Below, piece after piece: positions 1-64,000 of a stretch of 64,000 nucleotides of DNA. A program made the position numbers and the translations under genes. The notes below the pieces were generated by a model, which worked only from the letters and a program-made list of their open reading frames with translations, did not search any database and was not told the origin of the DNA. The number at the start of each line of letters is the position of its first letter. The stretch's first letter is position 1. Source of the DNA: Pseudoduganella dura (GTDB lineage Bacteria; Pseudomonadota; Gammaproteobacteria; Burkholderiales; Burkholderiaceae_D); assembly GCF_009727155.1 (NCBI RefSeq), contig NZ_WNWM01000002.1:3596001-3660000 (forward strand), written 5' to 3'.

Positions 1-439
1 CGCGCACCGCGTCGAACCAGCGGCGCAGCTGGCCGTCGAGCCGTTCGTCGCGCGCCAGGCGGCAGTACAGCATCGGCGCGCCGGCCAGCAGCTCCGGCAT
101 TTTTTCGTCGAGCATGCCGATCGGCCACGCGGCATCGACGCCGAATTGCGCCTGCGCCGCTTCCGGGCCATGGCGCAGGCCGTCCCAGATTTCACGCTCG
201 GGATTTTTTTCGCGGCAGAACAGGATCGCGCGGGCGGGCTGGTCGCCGGCGGCGGCCACCAGCACCAGCGCGCTTTCCGGTTCCGTGAAGCCGCTCAGGT
301 AGTAAAAATTGCTGTCGTGGCGATACGGGTATTCGCTGTCGCCGTTGCGCACCGCCTCTGGGGCGGTGGCAAGAAATGCCACGCTGCCCGGCTCCATCCG
401 CGCGAGCAGGCTGGCGCGCCGTTCAGCGTGGTTCGTCAT
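1..439 (-). CDS. pepP: Xaa-Pro aminopeptidase, N-terminal part (runs off the window)
   Basis: Aminopeptidase P family enzyme that removes an N-terminal residue preceding proline. Only the N-terminal ~146 codons are here. The translation has the N-terminal creatinase-like domain with the stretch YRHDSNFYYLSGFTEPES (about residues 38-55), typical of PepP; the metal-binding catalytic domain lies outside the window. The ATG at 437-439 overlaps the murU stop as ATGA, so it is probably co-transcribed and translationally coupled with murU and amgK on the minus strand. Family assignment rests on the N-terminal motif and on known Burkholderiales gene order. Confidence 0.82.
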   Translation of the reverse strand, partial: MTNHAERRASLLARMEPGSVAFLATAPEAVRNGDSEYPYRHDSNFYYLSGFTEPESALVLVAAAGDQPARAILFCREKNPEREIWDGLRHGPEAAQAQFGVDAAWPIGMLDEKMPELLAGAPMLYCRLARDERLDGQLRRWFDAVR

Positions 440-1164
440 GCCCGCCTCGCTCCGAATGCCGCGTTCAGCTGTTCGAGCTGCTGCGGGGTACCCACGTTGT
501 CCCAGTCGCCTTCGTAGACCTCGCCGCCGAGCTGGCCCTTGTCCGCGAATTCGCGCAGCAGCTTGCCCAGGCCCGCGTGCTGGCCCGGCGCGATGCCGTC
601 GAACATTTCCATGCGGTAGACGCCGATGTTGGCGAACGTCCATGCCGGCTCGCCGCTGTCCGGCACCGGATTCGAGATCGTGTACATCTTCAGGCCGAAG
701 TCGCCCTTCGGGTGGAATGGCGGGTTCTTCACCAGCCAGATCCAGGCGATGTCGCGCTTCCCGACCGGATGCGGATTGCCCCACATGTCGTTGTCGTGCA
801 GGACATCCTTCACTTCGGCGAAATCGAAGTGCGGGCAATAGATGTCGCCCGAGATCGCCAGGAACGGTTCCTCGCCCAGCAGGTGCCGCGCGTTGGCGAT
901 GCCGCCGGCGGTCTCCAGCGCCTCCCGCTCGGCCGAATACCGGATCGTGGCGCCGAAGCGGCCGCCGTCGCCCAGGTGCTCCTCGATCATGTGGCCGAGG
1001 TGGGCGTGGTTGATGACGATCTCGGTGATGCCGGCGCGCACCAGGTTCACCACGTGCCACTCGACCAGCGGCCGGCCGCGCACTTTCAGCAGCGGTTTCG
1101 GGCAGGTGTCCGTCAGCGGACGCATACGCTCGCCGCGGCCGGCGGCGAAGATCATGGCTTTCAT
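436..1164 (-). CDS. murU: N-acetylmuramate alpha-1-phosphate uridylyltransferase MurU
   Basis: Makes UDP-MurNAc from MurNAc-1-phosphate in the cell-wall recycling shortcut that bypasses de novo UDP-MurNAc synthesis (the route that gives Pseudomonas intrinsic fosfomycin tolerance). It is 242 aa, the normal size. The nucleotidyltransferase signature AAGRGERMRPLT is at residues 7-18, followed by KPL at 23-25; a GD metal-binding pair occurs in AISGDIY and the DN pair in EGDWDNVGTP near the C-terminus. It lies directly downstream of the kinase gene amgK, which supplies its substrate, with only a few bases between them. Cytoplasmic. Confidence 0.92.
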   Translation of the reverse strand: MKAMIFAAGRGERMRPLTDTCPKPLLKVRGRPLVEWHVVNLVRAGITEIVINHAHLGHMIEEHLGDGGRFGATIRYSAEREALETAGGIANARHLLGEEPFLAISGDIYCPHFDFAEVKDVLHDNDMWGNPHPVGKRDIAWIWLVKNPPFHPKGDFGLKMYTISNPVPDSGEPAWTFANIGVYRMEMFDGIAPGQHAGLGKLLREFADKGQLGGEVYEGDWDNVGTPQQLEQLNAAFGARRA

Positions 1165-1171
1165 GGCGTCC

Positions 1172-2260
1172 TCAGAACGTGTACCCGACGGCGGGCCGGG
1201 TGTCTTCCAGCACGTCGAGCAGCCGGACCAGCGGCTTGAGCTCGCGGTAGCGGTTGGCCGTGTGGCGCACGTATTCCATCACCGTGGGCAGGTCGCCCAG
1301 GTACAGCGGCTTGCCGTCGCGATAGTTCAGGCGGCAGAACAGGCCGAGGATCTTCAGGTGGCGCTGCAGGGCCATGTATTCGAAATCCCTGTAGAACGCG
1401 TCGAAGTCCTTGTTGACGGGCAGGCCCGCGGACCGGGCGTGCTGCCAGTAGCGGATCACCCAGTCCAGCACCAGTTCCTCGTCCCAGGACACGTAGGCGT
1501 CGCGCAGCAGCGAGGCGGCGTCGTACGTGATCGGGCCGTAGACGGCGTCCTGGAAATCGAGGATGCCGGGATTGTCCTCGTCCATCCACATCAGGTTGCG
1601 CGAATGGTAGTCGCGGTGCATGAACACCTGCGGCTGCGCCAGGCAGTTGGCCACGATATGGTCGAACACCTTCTGCAGTTCGGCCGATTGCGCCTCCGTC
1701 AGCGTGGCATTGAGGTGCTTGCCGATGTACCACTCGGGGAAGATGTCCAGCTCGCGCAGCATGAATGCGCGGTCGAATTCCGGCAGCACGCCGGGCTGGC
1801 TGTGCTGCTGGATCTTCACCAGCGCCGACAGCGCCTGCGCATACAGCGCGGAGGCATTGTCCGGGTTCAGCGCCTGCAGGTAGGTGGTGGTGCCCAGGTC
1901 CGACAGCAGCAGGAAGCCCTGTTCCAGGTCTTGCGCGTGGATGACGGGAACGGCCACGCCGGCTTCGGCCAGCAGTGTGTCCACCTTGACGAAGGCTGCG
2001 GTATTCTCCCGCTCCGGCGGGGCATCCATCGCCACCAGCGTGGCGCCGAAGTTCGTGCCGGCGCGCGCCTGCGCGGCCGGCAGCACGTCGAACCGGAAGT
2101 AGCGGCGGAAGCTGGCATCGGCCGACGCGGGACGTGCCGAAGCCACATCCACGATGTCCAGCCCCTGCAGCCAGGTTTTCAGTTGTTGCAGGCGCGCGTC
2201 GCCGGCGGCGGATGCGTTGTGGGATGCGCCGTTGGATGATAAGTTGAGCAAAGAAGACAT
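1172..2260 (-). CDS. amgK: Anomeric MurNAc/GlcNAc kinase AmgK
   Basis: Aminoglycoside phosphotransferase-fold sugar kinase that phosphorylates MurNAc at C1, the step before MurU. It is 362 aa from the ATG at 2258-2260. The APH catalytic loop HRDYHSRNLM is at residues 215-224 and the metal-binding DFQDA at 235-239. The open frame continues far upstream antisense to lptD, but similarity to the kinase fold begins near this ATG, and the divergent lptD promoter must lie in the 114-bp gap. The murU-amgK pair next to lptD-surA is conserved in Pseudomonas and Burkholderiales. Confidence 0.92.
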   Translation of the reverse strand: MSSLLNLSSNGASHNASAAGDARLQQLKTWLQGLDIVDVASARPASADASFRRYFRFDVLPAAQARAGTNFGATLVAMDAPPERENTAAFVKVDTLLAEAGVAVPVIHAQDLEQGFLLLSDLGTTTYLQALNPDNASALYAQALSALVKIQQHSQPGVLPEFDRAFMLRELDIFPEWYIGKHLNATLTEAQSAELQKVFDHIVANCLAQPQVFMHRDYHSRNLMWMDEDNPGILDFQDAVYGPITYDAASLLRDAYVSWDEELVLDWVIRYWQHARSAGLPVNKDFDAFYRDFEYMALQRHLKILGLFCRLNYRDGKPLYLGDLPTVMEYVRHTANRYRELKPLVRLLDVLEDTRPAVGYTF

Positions 2261-2374
2261 GGAATACAGCCAGAGCAAACCGGATGTTGACAAAGGAATC
2301 CCATATAATAAGGGATTCAATTCAAAAAATCGCCTATATGGTGTCTTTATAGTGCATCGCCTATCAATCTGTTC

Positions 2375-4648
2375 ATGAGCCTGGCCCCACCCTTCAAGAA
2401 GCGCTGGGCGTACGCCATTTCCGCCCTGATCGCCGCCTGCGCGGCACAAGCCCATGCCCAGACCCAGCCGGGTGGCGGCACGGTCACGCCACGCGCGGAG
2501 GATCCGGATGCGCCGGTCACGATCCGCGCAGAGGAAATCAGCGGCCGGCCGGACCGGGAACTGATCCTGACCCGCGATGTGGAAGTGGTACAGGACAAGA
2601 TGCGCGTGACGGCCGATTCGGCCTGCTACCGCCAGGTCGAATCCGAGCTCGAAGCGAAAAGCAATGTGCGGCTGTGGCGCTTCGGCGACTATTACACGGC
2701 CGACGAATTCCGCCTCAACACGGAAACCGGCGTGGGTTACATGCTGCAGCCCACGTACAAGCTCGAAATGAACAACGCGCAGGGCAAGGCGCAGCGCATC
2801 GACTTCCTCAGCCAGGACCGGGCCAATGTCGTCAACGGCACCTACAGCACCTGCGAAGGGCCCAATCCGGACTGGTACGTGCGATCGAGCACGCTGTCCC
2901 TCGACCAGGGCCGCGACGTGGGCGTGGGCGGCGCCACCGTGGTGTACTTCAAGGATGTGCCGCTGATCGGCACGCCGGGCATCTCGTTCTCGCTGTCCGG
3001 CGCGCGCCGTTCCGGCTGGCTGCCTGCCGTGCCGGGCTTCAGCTCGCGCGGCGGCGCCGAACTCACGGTGCCGTATTACTTCAACATCGCACCGAACCGC
3101 GACCTGACGGTGTCGCCGCATTACATCGGCCGGCGCGGCCTGCAGCTGGGCGCCGTCGGCCGCTACATCGGCGAAACGGATGCCGGCAGCTACGAAGGCC
3201 GCACCTGGATCGAGTACCTGCCGAACGATAAAGAGAAGGGCATCGACCGCTGGCAGATCCAGTCGTCGCACACGCAGGCGCTGGCCAAGGACTGGTCGTA
3301 TGGCTGGAACGTGCGCGCCGCGTCGGACGAAGACTACCCGACCGACTTCTCGAAGACGGTGGCGGGCAGCGCCGAGCGCCAGTTGCTGAAGGAGCTGCGC
3401 ACCGATTACCGCGGCGAGATCTGGAGCCTGACGGCGCGCGTGCAGAAATACCAGGTGCTGCAGGACCCGGATACCAACACGATCACGCCGCGCCCGTACG
3501 ACCGCCTGCCGGCGGTGAATTTCCACGCCGGCCAGTACGACATCGGCGGCTTCGACTGGTCGGTGGATGCCGAGGCGACGCGTTTCCGCTATGCCGGCCA
3601 GGATATCTGCCCGGGCGCGAACATCGGCGGTACGACGTGCACGTACGATTCGAAGGTCAACGGCGACCGCATCGTGGTGCAGCCGCAGATCAGCTTCCCG
3701 ATCATCAGCCCCAGCTACTTCATCACGCCGAAGCTGATGCTGAACGCCAGCGCCTACAAGCTGGACAAGTTCCTCGAAGAGGAAAGCCGTACGGTCACGA
3801 AGGCGATCCCCACGTTCTCGCTCGATTCGGGCCTGGAATTCGAACGCAGCACCAGGCTGTTCGGCCGCGCCGTCACGCAGACGCTGGAGCCGCGGCTGTT
3901 CTACGTCTACACGCCATACCGCGACCAGACCGACGTGCCGGTGTTCGACACGGCCGACGCCACGTTCAACTTCACCCAGCTGTTCTCCGAGAACCGCTTC
4001 GTGGGCTCGGACCGGGTGGGCGACGCCAACCAGGTGACGGCGGCGATCGTATCGCGCTTCCTCGAGGAATCCGGCGCGGAGCGCCTGCGCCTGGCGTTCG
4101 GCCAGCGCTTCTACTTCAACGACCAGCGTGTGCAGCTGACGAGCACGGAGCCGGTCAGCACCGGCCGTTCCGACCTGCTGCTGGCCGGCGCCGGCCGCAT
4201 TTCCGACACCTGGGGCGTCGACAGCGCGGTGCAGTACAACCAGGGCGACAAGCGGGTGGTCAGTTCGAACTTCAACGTGCAGTTCCAGCCCGGCCAGAAA
4301 AAGGTGTTCAACGCCGGCTACCGCTTCCTGCGCGACAGCTTCAAGAACGTGGATTTCTCGACGCAGTGGCCGATCTCGCAGCGCTGGTTCGGCGTGGGCC
4401 GCATGAGCTATTCGCTGCAGGATCACCGCATCCTGGAGAGCCTGATCGGGCTCGAATACAACTGCGACTGCTGGGTCTTCCGCATGGGCGCGCAGCGTTT
4501 CGTGACGACCACCAACAAGACGTCGACCCAGGTGTTCTTCCAGCTCGAGCTGAACGGCCTGTCCAAGTTCGGCATCGGCAACCCGCTCGAAGTGCTGAAG
4601 AACAGCATCCCGGGCTACCAGCAACTGAACCCGGGGTACCGCCGCTGA
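2375..4648 (+). CDS. lptD: LPS-assembly outer-membrane protein LptD
   Basis: Outer-membrane beta-barrel that, with LptE (25029-25739 here), inserts lipopolysaccharide into the outer leaflet. It is 757 aa with an N-terminal signal peptide (cleavage probably after AQAHAQ, residue ~29), an OstA/LptA-like periplasmic domain at about 50-200, then the LptD barrel. Cysteines suitable for the characteristic inter-domain disulphides are visible at residue 84, residue 160 and the CDC motif at 697-699. It heads the rightward run lptD-surA-pdxA-rsmA, and SurA itself is the chaperone LptD depends on. Confidence 0.95.
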   Translation: MSLAPPFKKRWAYAISALIAACAAQAHAQTQPGGGTVTPRAEDPDAPVTIRAEEISGRPDRELILTRDVEVVQDKMRVTADSACYRQVESELEAKSNVRLWRFGDYYTADEFRLNTETGVGYMLQPTYKLEMNNAQGKAQRIDFLSQDRANVVNGTYSTCEGPNPDWYVRSSTLSLDQGRDVGVGGATVVYFKDVPLIGTPGISFSLSGARRSGWLPAVPGFSSRGGAELTVPYYFNIAPNRDLTVSPHYIGRRGLQLGAVGRYIGETDAGSYEGRTWIEYLPNDKEKGIDRWQIQSSHTQALAKDWSYGWNVRAASDEDYPTDFSKTVAGSAERQLLKELRTDYRGEIWSLTARVQKYQVLQDPDTNTITPRPYDRLPAVNFHAGQYDIGGFDWSVDAEATRFRYAGQDICPGANIGGTTCTYDSKVNGDRIVVQPQISFPIISPSYFITPKLMLNASAYKLDKFLEEESRTVTKAIPTFSLDSGLEFERSTRLFGRAVTQTLEPRLFYVYTPYRDQTDVPVFDTADATFNFTQLFSENRFVGSDRVGDANQVTAAIVSRFLEESGAERLRLAFGQRFYFNDQRVQLTSTEPVSTGRSDLLLAGAGRISDTWGVDSAVQYNQGDKRVVSSNFNVQFQPGQKKVFNAGYRFLRDSFKNVDFSTQWPISQRWFGVGRMSYSLQDHRILESLIGLEYNCDCWVFRMGAQRFVTTTNKTSTQVFFQLELNGLSKFGIGNPLEVLKNSIPGYQQLNPGYRR

Positions 4649-4760
4649 CCGCTGTCGACACCGGTTCCAGAGTTCGCCGTGGCACAAGCTGTTACACTTT
4701 TCGCGGCGAGCACCTGCTATCCTTCACCATTTTCCACCTGACCTGAAAAGCGTTTGCAAT

Positions 4761-6197
4761 ATGTTCAGTAAGCACCCGATCACCATCGCAGCACTGCTGC
4801 TGTGCGCCATGACAGCCGGCGGCGTGGCCGTGGCGCAGGACGCCAAGCCGAGCGCTGCGGCCAATGCGCCGGCCGCTGCAGCGTCTGCACCAGCCGCCGC
4901 GCCTGCCGCTGCCGCACCGGCGCAGCCGAAGGGCTTCACGCCGCCGGGTCAGTCGAAGAATCCCGAGATCGATTCGATCGCCGTGGTCGTGAACGACGAC
5001 GTGATCACGCGCCGCGAGCTCACCGAGCGCGTGGCCGTCATCATGCAGCGGATGAAGCAGCAGAACGTGCAGCTGCCGGATGCCGCCGCGCTGCAGCGGC
5101 AGATCCTCGAACGCATGATCGTCGAGCGCGCCCAGCTGCAGATGGCCAAGGAAATGGGCGTGCGGGTGGACGACACGATGCTCGACCGCGCCATTGCCCG
5201 TATCGCCGAACAGCAGAAGCTGAACGTGCAGCAGTTGCGCGACCAGATCGAGAAGGATGGCACGTCGTTCGCCAGTTTCCGCGAAGAGATCCGCGAGGAG
5301 ATCATCACCACCCGCCTGCGCGAGCACGAGGTGGATGCCAAGATCCAGATCTCGGAAGCGGAAGTGGACAGCTTCCTGGCCGCGCAGCAGGCGGCGGCCG
5401 CCGAGCAGCATGAACTGAACATTTCGCAGATCCTGGTGCGCATTCCCGAAAACGCCACGCCGGACGTGATCGCCCAGCGCCAGCAGCGCGCCGAGGACGT
5501 GATGCGCCAGCTGCGCACCGGCGGCGATTTCGCCAAGGTGGCGGCCACGTATTCCGATGCGACCGATGCGCTGCAGGGCGGCGCCGTCGGCTGGCGCCCG
5601 AGCGACCGCATTCCGCCGGTGTTCGCCGAGGCGCTGGAAAAAATCCAGCCGGGCCAGGTCACGCCGATCATCAAGAGCGTTTCCGGCTTCCACATCCTGA
5701 AGCTGATCGACAAGCGCTCGCTGGCCCAGGCGCAGGCCGAGGCCGCCGTGGAACAGACGCACGCGCGGCACATCCTGCTGAAGGTCACGCCGGCCACCAG
5801 CGCCGAAGATGCCAAGCGCAAGCTGGCCGAGATGAAGGCGAAGCTGGACAGCAAGTCCGCCACCTTCGAGGAACTGGCGCGCATCTATTCCACCGACGAA
5901 TCGGGCAAGAAGGGCGGCGACCTGGGCTGGCTGTACCCGGGCGACACGCTGCCGGAATTCGAAAAGGCGATGAACGAACTGAAGCCGGGCGAAACGAGCG
6001 GCCCGGTCGAGACGGCGTTCGGCTACCACCTGATCCAGGTGGTGGAGCGCAAGTCGGAAGACATGTCGAAGGAAAAGAAGCGCAACGAAGCACGGATGGC
6101 CTTGCGCGAACGGAAGATGGTGGAAGCGGCGGAAGACTTCCAGCGCGAGGTGCGCGACCGCGCCTACGTGGAATACCGCAGCGAAGACCTGAAGTAA
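4761..6197 (+). CDS. surA: Periplasmic chaperone / peptidyl-prolyl isomerase SurA
   Basis: Periplasmic chaperone that escorts outer-membrane proteins to the BAM complex. It is 478 aa: signal peptide ending about AVAQ (residue ~26), an Ala/Pro-rich linker, a SurA N-terminal helical domain (about 60-210), then two parvulin (PpiC) domains at about 213-317 and 329-430, each ending in the usual G-F/Y-H-ILK/IQ strand. The Ala/Pro linker after the signal peptide (about residues 29-55) is longer than in E. coli. It lies 112 bp after lptD and 8 bp before pdxA, in a standard operon. Confidence 0.95.
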
Positions 6198-6205
6198 GGA
6201 AATCC

Positions 6206-7273
6206 ATGAGCGTTAGCGTGCCAGCGCGCCGGCCGGGCGTGCGACCTGCCATTGCCATCACCGTCGGCGAGCCGGCCGGCATCGGCCCCGAGATCTCGAT
6301 CCGCGCGGCCTGGGCGATGAGAGAGCGCGTCAACTGCGTGCTGCTGGGCGATGCGGCCTTTCTCGCGATGACGGCGCATGCGATCGATCCGGCTATCCGC
6401 ATCAGCGCGCTGTCGCTGATGGCGGTGCGCAACGGCGGCCTGCCGCACTTCGGGCCGGACCGCCTGTCCGTGATCGACGTTCCGCTGGCCGCGCACGTGG
6501 TGCCCGGCACGCTCGACAGCGCCAACGGCCGCGCCGTGCTGGCCACGCTCGATGCCGCGATCGAAGGCGTCAAGGCGGGCTGGTTCGAGGCGGTGGCCAC
6601 GGCGCCGCTGCAGAAAAGCACGATCAACGATGCCGGCGTGGCGTTCTCCGGCCATACCGAATATTTCGCCGACCGCACCGGCACCGCGCAGGTGGTGATG
6701 ATGCTGGCCGGCGAGCCGGCGGGCGTGGACGGCGTGGCACAGCTTCGCGTCGCGCTGGCCACCACCCACCTGGCGCTGAAGGACGTGCCGGCGGCGCTGA
6801 CGATCGGCGGCCTGGGCACGACGCTGGACATCATCGACCGCGACCTGCGCACCAAATTCGGCATCGCCGCGCCGCGCATCCTCGTCACCGGCCTGAACCC
6901 GCACGCGGGCGAGAACGGCTACCTGGGCCGCGAGGAAATCGACGTCATCACGCCCGCGCTGGAAGCCGCGCGGGCCCGCGGCATCGACGCGCGCGGCCCG
7001 TACCCGGCCGACACGCTGTTCCAGCCGAAGTACCTGCAGGATGCGGACTGCGTGCTGGCGATGTACCACGACCAGGGCCTGCCGGTGCTGAAATACGCCA
7101 CCTTCGGGCGCGGCATCAATGTCACGCTCGGCCTGCCGCTGATCCGCACCTCGGTCGACCACGGCACCGCCCTGGACCTTGCCGCCCGCGGCCTCGGCCA
7201 CGCCGACTGCGGCAGCATGGAACAAGCCATCGCCGCCGCGCTGGGCATGGCCAACGCCAGCCGCGGCAACTAA
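6206..7273 (+). CDS. pdxA: 4-hydroxythreonine-4-phosphate dehydrogenase PdxA
   Basis: NAD-dependent dehydrogenase in pyridoxal phosphate synthesis, oxidising 4-phosphohydroxy-L-threonine. It is 355 aa, slightly longer than E. coli PdxA (329), mainly through the N-terminal [14 protein letters not shown] extension. Diagnostic motifs are [11 protein letters not shown] near the N-terminus, [12 protein letters not shown] (about 148-159, metal-binding His) and [10 protein letters not shown] (about 230-239). It starts 8 bp after surA. Cytoplasmic homodimer in the known family. Confidence 0.94.
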
Positions 7274-7490
7274 TTCCTGAAACCGGGGTCAGACCCCAGT
7301 TTCAGGAAATATTTCTCGAATCGGGGCGAATCTATTCTGGAATAACCCTCGTCTGGACAGCGGCTGATGATATTGATTCCATTGGTCTGATCTGTCTTTC
7401 TTGCAACTAATTTCCAAAAACTGGGGTCTGACCCCAGTTTTGAGAAATATTGCCCGAACTTGGGGTCTGACCCCGGTTTTTGGAAACTTA
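7273..7490. repeat. Cluster of three GGGGTC-centred palindromes between pdxA and rsmA
   Basis: Unit 1 (7274-7308) has outer arms TTCCTGAAAC / GTTTCAGGAA and core GGGGTCAGACCCC. Unit 2 (7411-7449) and unit 3 (7456-7486) carry the core GGGGTCTGACCCC; their outer flanks, TTTCCAAAAACT and its complement GGTTTTTGGAAA, also pair with each other across both units. This resembles a REP/BIME-type cluster. A related perfect palindrome is at 28588-28614 and a decayed one near 19820-19875. The last unit ends 14 bases before the rsmA start, so it sits in that gene's leader. Confidence 0.85.
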
Positions 7491-7499
7491 CACAAGCAT

Positions 7500-8294
7500 A
7501 TGAAACATATTGCACGCAAGCGCTTCGGCCAGAATTTTTTGCACGATGACAGCGTCCTCGGCGACATCATCACGGCGATCGCGCCCGCCGATGGCGATAC
7601 GATGGTCGAGATCGGGCCCGGCCTGGCGGCGATGACGGATCTGCTGCTCAAGTCGCTGCCGCACATGCACGTGGTGGAGCTGGACCGCGACCTCGTGGCG
7701 CGCCTCGAGAAGCGCTTCCCGCGCGAGAAGCTGACGATCCACTCGGGCGATGCGCTGAAGTTCGACTTCGCTTCGATCCCGGTGCCGGCGGGCCGCAAGC
7801 TGCGCGTGGTCGGCAACCTGCCGTACAACATCTCCAGCCCGCTGCTGTTCCACCTCACGGAATTCACGGCGCAGATCGAGGACCAGCATTTCATGCTGCA
7901 GAAGGAAGTCGTCGAGCGCATGGTGGCCGAGCCGGGCACCAAGGCCTATGGCCGCCTGTCGGTGATGCTGCAATGGCGCTACCGGATGGCGCTGATGTTC
8001 ATCGTGCCGCCGGAAGCGTTCGATCCGCCGCCGAAGGTGGAGTCGGCCATCGTGCGCATGATCCCCATCGCCGATCCGCTGCCTTGCGATACCGCCACGC
8101 TGGAAGCGGTGGTGGCGAAGGCGTTCTCGCAGCGCCGCAAGGTGATCCGCAATTGCCTGGCCGGGATGTTTACCGAGCAGCAGATCGTCGACGCCGGCAT
8201 CGATCCGGGCACCCGCCCCGAGACCGTGCCGGTGGAAGCCTACGTGGCCCTGGCCAACAGCCTGAAGCGCGCACCGGAACCGCAAGCGCAGTAG
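7500..8294 (+). CDS. rsmA: 16S rRNA dimethyladenosine transferase RsmA (KsgA)
   Basis: Dimethylates A1518 and A1519 of 16S rRNA late in 30S assembly. It is 264 aa from the ATG at 7500-7502; the frame is open further upstream only because it reads through the palindromic repeats, so I reject the longer start. Motifs: FGQNFLHD at the N-terminus, SAM-binding VEIGPGLAAMTDLL (about 36-49), catalytic GNLPYNISSPLLF (about 105-117). The C-terminal helical domain with FSQRRKVIRNCL is intact. The gene order surA-pdxA-rsmA is classical. Confidence 0.94.
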   Translation: MKHIARKRFGQNFLHDDSVLGDIITAIAPADGDTMVEIGPGLAAMTDLLLKSLPHMHVVELDRDLVARLEKRFPREKLTIHSGDALKFDFASIPVPAGRKLRVVGNLPYNISSPLLFHLTEFTAQIEDQHFMLQKEVVERMVAEPGTKAYGRLSVMLQWRYRMALMFIVPPEAFDPPPKVESAIVRMIPIADPLPCDTATLEAVVAKAFSQRRKVIRNCLAGMFTEQQIVDAGIDPGTRPETVPVEAYVALANSLKRAPEPQAQ

Positions 8295-8356
8295 TGCGGG
8301 CCCGCTGCCTGCAGTTACGTTGATAGCCTCGATCGTTACAAGCGCACAACATTGCA

Positions 8357-8377
8357 GGCGTGGCCGCATGCCACGCC
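8357..8377. terminator. Hairpin downstream of rsmA
   Basis: A perfect 8-bp stem GGCGTGGC / GCCACGCC with a 5-base loop, 63 bp after the rsmA stop. No T-run follows, so an intrinsic terminator is only possible; the rest of 8295-8583 is a non-coding leader for the following receptor gene, with no operator I can recognise. Confidence 0.35.
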
Positions 8378-8583
8378 ATCACGTTTGCCAACTGCTATTT
8401 TCCATGTAGATACAAGGGCTTGGCGCGATCACGTACCGATGTATATCAATTTCATATAGTTTCTCCGTGATATTTCATTGGCTGACCACCTTTTCAGCCA
8501 CATAAGATTCGCTCAGGAAGTTGATCGATTGGCATGCTCCATGCTGCCAACGCCATTTCTGATAATAACGACACGGAGACCCC

Positions 8584-11187
8584 ATGAAGCCCACCCCCAT
8601 CAGCGTGCTGGTACGCGCGCTGTTTTTCGTCCCTGCCGCCGCCCTGGCCCAGCAAGCCCCGCAACCGGAAGCCCCGGCAAGCGGCGATACCGCCGTGCAG
8701 CAAGTCACCGTGACCGGCATCCGTGCGTCGGTACGCAGTGCCTTGTCCGTCAAGGAAAATTCCAACAGCATCGTCGAGGTGGTGTCATCGGAAGACATCG
8801 GCAAGCTGCCCGATACGACGATCGCGGAATCGCTGGCGCGCCTGCCGGGCCTGGCTGCCGGCCTGGACCGCGGCAACGCCAGCCAGATCGTGGCGCGCGG
8901 CATGGGCGAGCGCTTCATCGGGGCCACGCTGAACGGCCGCGAACTGGCGTCGTCCGAGCCGAACCGCGCGGTGCGCTTCGAGCAGTTCCCCTCCGAGTCG
9001 CTGTCCGGCGCGGTGGTCTACAAGACGCAGAACGCCGACCTGATTGAGGGCGGCGTCGCCACGTCGATCGACCTGCAGACGGTGCAGCCGCTGAAGTACA
9101 AGGGCCGCCAGGTCTCGGTCAAGGCCGATGCGCTCTACTATCCACTGGCCAGCGACGTGGACGCGAAAACCGTCCGCCCGCGCCTGGGCGGCATCTACAT
9201 CGACCAGCTGGCCAGCGGCAGCGTGGGCGTGGCGCTGGCCGCCAGCTACCAGAAGCAGCCCTCGATCGAAAAGCGCAAGAACCACTGGGGCTTCAACGAG
9301 AACAACTCGGTGGACATGAACGGCGACGGGAAGGTCGACAAGACCCCGTGGGGCTTCGAGGACGAGATCAAGCGCGGCACCAACGAGCGTGCCAGCGTGC
9401 TCGGCAAGGTCGAATGGAAGGTCAGCCCGGATGCGCACATCACGGCGGACGTCTACTACGCCAAGAACAAGATCTACGAGCCGAGCGTGCAGCACTGGAC
9501 GGGCGACATCGGCAACTGGGATGGCTGGCAGACGCCGAACTACTCGAACCTGGACATCCGCGACGGCTACGTGGTCGGCGCCACGGTCCGCGACGTCACC
9601 GTCTCCACCCACAGCACGCGCTGGTTCCAGAACATGAGCAATTTCGCCGGCGGCCTGAACGGCAAGTTCAACGCGGGCGACTGGAAGATCGATGCCGACC
9701 TGGCCGTCTCCCGCGCCGACCGCGACAGCCAGTGGGCCGACGTGCGCCAGACCAGCGGCAACGGCACGCTGGCCTGGGCCTTCACCGGCAACGAAAACCA
9801 GTCGTATTCGTTCTCGCAGGACACCGGCAACACCGCGATCTACGGCGCGCCGTCGCTGTACATCGATGCCGACGGCCACGTCGACGACAAGCTGAACTCG
9901 GCCCAGCTCTCCGCCTGGCGCCCGGTCGAACTGGGCCCGCTCAGCCGCGTCAAGTTCGGCGCGCGCTTCTCCGACCGCGAGAAATCGTTCAGCCAGACCA
10001 CGTGGAACCTGGCCACGACGGCCACCTCGCTGCCGGCTTCGGCATTCGAGACGATCCGCGCGGACGGCTATTTCCCGGCGCTGATGCTGAACGACTTCGA
10101 AGGCACCGCCACCACGCTGTTCGGCGCCGGCGCGCTGTCGCCGGATGGCCGCGCACAGACCACGACCGACCTGCTGGCCGGCTGGCGGGTCAAGGAACGC
10201 ACCAGCGCGGTGTATGCGCAGGGCGACCTGGAAGGTGAAATGCTTGGCCTCAAATACCGCGGCAACCTGGGCCTGCGCGTGGTGCACACGAAGCAGACCG
10301 GCTATGGCATTGAGTCGCGCAACGGCGCCGCGCCGACGGCGGTAGAGGGCGGGGCGTCGTACACCAGGGCGCTGCCCAGCGCCAACCTGATCTTCAGCCT
10401 GGACGAGGCGCAGGAACACCAGTTGCGCGTTTCGCTGGCGCGCGCCATGTCGCGGGCGCCGATGGACGAGATGCGCGCCTCGCGCCAGCTCTCGGTGGAC
10501 ACCACGCCCGGTTCGAGCCAGCCGTTGACGGGCAGTACCGGCAACCCGGGCCTGCTGCCGATGATGGCGAACCAGGCCGACCTGTCGTACCAGTGGTATT
10601 TCGAGAAGGGCTCGCTGCTGTCGGCCAGCGTGTTCTATAAAAAGGTGGGCAGCTACATCGGCATCACCACCGATACCACCACGATCGACGGCCGCCAGGC
10701 CACGATCACGCGTTCGATCAACGGCGAAGGCGGCTACGTGCGCGGCCTGGAGCTTGCCTACCAGCAGGCGTTCACGATGCTGCCGGCGCCGTTCGACGGC
10801 CTGGGCATGGCGGCCAACTTCTCGTACAACGAAAGCAGCATCCGCGAATTCACCAGCAACTTCCCGATGGTGGGCCTGATGCGCCGTAACGGCGGCGTCA
10901 CGCTGTGGTACGAGAAAGACGGTTTCGAGGCGCGCCTGCAGGCCAACTACCACAGCCCGTTCACGCGCATGCCGCGCTGGACGGCCGGCTACCTGGTCGA
11001 GAACGACGAAGAGACCTATGTCTCCGCCAACATCTCGAAATACCTGACGCCGCAACTGCAGCTGCACGTGGGCCTGGACAACATCACCAACCAGAAGGTG
11101 GTGCACACGCAGGCCGGCAACCAGTACATCCAGAACGTGATGGAATACGGCCGGCGCTACAACATCGGGCTGGCATACAAGTTCTGA
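8584..11187 (+). CDS. TonB-dependent receptor (large, Xanthomonas/Caulobacter-type)
   Basis: Outer-membrane active transporter of 867 aa. A signal peptide (residues 1-22, ending ALAQ) is followed by the TonB-box region VQQVTVTGIRASVRSAL (about 39-55), a plug domain with IGKLPDTTIAESLARLPG, and a long beta barrel ending in a C-terminal aromatic residue (YKF). The plug sequence matches the TonB-receptor subfamily (TIGR01782 type) usually linked to carbohydrate or oligosaccharide uptake; the substrate cannot be read here because no hydrolase, SusD or inner-membrane transporter adjoins it. A GGAGAC ribosome-binding site lies 5 bp before the ATG. It is monocistronic, with a strong terminator. Confidence 0.88.
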   Translation: MKPTPISVLVRALFFVPAAALAQQAPQPEAPASGDTAVQQVTVTGIRASVRSALSVKENSNSIVEVVSSEDIGKLPDTTIAESLARLPGLAAGLDRGNASQIVARGMGERFIGATLNGRELASSEPNRAVRFEQFPSESLSGAVVYKTQNADLIEGGVATSIDLQTVQPLKYKGRQVSVKADALYYPLASDVDAKTVRPRLGGIYIDQLASGSVGVALAASYQKQPSIEKRKNHWGFNENNSVDMNGDGKVDKTPWGFEDEIKRGTNERASVLGKVEWKVSPDAHITADVYYAKNKIYEPSVQHWTGDIGNWDGWQTPNYSNLDIRDGYVVGATVRDVTVSTHSTRWFQNMSNFAGGLNGKFNAGDWKIDADLAVSRADRDSQWADVRQTSGNGTLAWAFTGNENQSYSFSQDTGNTAIYGAPSLYIDADGHVDDKLNSAQLSAWRPVELGPLSRVKFGARFSDREKSFSQTTWNLATTATSLPASAFETIRADGYFPALMLNDFEGTATTLFGAGALSPDGRAQTTTDLLAGWRVKERTSAVYAQGDLEGEMLGLKYRGNLGLRVVHTKQTGYGIESRNGAAPTAVEGGASYTRALPSANLIFSLDEAQEHQLRVSLARAMSRAPMDEMRASRQLSVDTTPGSSQPLTGSTGNPGLLPMMANQADLSYQWYFEKGSLLSASVFYKKVGSYIGITTDTTTIDGRQATITRSINGEGGYVRGLELAYQQAFTMLPAPFDGLGMAANFSYNESSIREFTSNFPMVGLMRRNGGVTLWYEKDGFEARLQANYHSPFTRMPRWTAGYLVENDEETYVSANISKYLTPQLQLHVGLDNITNQKVVHTQAGNQYIQNVMEYGRRYNIGLAYKF

Positions 11188-11206
11188 CCGCACACCGCCC
11201 CACCAG

Positions 11207-11232
11207 CCGCCGGCAACCCCGGCGGTTTTTTT
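11207..11232 (+). terminator. Intrinsic terminator of the TonB receptor gene
   Basis: Stem CCGCCGG / CCGGCGG with a 5-base loop followed immediately by seven T, 20 bp after the stop codon. A standard rho-independent terminator. Confidence 0.9.
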
Positions 11233-11391
11233 ATGGGCAACGCGAATTCAGGCTGTTGTAAAAATCGGGGGCGAAGCAGGGATTTCGGGAAGCCCTGCTT
11301 CCCGCCTGCGCAGCGGAGATGGCCTGCAGGCCATCTCTCCTTCTGTCCCCGTTATTGAATTTCCACGAGCCAGGGTGCCAAAGTTTCAGGC

Positions 11392-11419
11392 AAAAAAAAG
11401 CCGGCTCTGGGAGCCGGCT
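11392..11419 (-). terminator. Intrinsic terminator for the leftward lipoprotein gene(s)
   Basis: On the minus strand, stem AGCCGGCTC / GAGCCGGCT with a 3-base loop followed by a run of eight T (the A-run 11392-11399 on plus). It ends transcription coming from the lipoprotein genes. Between the two terminators (11233-11391) I see only a GC-rich imperfect inverted repeat and no gene. Confidence 0.85.
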
Positions 11420-11525
11420 AAATCCAATTCTTAGAAAGAAGTGGAGGAGACAGGTGCAATTATGATGCGGTGCCGCATATTGATCCACTTTATTTTCATA
11501 ATGCCTATCATTCCACTTGTGAATA

Positions 11526-12119
11526 TCACGTGCTGGCGACGCACGTCACCACGGCATCGACCCGGTGCGCATCGCCCATGATGCCGGAACCATTGACGAT
11601 CGAGCAGGTCTGGCCCTTCGGCTGCGCGAAGATCGTGATGCCATAGGCCGTGCCGACCGGAATGCTGGAGAATTCCGCCACCGGCGAGGCCACCGTCGGC
11701 GCCGCCAGGGACGAGCCGTTGATCAGCTGCAGGCCTTCGCCGGTCAGGCCCTTCACGGTCACCACCACGCTGTAGACATTCTGCGCGCAGGTGATCGGGA
11801 TGGTGACCGCCTCGGTGCGGCCGGCGGTGCCCGACGTGTTCGGCGGCGTGCAGGTCATGTGCGCCGGCTGCTTGGTGATGACCACGTTGTAGGTGTCGCC
11901 GTAGTCGATGGTGCTCGGGAAGCTGAACGAGGTCGCGCCGACCGGGATCGTGATCGTGTCGTTGCCGTTCGTCAGTTCCATGCCCGCATTCGGCACGCCG
12001 GTCACATAACCGCCCGAGTTATAGAAATTGCCGCCGATCGTGAATTCCGTCTTGCCGCCGCAGCCCGCCAGTGCGAGTGCCGCTGCCAGCACCGCCGTGC
12101 CGAGGTATTTTGCTTTCAT
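11526..12119 (-). CDS. Small surface/periplasmic lipoprotein, paralogue A
   Basis: A 197-aa predicted lipoprotein of unknown function. A type II signal peptide ends in the lipobox LALAGC. The mature part holds about two copies of a beta-rich module with the pattern VTGL...G(L)xLxNG followed by TIPVGATSFSFPS, a YNVVITKQP-like strand and a cysteine (TC). The next gene (12146-12757) is a paralogue with the same modules, only 26 bp away, so the two form an operon ending at the 11392-11419 terminator. The repeated module is common in Burkholderiales surface lipoproteins, but I know of no assigned role. Confidence 0.75.
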   Translation of the reverse strand: MKAKYLGTAVLAAALALAGCGGKTEFTIGGNFYNSGGYVTGVPNAGMELTNGNDTITIPVGATSFSFPSTIDYGDTYNVVITKQPAHMTCTPPNTSGTAGRTEAVTIPITCAQNVYSVVVTVKGLTGEGLQLINGSSLAAPTVASPVAEFSSIPVGTAYGITIFAQPKGQTCSIVNGSGIMGDAHRVDAVVTCVAST

Positions 12120-12145
12120 TGCATTCTCCAGATAGGTGGCGGTGT

Positions 12146-12757
12146 TCAGGAAGCGCGCGGAACGCACGAAACCGCGAGGTTCATCACGTCGCCCGACGGC
12201 ATCGTGCCGGTGGGGTTGGCCACGCTGCAAGTGAGCCCTTCGGGTTGCTGCAGCACGGTCACGCCGTAAATGAAGCCGTCATACACTTTGCTGGGGAACG
12301 TGAAGGTGGTCGCATTGGCGGGAATCGTGGCGGTCACGCTGCCATTGGTCAGCACCAGCTGATCCTGCGTCAGGCCCGTCACGGAACCGCCCAGCTGGTA
12401 GGCGTTCGTGGTGCAGTAGACTTTCGGCTGCAGCGCGCTGTAATAGTTGGCCTTGATATTGGTGCTGCTGGCCTTTTCCACTTCGCACTTGGTGGCGGTG
12501 GCATCCTGCACGATCTCGATATTGATCGTGGAATCCTCGGCGATCAGGTTGGGGAAATAGGCGGTGGAGGCACCGGTGATGCTCGATCCCTGTGTCACTG
12601 TCACGGTCTGGTCGCCGTTCTTCAGGATCAGGCCCGGCTTGACAAGGCCATACACGGTAACCATCAGCGACAGGTTGCCGTTATCGTCGCCGCCGCAGCC
12701 GGCCAGCATCGCGGCGCACAGCGCGCCCGCAGTCGCGCGCGCATACATACTCTTCAT
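12146..12757 (-). CDS. Small surface/periplasmic lipoprotein, paralogue B
   Basis: A 203-aa predicted lipoprotein, first gene of a two-gene operon with its paralogue downstream. I chose the ATG at 12755-12757 because GGAGA lies upstream at workable spacing; a TTG six codons earlier would lack a ribosome-binding site. The lipobox is AAMLAGC. The C-terminal module GSVTGLTQDQLVLTNGS ... TIPANATTFTFPS ... VTVLQQPEGLTC is closely similar to that of the neighbour; the N-terminal module is more divergent. Function unknown; duplication and divergence are seen directly. Confidence 0.75.
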   Translation of the reverse strand: MKSMYARATAGALCAAMLAGCGGDDNGNLSLMVTVYGLVKPGLILKNGDQTVTVTQGSSITGASTAYFPNLIAEDSTINIEIVQDATATKCEVEKASSTNIKANYYSALQPKVYCTTNAYQLGGSVTGLTQDQLVLTNGSVTATIPANATTFTFPSKVYDGFIYGVTVLQQPEGLTCSVANPTGTMPSGDVMNLAVSCVPRAS

Positions 12758-12899
12758 AGCAATAACAATCTCCAAAACATGTAATCGGAAGCCGGGCGGC
12801 GGCTGAGCCGGAATCGGCGCTTATTTTAGTTCATTTGGCAAGGGGTGGCTCGCTAATCGTTGTAACAACGCGTTGGAACGGCGTGTGTCATTGCCGCGT

Positions 12900-14360
12900 T
12901 CACTCGACGCGCGCAATGGCGCATGACGCCAGGCGCCCCTGCAGGTGGCAGCGGTTTCGCACGGTGCCGTGGCGGTCGTGGACCGCCACGTTCCAGGCAT
13001 CGGGTCCGGCGCGTTCCATCGTCATGAAACCGAAGCCGCCCTGCCACGCGCTGAAGGCGCCGATCGCGGCGCCGGGCGCCGGCTGCACCGCCGCCACATT
13101 TTCAGGCAGCGGCACCACGTCTTCCAGCGTGCCGGAAAAGCCGGCCACGAACTGGGTCGGATGATCCGTCCTGAAGCTGACGTGTTGCCACATATGCAAG
13201 TGGCCGGACAGCAGCGCCTGCACGCGCGGCGGCAGCAGCAGCGGATTGACGGCACCGAAGCTTTGCTGCAATCCGGCATCGCCCAGTTTCAGGTATGCCT
13301 GGCCGGCCTTGTCGACATCCGTGCCGATACCGAAGATCGGGTGGTGGTTCGCCAGCAGGTTCCAGGCGGCGCGCTGCGACAGCGCCTCGGTCTTCTGGTA
13401 GGCATCGCGGTAGCGCGCAAAGCCGGTATCGCCCGGTTTCAGGCCGCGCCACGACGTGGCGGCCGTATCCAGCACCAGCAGTTGCGCGTCGCCGCCCAGC
13501 GGCACCGCATACGGGTCGCTGTAGTCGCCGGTGGCATCGTCCTGCTGCGCGTTGCAGTCGCGGCCGGGCTGGGGCGCGCGCGGATCGAGGAAGCGCCACC
13601 ACCCCTGGCCGGCCCTGGCGCAGCTCTCGTGGTTGCCGCGCACCATTACCCAGGGCGCGACGCGCAGCAGCGCTTCGGCGGGACGGAAGAAATCCTCGCG
13701 CCAGGCATCCCAGCCATAGCCCCACGGGCTGCCGGCACATCCCGCATTACCTTCCGGACAAGGATTTTCACGGTAGTGATAGTCGCCCACGTGGATCACC
13801 AGGTCCGGCTTCCAGCGCGCCGCGGCCGCCGTCACGGCGGCAAACGGGAATTGTTCGGGGTCGTTGCAGGGTTGCCAGGCGTGATCGGCCTTCTTCAGCC
13901 GGCAGCCGGTATCGCCGATCACGACGATGCGGCGCGCCTCGGGCGCGGGCACGGGGAGGGCGGCGCCGCCGACCGCGGCCGCGTTCGTGCCCGCCGGCAG
14001 CGGTGCTTCGCACGTCAGCACCGGAAAGGCCGATGGCTTCGAATCCTCCGGGCCGGACGCGGTCGGGCGCTGCGCGACCGTGGCCGGAGCCGCACGCACG
14101 GTCATCGGCACCGGCCGGCCATCGACGGCAAGCGTGGGACAGGCGGCAGCGGCCGTGATGACGCGCGCCGTGGCCGCACCCTGTTCGCCCAGCACCACGT
14201 AAGCCGACAGCACGTCCGGCGGCAGCGGCGCGGTCGAGGCGCAGCCGGCCAGGATGGCCGCCGCAAGCGATGCGGGCAGCAGGCGCCGCCGTGGATGCGG
14301 CGGCGGACGCAGTATGGAACGTAACAATGCGCGCAACAATGCACGCCACGATGTACGCAT
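12900..14360 (-). CDS. Lipoprotein calcineurin-like metallophosphatase
   Basis: A 486-aa predicted phosphoesterase. A long Arg-rich N-region is followed by a hydrophobic stretch and lipobox AAAILAGC (Cys40), so it is probably anchored to a membrane. The metallophosphoesterase motifs are in order: GDTG (about 147), GDYHYR, GNHESC, NHHP and GHLH. The N-terminal ~100 mature residues carry no motif I recognise. The substrate is unknown; family members include phosphatases and phosphodiesterases. The start could also lie closer to the hydrophobic segment. Monocistronic, divergent from the HAD gene. Confidence 0.82.
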   Translation of the reverse strand: MRTSWRALLRALLRSILRPPPHPRRRLLPASLAAAILAGCASTAPLPPDVLSAYVVLGEQGAATARVITAAAACPTLAVDGRPVPMTVRAAPATVAQRPTASGPEDSKPSAFPVLTCEAPLPAGTNAAAVGGAALPVPAPEARRIVVIGDTGCRLKKADHAWQPCNDPEQFPFAAVTAAAARWKPDLVIHVGDYHYRENPCPEGNAGCAGSPWGYGWDAWREDFFRPAEALLRVAPWVMVRGNHESCARAGQGWWRFLDPRAPQPGRDCNAQQDDATGDYSDPYAVPLGGDAQLLVLDTAATSWRGLKPGDTGFARYRDAYQKTEALSQRAAWNLLANHHPIFGIGTDVDKAGQAYLKLGDAGLQQSFGAVNPLLLPPRVQALLSGHLHMWQHVSFRTDHPTQFVAGFSGTLEDVVPLPENVAAVQPAPGAAIGAFSAWQGGFGFMTMERAGPDAWNVAVHDRHGTVRNRCHLQGRLASCAIARVE

Positions 14361-14476
14361 GTTCGGCCTCTCCGATAGTGACAGTTCGTTAATTTAGCAC
14401 CGATGGCGGCGCCTCAGGCGGTAGCAAGGCGCCAGCGTGCCGGGCCTTAGCGGCCGGGCCGTGCGACAATGGGGCC

Positions 14477-15187
14477 ATGAACGATATCGCACGACCCAAA
14501 GCCATTTTGTTCGACCTGGACGACACGCTGTGGCCGATCGGCCCCGTGATCGCCGAAGCGGAACTTGCGCTGCACGCATGGCTCGCCGAGCATGCGCCGA
14601 AAGTGGCGCAGACCTTCACCATCGAGGAGTTGCGGGCCCGCCGGATGGCGCTGCTGGCCGAGAAGCCGGAGCATCACCTGGACCTGATCGGCCTGCGCCG
14701 CGCCGCCCTGGAAGCGGCGTTTGCCCACGTGGGCGAAGACCTGGCCCGGCTCGACGGGGCGATCAGGCATTTTTCCGCCGCCCGCAATGCGGTCCAGCCC
14801 TACCAGGATGTCCTGCCGGGGCTGCAGCGCCTGGCGCAGAAAGTCACGCTCGGTTCGGTTTCGAACGGCAATGCCGACCTTGAAGTCATCGGCCTCGCCC
14901 ACCATTTCAAGGTGTCGCTGGCCGCCAGCCGTTTCGGCAAGGCAAAACCCGATCCCGCCATTTTCCTGGCGGCGTGCAAGGCACTCGGCGTCGCGCCGCA
15001 TGAAACCGTGTACGTGGGCGACGACCTGTTTCTCGATGTGCAGGGCGCGCAAAAAGCCGGCCTGAAAGCCGTGTGGATGAACCGCACCGGCAGCATGGCG
15101 CACCTGGAAGCAGGGATCGAGCCCGACGCGATCTGCCGGGATGTCGACGAGTTGATTGCGTGGCTGGAACAACAGTTGGTCGATTGA
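14477..15187 (+). CDS. HAD-superfamily hydrolase
   Basis: A 236-aa cytoplasmic phosphatase of the haloacid dehalogenase superfamily (phosphoglycolate-phosphatase / YjjG-like architecture). The nucleophile motif DLDDT is at 13-17, motif II SVSNGN at about 131, motif III Lys in RFGKAKPDP and motif IV GDDLFLDV at about 182. A helical cap lies between motifs I and II. Substrate not assignable from sequence. It ends 54 bp before hrcA on the same strand. Confidence 0.85.
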   Translation: MNDIARPKAILFDLDDTLWPIGPVIAEAELALHAWLAEHAPKVAQTFTIEELRARRMALLAEKPEHHLDLIGLRRAALEAAFAHVGEDLARLDGAIRHFSAARNAVQPYQDVLPGLQRLAQKVTLGSVSNGNADLEVIGLAHHFKVSLAASRFGKAKPDPAIFLAACKALGVAPHETVYVGDDLFLDVQGAQKAGLKAVWMNRTGSMAHLEAGIEPDAICRDVDELIAWLEQQLVD

Positions 15188-15241
15188 ATTCCCGGTGCGC
15201 AACTTCCTGTGCATAATGAACGCTTAGCCTGTGAATTGATC

Positions 15242-16258
15242 ATGCAACTCGATATTCGTGCCCAAACCCTGCTCAAAGCCCTCGTGGAGCGCTATATTGC
15301 CGACGGCCAGCCCGTGGGCTCGCGCGCGCTGTCGAAGATTTCCGGCCTTGACCTGTCGCCGGCCACGATCCGCAACATCATGGCCGACCTGGAAGAGCTC
15401 GGCTATGTCGCCAGCCCGCACACGTCCGCCGGCCGCGTGCCCACGCCGCGCGGCTACCGGATCTTCGTCGACACGCTGCTGACGGTGCAGCCGATCGACG
15501 AGAGCGCCGTCGAATCGCGGCTGCGGCCCCAGGCGCACCCGCCGCAAAAGCTGATCGCGAACGCGGCGCAGATGCTGTCGTCGCTGTCGCAGTTCGCCGG
15601 CGTGGTGCTGAGCCCGCGCCGCGAATCCGCGTTCCGGCAGATCGAATTCCTGCGACTGGGCGAAAAACGCATCCTGCTCGTGATCGTCGCGCCCGGCGGC
15701 GACGTACAGAACCGCCTGCTGCTGACGGATGTCGACTACACCCCGTCCGAGCTGGTGCAATCGGCCAATTTCATCAACCAGCACTACAGCGGCCTCGCGT
15801 TCGACGAGGTGCGCACCCGCATGCAGGGCGAACTGCGCCAGCTGCGCGACGACATGGGCCGCCTGATGCAGGCGGCGGTGGAGGCGGGCAGCGAAGCGAT
15901 GGCCGACAGCAGCGACGACATGGTGATTTCCGGCGAACGCAACCTGCTGTCGGTCAGCGACCTGTCGTCGAACATGTCGTCGCTGCGGCAGATGTTCGAC
16001 ATGTTCGAGCAAAAGACGGGCCTGATGCAGCTGCTGGACGTTTCGTCGAAGGCTGCCGGCGTGCAGATCTTCATCGGCGGCGAATCGAACCTGATCCCGC
16101 TCGACGACATGAGCGTGGTGACCGCGCCTTATGAAGTCAACGGCCGAATCGTCGGCACGCTGGGCGTGATCGGGCCGACCAGGATGGCCTATGAGCGGGT
16201 GATCCCGATCGTGGATATCACGTCGCGGCTACTGTCGAACGCCCTGAGCCACGGCTGA
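15242..16258 (+). CDS. hrcA: Heat-inducible transcription repressor HrcA
   Basis: Repressor that binds CIRCE operators of groE/dnaK-type heat-shock operons and needs GroEL to fold. It is 338 aa. The N-terminal winged helix carries [18 protein letters not shown] and the [14 protein letters not shown] signature; a GAF-like dimerisation domain follows. I start at ATG 15242 ([11 protein letters not shown]), not at the ATG 11 codons earlier, because the family begins close to this residue. No CIRCE element (TTAGCACTC-N9-GAGTGCTAA) was seen nearby, so its targets are elsewhere. Confidence 0.93.
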
Positions 16259-16285
16259 GAGCCGCCAGCACAATAGCCCCATGTT

Positions 16286-16322
16286 CCAAAAACAGAAACG
16301 GCCCGCAAGGGCCGTTTCTGTT
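16286..16322 (-). terminator. Terminator between convergent hrcA and fur
   Basis: A perfect 14-bp stem AACAGAAACGGCCC / GGGCCGTTTCTGTT with a GCAA loop. On the minus strand it is followed by a run of T (AAAAA on plus just before the stem), so it serves fur best and may act for hrcA too. Confidence 0.85.
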
Positions 16323-16337
16323 GGTGCCGGGTGTGCC

Positions 16338-16766
16338 TCAATGCCGGTGCGGGCAGTTCTCCTTCGTGCAACTGCCATAAATCGCCAGCGCGTGCTCGGC
16401 GATCCTGAAGCCGCGCTCGGCCGCGATGCGCTGCTGGCGGGCTTCGATTTCGTCGTCGATGAATTCCTCCACGCGGCCGCAGTCGAGGCACACGAGGTGG
16501 TCGTGGTGGGAACCCTGGTTCAGTTCGAAGATCGCCTTGCCGCTTTCGAAGTGATTGCGGTTCAACAGGCCGGCCTGTTCGAACTGCGTGAGCACGCGGT
16601 AAACGGTGGCAAGACCGACGTCCATGTTCTCGGACAGAAGAATCTTGTAGACGTCTTCGGCCGTCAGGTGACGCACGGCGCTGTTCTGGAAGATGTCGAG
16701 AATCTTCAGGCGCGGCAGGGTTGCCTTCAGGCCGCTGGCCTTCAAGTCGGTGGGGCTGTTACTCAT
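16338..16766 (-). CDS. fur: Ferric uptake regulator Fur
   Basis: Iron-responsive dimeric repressor, 142 aa. An N-terminal winged helix includes [19 protein letters not shown]; metal sites are visible as HHDH (87-90), C93 and C96, and the C-terminal pair C133/C138. I chose the ATG at 16764-16766; an upstream ATG in the same frame lies inside the bamE promoter region. Divergent from bamE with a 79-bp gap, the usual Burkholderiales arrangement. Confidence 0.95.
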
Positions 16767-16845
16767 GTTCGATGGTCGGTTTGGGCTGGAGTGCTTTATG
16801 ATATAGCGTTTCGACACTTCTGCTCAATCGGATTTGAGGTTACTT

Positions 16846-17505
16846 ATGCGCGTTACCCTGGCGTCACCGTTGTCTGTCTTGCACGTTTTTAAATCGCGCC
16901 TGCCCCTCGCGGCCGCGGGCGCCTGCGTGGCGCTCGCCCTCGGCGGCTGCGCCGGCAAGACCGTGCTCGGCCCGAAGGAAGGCGCCCAGGCGACCCAGCA
17001 AACCGGCACCGTCGTCGAGCCGTCGCAAGGCGCGGTAACGTCGCAGGCATCGCGGATCCAGAAATTCATGTGGTTCTTCTCGCCGTATCGCCCGGATATC
17101 CAGCAGGGTAACTTTGTGTCGAAGGAAATGCTGGCACAGCTGAAAACAGGCATGACGCGCGACCAGGTGCGTTTCATCATGGGTTCGCCGCTGCTGAACG
17201 ACATCTTCCATGAGAACCGCTGGGATTACCCGTTCCGCCTCGAACGCGGCAATGGCGAGCTGACCACCAGCACGGTGGTCGTCCATTTCGACAAGGAAGG
17301 CAAGGTCGAGCGCTTCGAAGGCGGCGAGCTGCCGTCGGAACGCGAATACATCGCCCGCATCGCCGGCCCGATCAAGCAGTTCCAGAAAGACGAGAAGCGC
17401 AACAGCGAAAACCAGCCGGCCGCCGCGCGCGCGCCGCTGCCGAGCGGCCAGGATTCCGGCAACCGCAACCCGGTCGAAGTCACCACGCAGCCAGCCGGCC
17501 AATAA
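16846..17505 (+). CDS. bamE: Outer-membrane assembly lipoprotein BamE
   Basis: Lipoprotein of the BAM complex (SmpA/OmlA family). It is 219 aa, longer than E. coli BamE (113) because of a low-complexity Gln/Pro/Asn tail. Lipobox LALGGC at about residues 30-35; the core contains [20 protein letters not shown] and [11 protein letters not shown], the diagnostic BamE fold segments. ATG 16846 is preceded by GAGGT at 5-bp spacing, which rules out the in-frame TTG four codons upstream. dapB follows after 17 bp. Confidence 0.92.
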
Positions 17506-17522
17506 AAACAACAAGGAACCAC

Positions 17523-18332
17523 ATGACGACTCTGAACATTGCCATCGCCGGTGCCGGCGGCCGCATGGGCCGCATGCTCGTTGAAGCCGTGCTGAACGCC
17601 GATGACCTGCGCCTGTCCGGCGCGCTCGGCATCGCCGGCAGCGACGGCCTGGGCCAGGATGCCGGCGCATTCCTCGGCAAGGCCACCGGCGCGATCGTTA
17701 CCGCCGACCTGGCCGAAGGCCTGCAAGGCGCGGACGTGCTGATCGACTTCACGCGCCCCGAAGGCACGCTGAAGCATGCCGAGTATTGCGCCGCGCACGG
17801 CATCAAGCTGGTGATCGGCACCACCGGGTTCGACGACGCCGGCAAGGCCGCCCTGAAGGCCGCCGCCGAAAAGACGGCGATCGTGTTCGCGCCGAACATG
17901 AGCGTGGGCGTCAACGTCACGCTCAAGCTGCTGGAACTGGCCGCGAAAAGCCTGTCCACCGGCTACGACATCGAAATCATCGAGGCGCACCACCGCCACA
18001 AGGTCGATGCGCCGTCCGGCACCGCCCTGAAGATGGGCGAAGTGATCGCCGACGCGCTGGGCCGCGACCTGAAGGAGTGCGCCGTCTACGGCCGCGAAGG
18101 CGTCACCGGCGAACGCGATCCGTCGACGATCGGCTTTGCCACGATCCGCGGCGGCGACATCATCGGCGACCACACCGTGCTGTTCGCCGGCACCGGCGAA
18201 CGCATCGAGATCAGCCACAAGTCCAGCAGCCGCGCCGGTTACGCGCAAGGCTCGCTGCGCGCATCGCGCTTCCTGGCGGACAAGGCGACCGGCCTGTTCG
18301 ACATGTACGACGTGCTGGGCCTGAACGGCTAA
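17523..18332 (+). CDS. dapB: 4-hydroxy-tetrahydrodipicolinate reductase DapB
   Basis: NAD(P)H-dependent reductase of lysine and meso-diaminopimelate synthesis. It is 269 aa with the nucleotide-binding [10 protein letters not shown] at the N-terminus and the substrate motif [16 protein letters not shown] (about residues 155-170), which includes the catalytic His-His pair and Lys. Immediately downstream of bamE, as in many Burkholderiales. Confidence 0.95.
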
Positions 18333-18342
18333 GTCCGGATAC

Positions 18343-19029
18343 ATGGATCACTTCACGTTCGCGGGTTACTGGGAACGGGGCGACGCGATCAGCCACGCGG
18401 TCGCCTACCTGCTGCTGGCGATGTCGCTGACGAGCTGGTTCTTCATCCTGTCGAAGGGCTGGATGGCATGGCGCGTGCGCCGCAGCGCGCACGTGGTGCG
18501 GCGCTTCTGGGATGCGCCCACGCTGCGCGATGGCGTGGCGGTCGTCGCCGCGGGCGATCCGGAAGGCATCTATGCCGCGCTGGCCGAACAGGGCACGGCG
18601 CTGGCCCCCGGGGCCGCCGGCGCCTCGCTCGGCATCGCGCCCGGCACGTCGCTCGGTACGTCGGTAGCGCATGCCGAGCGGGTCACGCGCCTGCTGCGCG
18701 ATGCGATCCACCGTTCCACCGTTCGCCTGGAGTCGGGCCTGACCCTGCTGGCGTCGATCGCCTCCACCGCGCCGTTCGTCGGCCTGCTGGGCACCGTGTG
18801 GGGCATCTATCACGCGCTGGCGGCCGTGTCGTCGTCCGGCACCGTGGAAATCGACAAGGTGGCCGGCCCGGTCGGCGAAGCGCTGATCATGACCGGCGTG
18901 GGCCTGATGGTGGCCATTCCCGCCGTGCTGGCCTATAACGGCTTCAACCGCGTCAACCGGCTCACGCTCTCCGAGCTCGACGCGTTCGCCTACGACCTGC
19001 AGGCTTACCTGAACCAGGATTCGCGGTAA
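18343..19029 (+). CDS. exbB: MotA/TolQ/ExbB-family proton channel subunit
   Basis: Inner-membrane proton-channel subunit, 228 aa, with one N-terminal membrane helix (about 20-40) and two at about 130-155 and 175-200. The family motif STAPFVGLLGTVWGIYHAL is present. A Gly/Ala/Pro-rich cytoplasmic loop (about 85-105) is unusual. It lies 10 bp after dapB and 11 bp before exbD; no tonB lies in the window, though two TonB receptors do. The TolQR system is less likely because no tolA/tolB follows. Confidence 0.88.
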   Translation: MDHFTFAGYWERGDAISHAVAYLLLAMSLTSWFFILSKGWMAWRVRRSAHVVRRFWDAPTLRDGVAVVAAGDPEGIYAALAEQGTALAPGAAGASLGIAPGTSLGTSVAHAERVTRLLRDAIHRSTVRLESGLTLLASIASTAPFVGLLGTVWGIYHALAAVSSSGTVEIDKVAGPVGEALIMTGVGLMVAIPAVLAYNGFNRVNRLTLSELDAFAYDLQAYLNQDSR

Positions 19030-19040
19030 CCGGAGGAGCG

Positions 19041-19475
19041 ATGGCATTCGGCGCATTCAACCACCACCGGCAGAAGGAATCGATGGCCGACATCAACGTG
19101 ACGCCGATGGTCGACGTGATGCTGGTGCTGCTGGTGATCTTCATCCTGTCCGCGCCGATGTTTACACACGCGGTGAAGCTCGACCTGCCGAAGGCGCAGG
19201 CGGCAAGCGCGCCGCAGCCGGCCGATGCGGTCAGGATCTCGATCGATGCCGAGGGCACCGTCTACTGGAACGATGAAGCGGTGCAACCGGCCCAATTGCA
19301 GCCGCGCCTGGCCACGGCCGCGCGGCGCGCACCGCAACCCGAACTGCAATTGCGCGCCGACCGCGCCACCCGCTACGAAGCGGTGGCGCAGCTGATGGCG
19401 GCGGCGCAGGAGGAAGGCTTGACGAAGCTGGTCTTCGTCACCGACCCCAAGGAAAAGACAAAAGGAACAAGATAA
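19041..19475 (+). CDS. exbD: ExbD/TolR-family biopolymer transport protein
   Basis: Partner of ExbB in energising TonB receptors. It is 144 aa with a short cytoplasmic N-terminus, the DINVTPMVDVMLVLLVIF segment (about 16-33) containing the essential membrane Asp, and a periplasmic domain. The stop overlaps the start of the next gene (shared base 19475), implying co-translation with the barstar-like protein. Confidence 0.9.
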   Translation: MAFGAFNHHRQKESMADINVTPMVDVMLVLLVIFILSAPMFTHAVKLDLPKAQAASAPQPADAVRISIDAEGTVYWNDEAVQPAQLQPRLATAARRAPQPELQLRADRATRYEAVAQLMAAAQEEGLTKLVFVTDPKEKTKGTR

Positions 19476-19801
19476 TGGCCAGCACGACCCTGGACGGCGC
19501 GGCGATCCGCGACGAAGCAAGTTTTCATGCCGCCAGCCGCGCGGCATTCGGTTTCAACGACCACGTGGCCGCCTCGATGGATTCGTGGATCGACGCGCTG
19601 TCGTACCTGCGCGACGACGAGGGCATGACGAAATTCAGGCTGAAGGCGAACGAGGTGCTCGAAGTCGTCATCACGAACTCCGCTGCGCTGAAGGCCGCGG
19701 CGCCCGACCTGCTGGAAGAGATCGCGTTCTGCATCGGCGGCATCAACGAGCGCTACGAGGACTACGGCGAGAAGCCGGCGCTCAAGCTCGTGCTGAAGTA
19801 A
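19475..19801 (+). CDS. Barstar-family (ribonuclease inhibitor-like) protein
   Basis: A 108-aa protein resembling the barstar family: LDGAAIRDEASFHAASRAAFGF matches the N-terminal barstar pattern (quoted here as two overlapping motifs, LDGAAIRDEASFH and ASRAAFGF), then SMDSWIDALSYLRDDEGM in place of the usual YGxNWDAWxDCL. The segment that would bind barnase is degenerate (HVAASMDSW), and no barnase-like RNase gene is near. It sits in the ExbBD operon with a start codon overlapping the exbD stop. It could be a repurposed inhibitor or an immunity protein; the fold assignment is from pattern only. Confidence 0.6.
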   Translation: MASTTLDGAAIRDEASFHAASRAAFGFNDHVAASMDSWIDALSYLRDDEGMTKFRLKANEVLEVVITNSAALKAAAPDLLEEIAFCIGGINERYEDYGEKPALKLVLK

Positions 19802-19819
19802 CACCGGCAAGACGCCGGC

Positions 19820-19875
19820 GGGAGACCCGGGACAGACCCCTGTATCCAGGAAATTCCCTGGAAACAGGGGCGATG
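19820..19875. repeat. Decayed intergenic palindrome
   Basis: Contains GACCCGGGACAGACCCC followed by CCCTGTATCCAGG / CCCTGGAAACAGGG, a hairpin whose inner and outer parts resemble the repeat units near 7273-7490. It lies between convergent genes (barstar-like and map) and could also terminate transcription. Confidence 0.5.
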
Positions 19876-19936
19876 GAAGCAGGGCGGTGCCGCGATGCGG
19901 CGGTCGCGCGTTTTGTCCCGGTATGCGGGGCTGGAA

Positions 19937-20728
19937 TCAGGCCGGCTTCTCGCCCGGCGCCAGGGTCAGCACATCGAACCCGGTCGCCGTGACCGTCACC
20001 ATGTGCTCCCACTGCGCCGACAGCGAGCGGTCCGCGGTGACCACGGTCCAGCCATCGGGCAGCGCGCGGGTACCGTGCTTGCCGGCGTTGATCATCGGTT
20101 CGATCGTGAACACCATGCCCGGCTCCAGCTTCAGGCCCATGCCGGGCCGGCCGTAGTGCAGCACCTGCGGTTCTTCGTGGTAGACCATGCCGATGCCGTG
20201 GCCGCAGTAATCGCGCACCACGGAGAACCCGGCGTTCTCGGCCACCATCTGGATCGCGTGGCCCACGTCGCCCAGCGTGGCGCCCGGCTTCACGGCACGG
20301 ATGCCGGCCCACATCGCGTCATACGTCACTTCGCACAGCTTGCGCGCGGCCTTGCCGACATTGCCCACGTAGTACATGCGGCTCGTATCGCCGAACCAGC
20401 CGTCCTTGATCACGGCCACGTCGATGTTGATGATGTCGCCGTCCTTGAGGATCTTCTTCGGCGTGGGGATGCCATGGCAGACCACCTCGTTGACCGACGT
20501 GCACACGGTCTTCGTGAAGCCGGCATAGCCCACGTTCGCCGGAATCACCTGCAGCACGTTGACGATGTATTCGTTGCACAGCTTGTCCAGGTACTCGGTG
20601 GAGACGCCGGGCTGAACGTGCGGGCCGATCATCGTCAGCACGTCCGCCGCCAGCTGGCCGGCGATGCGCGACATTTCCACCTGTTCGGGCGACTTGATCA
20701 GGATGGCGTCGTTGTTCTTCTTACGCAT
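19937..20728 (-). CDS. map: Type I methionine aminopeptidase
   Basis: Removes initiator methionine from nascent proteins. It is 263 aa, the bacterial type I length. The five metal ligands can be placed: Asp in NIDVAVI and GDTSRMY, His in GHGIGMVYHEEP, Glu in FTIEPMI, and Glu in AQWEHMVTVT. The unusual feature is context: it overlaps by 8 bp a small upstream ParD-like gene and so is probably read from that gene's promoter rather than sitting next to rpsB/tsf. Confidence 0.95.
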   Translation of the reverse strand: MRKKNNDAILIKSPEQVEMSRIAGQLAADVLTMIGPHVQPGVSTEYLDKLCNEYIVNVLQVIPANVGYAGFTKTVCTSVNEVVCHGIPTPKKILKDGDIINIDVAVIKDGWFGDTSRMYYVGNVGKAARKLCEVTYDAMWAGIRAVKPGATLGDVGHAIQMVAENAGFSVVRDYCGHGIGMVYHEEPQVLHYGRPGMGLKLEPGMVFTIEPMINAGKHGTRALPDGWTVVTADRSLSAQWEHMVTVTATGFDVLTLAPGEKPA

Positions 20729-20954
20729 CGTGCAGCGCCTCTCCCTTTACCGGGGTCAGGCGCAGCGGGCCCTGGCCCGTTTCGCCGCGCAGCAGCAGCT
20801 GGCACAACTCGCTGTAGTTCAGATCGGGATTGGTTTCGGCCAGCAGGCCGATGCGGAGCCAGTGCTCGGCCTGCGCATTGATCGAGCGGCTCAGTGCGCC
20901 GCTGGCGATGCGTAGGTTTTCATGCATCTGGTCGGAAATTTTTACGATGCCCAT
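20721..20954 (-). CDS. ParD-like antitoxin-family protein
   Basis: A 77-aa protein with an N-terminal ribbon-helix-helix-like segment (MGIVKISDQMHENLRIASGALSRS split as VKISDQMHENLRIA and SGALSRSINAQ), matching the ParD-like family. No ParE/RelE toxin is adjacent; the partner in the operon is map, which overlaps its 3' end by 8 bp. A perfect 10-bp inverted repeat lies 10 bp upstream of its ATG, where an autoregulatory RHH operator would be expected. Role unknown; it may be a stand-alone regulator of map. Confidence 0.7.
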   Translation of the reverse strand: MGIVKISDQMHENLRIASGALSRSINAQAEHWLRIGLLAETNPDLNYSELCQLLLRGETGQGPLRLTPVKGEALHDA

Positions 20955-20963
20955 GATATCCTA

Positions 20964-20993
20964 AATATACGGTCTATATACGAACCGTATATT
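20964..20993. promoter_or_regulatory. Inverted-repeat operator candidate upstream of the ParD-like gene
   Basis: Arms AATATACGGT (20964-20973) and ACCGTATATT (20984-20993) are perfect complements separated by 10 bases (CTATATACGA). The AT-rich spacer could include a -10 element. Position and symmetry fit binding by a dimeric ribbon-helix-helix protein, probably the ParD-like product itself. Confidence 0.6.
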
Positions 20994-21014
20994 AACATAT
21001 CGTCGGGTACGGCG

Positions 21015-21380
21015 TCAGCGCACGGCTTTCGGGTCGAAGTGGGGATTGTAGATGAGGCCCAGCACGTTGCCGAACGGATCGGCCAGTTCTACGACCTTGA
21101 TACCGTCGCCAACATCCTGCAGCGGCCAGTGAGTGCTTGCTCCCAGTCCGACGATCCGCGCCGCTTCCGCTTCGATATCGTCGACGCCCCAGTACACCTT
21201 GCTGCCGGCCTTGCCCGGCTCGTCCTTCGGCGTCAGGCCCAGTTCGAAGCCGCCGATCGCGTAGCCCACGTAGAACGGCTCGTCGAAATAGGGCGCGGTA
21301 CAGAATACTTCGGTGTACCACGCCTTGGCGGCGGACAGGTCCCTGACGGGATAGATGGCGGTGCGCAGTCCGTTGATCAT
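21015..21380 (-). CDS. VOC-family (glyoxalase/bleomycin-resistance-like) protein
   Basis: A 121-aa single VOC-fold protein. The pattern INGLRTAIYPVRDLSAAKAW and the closing DPFGNVLGLIYNP are typical of the family. ATG at 21378-21380 has GGAGACC just upstream. Downstream of an AraC regulator on the same strand (99-bp gap), so possibly controlled by it. No substrate can be inferred. Confidence 0.8.
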   Translation of the reverse strand: MINGLRTAIYPVRDLSAAKAWYTEVFCTAPYFDEPFYVGYAIGGFELGLTPKDEPGKAGSKVYWGVDDIEAEAARIVGLGASTHWPLQDVGDGIKVVELADPFGNVLGLIYNPHFDPKAVR

Positions 21381-21479
21381 GATGGTCTCCTTTGGTTGTC
21401 AAAGGAGCATGATGCCATCGCTGCGCGGCACCGGATTGTAAAAATGGAAGGTGCAAAACGAAGGTTCGCCGGCGGAGGG

Positions 21480-22229
21480 CTACAGGCCACCCGGCGTGCC
21501 GTCGGCGAAATCGCGAAAATCCCGGATCAGGTGCGACTGGTCGAAGTAGCCGCAATCGGTGGCCAGGGCGGCCAGGTTGCCGTCGCGGGAAGGTTCGCGC
21601 AGTAGCGCCAGTGCGCGGCGGAACCGGCAGATACGCGCGAACAGCTTGGGGGTGAGACCCACCTGCTGCCGGAACTGCAGGGCCAGGTGCTGGCGCGAGA
21701 CCCGCAGCGTGCCCGCCAGCGCTTCGACCGGCATGGCGCCGTGGGCGGCTTCGATCGCGGCCACGGCGTGCAAGCCCAGCGATCCGGGTGACGAAAGCGG
21801 CGCGTCCGCCAGCCGCCGCAGCAGTTCCCGTTCGACCAGGGCGATCCGCTGCCGGTCGGTCAGCTCGTGCGTCCACAATGCATCGTCGAGCCGGTCGGCC
21901 GTGGCGCGCCCCCACAGTCCGGCGATCTCGGCGCGGGCATCCGTCAGCGGGTGCAGCGGCATGCCAAGGAACAGGCCCGCGGCACCGGGCTTGAAGCGCA
22001 CCGCGACCGTCCGCACCGGCCGGGCAGCCGGCACCAGGAACGAGGCGCTCATCATGCCGACCGCGAAGGCTTGCCGGCCGTCCTGCCACAGGATGTCGAT
22101 GCAATTGTCGGGCAGCACGCGGTGCACGTGCGGTGCCGCCGCGGAGACGGGCGCGGTCACGCGTGCCGTCCACATGCATGCCACGTGCGCCCGCAGCGCG
22201 GGATGCGGTGGATACTCTCGATAGGTCAT
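21480..22229 (-). CDS. AraC-family transcriptional regulator
   Basis: A 249-aa regulator. The N-terminal ~130 residues resemble the sensor domain common in small AraC proteins (PDNCIDILWQDG, VRFKPGAAGLFLGMP); the C-terminal two-HTH domain includes LRVSRQHLALQFRQQVGLTPK and ALATDCGYFDQSHLIRDFRD. Likely targets are itself and the VOC gene beside it. Confidence 0.85.
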   Translation of the reverse strand: MTYREYPPHPALRAHVACMWTARVTAPVSAAAPHVHRVLPDNCIDILWQDGRQAFAVGMMSASFLVPAARPVRTVAVRFKPGAAGLFLGMPLHPLTDARAEIAGLWGRATADRLDDALWTHELTDRQRIALVERELLRRLADAPLSSPGSLGLHAVAAIEAAHGAMPVEALAGTLRVSRQHLALQFRQQVGLTPKLFARICRFRRALALLREPSRDGNLAALATDCGYFDQSHLIRDFRDFADGTPGGL

Positions 22230-22318
22230 GTTGAACGCAACGTGGATGAATGTGACGGGCGCTCCCGTGGCCGGCGCGCCCGAACCGGCCAGTCCGAAGC
22301 CGGCGGGACTTATACAAG

Positions 22319-25023
<2,705 letters not shown>

Positions 25024-25028
25024 GGCAT

Positions 25029-25739
25029 ATGACGACGACTCTGAAGGGATTCCTCCGCAATACAGTGCTGGTGGGCGCGCTGGCCGGTACGGCCATGTCG
25101 CTGAGCGCCTGCGGCTTCCACCTGCGCGGCTCGGGCGGCAACTACACGCTGCCGTTCGCGTCGATGTATGTCGGCCTGCCCGAGTCGTCGCCGCTGGCGA
25201 TCGACCTGAAGCGCAATATCCGCGTCAACGGCAGCACGACCGTCGCCAGCGATGCGCAGTCGGCCGACGCCGTCATCGAGGTCATCACCGACCCGGAAAA
25301 GACACGCAGCAAGTCGATCCTGTCGCTGAACAGCGCCGGCCGCGTCAGCGAATACCTGCTGGCGTATAACATCGTGTTCCGCGTGAAGGACAAGGCCGGC
25401 CGGGAACTGCTGGGCCCCACGCAGATCTCGCTGACCCGTCCGATCACGTTCAGCGAAACGCAACTGCTGGCGAAGGAACAGGAAGAAGCGCAGCTGTACC
25501 GCGACATGCAGAAGGACCTGGTGCAGCAGATGATGCGCCGGATGGCGGCGATCAAGCCCTCGCGTCCCGATGCGCATCCCACCAGCACGGTCAGCCCGCT
25601 GACGTTGCCGGGCGTGGTGTCGCCGGGTTCGGTGGCCGCGCCTTCGGGCGCGCCGTCCTCCACGGCCACGACGACGGTGCCGTCGTCCGCGCCGGCGGAG
25701 AAAGCCACGGAGCCGGCGCTGCCGAGCCGCCAGGAGTAG
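25029..25739 (+). CDS. lptE: LPS-assembly lipoprotein LptE
   Basis: Outer-membrane lipoprotein that plugs LptD. It is 236 aa; lipobox MSLSACG followed by the hallmark FHLRGSG. ATG 25029 lies 5 bp after the leuS stop. The C-terminal ~60 residues are a Pro/Ser/Thr/Ala-rich tail absent from E. coli LptE, after the conserved QMMRRMAAI segment. The gene stops at 25739 and holA begins at 25741. Confidence 0.92.
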   Translation: MTTTLKGFLRNTVLVGALAGTAMSLSACGFHLRGSGGNYTLPFASMYVGLPESSPLAIDLKRNIRVNGSTTVASDAQSADAVIEVITDPEKTRSKSILSLNSAGRVSEYLLAYNIVFRVKDKAGRELLGPTQISLTRPITFSETQLLAKEQEEAQLYRDMQKDLVQQMMRRMAAIKPSRPDAHPTSTVSPLTLPGVVSPGSVAAPSGAPSSTATTTVPSSAPAEKATEPALPSRQE

Positions 25740-25740
25740 C

Positions 25741-26757
25741 ATGCAACTGCGCGCTGATGCGCTGGACGGCCACCTGGCCAAGTCCCTGGCGCCGCTGTAT
25801 GTGATCACGAGCGACGAGCACCTGCTGGCGCTGGAGGCGGCGGACAAGATCCGCCGCACCGCGCGCGCCCGGGGTTTCACCGAGCGCGACGTGCTCACGG
25901 TGGAACGCAGCTTCAAGTGGGGCGAGCTGCTGGCGGCCAACCAGGAGCTCTCGCTGTTCGGCGACAAGAAGCTGATCGAGTTGCGTATCCCCACCGGCAA
26001 GCCGGGCAAGGATGGCGGCGCCGCGCTGCAGGCTTACGTGAAAAACCTGTCGCCGGACAATCTCACGATGATCACGCTGCCGAAGCTGGACTGGCAGACG
26101 GCCAAGGCGGCATGGGTGACGGCGCTGCAGGCGGCGGCGGTGTACATCGACATTCCCAACGTGGAGCGCGCGCAGCTGCCGAACTGGATTTCGCTGCGGC
26201 TTTCGATGCAGGGGCAGAGCGCCGACCGGCAAAGCCTCGATTTCATCGCCGACCGCGTCGAGGGCAACCTGCTGGCGGCGCACCAGGAGATCCAGAAGCT
26301 GGGCCTGTTGCACGAGCCGGGCAAGCTCACCTACGAACAGGTGCACGACGCCGTGCTGAACGTGGCGCGCTACGACGTGTTCAAGCTGTCCGAGGCGATG
26401 CTGGGCGGCGACCCGGCCCGGCTGGTGCGCATGCTCGAAGGGCTGAAAGGCGAGGGCGAGGCGCTGCCACTGGTGCTGTGGGCAGTCTCCGAGGAAATCC
26501 GCACGCTGCTAAAATTGAAGGCAGGGATGGCGCAGGGCCGACCGCTGGCGGCGCTGCTGAAGGAATACCGGATCTGGGGGCCGCGCGAGCGCATGATGGA
26601 ACCGGCGTTGCGCCGCGTTTCGCAGGCAACGCTGGAAGCGGCGCTGCGGCAGGCCGCCCAGGTCGACAGGATGGTCAAGGGCTTGCGCGCCAAGGCGTTC
26701 GCCGGCGACCAATGGGATGCCATGCTGCAGCTGGCGCTGAAGGTGGCACGAGGGTAG
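25741..26757 (+). CDS. holA: DNA polymerase III delta subunit HolA
   Basis: Clamp-loader subunit that opens the beta sliding clamp. It is 338 aa, normal length. [20 protein letters not shown] and the [14 protein letters not shown] segment (about 70-83) match the N-terminal family region, with the collar domain at the C-terminus (about 215-338). One base separates it from lptE, so translation is probably coupled. Confidence 0.93.
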
Positions 26758-26770
26758 CACGAGGATAATC

Positions 26771-28060
26771 ATGAGCACGATGAACGAAGCCGAAGTCAAA
26801 GAGTACATGGAAGCGCTGGGCAAACGCGCCCGCGCCGCCTCGCGCGCCATGGCGCGCGCCGACAGCGCCACCCGCAACCGGGCCCTGAGCCTGATCGCCG
26901 ATGCGATCGAGCGCGAAGCCGGAGCGCTGCGCGCGGCCAACGGGCAGGACCTGGAAGCGGCCCGCGCCAACGGCCTGGCGCCGGCGATGGTGGACCGCCT
27001 GACCCTGTCGGACAAGGCCATCGCCACGATGGTCGAAGGCCTGCGCCAGATCGTCGCGCTGCCCGACCCGGTGGGCGAGATCTCGAACATGAAAACGCGC
27101 CCGACCGGCATCCAGGTCGGACAGATGCGCGTGCCGCTGGGCGTCATTGGCATCATCTACGAAGCGCGGCCGAACGTCACGGTGGATGCGGCCGGCCTGT
27201 GCATCAAGAGCGGCAACGCCACGATCCTGCGCGGCGGCTCGGAAGCGATTCACTGCAACCGCGCGCTGGCGAAGATCGTCAAGGAAGGCCTGGCCGGCGC
27301 CGGCCTGCCGGAAGACGGCGTTCAGGTCGTCGATACCACCGACCGCGCCGCCGTGGGCGCGCTGATCACGATGCCGCAATACGTGGACGTGATCGTGCCG
27401 CGCGGCGGCAAGGGCCTGATCGCACGGCTGATGGAAGAAGCCACGGTGCCGATGATCAAGCACCTGGACGGCATCTGCCACGTGTACATCGATGCGAAGG
27501 CCGACCTGCAGAAGGCGCTGGACATCGGCTTCAACGCCAAGTGCCACCGCTACGGCACGTGCAACACGATGGAAACGCTGCTGGTCGAGCGCTCGGTGGC
27601 GCCAGCGGTGCTGCCGGCGCTGGCGAAACTGTACCTGGCCGAGGGGGTCGAACTGCGCGCCGACGACGAAGCGTTCGCGATATTGAACGCCGCCGCCTAC
27701 CCGCACCTGGCGCATGCGAGCGAACAGGACTGGGCCACCGAATACCTGGCGCCGATCCTGGCCGTGCGCGTGGTGGACGGCATCGATGCGGCGATGGACC
27801 ATATCAACACCTGGTCCTCCAAGCATACCGAGGCGATCGTGACCGAGGACTACAGCGCCGCGATGCGCTTCCTGCGCGAAGTGGACAGCGCCTCGGTGAT
27901 GGTCAACGCATCGACCCGCTTCGCCGACGGTTTCGAATACGGCCTGGGCGCCGAGATCGGCATCTCGAACGACAAGCTGCATGCGCGCGGACCGGTCGGG
28001 CTGGAAGGGCTGACGTCGCTGAAGTACGTCGTGTTCGGCCACGGCGAAGTACGCAAGTAA
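26771..28060 (+). CDS. proA: Gamma-glutamyl phosphate reductase ProA
   Basis: Second enzyme of proline biosynthesis, reducing gamma-glutamyl phosphate with NADPH. It is 429 aa. An aldehyde dehydrogenase fold with [14 protein letters not shown] motif ([18 protein letters not shown]), [14 protein letters not shown], and the catalytic Cys in [12 protein letters not shown] (about residue 264). A second ATG two codons downstream is an equally possible start. Follows holA by 13 bp. Confidence 0.95.
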
Positions 28061-28122
28061 CGTCATGCAGGTACGGTTGCGCAAGTACCGTTGCGCCAAC
28101 AAGGCTACATAAAAGGATCTCC

Positions 28123-28551
28123 ATGCTGTGGGTTAAAGCGCTGCACATCGTCTTCATCACTTCCTGGTTCGCCGGGCTGTTCTACCTGCCGCGCATCTTC
28201 GTCAACCTGGCGCAGGAAGCGCCCGGCCCGACGACCGAGCGCCTGCTGCTGATGGCCCGCAAGCTGTACCGGTTCATGACGATGCTGGCGGTGCCGGCCA
28301 TCGTGTTCGGCCTGGTCCTCACATGGATGCAATACCACTCGCCGGAAGGCATGAAGCTGCCCGGCTGGCTGCATGCCAAGCTGACCTTCGTGGTGCTGGC
28401 GCTGGGCTATCACCACGCATGCGGCTCGCTGCTGAAGAAATTCGAGCGCGGCACGAACAAGCGCGGCCACGTGTTCTACCGCTGGTTCAACGAAGTGCCC
28501 GTGCTGCTGCTGGTGGCGATCGTGATCCTGGTGGTCGTCAAGCCGTTTTGA
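28123..28551 (+). CDS. hemJ: HemJ-type protoporphyrinogen oxidase / CopD-family membrane protein
   Basis: A 142-aa inner-membrane protein with four predicted helices. The N-terminus LWVKALHIVFITSWFAGLF carries the conserved His (residue 8) of the HemJ family, which converts protoporphyrinogen IX to protoporphyrin IX with heme as cofactor. AGGATCT precedes the ATG. A generic CopD-domain protein is the alternative. Confidence 0.85.
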   Translation: MLWVKALHIVFITSWFAGLFYLPRIFVNLAQEAPGPTTERLLLMARKLYRFMTMLAVPAIVFGLVLTWMQYHSPEGMKLPGWLHAKLTFVVLALGYHHACGSLLKKFERGTNKRGHVFYRWFNEVPVLLLVAIVILVVVKPF

Positions 28552-28585
28552 GTAGCGCAACAGCATTTTCACCCAACGGCAACTG

Positions 28586-28634
28586 CCGGGGTCAGACCCG
28601 CCGGGTCTGACCCCAGGTTTCGCCTCTGGGGTCA
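28586..28634. repeat. Perfect GGGGTCAGACCCG palindrome
   Basis: Arms GGGGTCAGACCCG (28588-28600) and CGGGTCTGACCCC (28602-28614) around a single C, followed by a partial GGGGTC at 28628-28633. Same repeat family as 7273-7490; here it lies between hemJ and the methyltransferase gene. Confidence 0.85.
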
Positions 28635-28698
28635 AGAGAGGCACTGGCGGCTTGCCAGTGCTGGAGCAATTGTTTTTCAACGGACAAAGGGTACCCCC

Positions 28699-29922
28699 AT
28701 GACTTCCTATTTCTGCCCATGCCCGCGCGGCATGGAAGTGGCGCTGGCCGAGGAACTCCTCGAGATCGCGCAAACCACGCAAAGCCCCACGCTGAAGGTG
28801 CACAACCAGGTGCCGGGCGGCGTGCACTGCTCGGGCGACCTGTATGACGCCTACCGCATCAACCTGCATTCGCGCATCGCCTCGCGCGTGCTGATGCGGA
28901 TGGGCGTGTGCCATTACCAGAACGAAAACGACATCTACGACCTCGTGCTCGCGCAGCCGTGGGAAGAATGGTTCGGCGTGGACCACACGATCCGCGTCGA
29001 CGTCACGGCCATCAAGTCGCCGCTGAAAAGCATCGAGTTCACCACGCTGAAGATCAAGGATGCCGTCTGCGACCGCTTCCGCGACATGTACAACAAGCGC
29101 CCGTCGGTCAACACGCGCGAGCCGGACATGCGGATCGCCGGCTTCCTCGACCAGCGCCAGTTCATCGTCTACCTCGATACGTCCGGCGAGGCGCTGTTCA
29201 AGCGCGGCTGGCGCACCGAGACGGGCGACGCGCCGCTGCGCGAGAACCTCGCGGCCGGCCTGCTGCGCGTTTCCGGCTGGAAGCCGGGCATCCCGCTGTT
29301 CGACCCGATGTGCGGTTCCGGCACGATCCTGTGCGAGGCGGCGCAGATGGTGCAGGGCATCCCTCCCGGCGCGCGCCGCCAGTTCGCGTTTGAAAAGTTC
29401 CACGACTTCGATCCGGCGCCGTGGCAGGAAATGAAGGCGGCGATCAAGCCCAATCCGCTGCCGGCCGAGCCGACGATCTTCGGCTCCGACATCTCGGGCG
29501 ACATGGTGGCAATGACGCGCCATAACCTGCGCAACGCCGGTATCCTGTTCGAAGTGCCGTTGAAGCAGATCGAGGCGCAGCAGGTGCAGCCGCCCGTTGC
29601 GAACCTGGACGGCGCGCCGGGCATCGTGCTGACGAATCCGCCGTATGGCGAGCGGATCGGCGTACGGGGCGACAGCACGATGCCCGAAGACGAACTGGCG
29701 AAGTCGTTCTATGCCGATCTGTCGAAGACGCTGAAGCAGCGCTTCGCCGGCTGGACGGCCTACCTGTTCACGGCCGACCTGAACCTGCCGAAGCTGCTGC
29801 GCCTGAAGGAATCGCGCAAGACGCCGTTCTTCAACGGCGCGCTGGAATGCCGCCTGTTCCGCTTCGACATGGTGGCCGGCTTCAACCGGCGCGAGGAAGC
29901 GAAACCGAAAACCGAAGAATAA
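28699..29922 (+). CDS. THUMP-domain RNA methyltransferase (RlmL N-terminal-like)
   Basis: A 407-aa class I methyltransferase. The N-terminal ~160 residues are the THUMP RNA-binding domain; LFDPMCGSGTILCEAA (about 198-213) binds SAM and LTNPPYGERIG is the N6-adenine/N2-guanine catalytic loop. It matches the RlmL half of E. coli RlmKL, which makes m2G2445 in 23S rRNA; the RlmK half is absent, as usual outside enterics. Target base inferred, not shown. Confidence 0.87.
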   Translation: MTSYFCPCPRGMEVALAEELLEIAQTTQSPTLKVHNQVPGGVHCSGDLYDAYRINLHSRIASRVLMRMGVCHYQNENDIYDLVLAQPWEEWFGVDHTIRVDVTAIKSPLKSIEFTTLKIKDAVCDRFRDMYNKRPSVNTREPDMRIAGFLDQRQFIVYLDTSGEALFKRGWRTETGDAPLRENLAAGLLRVSGWKPGIPLFDPMCGSGTILCEAAQMVQGIPPGARRQFAFEKFHDFDPAPWQEMKAAIKPNPLPAEPTIFGSDISGDMVAMTRHNLRNAGILFEVPLKQIEAQQVQPPVANLDGAPGIVLTNPPYGERIGVRGDSTMPEDELAKSFYADLSKTLKQRFAGWTAYLFTADLNLPKLLRLKESRKTPFFNGALECRLFRFDMVAGFNRREEAKPKTEE

Positions 29923-29983
29923 GCTCGACCGGCTGGCGTGCCGGCATGGTCGGATGTAACGTGAATAAAAACCAGAACAGCCC

Positions 29984-31270
29984 ATGCTCCCCGATACGCC
30001 AGCCAACCTTCCGCCCGACCCGGTTCCGCCCGTCCCGCCCCGCAGGAAGCCGCATACCCGCCCGCTGAGCCAGACCGGCCTGGCCATCGTGCTGGCCGCG
30101 CTGTCGATGCTGGGCCCGTTCTGCATCGATGCCTACCTGCCCGCCTTCCCCGAGATCGGCCAGTCGCTCGGCGCCTCGCCGATCGAGGTGCAGCAAAGCC
30201 TCACGGCCTACATGCTGGCTTTCGCGGGGATGGTGCTGTGGCATGGCGCGCTGTCCGATGCGTTCGGCCGGCGCAATGTGATCCTGGTGTCGCTGATCCT
30301 GTTCGCGATCGGCACGATCGGCTGCGCCGCCGTCCACAGCGTGCAATACCTGTGGGTGTTCCGCGTACTGCAGGGGGTGTCGGCCGGCGCCGGCGTGGTG
30401 GTCGGGCGGGCGATCATCCGCGACCTGTACCATGATGCCGAGGCGGCCCGGCTGCTGTCGCTGGTCACGATGATCTTCGCGATCGCACCAGCGCTGGCGC
30501 CCATCATGGGCGGCTTCATCGTCAAGTTCTTCGACTGGCGCGCGATCTTCCTGGTGCTGTTCGTGTTCTCGATCGGCTTGTTCGTCGTCTGCTGGCGGCG
30601 CTTGCCGGAAACGCTGCCGCTCCACAAGCGCCAGCCGTTCAATCCCAGCTTCCTGTGGGGCAGCTACAAGCAGATCCTCGGTTCGCCGCTGTTCCACCTG
30701 AAGTCGCTGATCGTGGCGCTGAACTTCGCCGGCCTGTTCGTCTACATCACGGCGGCGCCCGAGTTCCTGCCGAAACAGCTGCACCTCGGGCCGGACCAGT
30801 TCGGGTGGCTGTTCATTCCTTCCGTGTCCGGCATCTTCACCGGCGCGCTGTTCGCCAACCGGCTGGCCGGCAAGATCACGTTCGAACGCCAGATCGCCAT
30901 CGGTTTCTGTTTCCTGCTTTCCGCCGCCACCATCAACGTGGCGTATCACCTGTTCATGCCCCCTTCGGTGCCCTGGAGCGTGCTGCCGCTGTTCTTCTAC
31001 ACGTTCGGCATGTCGGTGGTGGGGCCGGCCGCCACGCTGATGGCGCTGGACCTGTTCCCGCACATCCGCGGTACCGTGGCGTCGTGCCAGTCGTTCGAGA
31101 CCACGCTGGCCGGTGCGATCGTGGCCGGCGTGGTGGCGCCGGCGCTGGCCGGCTCGGTGCTGTGGCTGGCGACCGGCCAGCTGGCATTCACCGCATCCGC
31201 GCTCGGATTGTGGCTGGTGGCGCGCGTGGTCCGGCGCAACCACGCGTCGCGTGCTGTTGAGCAACAATAA
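29984..31270 (+). CDS. Bcr/CflA-family MFS drug efflux transporter
   Basis: A 428-aa inner-membrane proton antiporter with twelve predicted helices. The first helix is followed by CIDAYLPAFPEIG; the motif GMVLWHGALSDAFGRRNVIL (motif A between helices 2 and 3) and LQGVSAGAGVVVGRAIIRDL are characteristic of the bicyclomycin/chloramphenicol-resistance family. A Pro-rich cytoplasmic N-terminus (about 1-25) precedes helix 1. Monocistronic. Confidence 0.9.
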   Translation: MLPDTPANLPPDPVPPVPPRRKPHTRPLSQTGLAIVLAALSMLGPFCIDAYLPAFPEIGQSLGASPIEVQQSLTAYMLAFAGMVLWHGALSDAFGRRNVILVSLILFAIGTIGCAAVHSVQYLWVFRVLQGVSAGAGVVVGRAIIRDLYHDAEAARLLSLVTMIFAIAPALAPIMGGFIVKFFDWRAIFLVLFVFSIGLFVVCWRRLPETLPLHKRQPFNPSFLWGSYKQILGSPLFHLKSLIVALNFAGLFVYITAAPEFLPKQLHLGPDQFGWLFIPSVSGIFTGALFANRLAGKITFERQIAIGFCFLLSAATINVAYHLFMPPSVPWSVLPLFFYTFGMSVVGPAATLMALDLFPHIRGTVASCQSFETTLAGAIVAGVVAPALAGSVLWLATGQLAFTASALGLWLVARVVRRNHASRAVEQQ

Positions 31271-31359
31271 CTCTGCATAAACAAGCGATTAGAAGTTGTT
31301 TTCATGCAAGTGACTAGCAATGTGTGCTACGATAAACCGATGTTGCGTTGAGTAAATAT

Positions 31360-31389
31360 TTGTCAACTTAATTGACGACATCATAAAAC
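31360..31389 (+). promoter_or_regulatory. Possible promoter of the HDOD kinase operon
   Basis: TTGTCA (31360-31365) and TAAAAC (31384-31389) are 18 bp apart in an AT-rich stretch 23 bp before the gene. The inverted repeat GTCAA-CTTAA-TTGAC (31362-31376) overlaps the -35 and could be an operator. Confidence 0.35.
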
Positions 31390-31411
31390 TATAAGAAATC
31401 ATCAGGGTGGC

Positions 31412-33667
31412 ATGCCGTTGGGGCAGGACTGCCTGTTTCCGGGAAGAAGTACACTGCGGCGTGCCACGATGCATCAACCAGACCACGATATTCGCAACCG
31501 CCTGCTGACCGCGCGGCTGCCGGCCATGCCGCAGATCCTGATCAGGCTGATCGAGATATTGCAGCGGGACGACACCGGCATGCCCGAACTGGCGGCGCTG
31601 ATCGCCAAGGATGCGGGGATGACGGGCAAGATCCTGTCCGTTGCCAACAGTTCCGCCTACCATCGCGCCAGCCGCACCGCCGGGCTGGAGCCGGCGCTCG
31701 CCGCGCTCGGCACGGACATGATCAAGACGCTGGTGATCAGCGAATCCGTCTTCCAGACCTTCAACAGCTTTCCCCATGCCGGCAGCGCCGACCTGCGCGC
31801 GTTCTGGAAGCATGCGCTGGGCGCCGCCGTCGTTGCGCGCGATATCGCTCGGATGATGAACTATCCGCACGTCGAGGAAGCCTACCTGGCCGGCCTGCTG
31901 CACAACGTGGGCCGCCTGGCGCTGCTGGCCGCCGCGCCGCGCGACTACGGCGTGAACTTCATGGCGCGCGACGACGCCGACCTGTGCGCCGTCGAACAAC
32001 GCACGCTGCAGATCACGCATGCCGAGGCGGGCGCATGGCTGATCGAGCGCTGGGACCTCGATTCGTTCCTGGCCGACAGCGTGCTGTATCACCATGAACC
32101 GGTCGAACGCCTGGCACCGGCGCATCCGCTGATCCGCATCGTGCGGCTGGCGCACCTGCTCGTGCATCACCCGGAAGCCGGCGACATGACCGGCACCATG
32201 GCGGGCTACTGCGGGCTTGCGCCGCGCGACCTGGATGCGATCCAGAAAGGCGCCGCGCGCCAGGTGCAGAAGGCGGCCGATTACCTGGGCATCGACCTGG
32301 CAGGGGCGGACGACGTGCCCGCGCTGCCGGCCGTGATGCCGGCGCCGCCGGTGGACCCGGTGCAGGCGCGCCTGCAGGAAGAAATGCGCAACATGATGCT
32401 CGTCGCCGAGATGGGCCAGGCGTTCGCGCGCCAGCAAAAGCATGGCGAGGCGGCATTGCTGGACGCGGTCACGCGCTCGGCGCGCATCCTGTTCGACCTC
32501 GGCACCACCATCGTGCTGCTGCAGGATCCCGCCGGAACCGCGCTGGCCGGCGCCGCCGCGAGCGGGCAGCAGGGGCGTCTCGCCGGCTTTTCGATCCCGC
32601 TGGGCCGCGGCGGCTTGATCGCCGCGGCCGCCGCGGCCGGGGAGCCGGTGCTGCTCACGCGCGGCGCGCAGCCGCTGGGCATCGCCGAGGAACAGCTGTT
32701 CCGCATCCTCGGCACCGAAGCGATGGTGTGCGTGCCGCTGGCCACCGGCCAGCGCCGCGTGGGCGTGCTGCTGGGCGGCGTGGCGCCATGGCAGCTCCCG
32801 GCGCTGCAGCGGCGCGAGCGCTTCCTGCAGGCGTTCGGCGGCCAGGCCGCGGCCGCGCTGGCGGCGGCGGGGGCCGAACAGGGCGAAGCGCAGCGCCGCA
32901 TCGAGCATGTGGCGCAGGAATACCGCGATGCGTCGCGCCGCGTGGTGCACGAGGTGAACAATCCGCTGTCGATCATCAAGAACTACCTGTCCGTGCTCGA
33001 TGACAAGCTGGCGCGGCGCGAGCCGGTCGTTGCCGAGATGTCGGTCCTGAACGAAGAGATCGACCGCGTGGGCCAGCTGATCCACGGCCTGGCGGACATG
33101 CAGCCATCCGGGGGCGGCGGCGTGACGAACATCGCGCGCGTGGTGGACGATGTGCTGCGTCTGTTCCGCACCACCGGTTTCATTCCGGCGGCGGTGCAGG
33201 TGCTGGTGCGCATGCAGGACGACCCGGCCGAGATCGAGGGCGATGCCGATATGCTGAAGCAGGTTCTCGTCAACCTGGTGAAGAACGCGGTCGAGGCCAT
33301 GCCGGCCGGCGGCCGGATCGAGATCGCGAACCGCGGGCACCTGGTGCGCGAGCGCAGGCTGTACGTGGAACTGGTGGTGGCCGACAGCGGCCCGGGCCTG
33401 GCACCGGACGTGCTGGCCAACCTGTTCGCGGAAACAAGGAGCACCAAGGAAGGCCGGCATCATGGCCTCGGGCTGTCGATCGTGCACGGCCTGGTGCAGA
33501 AACTGAACGGGCACATTTCCTGCCGCAGCGGCCGGGATGGCACCACCTTTGAAATCCTGCTGCCGGCGCGCGGCAGGGATACCAGGCTCGCGGTGCTGCC
33601 CGCGCGCGAAATGGACGTAATCACAGGCGCGAATACAGGCGCGAATACGGACGCAATCCAAGGATGA
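31412..33667 (+). CDS. HDOD-GAF hybrid sensor histidine kinase
   Basis: A 751-aa cytoplasmic signalling protein with no membrane segment. Domains: HDOD (about 35-230; PAMPQILIRLIEIL, AKDAGMTGKILSVANS, GLLHNVGRLAL), GAF-like (about 330-485), HisKA with the phospho-acceptor in RRVVHEVNNPLSIIKNYL, and HATPase with N-box LVNLVKNAVEAMP, G1 DSGPGLAP and G2 HHGLGLSIVHGL. ATG 31412 has AGGG upstream; an ATG 19 codons later (MHQPDHDIRN) is also possible. The stop overlaps the next start by 4 bp, so it is coupled to its apparent cognate response regulator. Confidence 0.88.
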   Translation: MPLGQDCLFPGRSTLRRATMHQPDHDIRNRLLTARLPAMPQILIRLIEILQRDDTGMPELAALIAKDAGMTGKILSVANSSAYHRASRTAGLEPALAALGTDMIKTLVISESVFQTFNSFPHAGSADLRAFWKHALGAAVVARDIARMMNYPHVEEAYLAGLLHNVGRLALLAAAPRDYGVNFMARDDADLCAVEQRTLQITHAEAGAWLIERWDLDSFLADSVLYHHEPVERLAPAHPLIRIVRLAHLLVHHPEAGDMTGTMAGYCGLAPRDLDAIQKGAARQVQKAADYLGIDLAGADDVPALPAVMPAPPVDPVQARLQEEMRNMMLVAEMGQAFARQQKHGEAALLDAVTRSARILFDLGTTIVLLQDPAGTALAGAAASGQQGRLAGFSIPLGRGGLIAAAAAAGEPVLLTRGAQPLGIAEEQLFRILGTEAMVCVPLATGQRRVGVLLGGVAPWQLPALQRRERFLQAFGGQAAAALAAAGAEQGEAQRRIEHVAQEYRDASRRVVHEVNNPLSIIKNYLSVLDDKLARREPVVAEMSVLNEEIDRVGQLIHGLADMQPSGGGGVTNIARVVDDVLRLFRTTGFIPAAVQVLVRMQDDPAEIEGDADMLKQVLVNLVKNAVEAMPAGGRIEIANRGHLVRERRLYVELVVADSGPGLAPDVLANLFAETRSTKEGRHHGLGLSIVHGLVQKLNGHISCRSGRDGTTFEILLPARGRDTRLAVLPAREMDVITGANTGANTDAIQG

Positions 33668-35886
33668 ACGTGAACCACGACCCGGGCCACCCCGCCCACC
33701 TGCCGCGCCTGCTGCTGGTCGACGACGAGCCACGCCTGCTGTCCTCGCTGTACGAACTGCTGCGCGACCGCGACTATCACCTGGTGACGGCCACCTGCGG
33801 CGGCGAGGCGCTGGAGCACCTGGAACGCATGGCGTTCGACCTGGTGCTGCTGGACCTGCGCCTGCCCGATATCGGCGGGCACCAGATCATGGACATCATC
33901 AACGCCAGGCACTACGACTGCGACGTCATCGTGATGAGCGGCGAGACCGGCATCGATGCCGCGATCGGCGCGCTCAAGCGGGGTGCCTATGACTACCTGC
34001 GCAAACCGTACAGCCGCGAAGAGCTGCTCAAGACGGTGGAGAACGCACTGCAGCAGCGCCGCCTGGCCGCCGACAACGGGCGCATCGCCGAACGGCTGGA
34101 AACCTCGGAAAAGATGTACCGCTACCTGGTGGACAGCTCGCCGGACATCATCTACACGCTGGACCACGAAGGCCGCTTCACGTTCGTCAACGACCGTGCC
34201 TGGCAGTTGCTGGGCTTTACGCGCGAAGAGCTGATCGGCAAGCATTACTCGTTCGTGGTGCACGATGAAGACCTGGACCGCGCGCGCTATGTCTTCAACG
34301 AGCGCCGGGTGGACGAGCGCGCATCGCGCAACGTGGAGTTGCGGTTGAAGTGCAACACGGTGCACGGCGCCGCCAACGGCGAGCGCACGTTCACCAACAC
34401 GCTGATGACGATCTCGCTGAACGCGGTCGGCATGCACCTGCCCGAAGGCGCCACGGCAAAGCACCGGCAGCGCGAATTCTTCGGCACCTACGGCGTGGCG
34501 CGCGACATCACGGACCGCAAGCGCGCCGAGGAAATGATTTCCTACCAGGCCTATCACGATATCCTGACGGACCTGCCGAACCGCATGCTGTTCAAGGACC
34601 GCCTCAGCCTGGCCGTGATCCAGGCCAAGCGCAAGCGGAGCGAGCTGGCCGTGATGTTCATCGACCTGGATCGCTTCAAGCTCGTCAACGATACGCTGGG
34701 CCATGTGAAGGGCGACGAGCTGCTGCAGCAGGCCGCCCAGCGGCTGAAGGGCTGCCTGCGCCGCGGCGACACGCTGGCGCGCCAGGGCGGCGACGAGTTC
34801 ACGATCGTGCTGCCCGAACTGCGCGACCATGCCGATGCCAAGGCCCTGGCCGAGAAGTTCCTCGACACGCTGCAAAAGCCGTTCGATCTCGACGGCCACG
34901 TGGTGCACATCTCGGCATCGATCGGTATCGCCGTCTACCCGAACGACGGCGAAACGATCGACGAACTGCTGCGCCATGCCGACATCGCGATGTACCAGGT
35001 GAAGGCGCTGGGCAAGAACGGCCACAGCTTCTACCACGCCTCGATGCTGGACATGTCGCACCAGAAGATCGCGCTCGAACAGGCGCTGCGCCGCGCGCTC
35101 GAGAACGGCGAGCTGGAAATGTATTACCAGCCGCAGGTGGATGTGGCGACCGGCCGCATCATCGGCGCCGAGGGGCTGATGCGCTGGAATCATCCGCAGC
35201 GCGGCCTGCTGTCGGCCGGCGAATTCCTGCCGTTCGCGGAAGAGAACGGCCTGATGCTGCCGCTGTCGGACTGGATGCTGGGCGCACTGTGCGGCGACCT
35301 GCTGGCATGGAACGAAGCCGGCGGCAACGCGCTGCGGATGTCGCTGAACCTGTCGCCGCAATACCTGGACCGCGGCGACTTCTTCGAGAAGATGCGCAGC
35401 GCGCTGACGCGCTTCGGCATCTCGCCGGCGCAGATCGAAGTGGAAATCACCGAGAACATCTGCATCCGCAATCCGCAATACGCGATCGAACAGCTCAACA
35501 AGCTGTGCCAGCTGGGCGTGTCGGTGGCGATCGACGACTTCGGCACCGGTTATTCGTCGCTGGCTTACCTGCACCGGTTCCCGATCCACACGATCAAGAT
35601 CGACCAGAGCTTCGTGAAGGAGATCCACGACGGGAACGGGCATTATCCGGTGATCCTGGCGATCATCTCGATCGCGCGCGGGCTGGGGCTGCACCTGGTG
35701 GCAGAAGGCGTGGAAACCGAAGTGCAGGCACGCTACCTGCAAGCGAACGGCTGCATCACGATGCAGGGCTACCTGTATCACCGGCCGATGCCGCTGGCAT
35801 CGTTCATCGGCGTGCTGGCGGCGCAGAACATGTCGCAGGGCTGGGTGCAGGCCGGCGTTGCGCCGCCGCTCGCGATCCGGGCCTGA
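33664..35886 (+). CDS. REC-PAS-GGDEF-EAL cyclic-di-GMP response regulator
   Basis: A 740-aa two-component output protein. Receiver (about 15-130; LLVDDEP, phospho-Asp in LLDLRLPD, Lys in YLRKPY), PAS (about 150-280), GGDEF (about 295-460, intact RQGGDEF) and an EAL-type domain (about 475-725). The EAL signature reads EGL (GAEGLMRW); EVEITEN and DDFGTGYSSLAYLHRFP are intact, so hydrolysis may be retained. Starts with ATGA overlap after the HDOD kinase. Sel1 repeats follow after 6 bp. Confidence 0.9.
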   Translation: MNVNHDPGHPAHLPRLLLVDDEPRLLSSLYELLRDRDYHLVTATCGGEALEHLERMAFDLVLLDLRLPDIGGHQIMDIINARHYDCDVIVMSGETGIDAAIGALKRGAYDYLRKPYSREELLKTVENALQQRRLAADNGRIAERLETSEKMYRYLVDSSPDIIYTLDHEGRFTFVNDRAWQLLGFTREELIGKHYSFVVHDEDLDRARYVFNERRVDERASRNVELRLKCNTVHGAANGERTFTNTLMTISLNAVGMHLPEGATAKHRQREFFGTYGVARDITDRKRAEEMISYQAYHDILTDLPNRMLFKDRLSLAVIQAKRKRSELAVMFIDLDRFKLVNDTLGHVKGDELLQQAAQRLKGCLRRGDTLARQGGDEFTIVLPELRDHADAKALAEKFLDTLQKPFDLDGHVVHISASIGIAVYPNDGETIDELLRHADIAMYQVKALGKNGHSFYHASMLDMSHQKIALEQALRRALENGELEMYYQPQVDVATGRIIGAEGLMRWNHPQRGLLSAGEFLPFAEENGLMLPLSDWMLGALCGDLLAWNEAGGNALRMSLNLSPQYLDRGDFFEKMRSALTRFGISPAQIEVEITENICIRNPQYAIEQLNKLCQLGVSVAIDDFGTGYSSLAYLHRFPIHTIKIDQSFVKEIHDGNGHYPVILAIISIARGLGLHLVAEGVETEVQARYLQANGCITMQGYLYHRPMPLASFIGVLAAQNMSQGWVQAGVAPPLAIRA

Positions 35887-35892
35887 CGGCGG

Positions 35893-37512
35893 ATGGGGGA
35901 TCGAGGGCCACAGGCCGCCGGCGACGTGGCGCGCATCCGCGCGCTGGCCGAGGGAGGCGCCGCGAATGCCCAGCATGCGCTGGGCTTCCGGTATTTCAAC
36001 GGCGATGGCGTGCCGCAGAGCTACGAGCTGGCACTGGCATGGTACCGGCAGGCCGCCAACGCGGGACTCGAGCAGGCGCAGTACAACCTGGGCGTGATGT
36101 ACCAGAAGGGGCAGGGCGTGGAGGCCGACCCGGCGGAAGCGGCACGCTGGTACCGGCTCGCCGCCGCGCAGGGCTACGCCGCCGCGCAGTACAACCTGGG
36201 CTGGCTGTATGCGAAAGGCCTCGGCGTGGGCCAGGATGCCGAACAGGCGCGCCACTGGTTCGGCAAGGCCGCCGAGCAGGGCGACGCGGGCGCGCAGAAC
36301 AACCTCGGCATGATGTACGACACCGGCAAGGGCGTGCCGCAGGATTTCGTGCAGGCCGTCGGCTGGTACCGCAAGGCGGCGGAGCAGGGCTATGCCCGCG
36401 CGCAGTTCAACCTGGGACAGCGCCATGACAATGGCCAGGGCGTGACGCGCGATGCGCAGCAGGCGATCGGCTGGTATCGCAAGGCGGCCGGGCAGGGCCA
36501 TGCGCCGGCGCAGTTCAGCCTGGCGCTGCGCTACGAGAAGGGCGACGGCGTGGCGCAGGACAGTGCCGAAGCCGTGCGCTGGTACCGTGCCGCGGCGGAG
36601 CAGGACCACGTCAGCGCGCAATTCAACCTTGCCCTCATCCACGACAACGGCCAGGGCGTGCCGCGGGACGCGCAGCAGGCGCTGGCATGGTACCGGCGTG
36701 CGGCGGCATCGGGCCACGCCGCCGCGCAGCACAACCTGGGCCAGCGCCACGAACTGGGGCACGACGTACCGCGCGACCTGGCGCAAGCCGCGCACTGGTA
36801 CCGCAAGGCGGCCGACCAGGGTTTTCCGGCGGCGCAGTACCACCTGGGGCAGCTGTACGAGACTGGCCATGACGGCCGTGACGGCCATGACGGCCTGGCG
36901 CGGGACAGCGCCGCGGCGATCGCCTGGTACCGCAAGGCGGCCACCCAGGGCCACGTGCGCGCCCAGTTCGACCTCGGCCTGCGCCACGAAACGGGGCAGG
37001 GCGTGCCCTTGGACCTGCTTGAGGCGATGCACTGGTACAGCCGCGCCGCGGAACAGGACTACGCCGCCGCCCAGTACAACCTGGGCCTGCTGCATGACCG
37101 CGACGACAGTCCCGTGCCGGACGTGATGCAGGCGAACGGCTGGTACCGCAAGGCCGCCGGGCACGGCCACACGCTGGCCCAGTTCACGCTCGGGCTGCGC
37201 CATGACAACGGACTGGGCGTTCCGCGCGACTTCGCCCTCGCCTTCGACTGGTACCGCAAGGCCGCCCTGCAGGGCCACGCCCGCGCCCAGCTGAACGTGG
37301 GGCTGATGTATTTTGCCGGCCAGGGCACCGCGACCGACATGGCGCAAGCCTTGCAGTGGTTTCAGCTCGCCGAACGCAACGGCGAATCCGGCGCCGCCCG
37401 CTATGCCCGCGAAGCCAGCCTGCGGCTGGGCTCGGCCGCCATTGCTATTGCCGAGCCCGTGTCACATCTGGTGCCAGGCACCAGATGTGACACGAACTCG
37501 GCAATTATTTAA
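35893..37512 (+). CDS. Sel1-repeat (TPR-like) protein
   Basis: A 539-aa solenoid of 13 complete and one partial Sel1-like repeats of about 36 residues, consensus AAxQGxAxAQxNLGxxYxxG followed by GVxxDxxxAxxWYRK. Repeat 9 carries a 7-residue insertion (HDGRDGHDG) and repeats 8 and 11 lack the GxGV turn. No signal peptide or membrane helix, so it is cytoplasmic as written. It starts 6 bp after the GGDEF/EAL gene and is likely a scaffold in that pathway. The last ~18 codons run through an 18-bp palindromic repeat, so the C-terminus is repeat-derived. Confidence 0.85.
   Translation: MGDRGPQAAGDVARIRALAEGGAANAQHALGFRYFNGDGVPQSYELALAWYRQAANAGLEQAQYNLGVMYQKGQGVEADPAEAARWYRLAAAQGYAAAQYNLGWLYAKGLGVGQDAEQARHWFGKAAEQGDAGAQNNLGMMYDTGKGVPQDFVQAVGWYRKAAEQGYARAQFNLGQRHDNGQGVTRDAQQAIGWYRKAAGQGHAPAQFSLALRYEKGDGVAQDSAEAVRWYRAAAEQDHVSAQFNLALIHDNGQGVPRDAQQALAWYRRAAASGHAAAQHNLGQRHELGHDVPRDLAQAAHWYRKAADQGFPAAQYHLGQLYETGHDGRDGHDGLARDSAAAIAWYRKAATQGHVRAQFDLGLRHETGQGVPLDLLEAMHWYSRAAEQDYAAAQYNLGLLHDRDDSPVPDVMQANGWYRKAAGHGHTLAQFTLGLRHDNGLGVPRDFALAFDWYRKAALQGHARAQLNVGLMYFAGQGTATDMAQALQWFQLAERNGESGAARYAREASLRLGSAAIAIAEPVSHLVPGTRCDTNSAII
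37458..37494. repeat. Perfect 18-bp inverted repeat at the end of the Sel1 gene
   Basis: Arms 37458-37475 (CGTGTCACATCTGGTGCC) and 37477-37494 are exact complements around a single A. The repeat is translated as VSHLVPGTRCDTN at the Sel1 C-terminus. It looks like a dispersed intergenic element that moved into, or created, the end of the reading frame; it could also act as a terminator hairpin although no T-run follows. Confidence 0.85.
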
Positions 37513-37606
37513 TGCCTGGTGATAATTGGTGATGAAGTTTTAAATTTCCGTGCCGTAATTAATGAGTAGGGGAAATTTTTGTTTCCTCGAAAATACAGGT
37601 GCCGGT

Positions 37607-38416
37607 ATGGCAATGACTTTGAACACCAATCTGGACTCGCTGTTCGTGCAGCGGGCGCTGGCGCGCTCGGGCGCGGATGTGGCACGCTCGATGGGGCGCC
37701 TGTCCAGCGGCTTGCGCATCAACTCGGCGAAGGATGATCCCGCCGGGCTGGCGATCGCGCAGCGGATGACGGCCCAGTTGCGTGGGCTCGGCCAGGCCGG
37801 CCGCAACATCAATGACGGCATCTCGATGGCGCAGACGGCGGAAGGGGCGATTGGCGAACTCGGCAACAATTACCAGCGCATTCGCGAATTGGCCGTGCAA
37901 GCTGCCAGCGACACCAACAATGCCAACGACCGCCTGGCAATCCAGTTGGAGACCAACGAGCTGATCAAGGAAAACCGGCGGATCGTCGAGACCACGCGCT
38001 TCAATGGCCGGGCGTTGCTCGACGGCTCGTTCGCCGGCGCGATCCAGGCCAGCGACCGGGCCGGCGACACCATCGATTTCACGATCGGCGCCATGGTCAC
38101 CCGGGAAGACGCCGACATCGACATGAGCAGCCATGCCGGCGCCACCTCCGCCCTGCAGTACCTCGACAGGAAGCTCGATTTCCTCAATGTGCAGCGCGCC
38201 AGCCTGGGCGCGATGCAGAACCGCCTCGGCTACGCGTACGACAATGCGGCGACGGCATCCGAAAACCTGGCGGCGGCCCGCTCGCGCATCCTCGACACCG
38301 ACTACGCGGCCGAAACCGCGGCGCTGGCGCGCAGCCTGATCCTGCAGCAGGTGGGCTATGCGATGCTGGCCCAGGCCAACTCGAAGCCGAACCTGATCCT
38401 GCAGCTGCTGCGCTAG
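37607..38416 (+). CDS. Short flagellin
   Basis: A 269-aa flagellin with D0/D1 domains only: N-terminal [36 protein letters not shown], and the C-terminal coiled region ending [16 protein letters not shown]. The variable outer domains are missing (centre only about residues 150-190), and the terminal residues depart from the usual QANQxPQxVLxLL. I start at ATG 37607; an ATG 15 codons earlier gives a non-flagellin leader. No flagellar export, cap or chaperone genes are near. Confidence 0.88.
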
Positions 38417-38477
38417 CGCTTCCCTGGCGAGCCACCATGGGCCCGGCATGGCCCGCCATGAAATAGCGACGAAACGC

Positions 38478-39644
38478 TCAGGGCCTGCCGAACTGGCGGT
38501 CGAGCCAGTCGTACGCATGCTCCTGCGCCTCGCGCGGGAACTCGTGGCCACCCGGCCGCACGATGGCCTCGAACTTGTCGGCGGCGCCATACGCCTGCCA
38601 TACCCGCGCCATTTTCGCGTATGCCGTGCGCACCGAGGCAACCGGGAACAGCTTGTCCGTTTCGCCGGCGAAGAACAGCGTGGGCTTCGGCGCGGCCAGG
38701 CTCGCCACGTCCGGATGATCGAGATAGCGCAGCAGCCCCGGATGCATCATCTGGTAGGCGGACGAGCCGCGCAGCTGGTTGCTGCCCGGGACCATCAGGC
38801 CTTCGGTGGTCGCCATCCAGTTCGATGCGATGACCGCCGTGATCTTGTCCGATAGCGCGCCCAGCTGCCATGCGCGGAACGCACCCATCGAAAAGCCCAG
38901 GGTCGCCACGCGCTTCGTGTCGACTTCCGGCAGCGATGCGAGGAAATCGGCGGCACGCGCATCCTCGAGCGCCATGTTGCCGGCCATCGAGCTGCCCAGG
39001 TTGAAGAAGTTCGATGCCAGCGCCTGCTGCTGTTCGCCCGTCAGCGGGCCGCGGTCGCCCCAGCCCACCGCATCGGCGCACAGCACCACGTAGCCGCGCG
39101 CGGCCAGCGCGTCGCCGGGCCAGCGGCTGGAGAAGTGCTTGTCGGCCCAGGCCTTCGCGGAAGCGTGCTTCACGCTATCGGCCGCGCCGAACGGCTCGAT
39201 CATCTTTTCCTTGCCGATGTCGAACTTGCCGCCATGATCGTGCAGCATCAGCATCGCCGGATGCCTGCCTGCGGACTTCGGCACCAGCAACAGCGCCCGC
39301 ACGCGGCTCATGGCCGTGAGGTTGAACACCACCTGGCGCGCCACGTAGCTGCCGCGATCCTCCTCGGCGATCACTTCGGCCTTGAAGGGCGTTCGATCGG
39401 GCTGCTGCAGCGTGGCTTCCCACACCTTGGCGCGGCCTTGCTCGCGCCATGCCTTCAGGTCTTTCACCGCGGGCGACCATGCCATCGGGTAGGTCATTTT
39501 CGCCTTCAGCGCAGGCGCGAAGACCGGCATGTTGTGTTCGACGCCGGGGGCTTCGTACTCCTGGGCGCCGGCGCCGGCGGCAACGGCCAGCAGCATGGCC
39601 GCGGCAAGGCGGGAGAGGGTTGCAAAACGGATGTCGCGCGTCAT
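38478..39644 (-). CDS. Exported alpha/beta hydrolase (dienelactone-hydrolase-like)
   Basis: A 388-aa secreted hydrolase. Signal peptide ends about GAGAQ (residue ~30). The alpha/beta core has MLMLHDHGG (oxyanion region), nucleophile elbow GFSMGAF (Ser), Asp in FFAGETDKLFP and His in RPGGHEFP. ATG at 39642-39644 is chosen because it opens the signal peptide; a longer frame upstream overlaps the next gene's promoter. Similar to acetylxylan-esterase/dienelactone families; the substrate is unknown. Confidence 0.8.
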   Translation of the reverse strand: MTRDIRFATLSRLAAAMLLAVAAGAGAQEYEAPGVEHNMPVFAPALKAKMTYPMAWSPAVKDLKAWREQGRAKVWEATLQQPDRTPFKAEVIAEEDRGSYVARQVVFNLTAMSRVRALLLVPKSAGRHPAMLMLHDHGGKFDIGKEKMIEPFGAADSVKHASAKAWADKHFSSRWPGDALAARGYVVLCADAVGWGDRGPLTGEQQQALASNFFNLGSSMAGNMALEDARAADFLASLPEVDTKRVATLGFSMGAFRAWQLGALSDKITAVIASNWMATTEGLMVPGSNQLRGSSAYQMMHPGLLRYLDHPDVASLAAPKPTLFFAGETDKLFPVASVRTAYAKMARVWQAYGAADKFEAIVRPGGHEFPREAQEHAYDWLDRQFGRP

Positions 39645-39780
39645 TCGGTCTCCTTTTATTTGGCGATATTCTGACATGGTTTGCAACGCTGGATTCCTTT
39701 GCGAAATTGCAATACGATGGGCCAGCTTTCGCACCGTGACGAAAGCGCCCATATGAACCACCAAGACCAGGGAGCTGGCG

Positions 39781-40827
39781 ATGCGTCGTCCGAAGTTCAG
39801 TCCGAAATTCAGTCCGTTCCTTCCCGTGTTGTGCCTGTCTCTCCTGTCCGCGCCGGCGTGGGCACAGGCCGATGCGCCGCAGCCCGAACCCGTCGCGGCC
39901 GAAGCCGCCGTCGCACCGGAAGCCGCGCCGGAGCAGATCCTCGTCGTCGGGCAGAAGCCCGGCCCCGGTCTGTGGAAGGTGTCCAGGGGCGATCACGTGA
40001 TGTGGGTATTCGGCACCTATGGACCGCTGCCGAAGAACATGGAATGGCGCTCGCAGCAGGTGGAATCGAAAATCGCACAGTCGCAGGAACTGATCACCGA
40101 GCCGGGTGCCACGCTGGGCATGGGCTTCTTCCGCAGCCTGACCGCGCTGCCCTTCATGATCGGCTTCGAAGACAGCCCGGATGGCAAGGTGCTGAGCGAC
40201 CTGGTGCCGGCCGATACTTACCAGCGCTGGCTTGCCTTGCGCAAGAAATACCTGGAGGACGATGACAGCTACGAGCGCAAGCGCCCGCAGTTCGCCGCCG
40301 GGAAACTGACGGACAAGGCGACCGCCGCCGCCGGACTGTCGAAGCGGATGGACCTGACCGACAAGCTGGTCCAGATCGCCAAGCAGAACAAGGTGAAGGT
40401 TACGTCCGCCACGGTCAAGATGGAACTGGACAGCCCGGTGGCGGCCATCCGCGAGTTCAAGAAAACGCCGCTTGAAGACGTGCCCTGCTTTACGAAAACG
40501 ATCGAGCGCCTGGAAACCGACCTCGACGCGCTGCGCGCCCGCGCCAACGCATGGTCGAAAGGCGATATCGAAGCGATTCGCGCACTCGATTTCTCGGAAC
40601 AGGAAACTGCATGCCTGAACGCTGTCCAGAACAGCAAGATCATGCAGGAGCGGGGCCTGGGCGGCATCGACACCCGCATGCGCGCATCGTGGCTCGGCGC
40701 CGCCGAGAAGGCGCTGGCGGCCAACAAGACCACGTTCGCGGTCCTGCAGATCAAGCACATCATCGGCAAGCAGGCCTACCTGGCGGAACTGCAGGCAAAG
40801 GGGTACGTGGTGGAGCAGCCTGAATAA
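39781..40827 (+). CDS. TraB/GumN-family exported protein
   Basis: A 348-aa protein with a signal peptide (cleavage about APAWAQ, residue ~29) and an Ala/Pro/Glu-rich linker. The domain opens with GLWKVSRGDHVMWVFGTYG, the GxxxVxxxxxxxWLxGTxH-like pattern of TraB/GumN proteins, though here the final His is Gly. No enzymatic role is established for bacterial members. Divergent from the hydrolase, followed by the tRNA gene. Confidence 0.75.
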   Translation: MRRPKFSPKFSPFLPVLCLSLLSAPAWAQADAPQPEPVAAEAAVAPEAAPEQILVVGQKPGPGLWKVSRGDHVMWVFGTYGPLPKNMEWRSQQVESKIAQSQELITEPGATLGMGFFRSLTALPFMIGFEDSPDGKVLSDLVPADTYQRWLALRKKYLEDDDSYERKRPQFAAGKLTDKATAAAGLSKRMDLTDKLVQIAKQNKVKVTSATVKMELDSPVAAIREFKKTPLEDVPCFTKTIERLETDLDALRARANAWSKGDIEAIRALDFSEQETACLNAVQNSKIMQERGLGGIDTRMRASWLGAAEKALAANKTTFAVLQIKHIIGKQAYLAELQAKGYVVEQPE

Positions 40828-40861
40828 GCCGGCCGGATCGTCAATGTTTTTCTTGACGGTG

Positions 40862-40890
40862 TTGTAACGATCGGCAAGAGCGCATAGAAT
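40862..40890 (+). promoter_or_regulatory. Promoter of the tRNA-Gly gene
   Basis: TTGTAA (40862-40867) and TAGAAT (40885-40890) are 17 bp apart; the -10 ends 9 bp before the mature 5' end of the tRNA. Confidence 0.55.
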
Positions 40891-40899
40891 GCTGCTGAC

Positions 40900-40973
40900 G
40901 CGGGTGTAGCTCAATGGTAGAGCAGGAGCTTCCCAAGCTTAAGACGAGGGTTCGATTCCCTTCACCCGCTCCA
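40900..40973 (+). tRNA. tRNA-Gly (anticodon CCC)
   Basis: A 74-nt cloverleaf with encoded CCA. Acceptor GCGGGTG / CACCCGC, D arm GCTC-AATGGTA-GAGC, anticodon loop TTCCCAA (anticodon CCC, reads GGG), T arm AGGGT-TCGATTC-CCTTC. Its 3' 47 bases (40927-40973) are the integration site used by the downstream elements, and the gene is intact because the element restores the 3' end. Confidence 0.97.
40927..40973 (+). other. attL core: 3' end of tRNA-Gly
   Basis: These 47 bases, from the anticodon stem to CCA, recur exactly at 52618-52664. Tyrosine-recombinase elements commonly use this part of a tRNA as attB. Confidence 0.9.
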
Positions 40974-41007
40974 TTGCGTAGATGTGCATTTTTCCTACAC
41001 TGTCTTG

Positions 41008-41034
41008 CTCCACAATCCACCTTTTACTCCACAA
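41008..41034 (+). repeat. CTCCACAA direct repeats (left arm-type sites, element 1)
   Basis: CTCCACAA at 41008-41015 and 41027-41034, 19 bp apart. The same octamer lies near the right attachment site (52505-52512 forward, 52566-52573 inverted). Placement on both sides of the core is what arm-type integrase binding sites would show. Confidence 0.5.
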
Positions 41035-41175
41035 AACAATTGTTCCTAGGGGAGCGTCCAGCTAGAACTTGGGTTTTCCACCGTGCTGTCGGGTTATAAT
41101 TGTTGTCAACTGCCTAACGATGTGTTGCCGCGCAGTTGAACAAACTCTTTGCTCATAACCTAAAAGTTATATACA

Positions 41176-41583
41176 ATGATCAGCCTCCTTATCACTCCCT
41201 CAGCGCAAAACGATCTAGATGAGTTGTGGGACATTGATGAGGATAGTGCAGCTGAGATTGAGACGGCGTTAGAGGAAATTTCGCATGATGCAACGCTCAT
41301 GGGACGTCTGACAGAGCGTCGGTTTCGGCACGTCCCGGCGCCGTCTTTTGATACAGATAGGTTTGTCGCCCTATGGCAAAAGGGATTAAATTTATATCGT
41401 TTGAAGTTCTGGGATTGGCAAGGTGGCATAGTGCCTTACCGTGTAATTTATGCACACAATCCGACAACGGACACGATGTACGTTCTTGCGGTCGTTTCAA
41501 GGGAATTTAATTATGACATCCGACACCCAATTGTCACCCGAGTTCGCACGGAGTATGAGCGGCTGGGTATTCCAACCTACTAG
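41176..41583 (+). CDS. RelE/ParE-superfamily toxin-like protein
   Basis: A 135-aa protein with the RelE/ParE pattern: N-terminal ITPSAQNDLDELWDIDEDSA helix pair, then LYRLKFWDW, VPYRVIYAH and VLAVVSREFNYD strands. RelE toxins are mRNA interferases (ParE members poison gyrase); the catalytic residues are not assignable by eye. First gene of a three-gene set, toxin first as in higBA. TATAAT at 41095-41100 may be its promoter. Lower GC than the chromosome, suggesting transfer. Confidence 0.72.
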   Translation: MISLLITPSAQNDLDELWDIDEDSAAEIETALEEISHDATLMGRLTERRFRHVPAPSFDTDRFVALWQKGLNLYRLKFWDWQGGIVPYRVIYAHNPTTDTMYVLAVVSREFNYDIRHPIVTRVRTEYERLGIPTY

Positions 41584-41995
41584 TATGTCGGCCACAAGTG
41601 TTACTGGGATTTGCTATACGCAAGTGACATTTGATATGGCTGCCGCAGCACCATCACATTCGATACACGGCACTTCCATTTCTGCCATCGTTGCAGAACG
41701 GGAGAAAGACCCACGTAAGGCTGCAGCATACGCTCGTGCACGTCAAAAATTGGCTGGCCGCCTTGCAGATGGTGAAGCGAGCTTAGTGCAATTGCGTCTT
41801 GCTAGTGGCATGTCTCAGTCACAACTAGCTAACGCTATGGGGAAAAAGCAGCCATATGTGGCTCGCCTTGAAACCGGAAGCAACGATGTACAACTGTCAA
41901 CTATTGAGTCGCTGGCCAAGGCTCTAGGCGTGCCAGTAAGTACAGTCTTTGCAGCAATCATGGCGTCTAGAAAAAAACAGGAAGAACAATCATGA
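41513..41995 (+). CDS. Helix-turn-helix antitoxin-like protein
   Basis: A 160-aa protein with an XRE-type HTH in the C-terminal half (LRLASGMSQSQLANAMGKKQ, then QPYVARLETG and STIESLAKALGVPVSTVF). The N-terminal ~90 residues are a Ser/Ala-rich domain with no motif. ATG 41513 (MTSDTQ) follows AAGGGAA; it overlaps the toxin gene by 71 bp in another frame, an unusually long overlap. Likely antitoxin and autorepressor; the stop overlaps the next gene as ATGA. Confidence 0.72.
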   Translation: MTSDTQLSPEFARSMSGWVFQPTSMSATSVTGICYTQVTFDMAAAAPSHSIHGTSISAIVAEREKDPRKAAAYARARQKLAGRLADGEASLVQLRLASGMSQSQLANAMGKKQPYVARLETGSNDVQLSTIESLAKALGVPVSTVFAAIMASRKKQEEQS

Positions 41996-42456
41996 CTTAC
42001 TGCCCACGTTTCATCCATACTATGTATTGCGATGACGTACGGCAGGAGATTGGTGGCAAAATGACTTTTGTCGGGGCGTATCAGTCGCAAATGGTGGCTG
42101 AACTTCCGGGCGAGTTAGTTTTGCCGAAGCTCTGCATTGTCGTTACTGCTCAGACCCCGCATGATCAGCCCTTCAAAGAAATGAAGGTGAAGTTGTATCA
42201 TGACGATGAGGTCATACAGGAATTGGATGTACCCACGGCCATGGATAGCACAGTAGCTATGGAGGACGAGGAAGGTGTGAATTTCCATGTAGTAGGGATA
42301 ATTATCACTTTACAGGGCCTACGTTTCCAGAAAAACTCAATGCTGCGGGTTCGAATGGAAACTGGAGACGAGGAACTGTCGGCCCCAGCGTTTCAAGTTG
42401 TGCTTAGAAAACCATTAGCCTCTGAATCTGAGATCGATGGATCTGGCATGCATTAG
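41992..42456 (+). CDS. Hypothetical protein, DUF6941-like, third gene of the toxin-antitoxin-like operon
   Basis: A 154-aa beta-rich protein with no signal peptide. The N-terminus MYCDDVRQEIGGKMTFVGAY and LPGELVLPKLCIVV resembles the uncharacterised DUF6941 family. It overlaps the HTH gene by 4 bp, so the three products are probably made together. A third gene in a toxin-antitoxin operon can be a chaperone, a second regulator or an effector; which one, the sequence does not say. Confidence 0.65.
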   Translation: MTYCPRFIHTMYCDDVRQEIGGKMTFVGAYQSQMVAELPGELVLPKLCIVVTAQTPHDQPFKEMKVKLYHDDEVIQELDVPTAMDSTVAMEDEEGVNFHVVGIIITLQGLRFQKNSMLRVRMETGDEELSAPAFQVVLRKPLASESEIDGSGMH

Positions 42457-42459
42457 CTT

Positions 42460-43497
42460 TTATTTGGTCGGCGTCACGATCTTGCCGCGCCGCAGGTAGT
42501 GCTTTTGCGTTGTCTTCACGCTGTCATGGCCTAGCAGATCGCGAGCTGCTTCCTCCCCGCGTCCATCGGCCGTATCATCCGCAGCTTTAGCCCGTAGGTC
42601 ATAGAACCGGAAGTTCTTGATGTCCTCTGCCAACTGCGGCTGCTTCTCCGCCGCCTGGTCGCGCGCTTTGTCAAACTGTGCTCGTAGCGCAGGCGCCGTA
42701 AGGCGCTTCCCATGATGGTTGACGAGCAGTGCTGCGGTTTTGATCGTATCCCCGGCCTTACGCGCCTGGATGCGCTCGACGAGCCTGGCCAGCTCGCCAA
42801 CAATCCTGATTCGCAGCGGCTGCTTTGTCTTTTCTTGCGTCACGATCAAGTGGCCCTCGATGATGTCGTGCTCGGTCATCTTTAACGCGTCCGCCGGGCG
42901 CTGGCCTGTCAGGTAAGCCAGATCCATTGCATCCCGTAGCGGAACGCTGGCAGCGTCCCAAACGGCCTTGTACACCGCATCACTGATGTACAAGGTCCGC
43001 CTCTGCAATGAGTGCCCTTGAATGCCCTCGCAGGGATTGGGCAGGTCGGTATAGCCCCACCCCCTGGCCTTGTTCCACATGACCGAGAAGACACGCTTGC
43101 AGCGGTTCGCGGTGGTCGGCTTGTCAGCATGGTCGTCCAGGAACTGCCGGACGTGCAGCGGCTTGATCTGGCTCAGCGGAGCATTGGCAAAAGACTCGAG
43201 CAGATGCTTGATGTCCGACCGCCACATCCGCGCGGAGCTGGCTGCCAGCTTCGGCAGCGCGTCGACCAAGTAGCGTTTGTACACGTCCGAAAAAGTGGCC
43301 CCGGCGCTGGCGGCCACCACGATGTTCAGCTCGGCATACTTCTTCAGGGCGAGGATGTAGTCGTCACCAAGCGCGATCTCCTTCCTCTTCCCTTCCTCGG
43401 TCTTCTGGTACATGTAGTAGTAGACCTTGCCGCTGCGCTGCGTCCGAGGATGCATGTGCGGCGGCATGTTCAGGTTACGAGTGTTTTTTCTTCCCAT
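42460..43497 (-). CDS. Tyrosine-recombinase integrase (element 1)
   Basis: A 345-aa phage-type integrase. The N-terminal AP2-like arm-binding region holds RTQRSGKVYYYMYQK, followed by a SAM-like core-binding domain, and the catalytic domain with Arg in AYLTGQRPADAL, FYDLRAKAADDT, the LLGHDSVKTTQKHYLRR box with the nucleophile Tyr near the C-terminus. I start at 43497 because AGGAG lies 5 bp upstream; ATG 43500 is too close. Its 3' end faces the tRNA attachment site but is separated from it by the three-gene TA-like operon. It overlaps the DUF4224-type gene by 23 bp. Confidence 0.92.
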   Translation of the reverse strand: MGRKNTRNLNMPPHMHPRTQRSGKVYYYMYQKTEEGKRKEIALGDDYILALKKYAELNIVVAASAGATFSDVYKRYLVDALPKLAASSARMWRSDIKHLLESFANAPLSQIKPLHVRQFLDDHADKPTTANRCKRVFSVMWNKARGWGYTDLPNPCEGIQGHSLQRRTLYISDAVYKAVWDAASVPLRDAMDLAYLTGQRPADALKMTEHDIIEGHLIVTQEKTKQPLRIRIVGELARLVERIQARKAGDTIKTAALLVNHHGKRLTAPALRAQFDKARDQAAEKQPQLAEDIKNFRFYDLRAKAADDTADGRGEEAARDLLGHDSVKTTQKHYLRRGKIVTPTK

Positions 43498-43696
43498 CAT
43501 TTCTCCTCGGCATAACCCATGTGTTTTCACGCGGCGCCTCTTTGCGCCCCTCGACTGCGGCGATAGTCACCACGGGGGCGCCTATGCCATTGATCCAGAA
43601 TGGAAGGCCCATCCGCCGCAGCTGCTCAATTTGCTTTGACTTTCTTCTCCAACCAGTCAGCCGTTCCAGTGCTTCCGGTGTCAGGAACGTGTCCAT
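43475..43696 (-). CDS. DUF4224-type phage protein (possible excisionase/regulator)
   Basis: A 73-aa protein, FLTPEALERLTGWRRKSKQ then LRRMGLPFWING, matching the DUF4224 family that sits beside integrases in many prophages. Small basic HTH-like proteins in this slot often direct excision; that role here is inference. Overlaps the integrase by 23 bp and the upstream gene by 16 bp. Confidence 0.75.
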   Translation of the reverse strand: MDTFLTPEALERLTGWRRKSKQIEQLRRMGLPFWINGIGAPVVTIAAVEGRKEAPRENTWVMPRRNDGKKKHS

Positions 43697-44787
43697 TCAA
43701 GCTCCCTTGCATGTTTGGTGTCATCCTGTGGCGCAGCGCCATGGTCGTCTTTTTCACCGACCCCGCTCAACTGGGCTGCACTCAGGCCTGAGAGCAGCCC
43801 CTTGATCACCGCGGCGGCCCTGCCAGCGATGTCACGCACGTCTGCTGCACCTTCACGGCCTGCGTGCTCCAGGTCGTTCAGCACCTGCGCTACGTCCACG
43901 GCCCGGACGCCCGTCGACGGCTCCAGCGTTGCGGCGCTATTGGTAGCATGCTGGCCACGTTCGACCAGGTCGCTTGCGACGTCCACGCCGGTTTGCCCCG
44001 CGAGTGCCTTGATTGGCTGCTCGATGTGCTCCTGCCGGCCGTAGCCGCGCGGCAGCCGGCGGTACAGCCAAAGCAGGGCGCTCAGCAGATCATCGGCCGC
44101 CTGGCCCGGCACGGCACCTCGTGCTCGGATCTGCGGCAGCGGCTGCTCCATGATGTGCCGGGCATGGCGCTCGCCGTCGACGCAGTGCGCCTCGACGTAC
44201 ATGGCCGCATCGGCCAGCGCACTCTGCCAGAGCTGTTTTGTTTGAGCCACGTCGTCGGCCGATTGCGCCACGGAGGTGGCCATGCTGGCGCGCAGCGAAT
44301 TGCGATCGGCGTTCGCGGCTTCGTATCGCTGCCAGCCCTGGTCGGCGCGCAGCTTCTCGGCGGCCAGTCGGCGGTGCAGCTCCAGCACTTCGGCGTTTTT
44401 GCCATCGGTGGGCATCGCAGTAGTGGCTACGTCTGGAGTTGTCGCAAGCGCCTTGATCGCGCTGCTGTAGCTGGCCACGCCGTATGCCATCCCGTTGAGG
44501 AACTCCTCGCTGCAGTCATCGCGCTTGAAGGTGTCGGCCATGATCGTATTCATCAGGGTGGCAGCCTCGGCCAGGCCGGCGGCGCGTGAGCCTTCCTCGC
44601 TCAGCAAGCTGTACAGCCCAGCGCGCGGGGCTCCATCGCCCAACAAGCTATCCAGCACGGCGAACGCATCCTTGCAGCGGCAGTACAGATCATGGCTGCC
44701 TTCATTGATGGTCGAGTCTTCCAGGTTGCGAAGGAGGGTGGCCACGTGTACGCCGGCGATCCGGCCGTTATTGTCAGTCTGGTTCAT
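43681..44787 (-). CDS. Hypothetical prophage protein, 368 aa
   Basis: No family recognised. Alpha-helical, acidic, Ala-rich, no signal peptide; the middle (about 130-180) is coiled-coil-like (LELHRRLAAEKLRADQGW). It is part of a leftward, tightly overlapping run: 4-bp overlap with the upstream membrane protein gene and 16-bp overlap downstream. Its place in an early-type leftward operon suggests an early phage gene of unknown role. Confidence 0.6.
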   Translation of the reverse strand: MNQTDNNGRIAGVHVATLLRNLEDSTINEGSHDLYCRCKDAFAVLDSLLGDGAPRAGLYSLLSEEGSRAAGLAEAATLMNTIMADTFKRDDCSEEFLNGMAYGVASYSSAIKALATTPDVATTAMPTDGKNAEVLELHRRLAAEKLRADQGWQRYEAANADRNSLRASMATSVAQSADDVAQTKQLWQSALADAAMYVEAHCVDGERHARHIMEQPLPQIRARGAVPGQAADDLLSALLWLYRRLPRGYGRQEHIEQPIKALAGQTGVDVASDLVERGQHATNSAATLEPSTGVRAVDVAQVLNDLEHAGREGAADVRDIAGRAAAVIKGLLSGLSAAQLSGVGEKDDHGAAPQDDTKHARELEWTRS

Positions 44788-45017
44788 TTCGCTTCCCCGT
44801 TCAAATGTGAGAAATTCTTACCTTTTCCTGCGCGCCGCGCGCGGCGCTCCAGGACATGTGATGCTGCGATCGCGCCGATGCCAACTGACAGACATAGGCC
44901 GTAGAAGCCATTTATTCCGAGGTGCACCACTGCCAGGCCCAGCAAGGCCCCCAAGAGGGCGCCGCCGAGGATGCCCAGGCCGGCGGCACGGAGGAATGCA
45001 TGCAGAGGCGTCCTCAT
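44784..45017 (-). CDS. Small two-helix membrane protein (prophage)
   Basis: A 77-aa protein with two hydrophobic segments (AAGLGILGGALLGALLGLAV and GLCLSVGIGAIAASHVL) and a basic C-terminus (RRARRAGKGKNF). Overlaps both neighbours by 4 bp (ATGA). Function unknown; a holin or superinfection-exclusion protein is conceivable, without evidence. Confidence 0.55.
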   Translation of the reverse strand: MRTPLHAFLRAAGLGILGGALLGALLGLAVVHLGINGFYGLCLSVGIGAIAASHVLERRARRAGKGKNFSHLNGEAK

Positions 45018-45298
45018 CGCGTCGCCTCCTTACATCCTTTGTGCGTGAGGCCATCGGCGGCCATGCGTGGCACTAAGCCCGTCGACGTGTGAGTGCTCAG
45101 GTATTCGCACCCGGTTTCGCTGTCGATGTAGACGTACGGCGCATACCCGAATCCGGCGCCTGGCGCTGGCGCTGGCTGTGGCGCTGCTGGCGCCGGATCA
45201 TTTGGCAGCGCGTTGAGCACGACGATCATCAGGAAGCCGGGCGGCGACCAGATGAACGTGTTGGCTAGCCAAGTGAATGTCATGGCCACGGCCGCCAA
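45014..45298 (-). CDS. Small protein with DUF6440-like domain (prophage)
   Basis: Up to 94 aa. The C-terminal part YVYIDSETGCEYLSTH ... GLVPRMAADG resembles DUF6440-type small phage proteins; the middle is Pro/Ala-rich; the N-terminus is hydrophobic. The first 86 bp are antisense to the start of the tail-fibre fragment; an internal ATG at 45227-45229 (MIVVLNALPN) would shrink the overlap to 17 bp and is a good alternative start. Confidence 0.5.
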   Translation of the reverse strand: MAAVAMTFTWLANTFIWSPPGFLMIVVLNALPNDPAPAAPQPAPAPGAGFGYAPYVYIDSETGCEYLSTHTSTGLVPRMAADGLTHKGCKEATR

Positions 45299-46004
45299 CA
45301 GCAGCGCAGATGCGGCTGCCTCCAGCGCAGGTAATGCCGCGACTAGTGCTGGTCAGGCGGAGATATTTGCCAATGCCGCATCGGTCTCAGCCGGCGTTCC
45401 GCTGTGGGTTTCGGGGACGAACTATGTTGTCAGCCCTACGCCCTCGGTTGTCGCCGATCCGAACGATTTTCGAACGTATCGGCGCCGGGTTGCGGGCGCG
45501 GGCTCGATAGTCCCCTCGCTTGACCCGACTAACTGGCAAGTGATTTCCGCAGGTGCCTATCCGCTCCTGCACGTGCGCGACGAAAAGCCAAGCGGTACAG
45601 GTGGAGGGGCTGCGTTCTTGGACGCGACGCAGACCCGCACCCTGAATACCGTTAAAACAAACAGCATTCCCGGGGCGTCGCTGTCGGCCAGCCAAATCAG
45701 CTTGCCTGCCGGCCGCTATCGCATCCATGGACGGGCGCCGGCGCTACTGGGAGGCCGCATGCAGGCATTTTTGTGGAATGTTACCGATTCATCGTATGCG
45801 TTGCGAGGCTCTAGCGAACTTGCGGCGAGTGGAGCAAGTTCTGCGTCAACGATATGCGGCGAGCTCGAAATCTCCACGACGAAAGTGTTTAGCTTACGCC
45901 ATTACACTGCTTCCCCGTCGTCTGATACTACCGCACTGGGTGGCCCGGTATCGTCTGGCCTGGGCGAGGTTTACAGTGAATTGTTTGTCGAGAAAGTCAG
46001 CTGA
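45213..46004 (+). pseudogene. Truncated phage tail-fibre protein
   Basis: A 263-aa C-terminal piece. The Ala/Ser-rich coil (NSSADAAASSAGNAATSAGQ) followed by VPLWVSGTNYVVS and DFRTYRRRVAGAG is the familiar tail-fibre shaft/insertion domain, ending in a beta-rich tip. The N-terminal baseplate-attachment half is missing: the frame opens abruptly antisense to a leftward early gene. This is best explained by a deletion joining early and late regions. The piece could still be translated from an internal ATG. Confidence 0.65.
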
Positions 46005-46438
46005 TGAAATACGTTACCTACGACGAAGATGGCAACCTTACCGGCAGCTTCTGCCAAGACTTACACCCTGACCACGCAGTGGCGTATATCGAGGTCAGCG
46101 AAGTGCAGCAGCAAGGCTGGCTTGCCTATCGTGCCAACGATGCGCGCGACGGCCTATACCAGCTGCCCGCCATGGAGGCGCCGGTAATGCCACCGGCAGC
46201 CTCGATCCCCATGCTGAACCTGCAGCTCGCGCTGATCGATGACGGCAAGCTCGTGCAGGCCGAGGCCATCATTGCCGAAATGCCGGGCGACGACGGCCTG
46301 CGTGCACGCGCGTACTGGGCCCGGGCGCAGACGGCGCGTCTCGACAACGACGTGGTGCAGGCGCTGTGGCCGCAGCTCTACGAGACCGACGAGGCGTTCC
46401 TGGCATCGTGGCGCCGCGCCGCAGAAATGAATCCGTAG
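46004..46438 (+). CDS. Tail-fibre assembly-like protein
   Basis: A 144-aa protein starting one base into the tail-fibre stop. The N-terminus (YVTYDEDGNLTGSF, HAVAYIEVSEVQQQGWLAY) resembles proteins encoded just after tail fibres; the C-terminal half is helical. Position suggests a fibre chaperone or a second tip protein. An intrinsic terminator follows. Confidence 0.6.
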   Translation: MKYVTYDEDGNLTGSFCQDLHPDHAVAYIEVSEVQQQGWLAYRANDARDGLYQLPAMEAPVMPPAASIPMLNLQLALIDDGKLVQAEAIIAEMPGDDGLRARAYWARAQTARLDNDVVQALWPQLYETDEAFLASWRRAAEMNP

Positions 46439-46480
46439 CCTTGTCTGTGTTGACCAGCAATTTACCCTCCCAGCAATTCC

Positions 46481-46503
46481 AACCCGCTTCGGCGGGTTTT
46501 TTT
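46481..46503 (+). terminator. Terminator after the tail-fibre genes
   Basis: Stem AACCCGC / GCGGGTT with TTCG loop, followed by a run of T. Separates the tail genes from the lysis cassette. Confidence 0.88.
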
Positions 46504-46513
46504 ATTCCTACCC

Positions 46514-46954
46514 ATGAAAGCACATCCCATGAGCTTCGAAAGCGCCGGCACCGCAGCGGCAATCAAATTCTTCGGTGCCGCCGTCGTCGCTTCGGCGCTG
46601 GGCACGGCGCTCGGCTTCGCCCTGATGTGGCCGCGCAGCGCGCGCGAGGCAGTCGTGCGCTTCACGTGCGCCATCTGCAGCTCGTTCACCTTCGGCCCGC
46701 TGCTGGCCATGGCCGCGCATTCCTGGTGGCCCGGCCTGTTCACGTCGGCGCGCGAGTTCGGCACGCTGTACGGCGGCGACCCGCTGGCCGGCCTGCTCGT
46801 GGCGGCATCGCCGTTCATGGTCCTGGCCGCGCTGCCCGCGTGGTGGCTGCTGGGCGGTCTGGTGCTTTGGCTGGAACGTCGCCGCGGCAAGGACCTGGGC
46901 GAGCTGGCGCGCGATGTCGCAGCCGATGTTCGCAGTGTACGGGAGGGCCTGTGA
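46514..46954 (+). CDS. Putative holin-type membrane protein
   Basis: A 146-aa protein with three to four hydrophobic segments (about 15-40, 55-75, 90-120) and a charged cytoplasmic C-terminus (LERRRGKDLGELARD). It directly precedes the endolysin, its last base being the first base of the endolysin ATG. Holin is inferred from topology and position. A second ATG five codons in is possible. Confidence 0.65.
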   Translation: MKAHPMSFESAGTAAAIKFFGAAVVASALGTALGFALMWPRSAREAVVRFTCAICSSFTFGPLLAMAAHSWWPGLFTSAREFGTLYGGDPLAGLLVAASPFMVLAALPAWWLLGGLVLWLERRRGKDLGELARDVAADVRSVREGL

Positions 46955-47589
46955 TGCACATCACCCCTGAACAACTGCTGAAGATCGTGCCGAGCGTCGG
47001 CCAGGCCGCGGGCGTCTACACCACCGCCCTGAACGCTGCGGCCGACCGTTTCCTGATCAACACGCCGAAGCGCATGGCCCACTTCCTGGCGCAGATCGCG
47101 CATGAGAGCGGCCAGCTGGAGCGCTTCCGCGAGGGCATGAGTTACAGCGCATCACGGCTGCGCGACGTGTGGCCGGCCCGGTTCCGCAGCATCGAGATCG
47201 CCATGCTGTACCAGCGCAACCCGGAGAAGCTGGCGAACTACGTGTATGCCAACCGCATGGGTAACGGCGACGAGAAGAGCGGCGACGGCTGGCGGTACCG
47301 CGGCGCCGGCTGGATCCAGATTACTGGCAAGAACAACCACCGCGAAGTGGCCGGGGCCCTGGCCATCACCGGCGACGTCGGCGCGTGGCTATCGACCGTG
47401 AATGGCGCTGCGACGTCGGCAGCCTGGTTTTGGTGGAAAAGCGGCTGCAACACGCTGGCCGACCGGGGCGACGTCGACGCGATCTCGGATGTGATCAACA
47501 TCGGCCGGCGCACGGAGCGGCTGGGTGATTCTGTCGGCTACGACAAGCGCGCGAGCCTGACGAAATACTGCCTGGCGGTGCTGTCGTGA
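46954..47589 (+). CDS. GH19 chitinase-like endolysin
   Basis: A 211-aa glycoside hydrolase family 19 endolysin that cuts peptidoglycan at lysis. The catalytic region HFLAQIAHESGQLERF (Glu in AHESG) and YRGAGWIQITGKNNH are clear; no signal peptide, so it depends on a holin. ATG 46954; the longer upstream frame is antisense/out-of-frame noise over the holin gene. Intact by length. Confidence 0.9.
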   Translation: MHITPEQLLKIVPSVGQAAGVYTTALNAAADRFLINTPKRMAHFLAQIAHESGQLERFREGMSYSASRLRDVWPARFRSIEIAMLYQRNPEKLANYVYANRMGNGDEKSGDGWRYRGAGWIQITGKNNHREVAGALAITGDVGAWLSTVNGAATSAAWFWWKSGCNTLADRGDVDAISDVINIGRRTERLGDSVGYDKRASLTKYCLAVLS

Positions 47590-47942
47590 ATCTGCAGGCG
47601 CTCATGGCTGCCGTGGTGCTGTGCGTGGCCGGCACGGTCTGCGGCTTCTGGTACGGCACGAACGTCGGCCGTGACGGCGAAATCGCCAAGCAGGCCGCCG
47701 TCGACAAGGCCACGGCCGACACCCGCAAACTCGCCATGGAAGGGGCGGCAGATGCTATCTCGAAAATCGTCGTGCGCAACACCACCGTGCAGGGCCGGGT
47801 CGAAACCATCGTCCGCGACAATCCTGTGTATCGCGATTGCAGCCATCCTGCTGACGTCGTGCGCAACATTAACGAAGCCCTCACCGGTCGGGCCGGGCCC
47901 GCTGGTAATCGCGGCGTGCCCGGAGCTGACCCCGCTGAATGA
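47586..47942 (+). CDS. Inner-membrane spanin Rz-like
   Basis: A 118-aa protein starting with GTG that overlaps the endolysin stop (GTGA). One N-terminal membrane helix (LMAAVVLCVAGTVCGFWYG) and a charged helical periplasmic part (DGEIAKQAAVDKATADTRKL) fit an i-spanin. An o-spanin frame is embedded inside it. Confidence 0.75.
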   Translation: MNLQALMAAVVLCVAGTVCGFWYGTNVGRDGEIAKQAAVDKATADTRKLAMEGAADAISKIVVRNTTVQGRVETIVRDNPVYRDCSHPADVVRNINEALTGRAGPAGNRGVPGADPAE

Positions 47943-48051
47943 CGCCAGCTTCGGCGCTACCACCACAAAGCTGGTCCAGGTGGCCGGGCAGTACCACGTG
48001 TGCCGCGAGGCGGCGCTGGCTGGAAAGAAGGGGGCCCATCTACCGCGCTGA
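47752..48051 (+). CDS. Outer-membrane spanin Rz1-like, embedded in Rz
   Basis: About 99 aa in the +1 frame relative to Rz. Lipobox ILLTSC (from CIAIAAILLTSCATLTKPS) and a Pro-containing short mature part identify an o-spanin lipoprotein. It begins within Rz and extends 109 bp beyond it, the embedded/overlapping Rz-Rz1 layout. The ATG at 47752 gives a rather long N-region; a non-ATG start nearer the hydrophobic stretch is possible. Confidence 0.7.
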   Translation: MLSRKSSCATPPCRAGSKPSSATILCIAIAAILLTSCATLTKPSPVGPGPLVIAACPELTPLNDASFGATTTKLVQVAGQYHVCREAALAGKKGAHLPR

Positions 48052-48330
48052 GATACTGTTCTTTGTACAGTGTTTGTCAGAGGCACGTATGTTCGGCACC
48101 AGCTTTTCCATGCTCACTTGGAGAGCGATAGAAGCGTCTGCCATTTGCATGTGCGCGATTGTAGGACGGACTAGTGCAGGACTCCTTCCTTTACCATGGT
48201 TTAACGATGTAAAGCAATAATAAAACGATTGAGAAATTTTTTTATTGAACAAATGATCATTGTGACAATTGGTGAGAAAGTGTGATGGGATAGTTGTTAT
48301 CATTTTTTCATTTCTACCTGAGGAGTGACA
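48052..48330 (+). other. Non-coding gap before the lyase gene
   Basis: No convincing gene. The 3' part (48215-48320) is strongly AT-rich, unlike the lysis cassette, and leads into AGGAG at 48321-48325, so it probably holds the promoter of the heparinase-like gene. This is where the composition shifts from phage-like to cargo-like. Confidence 0.4.
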
Positions 48331-51300
48331 ATGAACAAGCAATGGATGTCCCGGACAGCCATTTCCGTAGCAATTGCTGCGATAGGTCCGAGTAGTGCTT
48401 GGGCAGGATTGCCCTCCGAGGTAAAACCTGGTCATCCACGCCTGTACGGTTCAAAACTTGATTTTCAGCGGATGCAATCAGACGCCGCAACTGGTATAGC
48501 TGATCTGCCAAAGGTAGAGGGGCGACTTGCATTTTCTATCACCCCTGTAGCATGGAAAAGCATAAGCGGTCCCCCAATTAGTATTTTCGGCGATAGAGAC
48601 CGTCCAAACTCGATTTACGTAGTGCATTATAGTAATGGTGGCGGGGGTGATACTACAAGGCTGTATGTTGTTTTTAAAGGCTCAACGGGAAATAATTTAG
48701 AGCAAGTATTCGATATCCCTATTGGCACTCAATCCGATTTTGTGGTCGGCTATAATACAAGTACTCAAACAGCAACCTTTAAACTAGGCGGCAATACACT
48801 GCCATCTCGTTCGATAGGTAACTGGACGCCAAAAGACCAACCATTTTTCTTTCGCCCAATCGAGGGTACCGTACTCTCTAATATCTCGGTAACAGATCTT
48901 GCAGCAGTGGGTGGGCCTAAAACTGAATTACTAACGTTCCCAGGCCAAACACTTGATCTTCCACTTGCCAGCGCCTGGCGGAGCTATGCTGAGCGAGCGG
49001 AGCGAGCTGCAGTTAGACTGGGCACTTGCCCTCAGCAAATTGATGACTCTAATGAGACAGAATGTAATACAAGGCGTGGTGGCCGAAACGCGATTACAGA
49101 ACCAGCTGAATGGTTGTCAATGGCATACCGGCTTACCAAGAAACAAAAATTCCTGGATGCCGCGAAGACGCACATTGAACTAATCTTAAATACGTCAGTA
49201 GGAGATGTGATAGATGATGAATCCGATAGCCCTGAATGGAGTATGAGTGGACGCGTCGGGGCATTAGGGATCTATTATGACTGGCTTTATGACGAACTCG
49301 GATCGACCAAACGCGATCAACTAGCTGCTAAAATTAAGGAAACCATTCGTTATGATACTGCTACCCAATCGGATCTAGTCAATTACGCGTGTGGCAATCA
49401 ACCGCTCTCTAATACAGTATTCAAGTGCGACACTGATCCCGAAATGACTTGGACGGGTACTCCTGGCGCCAAGACTATTTCCGACACCTATCTTGGTGGA
49501 CATTCTGCCAGTGGCAATTTCGGGTCAGCACTGGGTTTGCTAGCGATTGTTGAAGAGCATCCAGATGTGAAACCACTGCTCAATACAATCTATGAGCACT
49601 TTGCTCAAGGGTATGTGCCGGCGCGCGATTATTTTTCCATTGATGGTGGAAATTACGCGCTTTTCGCCTATGCCTCAGGCGGGGGGGAGAACGCGGAACG
49701 ATTGGCGGTTTGGCGTCGCGCTCTGCAGACGCCTGTAGCACCGGCAAAGGTGGTAGAAACAGCAGCTGCACCGCATATGGTATATCCCTACATTTACGGG
49801 GTTCGAGCTGATGGCTCTTTCCCGGCCCGTGGAGACAGTGGTCCATTCACTGCATCGGCGACAGGCGCTCTTGCGATGGCAGCTATAGGAGCGAATACGA
49901 ACGGAGACGCACACGCGGCTAAGTTCTACTGGAACTACATCTATCCGAACCGTGTAGCAGAAGGCCTTGAATCAGGAATGATAATGGAACGCCTGATGTA
50001 TAAAAAGCCAACCACCTCTAATCCGACAACTTCGCTGCCTTTGTCACGCCATTTTTCGAAAAGTGGCAATGTCTTAATGCGCGATAGATGGACGCCCAGC
50101 GATACAACTTTACTTGAGTTCAAGTCGACATCGTTCATCAGCATCAATCACCACCATATGGACCAGAATAGCTACTCGCTCTATTATAAAGCGCCTCTAT
50201 TACTAGATTCAGGTCAATATGATAAGTATGGGAGTAATCATTGGCACAATTACTACATTCGCTCTATTGCTCATAATACGGTCACTATGTTCGATAAGGA
50301 TGAGGTATTTAAACTAAACAGTACCCATAATTTGTTCAATGATGGCGGACAGTGGCTGGGTGTTCGTGCATTTTACCCTCGCCTAGATCAGGTTAAGCCC
50401 GCTGAGGGAAGTATCCCCGCTGGCTCTAACTGGCTTGATGGTGTGACTGCATTTGAGGAAGGGGGGGATTTCTCTTACGTATTGGGGAATGCTAGTAAGG
50501 CTTATCTGCCAAATAAAATTGATAGTGCCGCAGGATTTCTCCGCAGCATTGTCTACCTGCGTCGCGCTGATAATGCCGGCCCACCCAAAGTACTGGTATT
50601 TGATAGCATCCGGCCTACTAAAAATAATCTGGGAATTACCTCGCTACTCCATAGTGCAAACAAGCCTTCCAGTACGGTCAATCCTGTAGAGATTCCAGGG
50701 GAGCCAGGCCGTTATATGCTTCCATTCATTAATAAAGTGGATCCAATCACTATTCGCAATGAGCCAGGAATGGTGACAATACAAACCTTGCTACCTGTCG
50801 ATGCTAGCGTAGTGATTTCTGGTGGCACCAATGGATCAAGCTGTAAGCAAGCACATGATCCGTTCTATAATAAAAACGCCAGTGTAGATACTCCTGACTG
50901 CCGATTCCTTGTACGTACAAAAGAGGCTGATGGAACACTAGCTTGGCGCAATGTTGCAATACTGGAGCCAAGTGATGGGGTGACGATGACAGCTCAAAGT
51001 ACCACTGACACGGGCGCATGGCGTATCGAAATCTCGCCAAAAACCTCCCCAGCAGCCGGTTCGACGCAGCATTTTCTTAACGTGTTACACACAGCGGATG
51101 TCGATCAGAAGCCGGATGGGGCCGCTGATATCAATGATGCCGCTGTCGTGCTTTCGCAAGATATTAGTGGTGTTGCCGTAAAAATGAAAGATGGTCAGAC
51201 CATTGTGTTCAGCAGTAGTGCTGCACCTGCGACAAATATTCGCTGGAAGCCTGATTCCAAGTCAACGGGGCGGACCTTGGTGTTCGGTTTAGCGAAGAAC

Positions 51301-51414
51301 GCAAAGTTCATGCTGACGAGTCCAGGGCTGGATGGCTGGGTGGAGCTTAAGCCTAGTACCACCGGTTCCTACGTTAGTTCAGTCGACGGGGGAGTGGTGC
51401 GTATTAATCCATAG
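48331..51414 (+). CDS. Secreted heparinase II/III-family polysaccharide lyase-like protein
   Basis: A 1027-aa exported protein. Signal peptide residues 1-25 (MNKQWMSRTAISVAIAAIGP then SSAWA). Residues ~45-200 resemble a lectin-like beta domain; an alpha-toroid with WLSMAYRLTKKQKFLDAA and GALGIYYDWLYD follows (about 255-560); the heparinase II/III signature region HHHMDQNSYSLYYKAPLLL with RSIAHNTV is at about 608-655, then a beta-sheet C-terminus. His and Tyr residues suited to lyase chemistry are in HHHMDQN and SYSLYY. GC and codon use are clearly lower than the flanks. It lies between the lysis genes and attR, as cargo. Substrate unknown (glycosaminoglycan, alginate or capsule). Confidence 0.78.
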   Translation: MNKQWMSRTAISVAIAAIGPSSAWAGLPSEVKPGHPRLYGSKLDFQRMQSDAATGIADLPKVEGRLAFSITPVAWKSISGPPISIFGDRDRPNSIYVVHYSNGGGGDTTRLYVVFKGSTGNNLEQVFDIPIGTQSDFVVGYNTSTQTATFKLGGNTLPSRSIGNWTPKDQPFFFRPIEGTVLSNISVTDLAAVGGPKTELLTFPGQTLDLPLASAWRSYAERAERAAVRLGTCPQQIDDSNETECNTRRGGRNAITEPAEWLSMAYRLTKKQKFLDAAKTHIELILNTSVGDVIDDESDSPEWSMSGRVGALGIYYDWLYDELGSTKRDQLAAKIKETIRYDTATQSDLVNYACGNQPLSNTVFKCDTDPEMTWTGTPGAKTISDTYLGGHSASGNFGSALGLLAIVEEHPDVKPLLNTIYEHFAQGYVPARDYFSIDGGNYALFAYASGGGENAERLAVWRRALQTPVAPAKVVETAAAPHMVYPYIYGVRADGSFPARGDSGPFTASATGALAMAAIGANTNGDAHAAKFYWNYIYPNRVAEGLESGMIMERLMYKKPTTSNPTTSLPLSRHFSKSGNVLMRDRWTPSDTTLLEFKSTSFISINHHHMDQNSYSLYYKAPLLLDSGQYDKYGSNHWHNYYIRSIAHNTVTMFDKDEVFKLNSTHNLFNDGGQWLGVRAFYPRLDQVKPAEGSIPAGSNWLDGVTAFEEGGDFSYVLGNASKAYLPNKIDSAAGFLRSIVYLRRADNAGPPKVLVFDSIRPTKNNLGITSLLHSANKPSSTVNPVEIPGEPGRYMLPFINKVDPITIRNEPGMVTIQTLLPVDASVVISGGTNGSSCKQAHDPFYNKNASVDTPDCRFLVRTKEADGTLAWRNVAILEPSDGVTMTAQSTTDTGAWRIEISPKTSPAAGSTQHFLNVLHTADVDQKPDGAADINDAAVVLSQDISGVAVKMKDGQTIVFSSSAAPATNIRWKPDSKSTGRTLVFGLAKNAKFMLTSPGLDGWVELKPSTTGSYVSSVDGGVVRINP

Positions 51415-51441
51415 CGAGTCGGGCTGCATTTTGACGCCGCA

Positions 51442-52455
51442 TTAGGAAATTTCGGGCGGCTTCGGCTGTTGACCTAGTCGCCCGCGAGTAGGGTCGAGGC
51501 GCTTGGCTACTGCCTCGGCCCGAGCTAGCCAGTCCCTCAGTGCCGGAGCGACCTCACCACCAGCTTTTGCTGAAGCCCTAATGTGTGCTGCATATGCGCG
51601 GATCGCCGTCGCATCGCGCCAAGCGCTGGCTTCCACCACCAGCATGCGCTCTCTTTCGGCGGCCGCTTCCTGTTCTTCCTGTATGCGCTGCTGCTCTTCT
51701 TCGCGCCGCCGCGCCGCTTCCGCCGCCACGGCGCGCTCCTGTTCTCGCATCTGGGCAGCCGCCTCGTCGCGCTGCCGCTGCTCTGCATATGCGGCACGCC
51801 CGGTGCGCTGCAACGCGATCGAGCGGTGGATCCGGACCATCACGTCGTTCAGTTGCTGCTCAAGCGGCCGGTCGGCGCTGTCCTCGATCTTGGTCTCATT
51901 GACAAACATTCGCAGGCAGACGGGTGGCTGCCGCGCCAGGGCGGCGCGCCGTCCGAGCTTGTTCGTCTGCTTGACCTGGCCAACATTCTGGGCCAGACGC
52001 AGAGCCACTTCATCGACTCCGTCGCTGACCTTGGCCCTCCGGCTCCTGATCGAGATATGCAGGCCCCGCACTTCGCACGCTTTGAGTACTGCATCCCACA
52101 ATCGTAGGGCACGATCGGCAAATTCGATCGAAACGCGCATGGGCAGCACGCCGGCATCTATTTCCAAAAAGCCGCGTTCCATATACTTATTCCAGCTCGG
52201 TCCCAAGATGAGCTGCGGCCGTTCAGCTGGCTTGCGTGGCCGCTCCCGCTCCTCTCTATTAAGCTGCAGGGCAGCGATCTCCTTGCGTACAGCCGCCGCA
52301 GCAGCTTTAACTAAGGGATGGGGTTTTAAAAGTTCGTCCGGCACCGTAATGACATTCTCCGGGCGCGCCTCGAACGCAATGCGCTCTTGCAGCCAGGCGG
52401 CGGTCGTTTCAGCGGTTTTTTGCGTGGTCGGCATGATGTGATTCTCCGCTGACAT
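51442..52455 (-). CDS. Right-end hypothetical protein of element 1, coiled-coil C-terminus
   Basis: A 337-aa protein of a family I have seen beside integration sites, with no assigned function. N-terminal motif LLKPHPLVKAAAAAVRKE, a globular centre (YMERGFLEIDAGVLPMRVS; DRALRLWDAVLKACEVRGLH), and a highly charged coiled coil at about 235-300 (REQERAVAAEAARRREEEQQ). ATG 52453-52455 has GAGGACC upstream; ATG seven codons later is possible. A broken second copy exists at 56436-56945, next to the second attachment site, so the gene travels with this end of the element. Confidence 0.65.
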   Translation of the reverse strand: MSAENHIMPTTQKTAETTAAWLQERIAFEARPENVITVPDELLKPHPLVKAAAAAVRKEIAALQLNREERERPRKPAERPQLILGPSWNKYMERGFLEIDAGVLPMRVSIEFADRALRLWDAVLKACEVRGLHISIRSRRAKVSDGVDEVALRLAQNVGQVKQTNKLGRRAALARQPPVCLRMFVNETKIEDSADRPLEQQLNDVMVRIHRSIALQRTGRAAYAEQRQRDEAAAQMREQERAVAAEAARRREEEQQRIQEEQEAAAERERMLVVEASAWRDATAIRAYAAHIRASAKAGGEVAPALRDWLARAEAVAKRLDPTRGRLGQQPKPPEIS

Positions 52456-52503
52456 CAGGTCCTCAGGCAAGAGGATTAGAGGCACCCAAGCGTACCCTTA
52501 GTC

Positions 52504-52574
52504 GCTCCACAAACATAATTGGAACCGCACAAATGCTGGGTTCTATAAGGTATAATTTCGCCGTTTTGTGGAGC
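52504..52574. repeat. GCTCCACAAA inverted repeat next to attR (element 1)
   Basis: GCTCCACAAA (52504-52513) and TTTGTGGAGC (52565-52574) are perfect complements 51 bp apart, ending 43 bp before the core. The pair and the sequence between are conserved at 56995-57064 beside the next attachment site. The CTCCACAA octamer also occurs twice beside attL. Confidence 0.65.
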
Positions 52575-52617
52575 GGAAAACGCAATCGAACACGCATGGT
52601 TGAGCCGTTCTCCGGGC

Positions 52618-52664
52618 AGCTTCCCAAGCTTAAGACGAGGGTTCGATTCCCTTCACCCGCTCCA
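52618..52664 (+). other. attR of element 1 / attL of element 2 (tRNA-Gly 3' end copy)
   Basis: 47 bases identical to 40927-40973, with CCA at the end but no 5' half, so not a tRNA gene. It bounds an 11.7-kb element. Confidence 0.92.
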
Positions 52665-52691
52665 GTATCCATGCGGTTTCCCGCAAATCTG

Positions 52692-52722
52692 CTAGTTCCG
52701 CAATTCTGGACTAGTTCCGCAA
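52692..52722 (+). repeat. CTAGTTCCGCAA direct repeat (left arm of element 2)
   Basis: CTAGTTCCGCAA at 52692-52703 and 52711-52722, exactly 19 bp apart, the same spacing as the CTCCACAA pair beside the first attachment site but with another sequence. Arm-type integrase sites are the simplest reading. Confidence 0.5.
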
Positions 52723-52725
52723 AGG

Positions 52726-53540
52726 TCATTTCGTCGGCGCTACGACCTTGCCCCGCCGCAGGTAATGCCGCCTTGTCGTCTGCACGTTCTCATGCCCCAG
52801 CAGGTCGCTCGCCGCCTGGTCGCCACGCACGTCAGACGTATCGTCAGCCGCCCTCGCGCGCAGATCGTAGAACCAGAACGTACGCACCTGCTCGGCCAGC
52901 TCCGGATGCCTTTCGATGGCCGCGTCGCGCGCTTGATCGAACTGGTAGCGCAGCGCCGGGCCGGTTGCGCGTTTGCCGTGCGTGTGCACCAGCAGCGCGG
53001 CGGTCACGATCGGCTTCAGCCGCTTCCGTGCTCGGATGCGCTCCATCAGCTCGGCCAGCTTGCCGGTGATTTCGATGCGCAGCGGCTTGCTGGTCTTGTT
53101 CTGCTTGATGACCAGGTACGCGCCCTCAATATTCTGCTCGGTGAGCTTCAGCGCGTCGCCAGGGCGCTGCCCGGTCAGATAGGCAAGGTCCATGGCGTCG
53201 CGCAGCGGCTCGGCCGCGTACTGCTGGACCAGGTCGAAAATATTGTCCGTGATGTAGACCAGCCGCTTTTCGAGCGAGAAGCACCTGATGCCTTCACATG
53301 GGTTGGCGAGATCCGTATAGCCCCAGGCGCGGGCGTGGTTCCAGATCGTGGAGAACACGCGCTTGCAGCGGTTGGCCGTCGTGGGGATATCGCGCAGCTC
53401 GTCAAGGAAACCTGCGATATCGGTTGGCCGTATCAGGTCGACCGGCGCCTTGTCGAAGTACTCGCGCAGGTGCTTGATGGTCGACCTGTATGTGTTCCGC
53501 ATGTCTTCCCCAGGCGCGGCAGCTCGGTGACGAGGTCCAG
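52726..53540 (-). pseudogene. Integrase remnant of element 2 (5'-truncated, frameshifted)
   Basis: The core-binding and catalytic domains of a tyrosine integrase closely related to the one at 42460-43497 (shared TTANRCKRVFS, LAYLTGQRP, DLLGH, HYLRRGK). The N-terminal arm-binding domain, roughly 75 residues, is absent: homology stops at 53540 where a DnaC-like gene on the other strand begins. A frameshift lies between LDLVTELPRLGK (to 53508) and the next in-frame block MRNTYRSTIKHL. The stop codon is 61 bp from the attachment core, the layout expected before cargo insertion. Confidence 0.85.
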
Positions 53541-54053
53541 GGCAGGAGAAGGCGCTCGCCTCCGCGAAGAGATATGCGGCGAACTTCGATGAGGCCCTGT
53601 TGCACGGCACGTCGCTGATCTTCTGCGGGACGATCGGCACCGGGAAGACGCACTTGGCCGTGGCCATCGCACACGAAGTCATGGCGCGCGGCCGGCAGGC
53701 GGTGTTCGTGAAGACGATGCGGGCGATCGATGCCGTGAAGGAGACGTATGCCCGGGCAGCGCGCAAACGAAAGCCCAGGTGATCCGCGACTTCATCGAGC
53801 CCGAGCTGCTGATCCTCGACGAGGCAGGTATGCAGCGCGGTACGGATGAAGAGAAGAGCATTCTCTTTGAGATCATCGACGGGCGTTACGAGCTGTCCCG
53901 GCCGTCGATTCTGATGACAAACCTCGCCCTGCCAGCCCTGGAGGAGATGATCGGCGAACGCGTGCTCTATCGCCTTCGGGAAGGCAACGGCCGGCAGGTG
54001 GTGTTCGAATGGGAGTCGCACCGCAAGCAGCGTGTCGCCGAAAAAGCACTTTA
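53531..54053 (+). pseudogene. DnaC/IstB-like helicase-loader remnant
   Basis: AAA+ ATPase of the phage replication type, in two frames. Frame 1 (53531-53782): KRYAANFDEALLHGTSLIF and Walker A GTIGTGKTHLA. Frame 2 (from 53779): LLILDEAGMQRGTDEE (Walker B) to VFEWESHRKQR. The N-terminal part is missing at the junction with the integrase relic and a frameshift separates the halves near 53770-53780. A transposon IstB is less likely, as no transposase is nearby. Confidence 0.8.
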
Positions 54054-54137
54054 AACCGAGTGGCGCGAAAGTGGCGGGGGCCACCTTCGCAGCTCGCATG
54101 GTTAAGCCATTTGCAGATTATTTGGAATCATCAGGGA

Positions 54138-54872
54138 TCAATAGCGTAAGGATTTGCGTCGCGCAACTGCCGACAGGATTCCGAGTCCAGCAAGGAGAGT
54201 AATCCAGGTGTTAGGCTCTGGCACCGCTACAACATTCACATAAAGTTGGCCTGAAAAATACACTTCAACAGGAGCGTTGCTATGGTTGTGGTAATAGGAA
54301 CTCAAAGTTCTCTCAAACCCGCTGCTAAAGTACCCCGTGTCAATACCGCATATGCCAAAAGAACAATCGTTACTCGAAATATGCGCGTAACCCTCCGCAT
54401 TGCTATTCAGTTGATAGTTAATATATTCTGAGTTAGCGCCGCCGCTGGTAAGAAAGGAAATTCCGGTATTGGGCATAACTAAAACGGGAAGAGAGTACTT
54501 TATACCGATATATGCTGACCCGCTGCCATTTGTGTGCGCCTCAGCACGCAAATTGCCTTGACCATCAAATGACCATGACGCAAAAGTACCATCAAGCTCA
54601 TAGGTATCACTCATTGATAAATCGCCGACGACTACACCCGAATTTTGTTGCGTAATGTCTAAAGTATTTGAATCGAAGCGAATTGCCCAAAAGCCAAATG
54701 CTTTACTAAAATTGGGGGCAAGTGGTAAATAACTATCAGTAGTGTTACCATCGTAAAGTGTGTACTGGAAATTTTTAAGCGACGCTTCAGCAGATACTCC
54801 TGCCATAGCAGAGGTGCTAAAGGTAGCAGATAAAGTAATTATTGGTAATAAATATTTATTCAAGGAAATCAT
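54138..54872 (-). CDS. PEP-CTERM sorted exported protein (AT-rich)
   Basis: A 244-aa secreted protein: signal peptide (about 1-24, ending SAMAG), a beta-rich body with Asn/Ser/Gly-rich sequence, and a C-terminal VPEPNTWITLLAGLGIL plus Arg-rich end, the PEP-CTERM sorting signal cut by exosortase. ATG at 54870-54872 chosen because it opens the signal peptide. GC content is far below the host average and it lies inside the element 2 relic, so probably acquired. Function unknown. Confidence 0.78.
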   Translation of the reverse strand: MISLNKYLLPIITLSATFSTSAMAGVSAEASLKNFQYTLYDGNTTDSYLPLAPNFSKAFGFWAIRFDSNTLDITQQNSGVVVGDLSMSDTYELDGTFASWSFDGQGNLRAEAHTNGSGSAYIGIKYSLPVLVMPNTGISFLTSGGANSEYINYQLNSNAEGYAHISSNDCSFGICGIDTGYFSSGFERTLSSYYHNHSNAPVEVYFSGQLYVNVVAVPEPNTWITLLAGLGILSAVARRKSLRY

Positions 54873-55246
54873 AATTTTTACTTTGAGGTAAAGAAAGTAG
54901 AAGAAATCAGATTTTACATGTTCACACACAAAGAATCCTTGCTAAATTCTGTAACCGTAAAAACGGGAGAAAGCGGCCCGTATAACATTCTCAGCTGCAT
55001 TCCTATGTAGCTTGTAGACGATCGAGATTATCTGTAACAGCAGGAGAGAGCATCAAAAAAGACAGAGGATGCTGCTCGAAGCCGTGGGTGTTTCTGCTGG
55101 GCAATCGTCTCTCTTCAAGTATGGAAATGCCGGACTACTTTGCATTGGTCACTCGACACGCCATGGCTACCTGTTGAGACTTCCAAAGGACCGGTTCGCT
55201 GCGTGTTTGATGTCGAAAACCTTCCTGACAACGAGGAGGAAAAACC
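54873..55246 (+). other. AT-rich stretch without a convincing gene
   Basis: Short frames here (for example 55069-55254) have no family features and unlikely composition. The end contains AGGAGGA at about 55234-55240, the ribosome-binding site of the broken antiterminator gene. It presumably also holds the promoter of the PEP-CTERM gene on the minus strand. Confidence 0.4.
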
Positions 55247-55670
55247 ATGAATGATCGTCTTTTGAACCAGCTCTGCCTGGACTGGGTGCACTGGTGCTAC
55301 ACGCGCCGCTACTACATCGCGGCAGGCTGAAATCGCAGCTCGGCGCAATGCAACCGAGCAAAGTCCGCGAAGCGCCGGACGCCCGCAATAACGCCAATAT
55401 GCAGTTCTTCAACATGGCTGTGCACACGCTGGCGGACATGAAAGAGCACCAGGATGCGATGGTGTGCTTCAACCTGCACTACGTCGAGCAGGCTGACAAC
55501 ATCAAACGGCGCGCGGACGAGCTGGGGATCAGCCGGCCGCGTATTACAACCGCGCCAAGGCATACGCTCGGAAGGCATACGCTCTTTCGCAAAGCCTGAA
55601 AGCAGCGCATCTGGCCGGTGCCGGCGCGACTGCCAGCAGGGCGGGGGAGGTGCATCAGGCCACTGTGTAA
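55247..55670 (+). pseudogene. DUF1133-like phage antiterminator remnant
   Basis: Reads MNDRLLNQLCLDWVHWCYTR then YYIAAG and stop; continues in another frame from LKSQLGAMQPSKVREAPDAR through AVHTLADMKEHQDAM and ADELGISRP; then in the third frame YYNRAKAYARKAYALSQSL to the stop at 55668. Joined, these make a roughly 135-residue protein like DUF1133 late-gene antiterminators. Two frameshifts (about 55328 and 55538) inactivate it. A strong AGGAGGA precedes the ATG. Confidence 0.65.
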
Positions 55671-55799
55671 AGGCGCGGTTAGACAAATTAGTTCGTGACT
55701 CGCCTTTACACAATGGCCTAAAATCGCCTCAGTTTCGATAGTCTCAAAAACTATCGCCGAAACAAATTGCTTTTTACGAGATACGTCTGAGCACCTGAA

Positions 55800-55828
55800 C
55801 GCCCGCGCTTCAAACCGCGGGCGTTTTT
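55800..55828 (+). terminator. Intrinsic terminator in element 2
   Basis: Stem CGCCCGCG / CGCGGGCG with an 8-base loop and five T. It is followed at once by an 11-bp perfect inverted repeat GCGTTTGGCGG / CCGCCAAACGC (55829-55839 and 55860-55870). Confidence 0.8.
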
Positions 55829-55890
55829 GCGTTTGGCGGTTGATTCCTCCCCGTTGAATCCGCCAAACGCACCCATTCCCGCGAGGCTTC

Positions 55891-56010
55891 ACGACCACGA
55901 CCACGCACCCGGCGAAAGAGACGGTTCGCGAGTACATGGGGCGGCGCATTGAATCGCCCGAGCCGCCGCCAACGCCGGAAGAGGTCCGCCGCCAGCTCGG
56001 GTGGACCTGA
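55891..56010 (+). pseudogene. Short phage-like ORF without a standard start
   Basis: Codons from 55891 read HPAKETVREYMGRRIESPEP then PPTPEEVRRQLGWT and stop, resembling small phage proteins with a PPTPEE-RRxLGW ending. No ATG/GTG/TTG opens the frame after the GAGG at 55883-55886; an ACG sits where a start would be. Probably a decayed or non-canonically started gene. Confidence 0.35.
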
Positions 56011-56073
56011 TCTCGGAAGCACGTCGACCTGACCGCCGCGGCAACCTGAACGACATCGATACCTGAGGAAGCA

Positions 56074-56388
56074 ATGCGCTTATCCGCCTACCCTGGCCAC
56101 CCCGACTACAAGCGGGAGTGGCTGCCTTGTCACGTATTCCTGAACGGCGAGCTGATCGAGGGCTGCGTGCACGCCGACTACGAGCGCTGCCAGGTGTCGG
56201 TTCAGGTGAGCACGCGCGATGGCGACGTCGTGCTTGATGAAAACCACTACATCGCCACGAAGTTCCTGACCGGCCGGGTCGAGTTCAGGCGCGACTGGAA
56301 GCACGTCAACGCAGTCGGCTTCGACGCCTGGATGCGTGACCGCATCGAAACCGCACACCAAGCATTTATGAAAAGGACATCCGCATGA
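56074..56388 (+). CDS. Hypothetical phage protein, 104 aa
   Basis: Intact short reading frame with GAGGAAG just upstream. Content MRLSAYPGHPDYKREW, FLNGELIEGCVHADY and VVLDENHYIATKFLTGRVEF looks like a folded beta protein; no family recognised. It overlaps by 4 bp the start of a second phage frame (MTIRLLSARGGFDANTI, from 56385) that is cut off after 17 codons by the junction at about 56436. Confidence 0.6.
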   Translation: MRLSAYPGHPDYKREWLPCHVFLNGELIEGCVHADYERCQVSVQVSTRDGDVVLDENHYIATKFLTGRVEFRRDWKHVNAVGFDAWMRDRIETAHQAFMKRTSA

Positions 56389-56435
56389 CGATTCGACTGC
56401 TCAGCGCCCGCGGCGGCTTTGACGCCAATACCATC

Positions 56436-56945
56436 ATGGACCTCGACTTGGTCGACCTTTTCAGCCAGCCGCAGCGTAACCCAGTCGATTTCGTTGCTGA
56501 CGTTGACCCGTCGATCCCCGGCTGAGACGCGCATGCCGCGTGCCTCGCAAGCCTTGATCACAGCATTTCGCAGCCGCAGCGAGCGATCAACCGATTCGAT
56601 GGCAACTCGCATTGGAAGTGCCTCTGGATCACTTTCCATAATGCCACGCTCCAGGTAGTACCGCCAGTTCGGTTTCTCTAGGGCGGCCCAGATTATCTGC
56701 GGTGGGGCGTTACGGTCGCGTACCGCGTCTGCTTCTCCCGGTTCAGACTGCAGGCCGGCAATCTCGGCACGCACAGCCGCAGCCGCAGCCGCAGTCTTGA
56801 CGAGAGGATGAGGATTCACAAGTTCCGCTGGCACGTGCACGGCATTCTCTAGCAGGGCTTCGAAAGTGATGCGCTCCTGCAGCCAGGCGGCGGTCGTTTC
56901 GGCGGCTTATTGCGTGATTGGCATGATGGGATTCTCCGCTGACAT
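56436..56945 (-). pseudogene. Broken second copy of the right-end hypothetical gene
   Basis: Homologous to 51442-52455: shares VPAELVNPHPLVKTAA, YYLERGIMESDPEALPMRV and DRSLRLRNAVIKACEARGM. It is inactivated by a TAA at codon 13 (MSAENPIMPITQ then stop) and by loss of the coiled-coil C-terminus, where homology ends at about 56436 and a phage structural frame begins on the other strand. The upstream sequence and inverted repeat are also duplicated. Confidence 0.85.
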
Positions 56946-56994
56946 TAGGTCCTCAGGCAAGAGGATTAGAGGCACCCGAGCCGACCTTTAGGCC

Positions 56995-57064
56995 GCTCCA
57001 CAAACATAATTGGAACCGCACAAATGCTGGGTTCCATAAGTATAATTTCGCCGTTTTGTGGAGC
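56995..57064. repeat. GCTCCACAAA inverted repeat beside the second attachment site
   Basis: Same arms as 52504-52574, here 50 bp apart and 43 bp before the core. The block 56931-57154 matches 52441-52664 with only scattered differences (roughly 15 by eye). Confidence 0.65.
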
Positions 57065-57107
57065 GGAAAACGCAATCGAACACGCATGGTTGAGCCGTTT
57101 CCCGGAC

Positions 57108-57154
57108 AGCTTCCCGAGCTTAAGACAAGGGTACGATTCCCATCACCCGCTCCA
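57108..57154 (+). other. Degenerate attachment site (right end of element 2)
   Basis: 47-base copy of the tRNA-Gly 3' end with four substitutions (three of them in the T arm/variable part). It ends an approximately 4.5-kb element that starts at 52618. Confidence 0.85.
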
Positions 57155-57610
57155 GATTTCAGGTAGCTTTTGCCATTTCCGGTAGTTCCCCACTTCTCTC
57201 GTTGTTCAGCGCTTCCCTCGAACGCATGGCCGTACCATGGCAGCTCTGCTGCTTGGAAGCGGGTGGATCATGCTAGTTGATCATTCCGTGATCATAGAGT
57301 TCGTAAAGGGGAAGGTACTTTCGGCCGTGTCCTGGCCAGGGGCCGGAATCCGTCGAAAGTTTCATGGGAATATTTTGAAGGGCAGGGAAGTCTGAAAGTC
57401 GCGAGTGTTCTACGCAAAGCCGTCAGCTTGACAGGATTTTTTCGGTACAAAATTACCCTTGGAAGTTGAGTCGCAACATCATGCTACGCATGCAGTTGGG
57501 TTGGCCTGAAATTGATGGCCCGGAATCCGCGGAGTTCAATCCTGTGCAACGTAGGCAGAACGTCCAGATCCCCGGGCCGATTCATCAGTTCTGCCTGTTT
57601 TTAGCTGGCG
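57155..57610 (+). other. Gene-poor stretch after the second attachment site
   Basis: No gene supported on either strand. GGTAGCTTTTGCCA and GGTAGTTCCCCAC just after the core are a loose, decayed echo of the TTCCGCAA arm repeats at the previous site. The rest is presumably a relic of element 3. Confidence 0.35.
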
Positions 57611-58387
57611 TCAGCTGCGAGCCGAACGTTTGCGCCAGGCCGATCCGCCCAGCAGCAACATGCCGGCACCGAACATTGCATAGGTGGCCGGTTCCGGTAC
57701 CGGTGCGGTGTGGAATGTCATCGTCACCGTGGATGCCCAAGTATTTGCATAAGACTCTTCAATCAAGTCGTTGTTGCTTGATCGCGCGGCGCGCGCAAAA
57801 GCATCTTGATACGAATACAGGGAAAAATAGGAGCCATCGTTCGAATTGATGTCTCCGCCGCCGATTCTTTCCAGATCGAGATCAGCGGAAGTCGTCGCGG
57901 CGCCGTTGAGATTCACAAACCTTTCGGTATCAAAGCGGTCGCCGTAGACATGGCTGCCATTTCCCCGAATTTCCCCGAAGTCGACATGCATCATAATCGC
58001 ATTGTTCGTATAGCCGCCCGGTTGACCGGTACGCAGTTCGCCCATAAATGTCACATCAAGTGTTACGCCGGTCAGCCTTTGCCCCGATGCCAGATCGAAC
58101 CTGTAACCTTCGATGGCCATCATGCCTGTCTTGTCAACTCCACCAGGGTAATAGATGTCGTCAGTAATTCGTGGCGCATTGTCGTGAGCTGCGTATGCCC
58201 CGCTCTCTAGTGCAAATGAGTCGAACGAAATGGTCGTTTCAGAAGCCGATTGCGACACAAGGCTGACTGTCGGATTCGGGGTTAAACTTTTGATTGAAAC
58301 GTTGTCGAAGCGCCAGGTTTCGGCATGAGCAAGCGGCGACATCAGTATGGCTGCAGCAGCGATCAACGGGGGCGCAAAATTTCTCAT
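57611..58387 (-). CDS. PEP-CTERM sorted exported protein
   Basis: A 258-aa secreted protein: signal peptide (about 1-22, ending LAHAE), a beta-rich body (TWRFDNVSIKSLTP, GVTLDVTFMGELRTG), and C-terminal VPEPATYAMFGAGMLLLGG with Arg/Lys end. Function unknown. It is the only intact gene between the second and third attachment-site copies. Processing requires an exosortase encoded elsewhere. Confidence 0.85.
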   Translation of the reverse strand: MRNFAPPLIAAAAILMSPLAHAETWRFDNVSIKSLTPNPTVSLVSQSASETTISFDSFALESGAYAAHDNAPRITDDIYYPGGVDKTGMMAIEGYRFDLASGQRLTGVTLDVTFMGELRTGQPGGYTNNAIMMHVDFGEIRGNGSHVYGDRFDTERFVNLNGAATTSADLDLERIGGGDINSNDGSYFSLYSYQDAFARAARSSNNDLIEESYANTWASTVTMTFHTAPVPEPATYAMFGAGMLLLGGSAWRKRSARS

Positions 58388-58787
58388 GAAATCCTCGGTT
58401 TGGGTTAATGGAGTACTACAAATTCCTTATGAATATAACATCATTTACTTCTGCAAATCTCACGAATTGTCACCTGCTGAATAGCGTTGGCAGCCGTACT
58501 GCTCGATACAGGCATTATTTGAAATGCTTTGCGAATTGTTGCGTGTCTCTGGTTTAAATGCCAGGTCTCTAGTCCGCCGTTTTAGCATTGCCGCAAAGCA
58601 TGGGAAAGCGCGCAACTTTATATTTCCAATGCGCAATTAAACGGATATAAAATCGGGCTCCAGTACACCGTTGCACACTAAAAAAGTTGCCTCGGCGACT
58701 GTTCGTTGGAAGAGCTGAAGGCTAATTCGGCGCAATTGATTAATTAAAATTATCTTTTAGTACGCATTATTGTTGGGTTTTCAGTCC
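58388..58787 (-). other. Intergenic region upstream of the PEP-CTERM gene
   Basis: AT-rich, no open frame supported. It must contain the promoter of the leftward PEP-CTERM gene; I cannot place it confidently. Confidence 0.3.
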
Positions 58788-58831
58788 AGCTTCCCGAACT
58801 TGAGACCAGGATTCATCCCTCCACCGCTCCA
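58788..58831 (+). other. Strongly decayed attachment-site copy
   Basis: AGCTTCCCGAACTTGAGACC begins like the tRNA-Gly copy (5 mismatches in the first ~26 aligned bases), then has three deleted bases and ends CACCGCTCCA. It sits 9 bases before the stop of the next minus-strand gene. I read it as the oldest right end of the array; a chance match is possible. Confidence 0.55.
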
Positions 58832-58840
58832 CCAATCCCA

Positions 58841-59623
58841 TCAATTATCGCCGCGCATTGCCTCACGCCGGCGTGCCGCAAATCCCATCAGGCCCAGCCC
58901 GGCCAGCACCATCGCATAGGTACCGGGTTCCGGTACCGCCGACACCTGCACCGTGAGCGTCAGGTCGCTGAGCGCGATCGATGAAGTGGTTTCCCAATAC
59001 AGCTGTTCGTACCACTCGAAGTCGCCCGAAAGGTGATGAACCAGCTGGTTCGCCGAGAGCGCATACGCTTCGAGGGCACTGGAAACGTCGAGTGTGAAAT
59101 CGCCTTCCACCTGGCCGGTGAAGGTGCTGGAAAACGCCTGGGGCGACGTGATGTCGGTGTACCTTGTCGGCAAGGACGTGGTGGCGCCATGGTTGCCGAT
59201 GGTCCAGTCGATCCTCGCTGCGTTGCCGGCCACGCCGGCGGTGCCGGTGCAGCCGGTACCGCACACCCTGTCGGGCTGGCCGATATCGAAGGCTCCCGAC
59301 AGCACGCCGCTCAATGTGACGGAAGTAATCCGGTACCCTTCGCGCACCGCGCCGCCCAGTTTTGCCCAGGTATCGTCGCCGTTCAGGTACTCGGTGCCAT
59401 GGGATGCCGATTGCACGGGACTGGTGATGGGGATCGCGCCCGGCAGGGCGATCTGCACCGTGCCGCCGTTGTCGGACAGCACCCGCATGTCGAATTCCGA
59501 TGGATAAAGCGCTTCGGTCAGGGCCAGCGTGAATCCGGTCGGATTCAGTTCCTGTGCGGCGTGCGCCAGCGGCGCGCCAACCAGCAGATTCGACAGCAGT
59601 ATTCCGGCGATCATTGTTCTCAT
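58841..59623 (-). CDS. PEP-CTERM sorted exported protein
   Basis: A 260-aa secreted protein: signal peptide (about 1-22, ending AHAA), a beta-rich body with a disulphide-suited CGTGC, and C-terminal VPEPGTYAMVLAGLGLMG then AARRREAMRG. High GC like the core genome, unlike the AT-rich PEP-CTERM gene at 54138. Function unknown; the third PEP-CTERM gene within 5.5 kb. Confidence 0.85.
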   Translation of the reverse strand: MRTMIAGILLSNLLVGAPLAHAAQELNPTGFTLALTEALYPSEFDMRVLSDNGGTVQIALPGAIPITSPVQSASHGTEYLNGDDTWAKLGGAVREGYRITSVTLSGVLSGAFDIGQPDRVCGTGCTGTAGVAGNAARIDWTIGNHGATTSLPTRYTDITSPQAFSSTFTGQVEGDFTLDVSSALEAYALSANQLVHHLSGDFEWYEQLYWETTSSIALSDLTLTVQVSAVPEPGTYAMVLAGLGLMGFAARRREAMRGDN

Positions 59624-59777
59624 CGTGACCTCGATAAAGTAGGGAAATTAGTCCCGGATGGGGTTGTCTCCAATCTAACATCGTGCGACCGGCGCAATGC
59701 TCGCCAATTGTCACAACCGCCCTGGAAGCCACACGTCGGCGGAATGGCGGTCCAGCGACTCGCCCGTGATTTCCCGC

Positions 59778-59783
59778 TATAAT
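59778..59783 (+). promoter_or_regulatory. -10 element upstream of the CxxC protein / receptor pair
   Basis: TATAAT 108 bp before ATG 59891. No good -35 and no clear Zur or Fur box seen. Confidence 0.35.
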
Positions 59784-59890
59784 CCGGCAGTCGCCGGTAC
59801 TTCAACGGCGCATGCCGGGCGGTTTTCCGCCATTTGCCCCGCGGTGGGGCCAGGTCACGAATCCCGATCGAGAATCTCGACATACGCCGC

Positions 59891-60220
59891 ATGTCCTCAC
59901 GCGTCATGGTCCAACTGCTGCTTTCACTGCTGTTGCTGGTTTCCCAGCAACTGGCGCTGGCGCACGGCTACACGCACGTCCAGCGCACCGCCACCGAGCA
60001 GCTGCGCGGGCAGGACGATGGCTCGCCGCAGACGCCGGCCGCGGATCACCTCTGCGCCCAATGTCTCTCCGCCGACCAGCTCGCGTATGCGCTCGGCGTA
60101 CCCGGTTATCACTTCAGGATCGCCGGCAACGGCTACCTGCGATGCACGGAAACCTCCGCGCAGCCGGCCGGCTTCAAGGCCGCCCACGCCTTCCAGCCGC
60201 GCGCCCCGCCCCGGGCCTGA
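59891..60220 (+). CDS. Small exported protein with CxxC, upstream of a ZnuD-like receptor
   Basis: A 109-aa protein with a signal peptide (MSSRVMVQLLLSLLLLVSQQ then LALAHG) and a mature part with HGYTHVQR, DHLCAQCLSADQLAYAL and a third Cys (YLRCTE). His and Cys residues suggest metal binding. ATG 59891 is chosen because it opens the signal peptide; the frame continues 19 codons upstream without a signal. It is 88 bp before the receptor and likely co-transcribed, so a role in metal uptake is plausible. Confidence 0.65.
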   Translation: MSSRVMVQLLLSLLLLVSQQLALAHGYTHVQRTATEQLRGQDDGSPQTPAADHLCAQCLSADQLAYALGVPGYHFRIAGNGYLRCTETSAQPAGFKAAHAFQPRAPPRA

Positions 60221-60308
60221 CCAGCACAAGTCCGCATCAAGCTTGAGCCGCCGCGCATGCACGTGCGCGGCGGTGGCTCGTCATTCCAGATACCCGAGGT
60301 ACGCAACA

Positions 60309-62342
60309 ATGAAAACGCAACGCACGCTGCTGGCCAGCGCCATCCTGGCCGCCATTTCCTCCACCGCCTTCGCCGCCACCAGCGCCGACACCGCGAGCGC
60401 GGAAAGCCCCGCCATCGACGCCCAGGGCGCCGGCCAGCCCGTCCCGCAGGTAGTCGTCACCGCCAATCCGTTCCGCAGCGCCGAAGGCGACCAGATCCTC
60501 ACGCCGGCCAAGGTGCTGCAGGGCGACGAGCTGCGCGACAAGGCCGGCAGCTCGCTGGGCGAGACGCTGTCGCAGGAACTGGGTGTGTCGGCTTCCGCGT
60601 TCGGGGCCGGGGCGTCGCGCCCGATCATCCGCGGCATGGAAGGCCCGCGCGTCAAGATGCTGGAGAACGGCATGGCGGTGTCCGACGTGTCCGGCCTGTC
60701 GAACGACCATGCCGTGGCGGCCGAAGGCGCCGTGGCGCGCCAGATCGAGATCCTGCGCGGCCCGGCCGCGCTGCTGTACGGTTCCGGCGCGATCGGCGGG
60801 CTGGTCAACGTCGTCAACGAGCGCATTCCCACCGCGCTGGAGGCGAAGCTGACCGGCCAGGCCGAGGCGCGCTACAGCACCGTCGACAGCGGCAAGAACG
60901 CCTCCGGTACGATCGATGGCGCCATCGGCAAGTTCGCGTTGCACGCGGACGGCAACTGGCGCAACGCTGATGACTACAGGATTCCCGGCACGCGCGTGAT
61001 CGGCGACCCGGACTCGGGTTCCGGCCGCCTCGCCAATTCCTTTACACGCGAACGCAATGTGGGCCTGGGCAGCTCGTACGTGGACGACTGGGGCTATGTG
61101 GGCGCATCGGTATCGCACCTGACGAACCTGTACGGCATTCCCAGCGCCGAAGGCTCGCGCATCGACCAGAAACAGACACGCTACGACATCGAAGGGCTCG
61201 TCAAGGCGCCGTTCGCCGGCTTCGAGAACCTGAAGTTCAAGGCCGGCCACACGAGCTACGAGCACGCCGAACTGGGCGAGGACGATGCGCCGGAAGTGCT
61301 GTTCGACAACCGCTCGACCGAGACGCGGCTGGAACTGTCGCACCTGCCGCTGGCCGGGTGGCGCGGCACGTTCGGCATCCAGACCGAGAACACGCATTTT
61401 TCCGCGCTGTCCGCGGAAGGCGGGGCCGATACGGTGCCCGTCACGCGTTCCACGTCGCAGGCCGGCTTCCTCGTCGAGGAAAAAGACCTGGGGCCGGTGC
61501 GCCTGTCCGCCGGCGGCCGCCTCGAACACGTCAAGCGCGAACCGGTCACCGGATTCGACCGTTCGTTCGACCTGAAATCGGGCTCGGTCGGCGCGATGTG
61601 GCCGTTCATGCAGGGCTATGGCGCCGGCCTCACGTTCTCGTATGCGCAGCGCGCGCCGGCGACCGAGGAGCTGTATTCGAACGGCCCGCACGATGCCACC
61701 GTCACGTTCGATATCGGCAACGCCGATTTCAACAAGGAGGTATCGCGCAACGTCGAGCTGTCGCTGCAGAAGACCAGCGGCCTGGTGCGCTGGAAGGCGA
61801 ACCTGTACCGCAACAAGGTCGACGATTTCATCTACGGGAACGTGACCGGCGCGCTGGTGGACGAAGAGGGCAATCCGGGCGAGGAACTGCGCCAGCGCAT
61901 TTTTGAACAGGCCAATGCCACGATCCGCGGCGCCGAGGCCGAGCTGACGTTCAACGAGCACGGCGCCGGCTGGTCCGGCCGGGTGTTCGGCGACACGTCG
62001 CGCGGCAAGCTCGATGCCGGCGGCAGCCTGCCGCTGCAGCCGGCCGACCGGATCGGCGCTGCCGTCGCGTACAAGATGGATGCGCTGCGCGCCGGGCTGT
62101 CGCTGGTGCACGGAAGAGGGCAGGACCGGCTCGCGTCGTTCGAAGGCACGCCCACGGACAGCTACAACCAGCTCAACGCCAACGTGTCGTACACGCAGAA
62201 GGCGGGCGATGTCGACCTCACGTATTTCGTGCTGGCGAAGAACCTGCTCAACGACGAGATCCGCATGTCGACGTCGGTGCTGAAGGATATCGCGCCGCTG
62301 GCCGGGCGCAGCATCGTGTTCGGCGTGCGCGCGAAGTTCTGA
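60309..62342 (+). CDS. TonB-dependent receptor, ZnuD-like (metal uptake)
   Basis: A 677-aa outer-membrane receptor: signal peptide (about 1-22, ending AFAAT), TonB box VPQVVVTANPF, plug with RPIIRGMEGPRVKMLENGM and SNDHAVAAEGAVARQIEILR, then a barrel ending in VFGVRAKF. The plug motifs match the ZnuD family of zinc (and heme) receptors in Neisseria and other beta/gammaproteobacteria. The large His/Asp-rich loops of neisserial ZnuD are reduced here, so the substrate is not certain. Confidence 0.85.
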   Translation: MKTQRTLLASAILAAISSTAFAATSADTASAESPAIDAQGAGQPVPQVVVTANPFRSAEGDQILTPAKVLQGDELRDKAGSSLGETLSQELGVSASAFGAGASRPIIRGMEGPRVKMLENGMAVSDVSGLSNDHAVAAEGAVARQIEILRGPAALLYGSGAIGGLVNVVNERIPTALEAKLTGQAEARYSTVDSGKNASGTIDGAIGKFALHADGNWRNADDYRIPGTRVIGDPDSGSGRLANSFTRERNVGLGSSYVDDWGYVGASVSHLTNLYGIPSAEGSRIDQKQTRYDIEGLVKAPFAGFENLKFKAGHTSYEHAELGEDDAPEVLFDNRSTETRLELSHLPLAGWRGTFGIQTENTHFSALSAEGGADTVPVTRSTSQAGFLVEEKDLGPVRLSAGGRLEHVKREPVTGFDRSFDLKSGSVGAMWPFMQGYGAGLTFSYAQRAPATEELYSNGPHDATVTFDIGNADFNKEVSRNVELSLQKTSGLVRWKANLYRNKVDDFIYGNVTGALVDEEGNPGEELRQRIFEQANATIRGAEAELTFNEHGAGWSGRVFGDTSRGKLDAGGSLPLQPADRIGAAVAYKMDALRAGLSLVHGRGQDRLASFEGTPTDSYNQLNANVSYTQKAGDVDLTYFVLAKNLLNDEIRMSTSVLKDIAPLAGRSIVFGVRAKF

Positions 62343-62443
62343 ATGGCGGGATCGTGCTCTACGGTGCGTTGATTAACCGACCATCAACGTGCAAGCGACC
62401 ATCCTTGGAGAAACGACGTGTGTCGTCATTCAAGGAGAACATC

Positions 62444-62626
62444 ATGTCCGACAATCTGCAAGAGCGCGGTCCGCAGGACCGCAGCCGCATCAACGTCCAC
62501 GAGGAATGGGAACTGCGCTACTGGACCAAGGAGCTGGGCCTTTCCGCGGACGAGCTGCGCCAGGCCGTGAAGGATGCCGGCACCAGCGTGAAAGCGGTGC
62601 GCGAGCACCTGGGCAAGCCTGCTTGA
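62444..62626 (+). CDS. DUF3606 small protein
   Basis: A 60-aa protein: RSRINVHEEWELRYWTKELG then LSADELRQAVKDAGTSVKAVRE. This matches the DUF3606 family, of unknown function. AAGGAG lies 5-10 bp before the ATG; the longer frame upstream is non-coding. Confidence 0.85.
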   Translation: MSDNLQERGPQDRSRINVHEEWELRYWTKELGLSADELRQAVKDAGTSVKAVREHLGKPA

Positions 62627-62707
62627 GCGCCGCCTTTCAGGCTGCAAGCGTGCGCGCGGCGGTGGCCGCGCGTGCTAGCATCCGCGCTTTCACATTGCCA
62701 AAGTAGC

Positions 62708-63022
62708 ATGACCGAAGATATCTGGGTAAAGGGTTACGTCTACCGGGTCGAGGTAGCGGAAGAGGCCGGGCGTTACCGCGGATGCATTCACATCAAGGCG
62801 CACCGCTACACGGGCCGCACGTTCGAACCGCCCATCGTCATCGAGACGCCGGCGCTGTTCAAGCGCGAGCATGCGGCCGAGATCGAGGCGCGGGCGCTTG
62901 CGCGCGAACTGATCGACGGCGGCCACCTCGAAGAGCGCATCGAGGCGCGGCAAGGCGCCGCGGAGCCGGCACTTGCGCCGGGCGTTCAGCCGTTCAGCGA
63001 TACATCCACCCACACCGAATAA
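62708..63022 (+). CDS. Hypothetical protein, 104 aa
   Basis: A cytoplasmic-looking protein with strands WVKGYVYRVEVAEEAGRYRG and GRTFEPPIVIETPALF, followed by a helix (AAEIEARALARELIDGG). No family recognised. ATG 62708; the 12-codon upstream extension is unlikely. Its 3' end overlaps the convergent HIRAN-like gene by 37 bp. Confidence 0.55.
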   Translation: MTEDIWVKGYVYRVEVAEEAGRYRGCIHIKAHRYTGRTFEPPIVIETPALFKREHAAEIEARALARELIDGGHLEERIEARQGAAEPALAPGVQPFSDTSTHTE

Positions 63023-63489
63023 GCCAGGCGCTTGCCTTCCCAGGCGCCGCCGCCGCGCACCGCGCCATCCGTCGACGTCAGCTTGCCGTCGATCTCGTGG
63101 CGCGCCAGCATTTGCCGGAACGCCAGCGCATCCTTTGGCGCCAGGTAGCCGACCATGCGGCCGGACAGGAATACGGCCACGGCCTTGTCTTCGTAGGGAT
63201 TGTCATCGTCCACCAGCAGCAGTGCCGGGTGGCGCGCATCCGCCTTGGCATCGCCGTGTTCGCCGGCCAGTGCGCGGATGGCGTCGCGATAGCGCGATTC
63301 GCCGACGATTTCCAGCTCGAAGCGGCCGTCATCGGCCCAGTGCCGTACCGGTTCGCCTTCCGGCACCGGCGTATACGACCCGCCGGCGGGCTGCCCCTGC
63401 AGCGGCGCCGGTTTCGGCCGGCCCTTCAGCAGGTAATACAGCGCCAGCAGCGCGACGATGATGATTGCGATGTTGAGGGCCTGGGCCAT
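62986..63489 (-). CDS. Membrane-anchored HIRAN-domain-like protein
   Basis: A 167-aa protein: one N-terminal membrane helix (LNIAIIIVALLALYYLL), a Pro-rich linker, then a HIRAN-like domain with ESRYRDAIRALAGEHGD, DNPYEDKAVAVFLSGRMVGY and LAPKDALAFRQML. HIRAN domains bind DNA ends in helicases, so a membrane-tethered stand-alone form is unusual. ATG at 63487-63489 opens the helix. Confidence 0.72.
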   Translation of the reverse strand: MAQALNIAIIIVALLALYYLLKGRPKPAPLQGQPAGGSYTPVPEGEPVRHWADDGRFELEIVGESRYRDAIRALAGEHGDAKADARHPALLLVDDDNPYEDKAVAVFLSGRMVGYLAPKDALAFRQMLARHEIDGKLTSTDGAVRGGGAWEGKRLAYSVWVDVSLNG

Positions 63490-63520
63490 GGGGCGCTTCC
63501 GGAAAGTCGAGGGGGCGCCA

Positions 63521-64000
63521 TTATCGCAGCCCGGCCGGTGCCGTATAGGTAAATACCGTGTGCCCGTCGCGTGACAGCACTTGCAGGCCGCCGCCATGGG
63601 CGTGGGCGATCTCGGAAGCGATATACAGGCCAAGGCCGAGGCCGCGTTGCGGATGCCCGTCGTCGCGCCAGTACGGCTGGAACAGCTTGCCGAGCTTTTC
63701 CTGCGCGATCGTCTCGCCCTGGTTCGCCACGGCCAGCCGGAACGTGCCGTCTTCCACTTGCGCGGCCACGTGCACCGGGGTGCCGGCCGCGCCGTAGCGC
63801 AGCGCATTCGTCAGCAGGTTCGACAGCACCTGCGTCACGCGGTCGCGGTTGCACCATACGGTGCCGGGAATCGCGATGTCGCTGACGATCGTCCGCCGCG
63901 GGTGTTCGCTCTGGCATTCGAGCACGGTCTGCGCCAGCGCGTCGGCCAGGTCGTCCACCGGTTCCCGCTCCAGCGCGATACCGCCACCGAGCCGGCCGCG
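63521..64000 (-). CDS. Sensor histidine kinase, C-terminal ATPase domain (runs off the window)
   Basis: The last ~159 codons of a histidine kinase: N-box QVLSNLLTNALRYG, a degenerate G1 (ANQGETIAQEKLGKLFQPYW, where DxGxGI is expected) and G2 GLGLGLYIASEIAHAHGG. The frame is open to the window edge, so the H-box and sensor are outside. The G1 box lacking Asp-x-Gly-x-Gly is unusual. Confidence 0.8.
   Translation of the reverse strand, partial: RGRLGGGIALEREPVDDLADALAQTVLECQSEHPRRTIVSDIAIPGTVWCNRDRVTQVLSNLLTNALRYGAAGTPVHVAAQVEDGTFRLAVANQGETIAQEKLGKLFQPYWRDDGHPQRGLGLGLYIASEIAHAHGGGLQVLSRDGHTVFTYTAPAGLR

Follow-up and report, generated by a model that had tools for sequence, protein, structure and literature searches.

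tRNA-Gly(CCC) and the copies of its 3' end

The window, i.e. the whole 64-kb stretch of DNA analysed here, carries a tRNA-Gly(CCC) gene at 40900-40973 (+), detected by both ARAGORN and Rfam (the Rfam match ends at 40970). This gene is the target of the array described below. Its last 47 bases (40927-40973, +) form the att core beside the first element, E1, and further copies of this core, called rungs, are observed downstream. A first-pass annotation of the window had listed an exact copy, a copy with four substitutions, and a much decayed copy, at intervals of about 11.7, 4.5, and 1.7 kb, all of which were borne out. An ungapped scan of both window strands with the core gave 47/47 at 52618-52664 (+; rung 2, the boundary between E1 and E2), 43/47 at 57108-57154 (+; rung 3), and 30/47 at 58788, the best place outside the rungs reaching 25/47. 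When gaps are allowed, the copy at 58788-58831 (+; rung 4) matches at 37/47, with a score of 49 versus 26 for the best segment of the 64-kb window that overlaps no rung. The core-to-core spacings are 11,691, 4,490, and 1,680 bases. When the tRNA was searched against the complete genome, four places were returned, namely the tRNA itself, rungs 2 and 3, and one tRNA-Gly(TCC) gene elsewhere, rung 4 being too worn for detection by this search.

The displaced core copies share one orientation and the intact tRNA stands at one end, as in a tandem array of tRNA-gene islands. Rungs 2, 3, and 4 differ from the tRNA at 0, 4, and 10 positions, respectively, and each of the four substitutions in the rung 3 core is a departure from the tRNA sequence. 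The 30 bases preceding rung 4 show a weak likeness (17/30) to those preceding rungs 2 and 3, a level reached or exceeded at 28 and 19 of 63,971 positions. Four close relatives exhibit GATCCCC, a candidate for the older host allele, where the tRNA-Gly(CCC) studied here reads GATTCCC, and the alignment gaps of rung 4 fall at this place.

Gene content of the three elements

E1 (40974-52664), the member nearest the tRNA and the least decayed of the array, is a prophage, probably internally deleted, with an intact integrase gene, tail-fibre and lysis genes, and arm repeats at both ends; the putative deletion junction probably lies near 45.2 kb. Its left arm exhibits TCCACAA direct repeats at 41009 and 41028 (41009-41034, +). 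The interval between the core and the integrase gene comprises a ParE-type toxin gene (41176-41583) and an ORF for an HTH protein (41450-41995), together spanning 41176-41995 (+) and probably forming a toxin-antitoxin pair, followed by a gene for a DUF6941 protein (41992-42456, +). The gene int1 (42460-43530, -), an open tyrosine recombinase gene, reads towards the tRNA. It is followed by ORFs without Pfam match at the curated cut-off (43681-45298, -), among which orf43681 and orf44784 have partial matches directly after the integrase in viral contig L138. Next come a tail-fibre gene (45213-46004, +), an ORF without family match (46004-46438, +) for which a role in tail-fibre assembly is suggested by position only, an endolysin gene (46366-47589, +), and an Rz-like spanin gene (47586-47942, +). 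A gene for a heparinase II/III-like protein of 1029 aa (48325-51414, +) separates the lysis genes from the right end, where orf51442-52485 (51442-52485, -), without family match, is homologous in its start region to the right-end ORF of E2. The right arm bears an inverted TCCACAA pair at 52506 (+) and 52566 (-) (52506-52572). The structural and lysis genes (tail fibre, endolysin, spanin) and a phage-type integrase closely related to integrases of viral contigs mark E1 as a prophage, which the first-pass annotation had not mentioned.

E2 (52665-57154) belongs to the same integrase family as E1 and is more broken. Its left arm exhibits TCCGCAA direct repeats at 52697 and 52716 (52697-52722, +), next to int2 (52726-53496, -), which has lost its N-terminal part and is 62% identical to int1 (residues 101-356). 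Fragments of an IS21-type IstB gene (53600-54054, +) lie at the place expected for the int2 N-terminus. A PEP-CTERM protein gene (54138-54929, -) and orf56247 (56247-56840, -), a shortened relative of orf51442-52485, precede the right arm (56877-57107, +) with its inverted TCCACAA pair at 56997 (+) and 57056 (-). Since the left arm of E2 bears TCCGCAA and the right arm TCCACAA, the element could be a mosaic or the product of a fusion.

E3 (57155-58831) is a worn remnant in which no integrase was recognised. Its first 60 bases match the left end of E2 at 33 positions, at an equal offset from the core, and this is the best such match on the + strand of the window. Its longest ORF is a PEP-CTERM protein gene (57611-58387, -). 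Past rung 4 lie another PEP-CTERM protein gene (58841-59623, -) and a TonB-dependent receptor gene, whose start codon was set by similarity (59891-62342, +).

Searches of the main ORFs of E2 and E3 with PHROGs and Pfam found no structural or lysis genes, which such remnants may have lost. With PHROGs, one of ten ORFs from E2, E3, and their flanks gave weak matches, to families of unknown function, so the case for E2 and E3 being of phage origin depends on int2 and the element ends. Phage genes beyond integrases are recognised in E1 only. Most likely, E2 and E3 are prophages too, though they could be small satellites with the same integrase type.

Arm repeats and right ends of E1 and E2

The motif TCC[ACG]CAA occurs 19 times in the window, eight of which are at the ends of E1 and E2, and the TCCACAA and TCCGCAA repeats are putative integrase arm sites. 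The right ends of E1 and E2, core included, are 91-95% identical over the final 278 alignment columns, compared to 51-68% in the six preceding blocks (about 62% alongside). To judge from these alignments, the right arms have been exchanged or are of younger common ancestry, and we infer an exchange between E1 and E2. Consequently, core divergence is no clean clock, and rung 3 may date the exchange rather than the integration. When the arm differences outside the core were polarised over 250 bases, with a largely poor outgroup alignment, 11 were assigned as derived in E2, 9 as derived in E1, and 1 was ambiguous, so that neither direction stood out. The shared right arm of about 280 bases, the relatedness of the two integrases, the paired repeats at the cores, and the foreign DNA past 58831 had been missed by the first reading of the window.

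Relatives of the integrases

The int1 integrase is 84% identical to that of viral contig L136. In the integrase tree, from which loci L142 and L143 and rows with fewer than 150 aligned residues were left out, int1 belongs to a supported clade of 10 rows, with int2 outside it. Downstream of tRNA-Gly(CCC), at a distance of at most 3.2 kb, antisense relatives of the integrase are found in G004, G030, G051, G052, G005 (weaker), M. frigida, and M. aurea. A displaced 3' fragment follows 1.5-10 kb further on in G004, G005, G051, G052, and M. aurea, and about 37.7 kb further on in G030. The G004 member measures about 5.7 kb and includes a Rep_trans gene.

This family is represented at the same tRNA in the genus as well as in IMG/VR contigs. 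Among the 11 viral loci that carry a related integrase, seven lie on contigs measuring 40-46 kb, and two (L136 and L144) contain the core and an integrase gene without the whole tRNA, an attP-like arrangement. In L136, the right arm is 77% like that of E1 and continues into the core. A search of viral contigs for int2 relatives gave two loci, both on contigs already found via int1. L142 lies within the M. frigida locus L087, so the two count as one observation.

The site in related genomes

The locus was compared in 73 relatives (one genome per species, partly drafts) over as much as 20 kb beyond the tRNA, the stretch being at most 15 kb in G004, G024, G054, G055, G061, and G071. In seven of the 73, the TonB-receptor gene begins no more than about 120 bases from the tRNA, which corresponds to an empty site; single-element states are also present in the genus. 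The comparison with relatives proposed in the first-pass annotation thus yielded the zero-element and single-element states, but two displaced 3' fragments at once were found in none of the 73 in the searched stretch. The core pattern used was ungapped, with up to five substitutions in 31 bases, and would miss a copy as worn as rung 4.

The 1.06 kb past rung 4, including the PEP-CTERM gene at 58841-59623, is likewise missing from the empty site of relatives. The array therefore does not end at 58831, the last position of the ladder as first described, and an older, fourth member may possibly have stood beyond this point. The core was looked for in the 331 bases preceding the TonB gene and not found, and this spacer gave no match above shuffled sequence with the empty-site spacers of relatives.

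Origin of the array

Based on these results, it is very probable that three or more elements with phage-type integrases of a single family make up the array, and that each used its own tyrosine integrase to enter the 3' half of tRNA-Gly(CCC), E1 being a prophage and E2 and E3 most likely prophages, possibly satellites. At each insertion, the tRNA would have been restored with the element-borne 3' end and the earlier 3' fragment pushed outward, such that the copies at 52618, 57108, and 58788 would be displaced attR sites. Separate integrations are supported by the empty sites in seven of the 73 relatives, by the two integrase lineages, and by the family-type arm repeats at the rungs. The integration order would have been E3, then E2, then E1, always at the tRNA, with later decay of E1 by internal deletion, of E2 by truncation beside the IS21-type relic, and of E3 by near-total loss. 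The decay gradient (0, 4, and 10 core differences; integrase intact, truncated, and absent), with gene content progressively more broken outward as first described, fits the newest element being beside the tRNA. The earlier proposal that distance from the tRNA records age agrees with this gradient but is blurred by the nearly identical right ends of E1 and E2; entry at the tRNA side, also proposed, is read from the decay.

Newer phages could instead have entered the displaced fragments (attR) and not the tRNA, for instance E2 at the attR of E1, in which case the spatial order would not be the temporal order. Rung 2 is indeed a perfect site, and for the tandem prophages of M. abscessus, insertion into the attL or attR of a prophage already in place is the route discussed (PMC9934374). 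However, rung 2 is identical to the tRNA at all 47 positions whereas rung 3 has four changes, which is weak evidence alone, and int1 is open whereas int2 is truncated, so that we regard such an order as improbable. A tentative reading, possible but doubtful, is that E2 consists of two fused elements whose common inner rung was deleted, which would make the visible ladder undercount the insertions. The unlike left and right repeat types point in this direction, as does a right arm 91-95% like that of E1 despite an integrase only 62% identical. Nevertheless, orf56247 and the right arm are ordered as in E1, an exchange of the arm only accounts for the same data, and single repeats vary inside other members of the family.

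Whether E2 and E3 are small satellites with the integrase type of a phage, rather than prophages, is raised by the small G004 member with its Rep_trans gene and by the Pfam and PHROGs results on their main ORFs; we consider this rather unlikely, as the right end of E2 has orf56247 and its order in common with E1. A chance likeness at 58788, leaving just two elements, would be in line with the gaps needed and the weak upstream flank match, but was set aside as very improbable on the gapped score (49 versus 26) and on the match of the E3 end at 57155 to the left end of E2 (33/60). Equally little weight is given to integrative conjugative or mobilizable islands, even though such elements are described as frequent makers of tRNA-gene arrays (PMC7563491, PMC5704250): E1 has tail-fibre, endolysin, and spanin genes, and seven of the 11 viral loci place related integrases on 40-46 kb contigs. 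Moreover, the Pfam matches of the ORFs scanned (a subset) include no conjugation genes, neither relaxase nor type IV secretion genes, which remnants may have lost.

Comparison with known tandem arrays

Tandem tRNA-gene islands are already known, and triples are rare: beside 3919 islands, the Islander database table gives 125 tandems with at least two members and 4 with at least three (PMC4383910). As in the Islander arrays, several islands occupy one tRNA gene here, each with its own displaced fragment. Unlike in the Islander triples, the integrase of E2 is truncated and E3 yielded none; since the Islander rule counts an array member only if it has its own integrase (PMC4383910), the present array is not countable as a triple. 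It resembles the M. abscessus prophages prophiT36-2a and prophiT36-2b, different phages successively integrated at one tRNA-Thr attB (PMC9934374). In contrast to these two, both described there as detected as virions, the array here has at least three members, unequally decayed. Tandem SGI1 arrays also stand head-to-tail at one attachment site, but are, by the title of the report, copies of one island (PMC2297512), whereas the members here are of different integrase lineages.

The array is an unusually long and clear case of a known process, with three worn elements, at least one of which is a bacterial virus, apparently inserted successively and with the most worn furthest out. With a stack of three and the empty and single states in the genus, decay can be read in order at one address, including the sequence of losses, the parts retained, and any exchange between adjacent att sites. 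As the integrase family is outlined with its end repeats, the excision of E1 is directly testable.

PEP-CTERM genes in the outer part of the array

E2, E3, and the stretch past rung 4 exhibit one PEP-CTERM gene each, i.e. three in 7.2 kb versus 83 in the 6.95-Mb genome (Poisson 1e-4, post hoc). Speculatively, the site could act as a ratchet, where phages keep arriving, phage genes decay, secreted-protein cargo stays, and neighbouring att arms are homogenised by local exchange; PEP-CTERM (exosortase-sorted) genes would thus be what is left at the old end. We consider this rather unlikely. The pattern used gave no PEP-CTERM match starting within 3 kb of the tRNA in the inserts of G005, G010, G017, and G026, and three of the six near-tRNA matches resemble one orthologous gene. 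In favour of the ratchet, G008 has a 1.3-kb remnant, the longest ORF of which is another PEP-CTERM gene.

Core copies and the elements between them

The last 47 bases of the tRNA-Gly(CCC) gene (40900-40973, + strand) recur exactly at 52618-52664 (rung 2), with four substitutions at 57108-57154 (rung 3) and in decayed form at 58788-58831 (rung 4), all of which had been proposed in the first-pass annotation and was borne out. The decayed copy reaches a gapped score of 49, with 37/47 positions matched, versus 26 for the best gapped segment of the window that overlaps no rung; apart from the core copies, the best ungapped match in the 64-kb window is 25/47. A whole-genome query with the tRNA retrieved four places: the tRNA itself, rungs 2 and 3, and a tRNA-Gly(TCC) gene.

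The element nearest the tRNA, E1 (40974-52664), exhibits an open integrase gene, int1 (42460-43530, minus strand), together with genes for a ParE-type toxin, an HTH protein, a DUF6941 protein, a tail fibre, an endolysin, a spanin and a large heparinase-like protein, and one ORF of unknown family. Seven of the 11 viral loci bearing related integrases are found on 40-46 kb contigs. The left ORFs of E1 partially match DNA adjoining the integrase of locus L138, and the endolysin region matches viral contig L136 immediately upstream of its core, which suggests that E1 is a prophage whose middle has been lost. In E2 (52665-57154), the integrase gene, int2, is cut short at the site of IS21-type IstB gene fragments, and a PEP-CTERM gene and broken ORFs are also present. 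Its right end is homologous to that of E1, and among the other E2 ORFs scanned one, ORF 56074-56388, weakly matches PHROGs families of unknown function. The longest ORF of E3 (57155-58831) is its one PEP-CTERM gene; two E3 ORFs scanned gave no PHROGs match.

With regard to the element ends, E1 has two direct TCCACAA repeats behind its first core and an inverted pair ahead of its second. This layout is shared by M. aurea, genome G030 and L136, its left side alone by M. frigida, and TCCCCAA-type variants occur in G004, G052 and G005. Eight of the 19 occurrences of TCC[ACG]CAA on both strands of the window are at the ends of E1 and E2. Given their position and pairing, these repeats are putative integrase arm sites. 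The first 60 bases of E3 equal the E2 left end at 33/60 positions with zero offset, and the E2 left end is the best + strand match to this 60-mer in the window, self excluded.

Order of integration

Distance from the tRNA had been proposed to record age. Rung 2 is identical to the tRNA and rung 3 differs from it at four positions, each a change away from the tRNA; int1 is an open gene, int2 a truncated one. This decay favours E1 as the latest arrival. The proposed record of age is nevertheless only partly borne out. The right-end homology between E1 and E2 spans approximately 715 bases, with 51-68% identity in the first six 75-column blocks versus 91-95% in the final four, and int1 and int2 are 62% identical and are placed in separate parts of the tree. 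These differences suggest that the arms and the third core were exchanged between E1 and E2, or are of younger ancestry than the remainder; how many changes rung 3 carries is therefore no guide to the age of E2.

The site in related genomes

We compared up to 20 kb downstream of the tRNA in 73 relatives of the genus. A TonB-receptor gene starts 68-118 bases past the tRNA in G003, G011, G023, G027, G063 and G069, and approximately 60 bases past it in G031, as read from the sequence, so that the empty site is present in 7/73. Other DNA of 0.7-3 kb separates the two genes in G008, G010, G017 and G026, including a displaced core in G008; the remaining 62 exhibit no TonB match within the downstream stretch examined. 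The TonB gene of the window starts at 59891, 1,060 bases past rung 4. This 1,060-base stretch and its PEP-CTERM gene are missing from the empty site, so something else was inserted there too.

Displaced 3' copies are present in 7/73 relatives (G002, G004, G005, G008, G051, G052 and G067), those of G002 and G067 being halves of an interrupted tRNA, and the displaced copy of G030 is 37.7 kb away. Two displaced copies were found in none of the 73 in the stretch searched. The Islander table gives 125 tandems of at least two and 4 of at least three, alongside 3919 islands (PMC4383910). A study of M. abscessus describes prophages arranged in tandem at a tRNA attB (PMC9934374), and Xylella prophages contain tRNA-Gly internally and not as integration site (PMC2605562). 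A surface-level survey of literature on Massilia prophages with tRNA-Gly, tandem prophages, tRNA-gene accretion, defence cargo beside attP, and prophage- or island-borne PEP-CTERM genes did not find this locus.

Three of the 83 PEP-CTERM matches of the genome lie between 54138 and 59623 (three genes in 7.2 kb; Poisson 1e-4, for a stretch chosen after seeing them), and the longest ORF of the G008 remnant is also PEP-CTERM. Across 74 loci, six pattern matches, three of which look like one orthologous gene, start less than 3 kb from the tRNA, versus nine elsewhere, three of which are those of the window (Poisson 0.008). It is possible that secreted-protein cargo is retained at the array.

Integrase family and a proposed cargo slot

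The integrase belongs to the phage-type tyrosine recombinases and is matched at E <= 1e-60 in 7/74 genomes of the genus. It lies at most 3.2 kb from tRNA-Gly(CCC) or a displaced copy in G000 (twice), G004, G030, G051 and G052; the G024 match is near a contig end, and in G028 integrase and tRNA are on different contigs. A weaker relative adjoins the tRNA in G005, and M. frigida and M. aurea, the two named genomes that the genome scan retrieved, both exhibit the integrase beside tRNA-Gly(CCC). Named relatives of the integrase suggest a Massilia-like host. In the stretches examined of the 11 viral loci, four have a whole tRNA beside the integrase (one being the M. frigida sequence itself), two a core without whole tRNA and five neither. 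Known phage records with integrase matches (145) are all below 60% identity, i.e. more distant.

In this integrase family, the core-to-integrase interval looks like a variable cargo slot (window 41176-42456; loci L119, L122, L082, L136, L144 and L138). It comprises ParE/HTH and DUF6941 genes in E1, Fic in G030, type II restriction-modification in G051, a PtuB-like HNH in L144, a pair with one weak DrmA match in L136 and CopG/BrnT-like matches below cut-off in G052; the L138 slot gave no family match. For L135, L137 and L145 a probable slot is assumed, with no core seen in the stretch. The slot is empty in E2, G004, M. frigida, M. aurea, L139 and L140, where 61-74 bases separate the integrase from the core. 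The G004 element (L121, 942-6783; approximately 5.7 kb), bounded by tRNA-Gly(CCC) and the displaced core, carries an int1/int2-family integrase and a Rep_trans replication initiator, and resembles a small satellite exploiting this tRNA site.

A group II intron carrying a tRNA

An approximately 2.6-kb group II intron splits tRNA-Gly(CCC) after base 39 in G067, G002 and G161, the last from another genus (L200, 4402-7106; L199, reverse complement, 2901-5605; L201, 1420-4117). All three introns match Rfam RF02012 and RF00029, and the one ORF scanned, from G067, exhibits reverse transcriptase, maturase and HNH domains. Each contains a complete tRNA-Gly(CCC) just 5' of its protein gene. Because G002 has split halves of the relatives' type and an intron-type internal tRNA, the spare tRNA appears to travel with the intron. 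The arrangement seems to parallel tRNA-dependent lysogeny (PMC10865867), here in an intron. The intron is present at >=84% identity over most of a 619-base query in 3/294 family genomes; in three further genomes the match covers just ~100-130 bases, and the stretches examined showed no tRNA. A surface-level literature survey found nothing recognisable as a tRNA-carrying intron.

Further tRNA-Gly-like sequences, 86-91% identical to the window tRNA, are present elsewhere in G047, G036 and G037 (L125, L127 and L126), and the window exhibits an Rfam match to Betaproteobacteria_toxic_sRNA (RF02278) at 11392-11452 (-).
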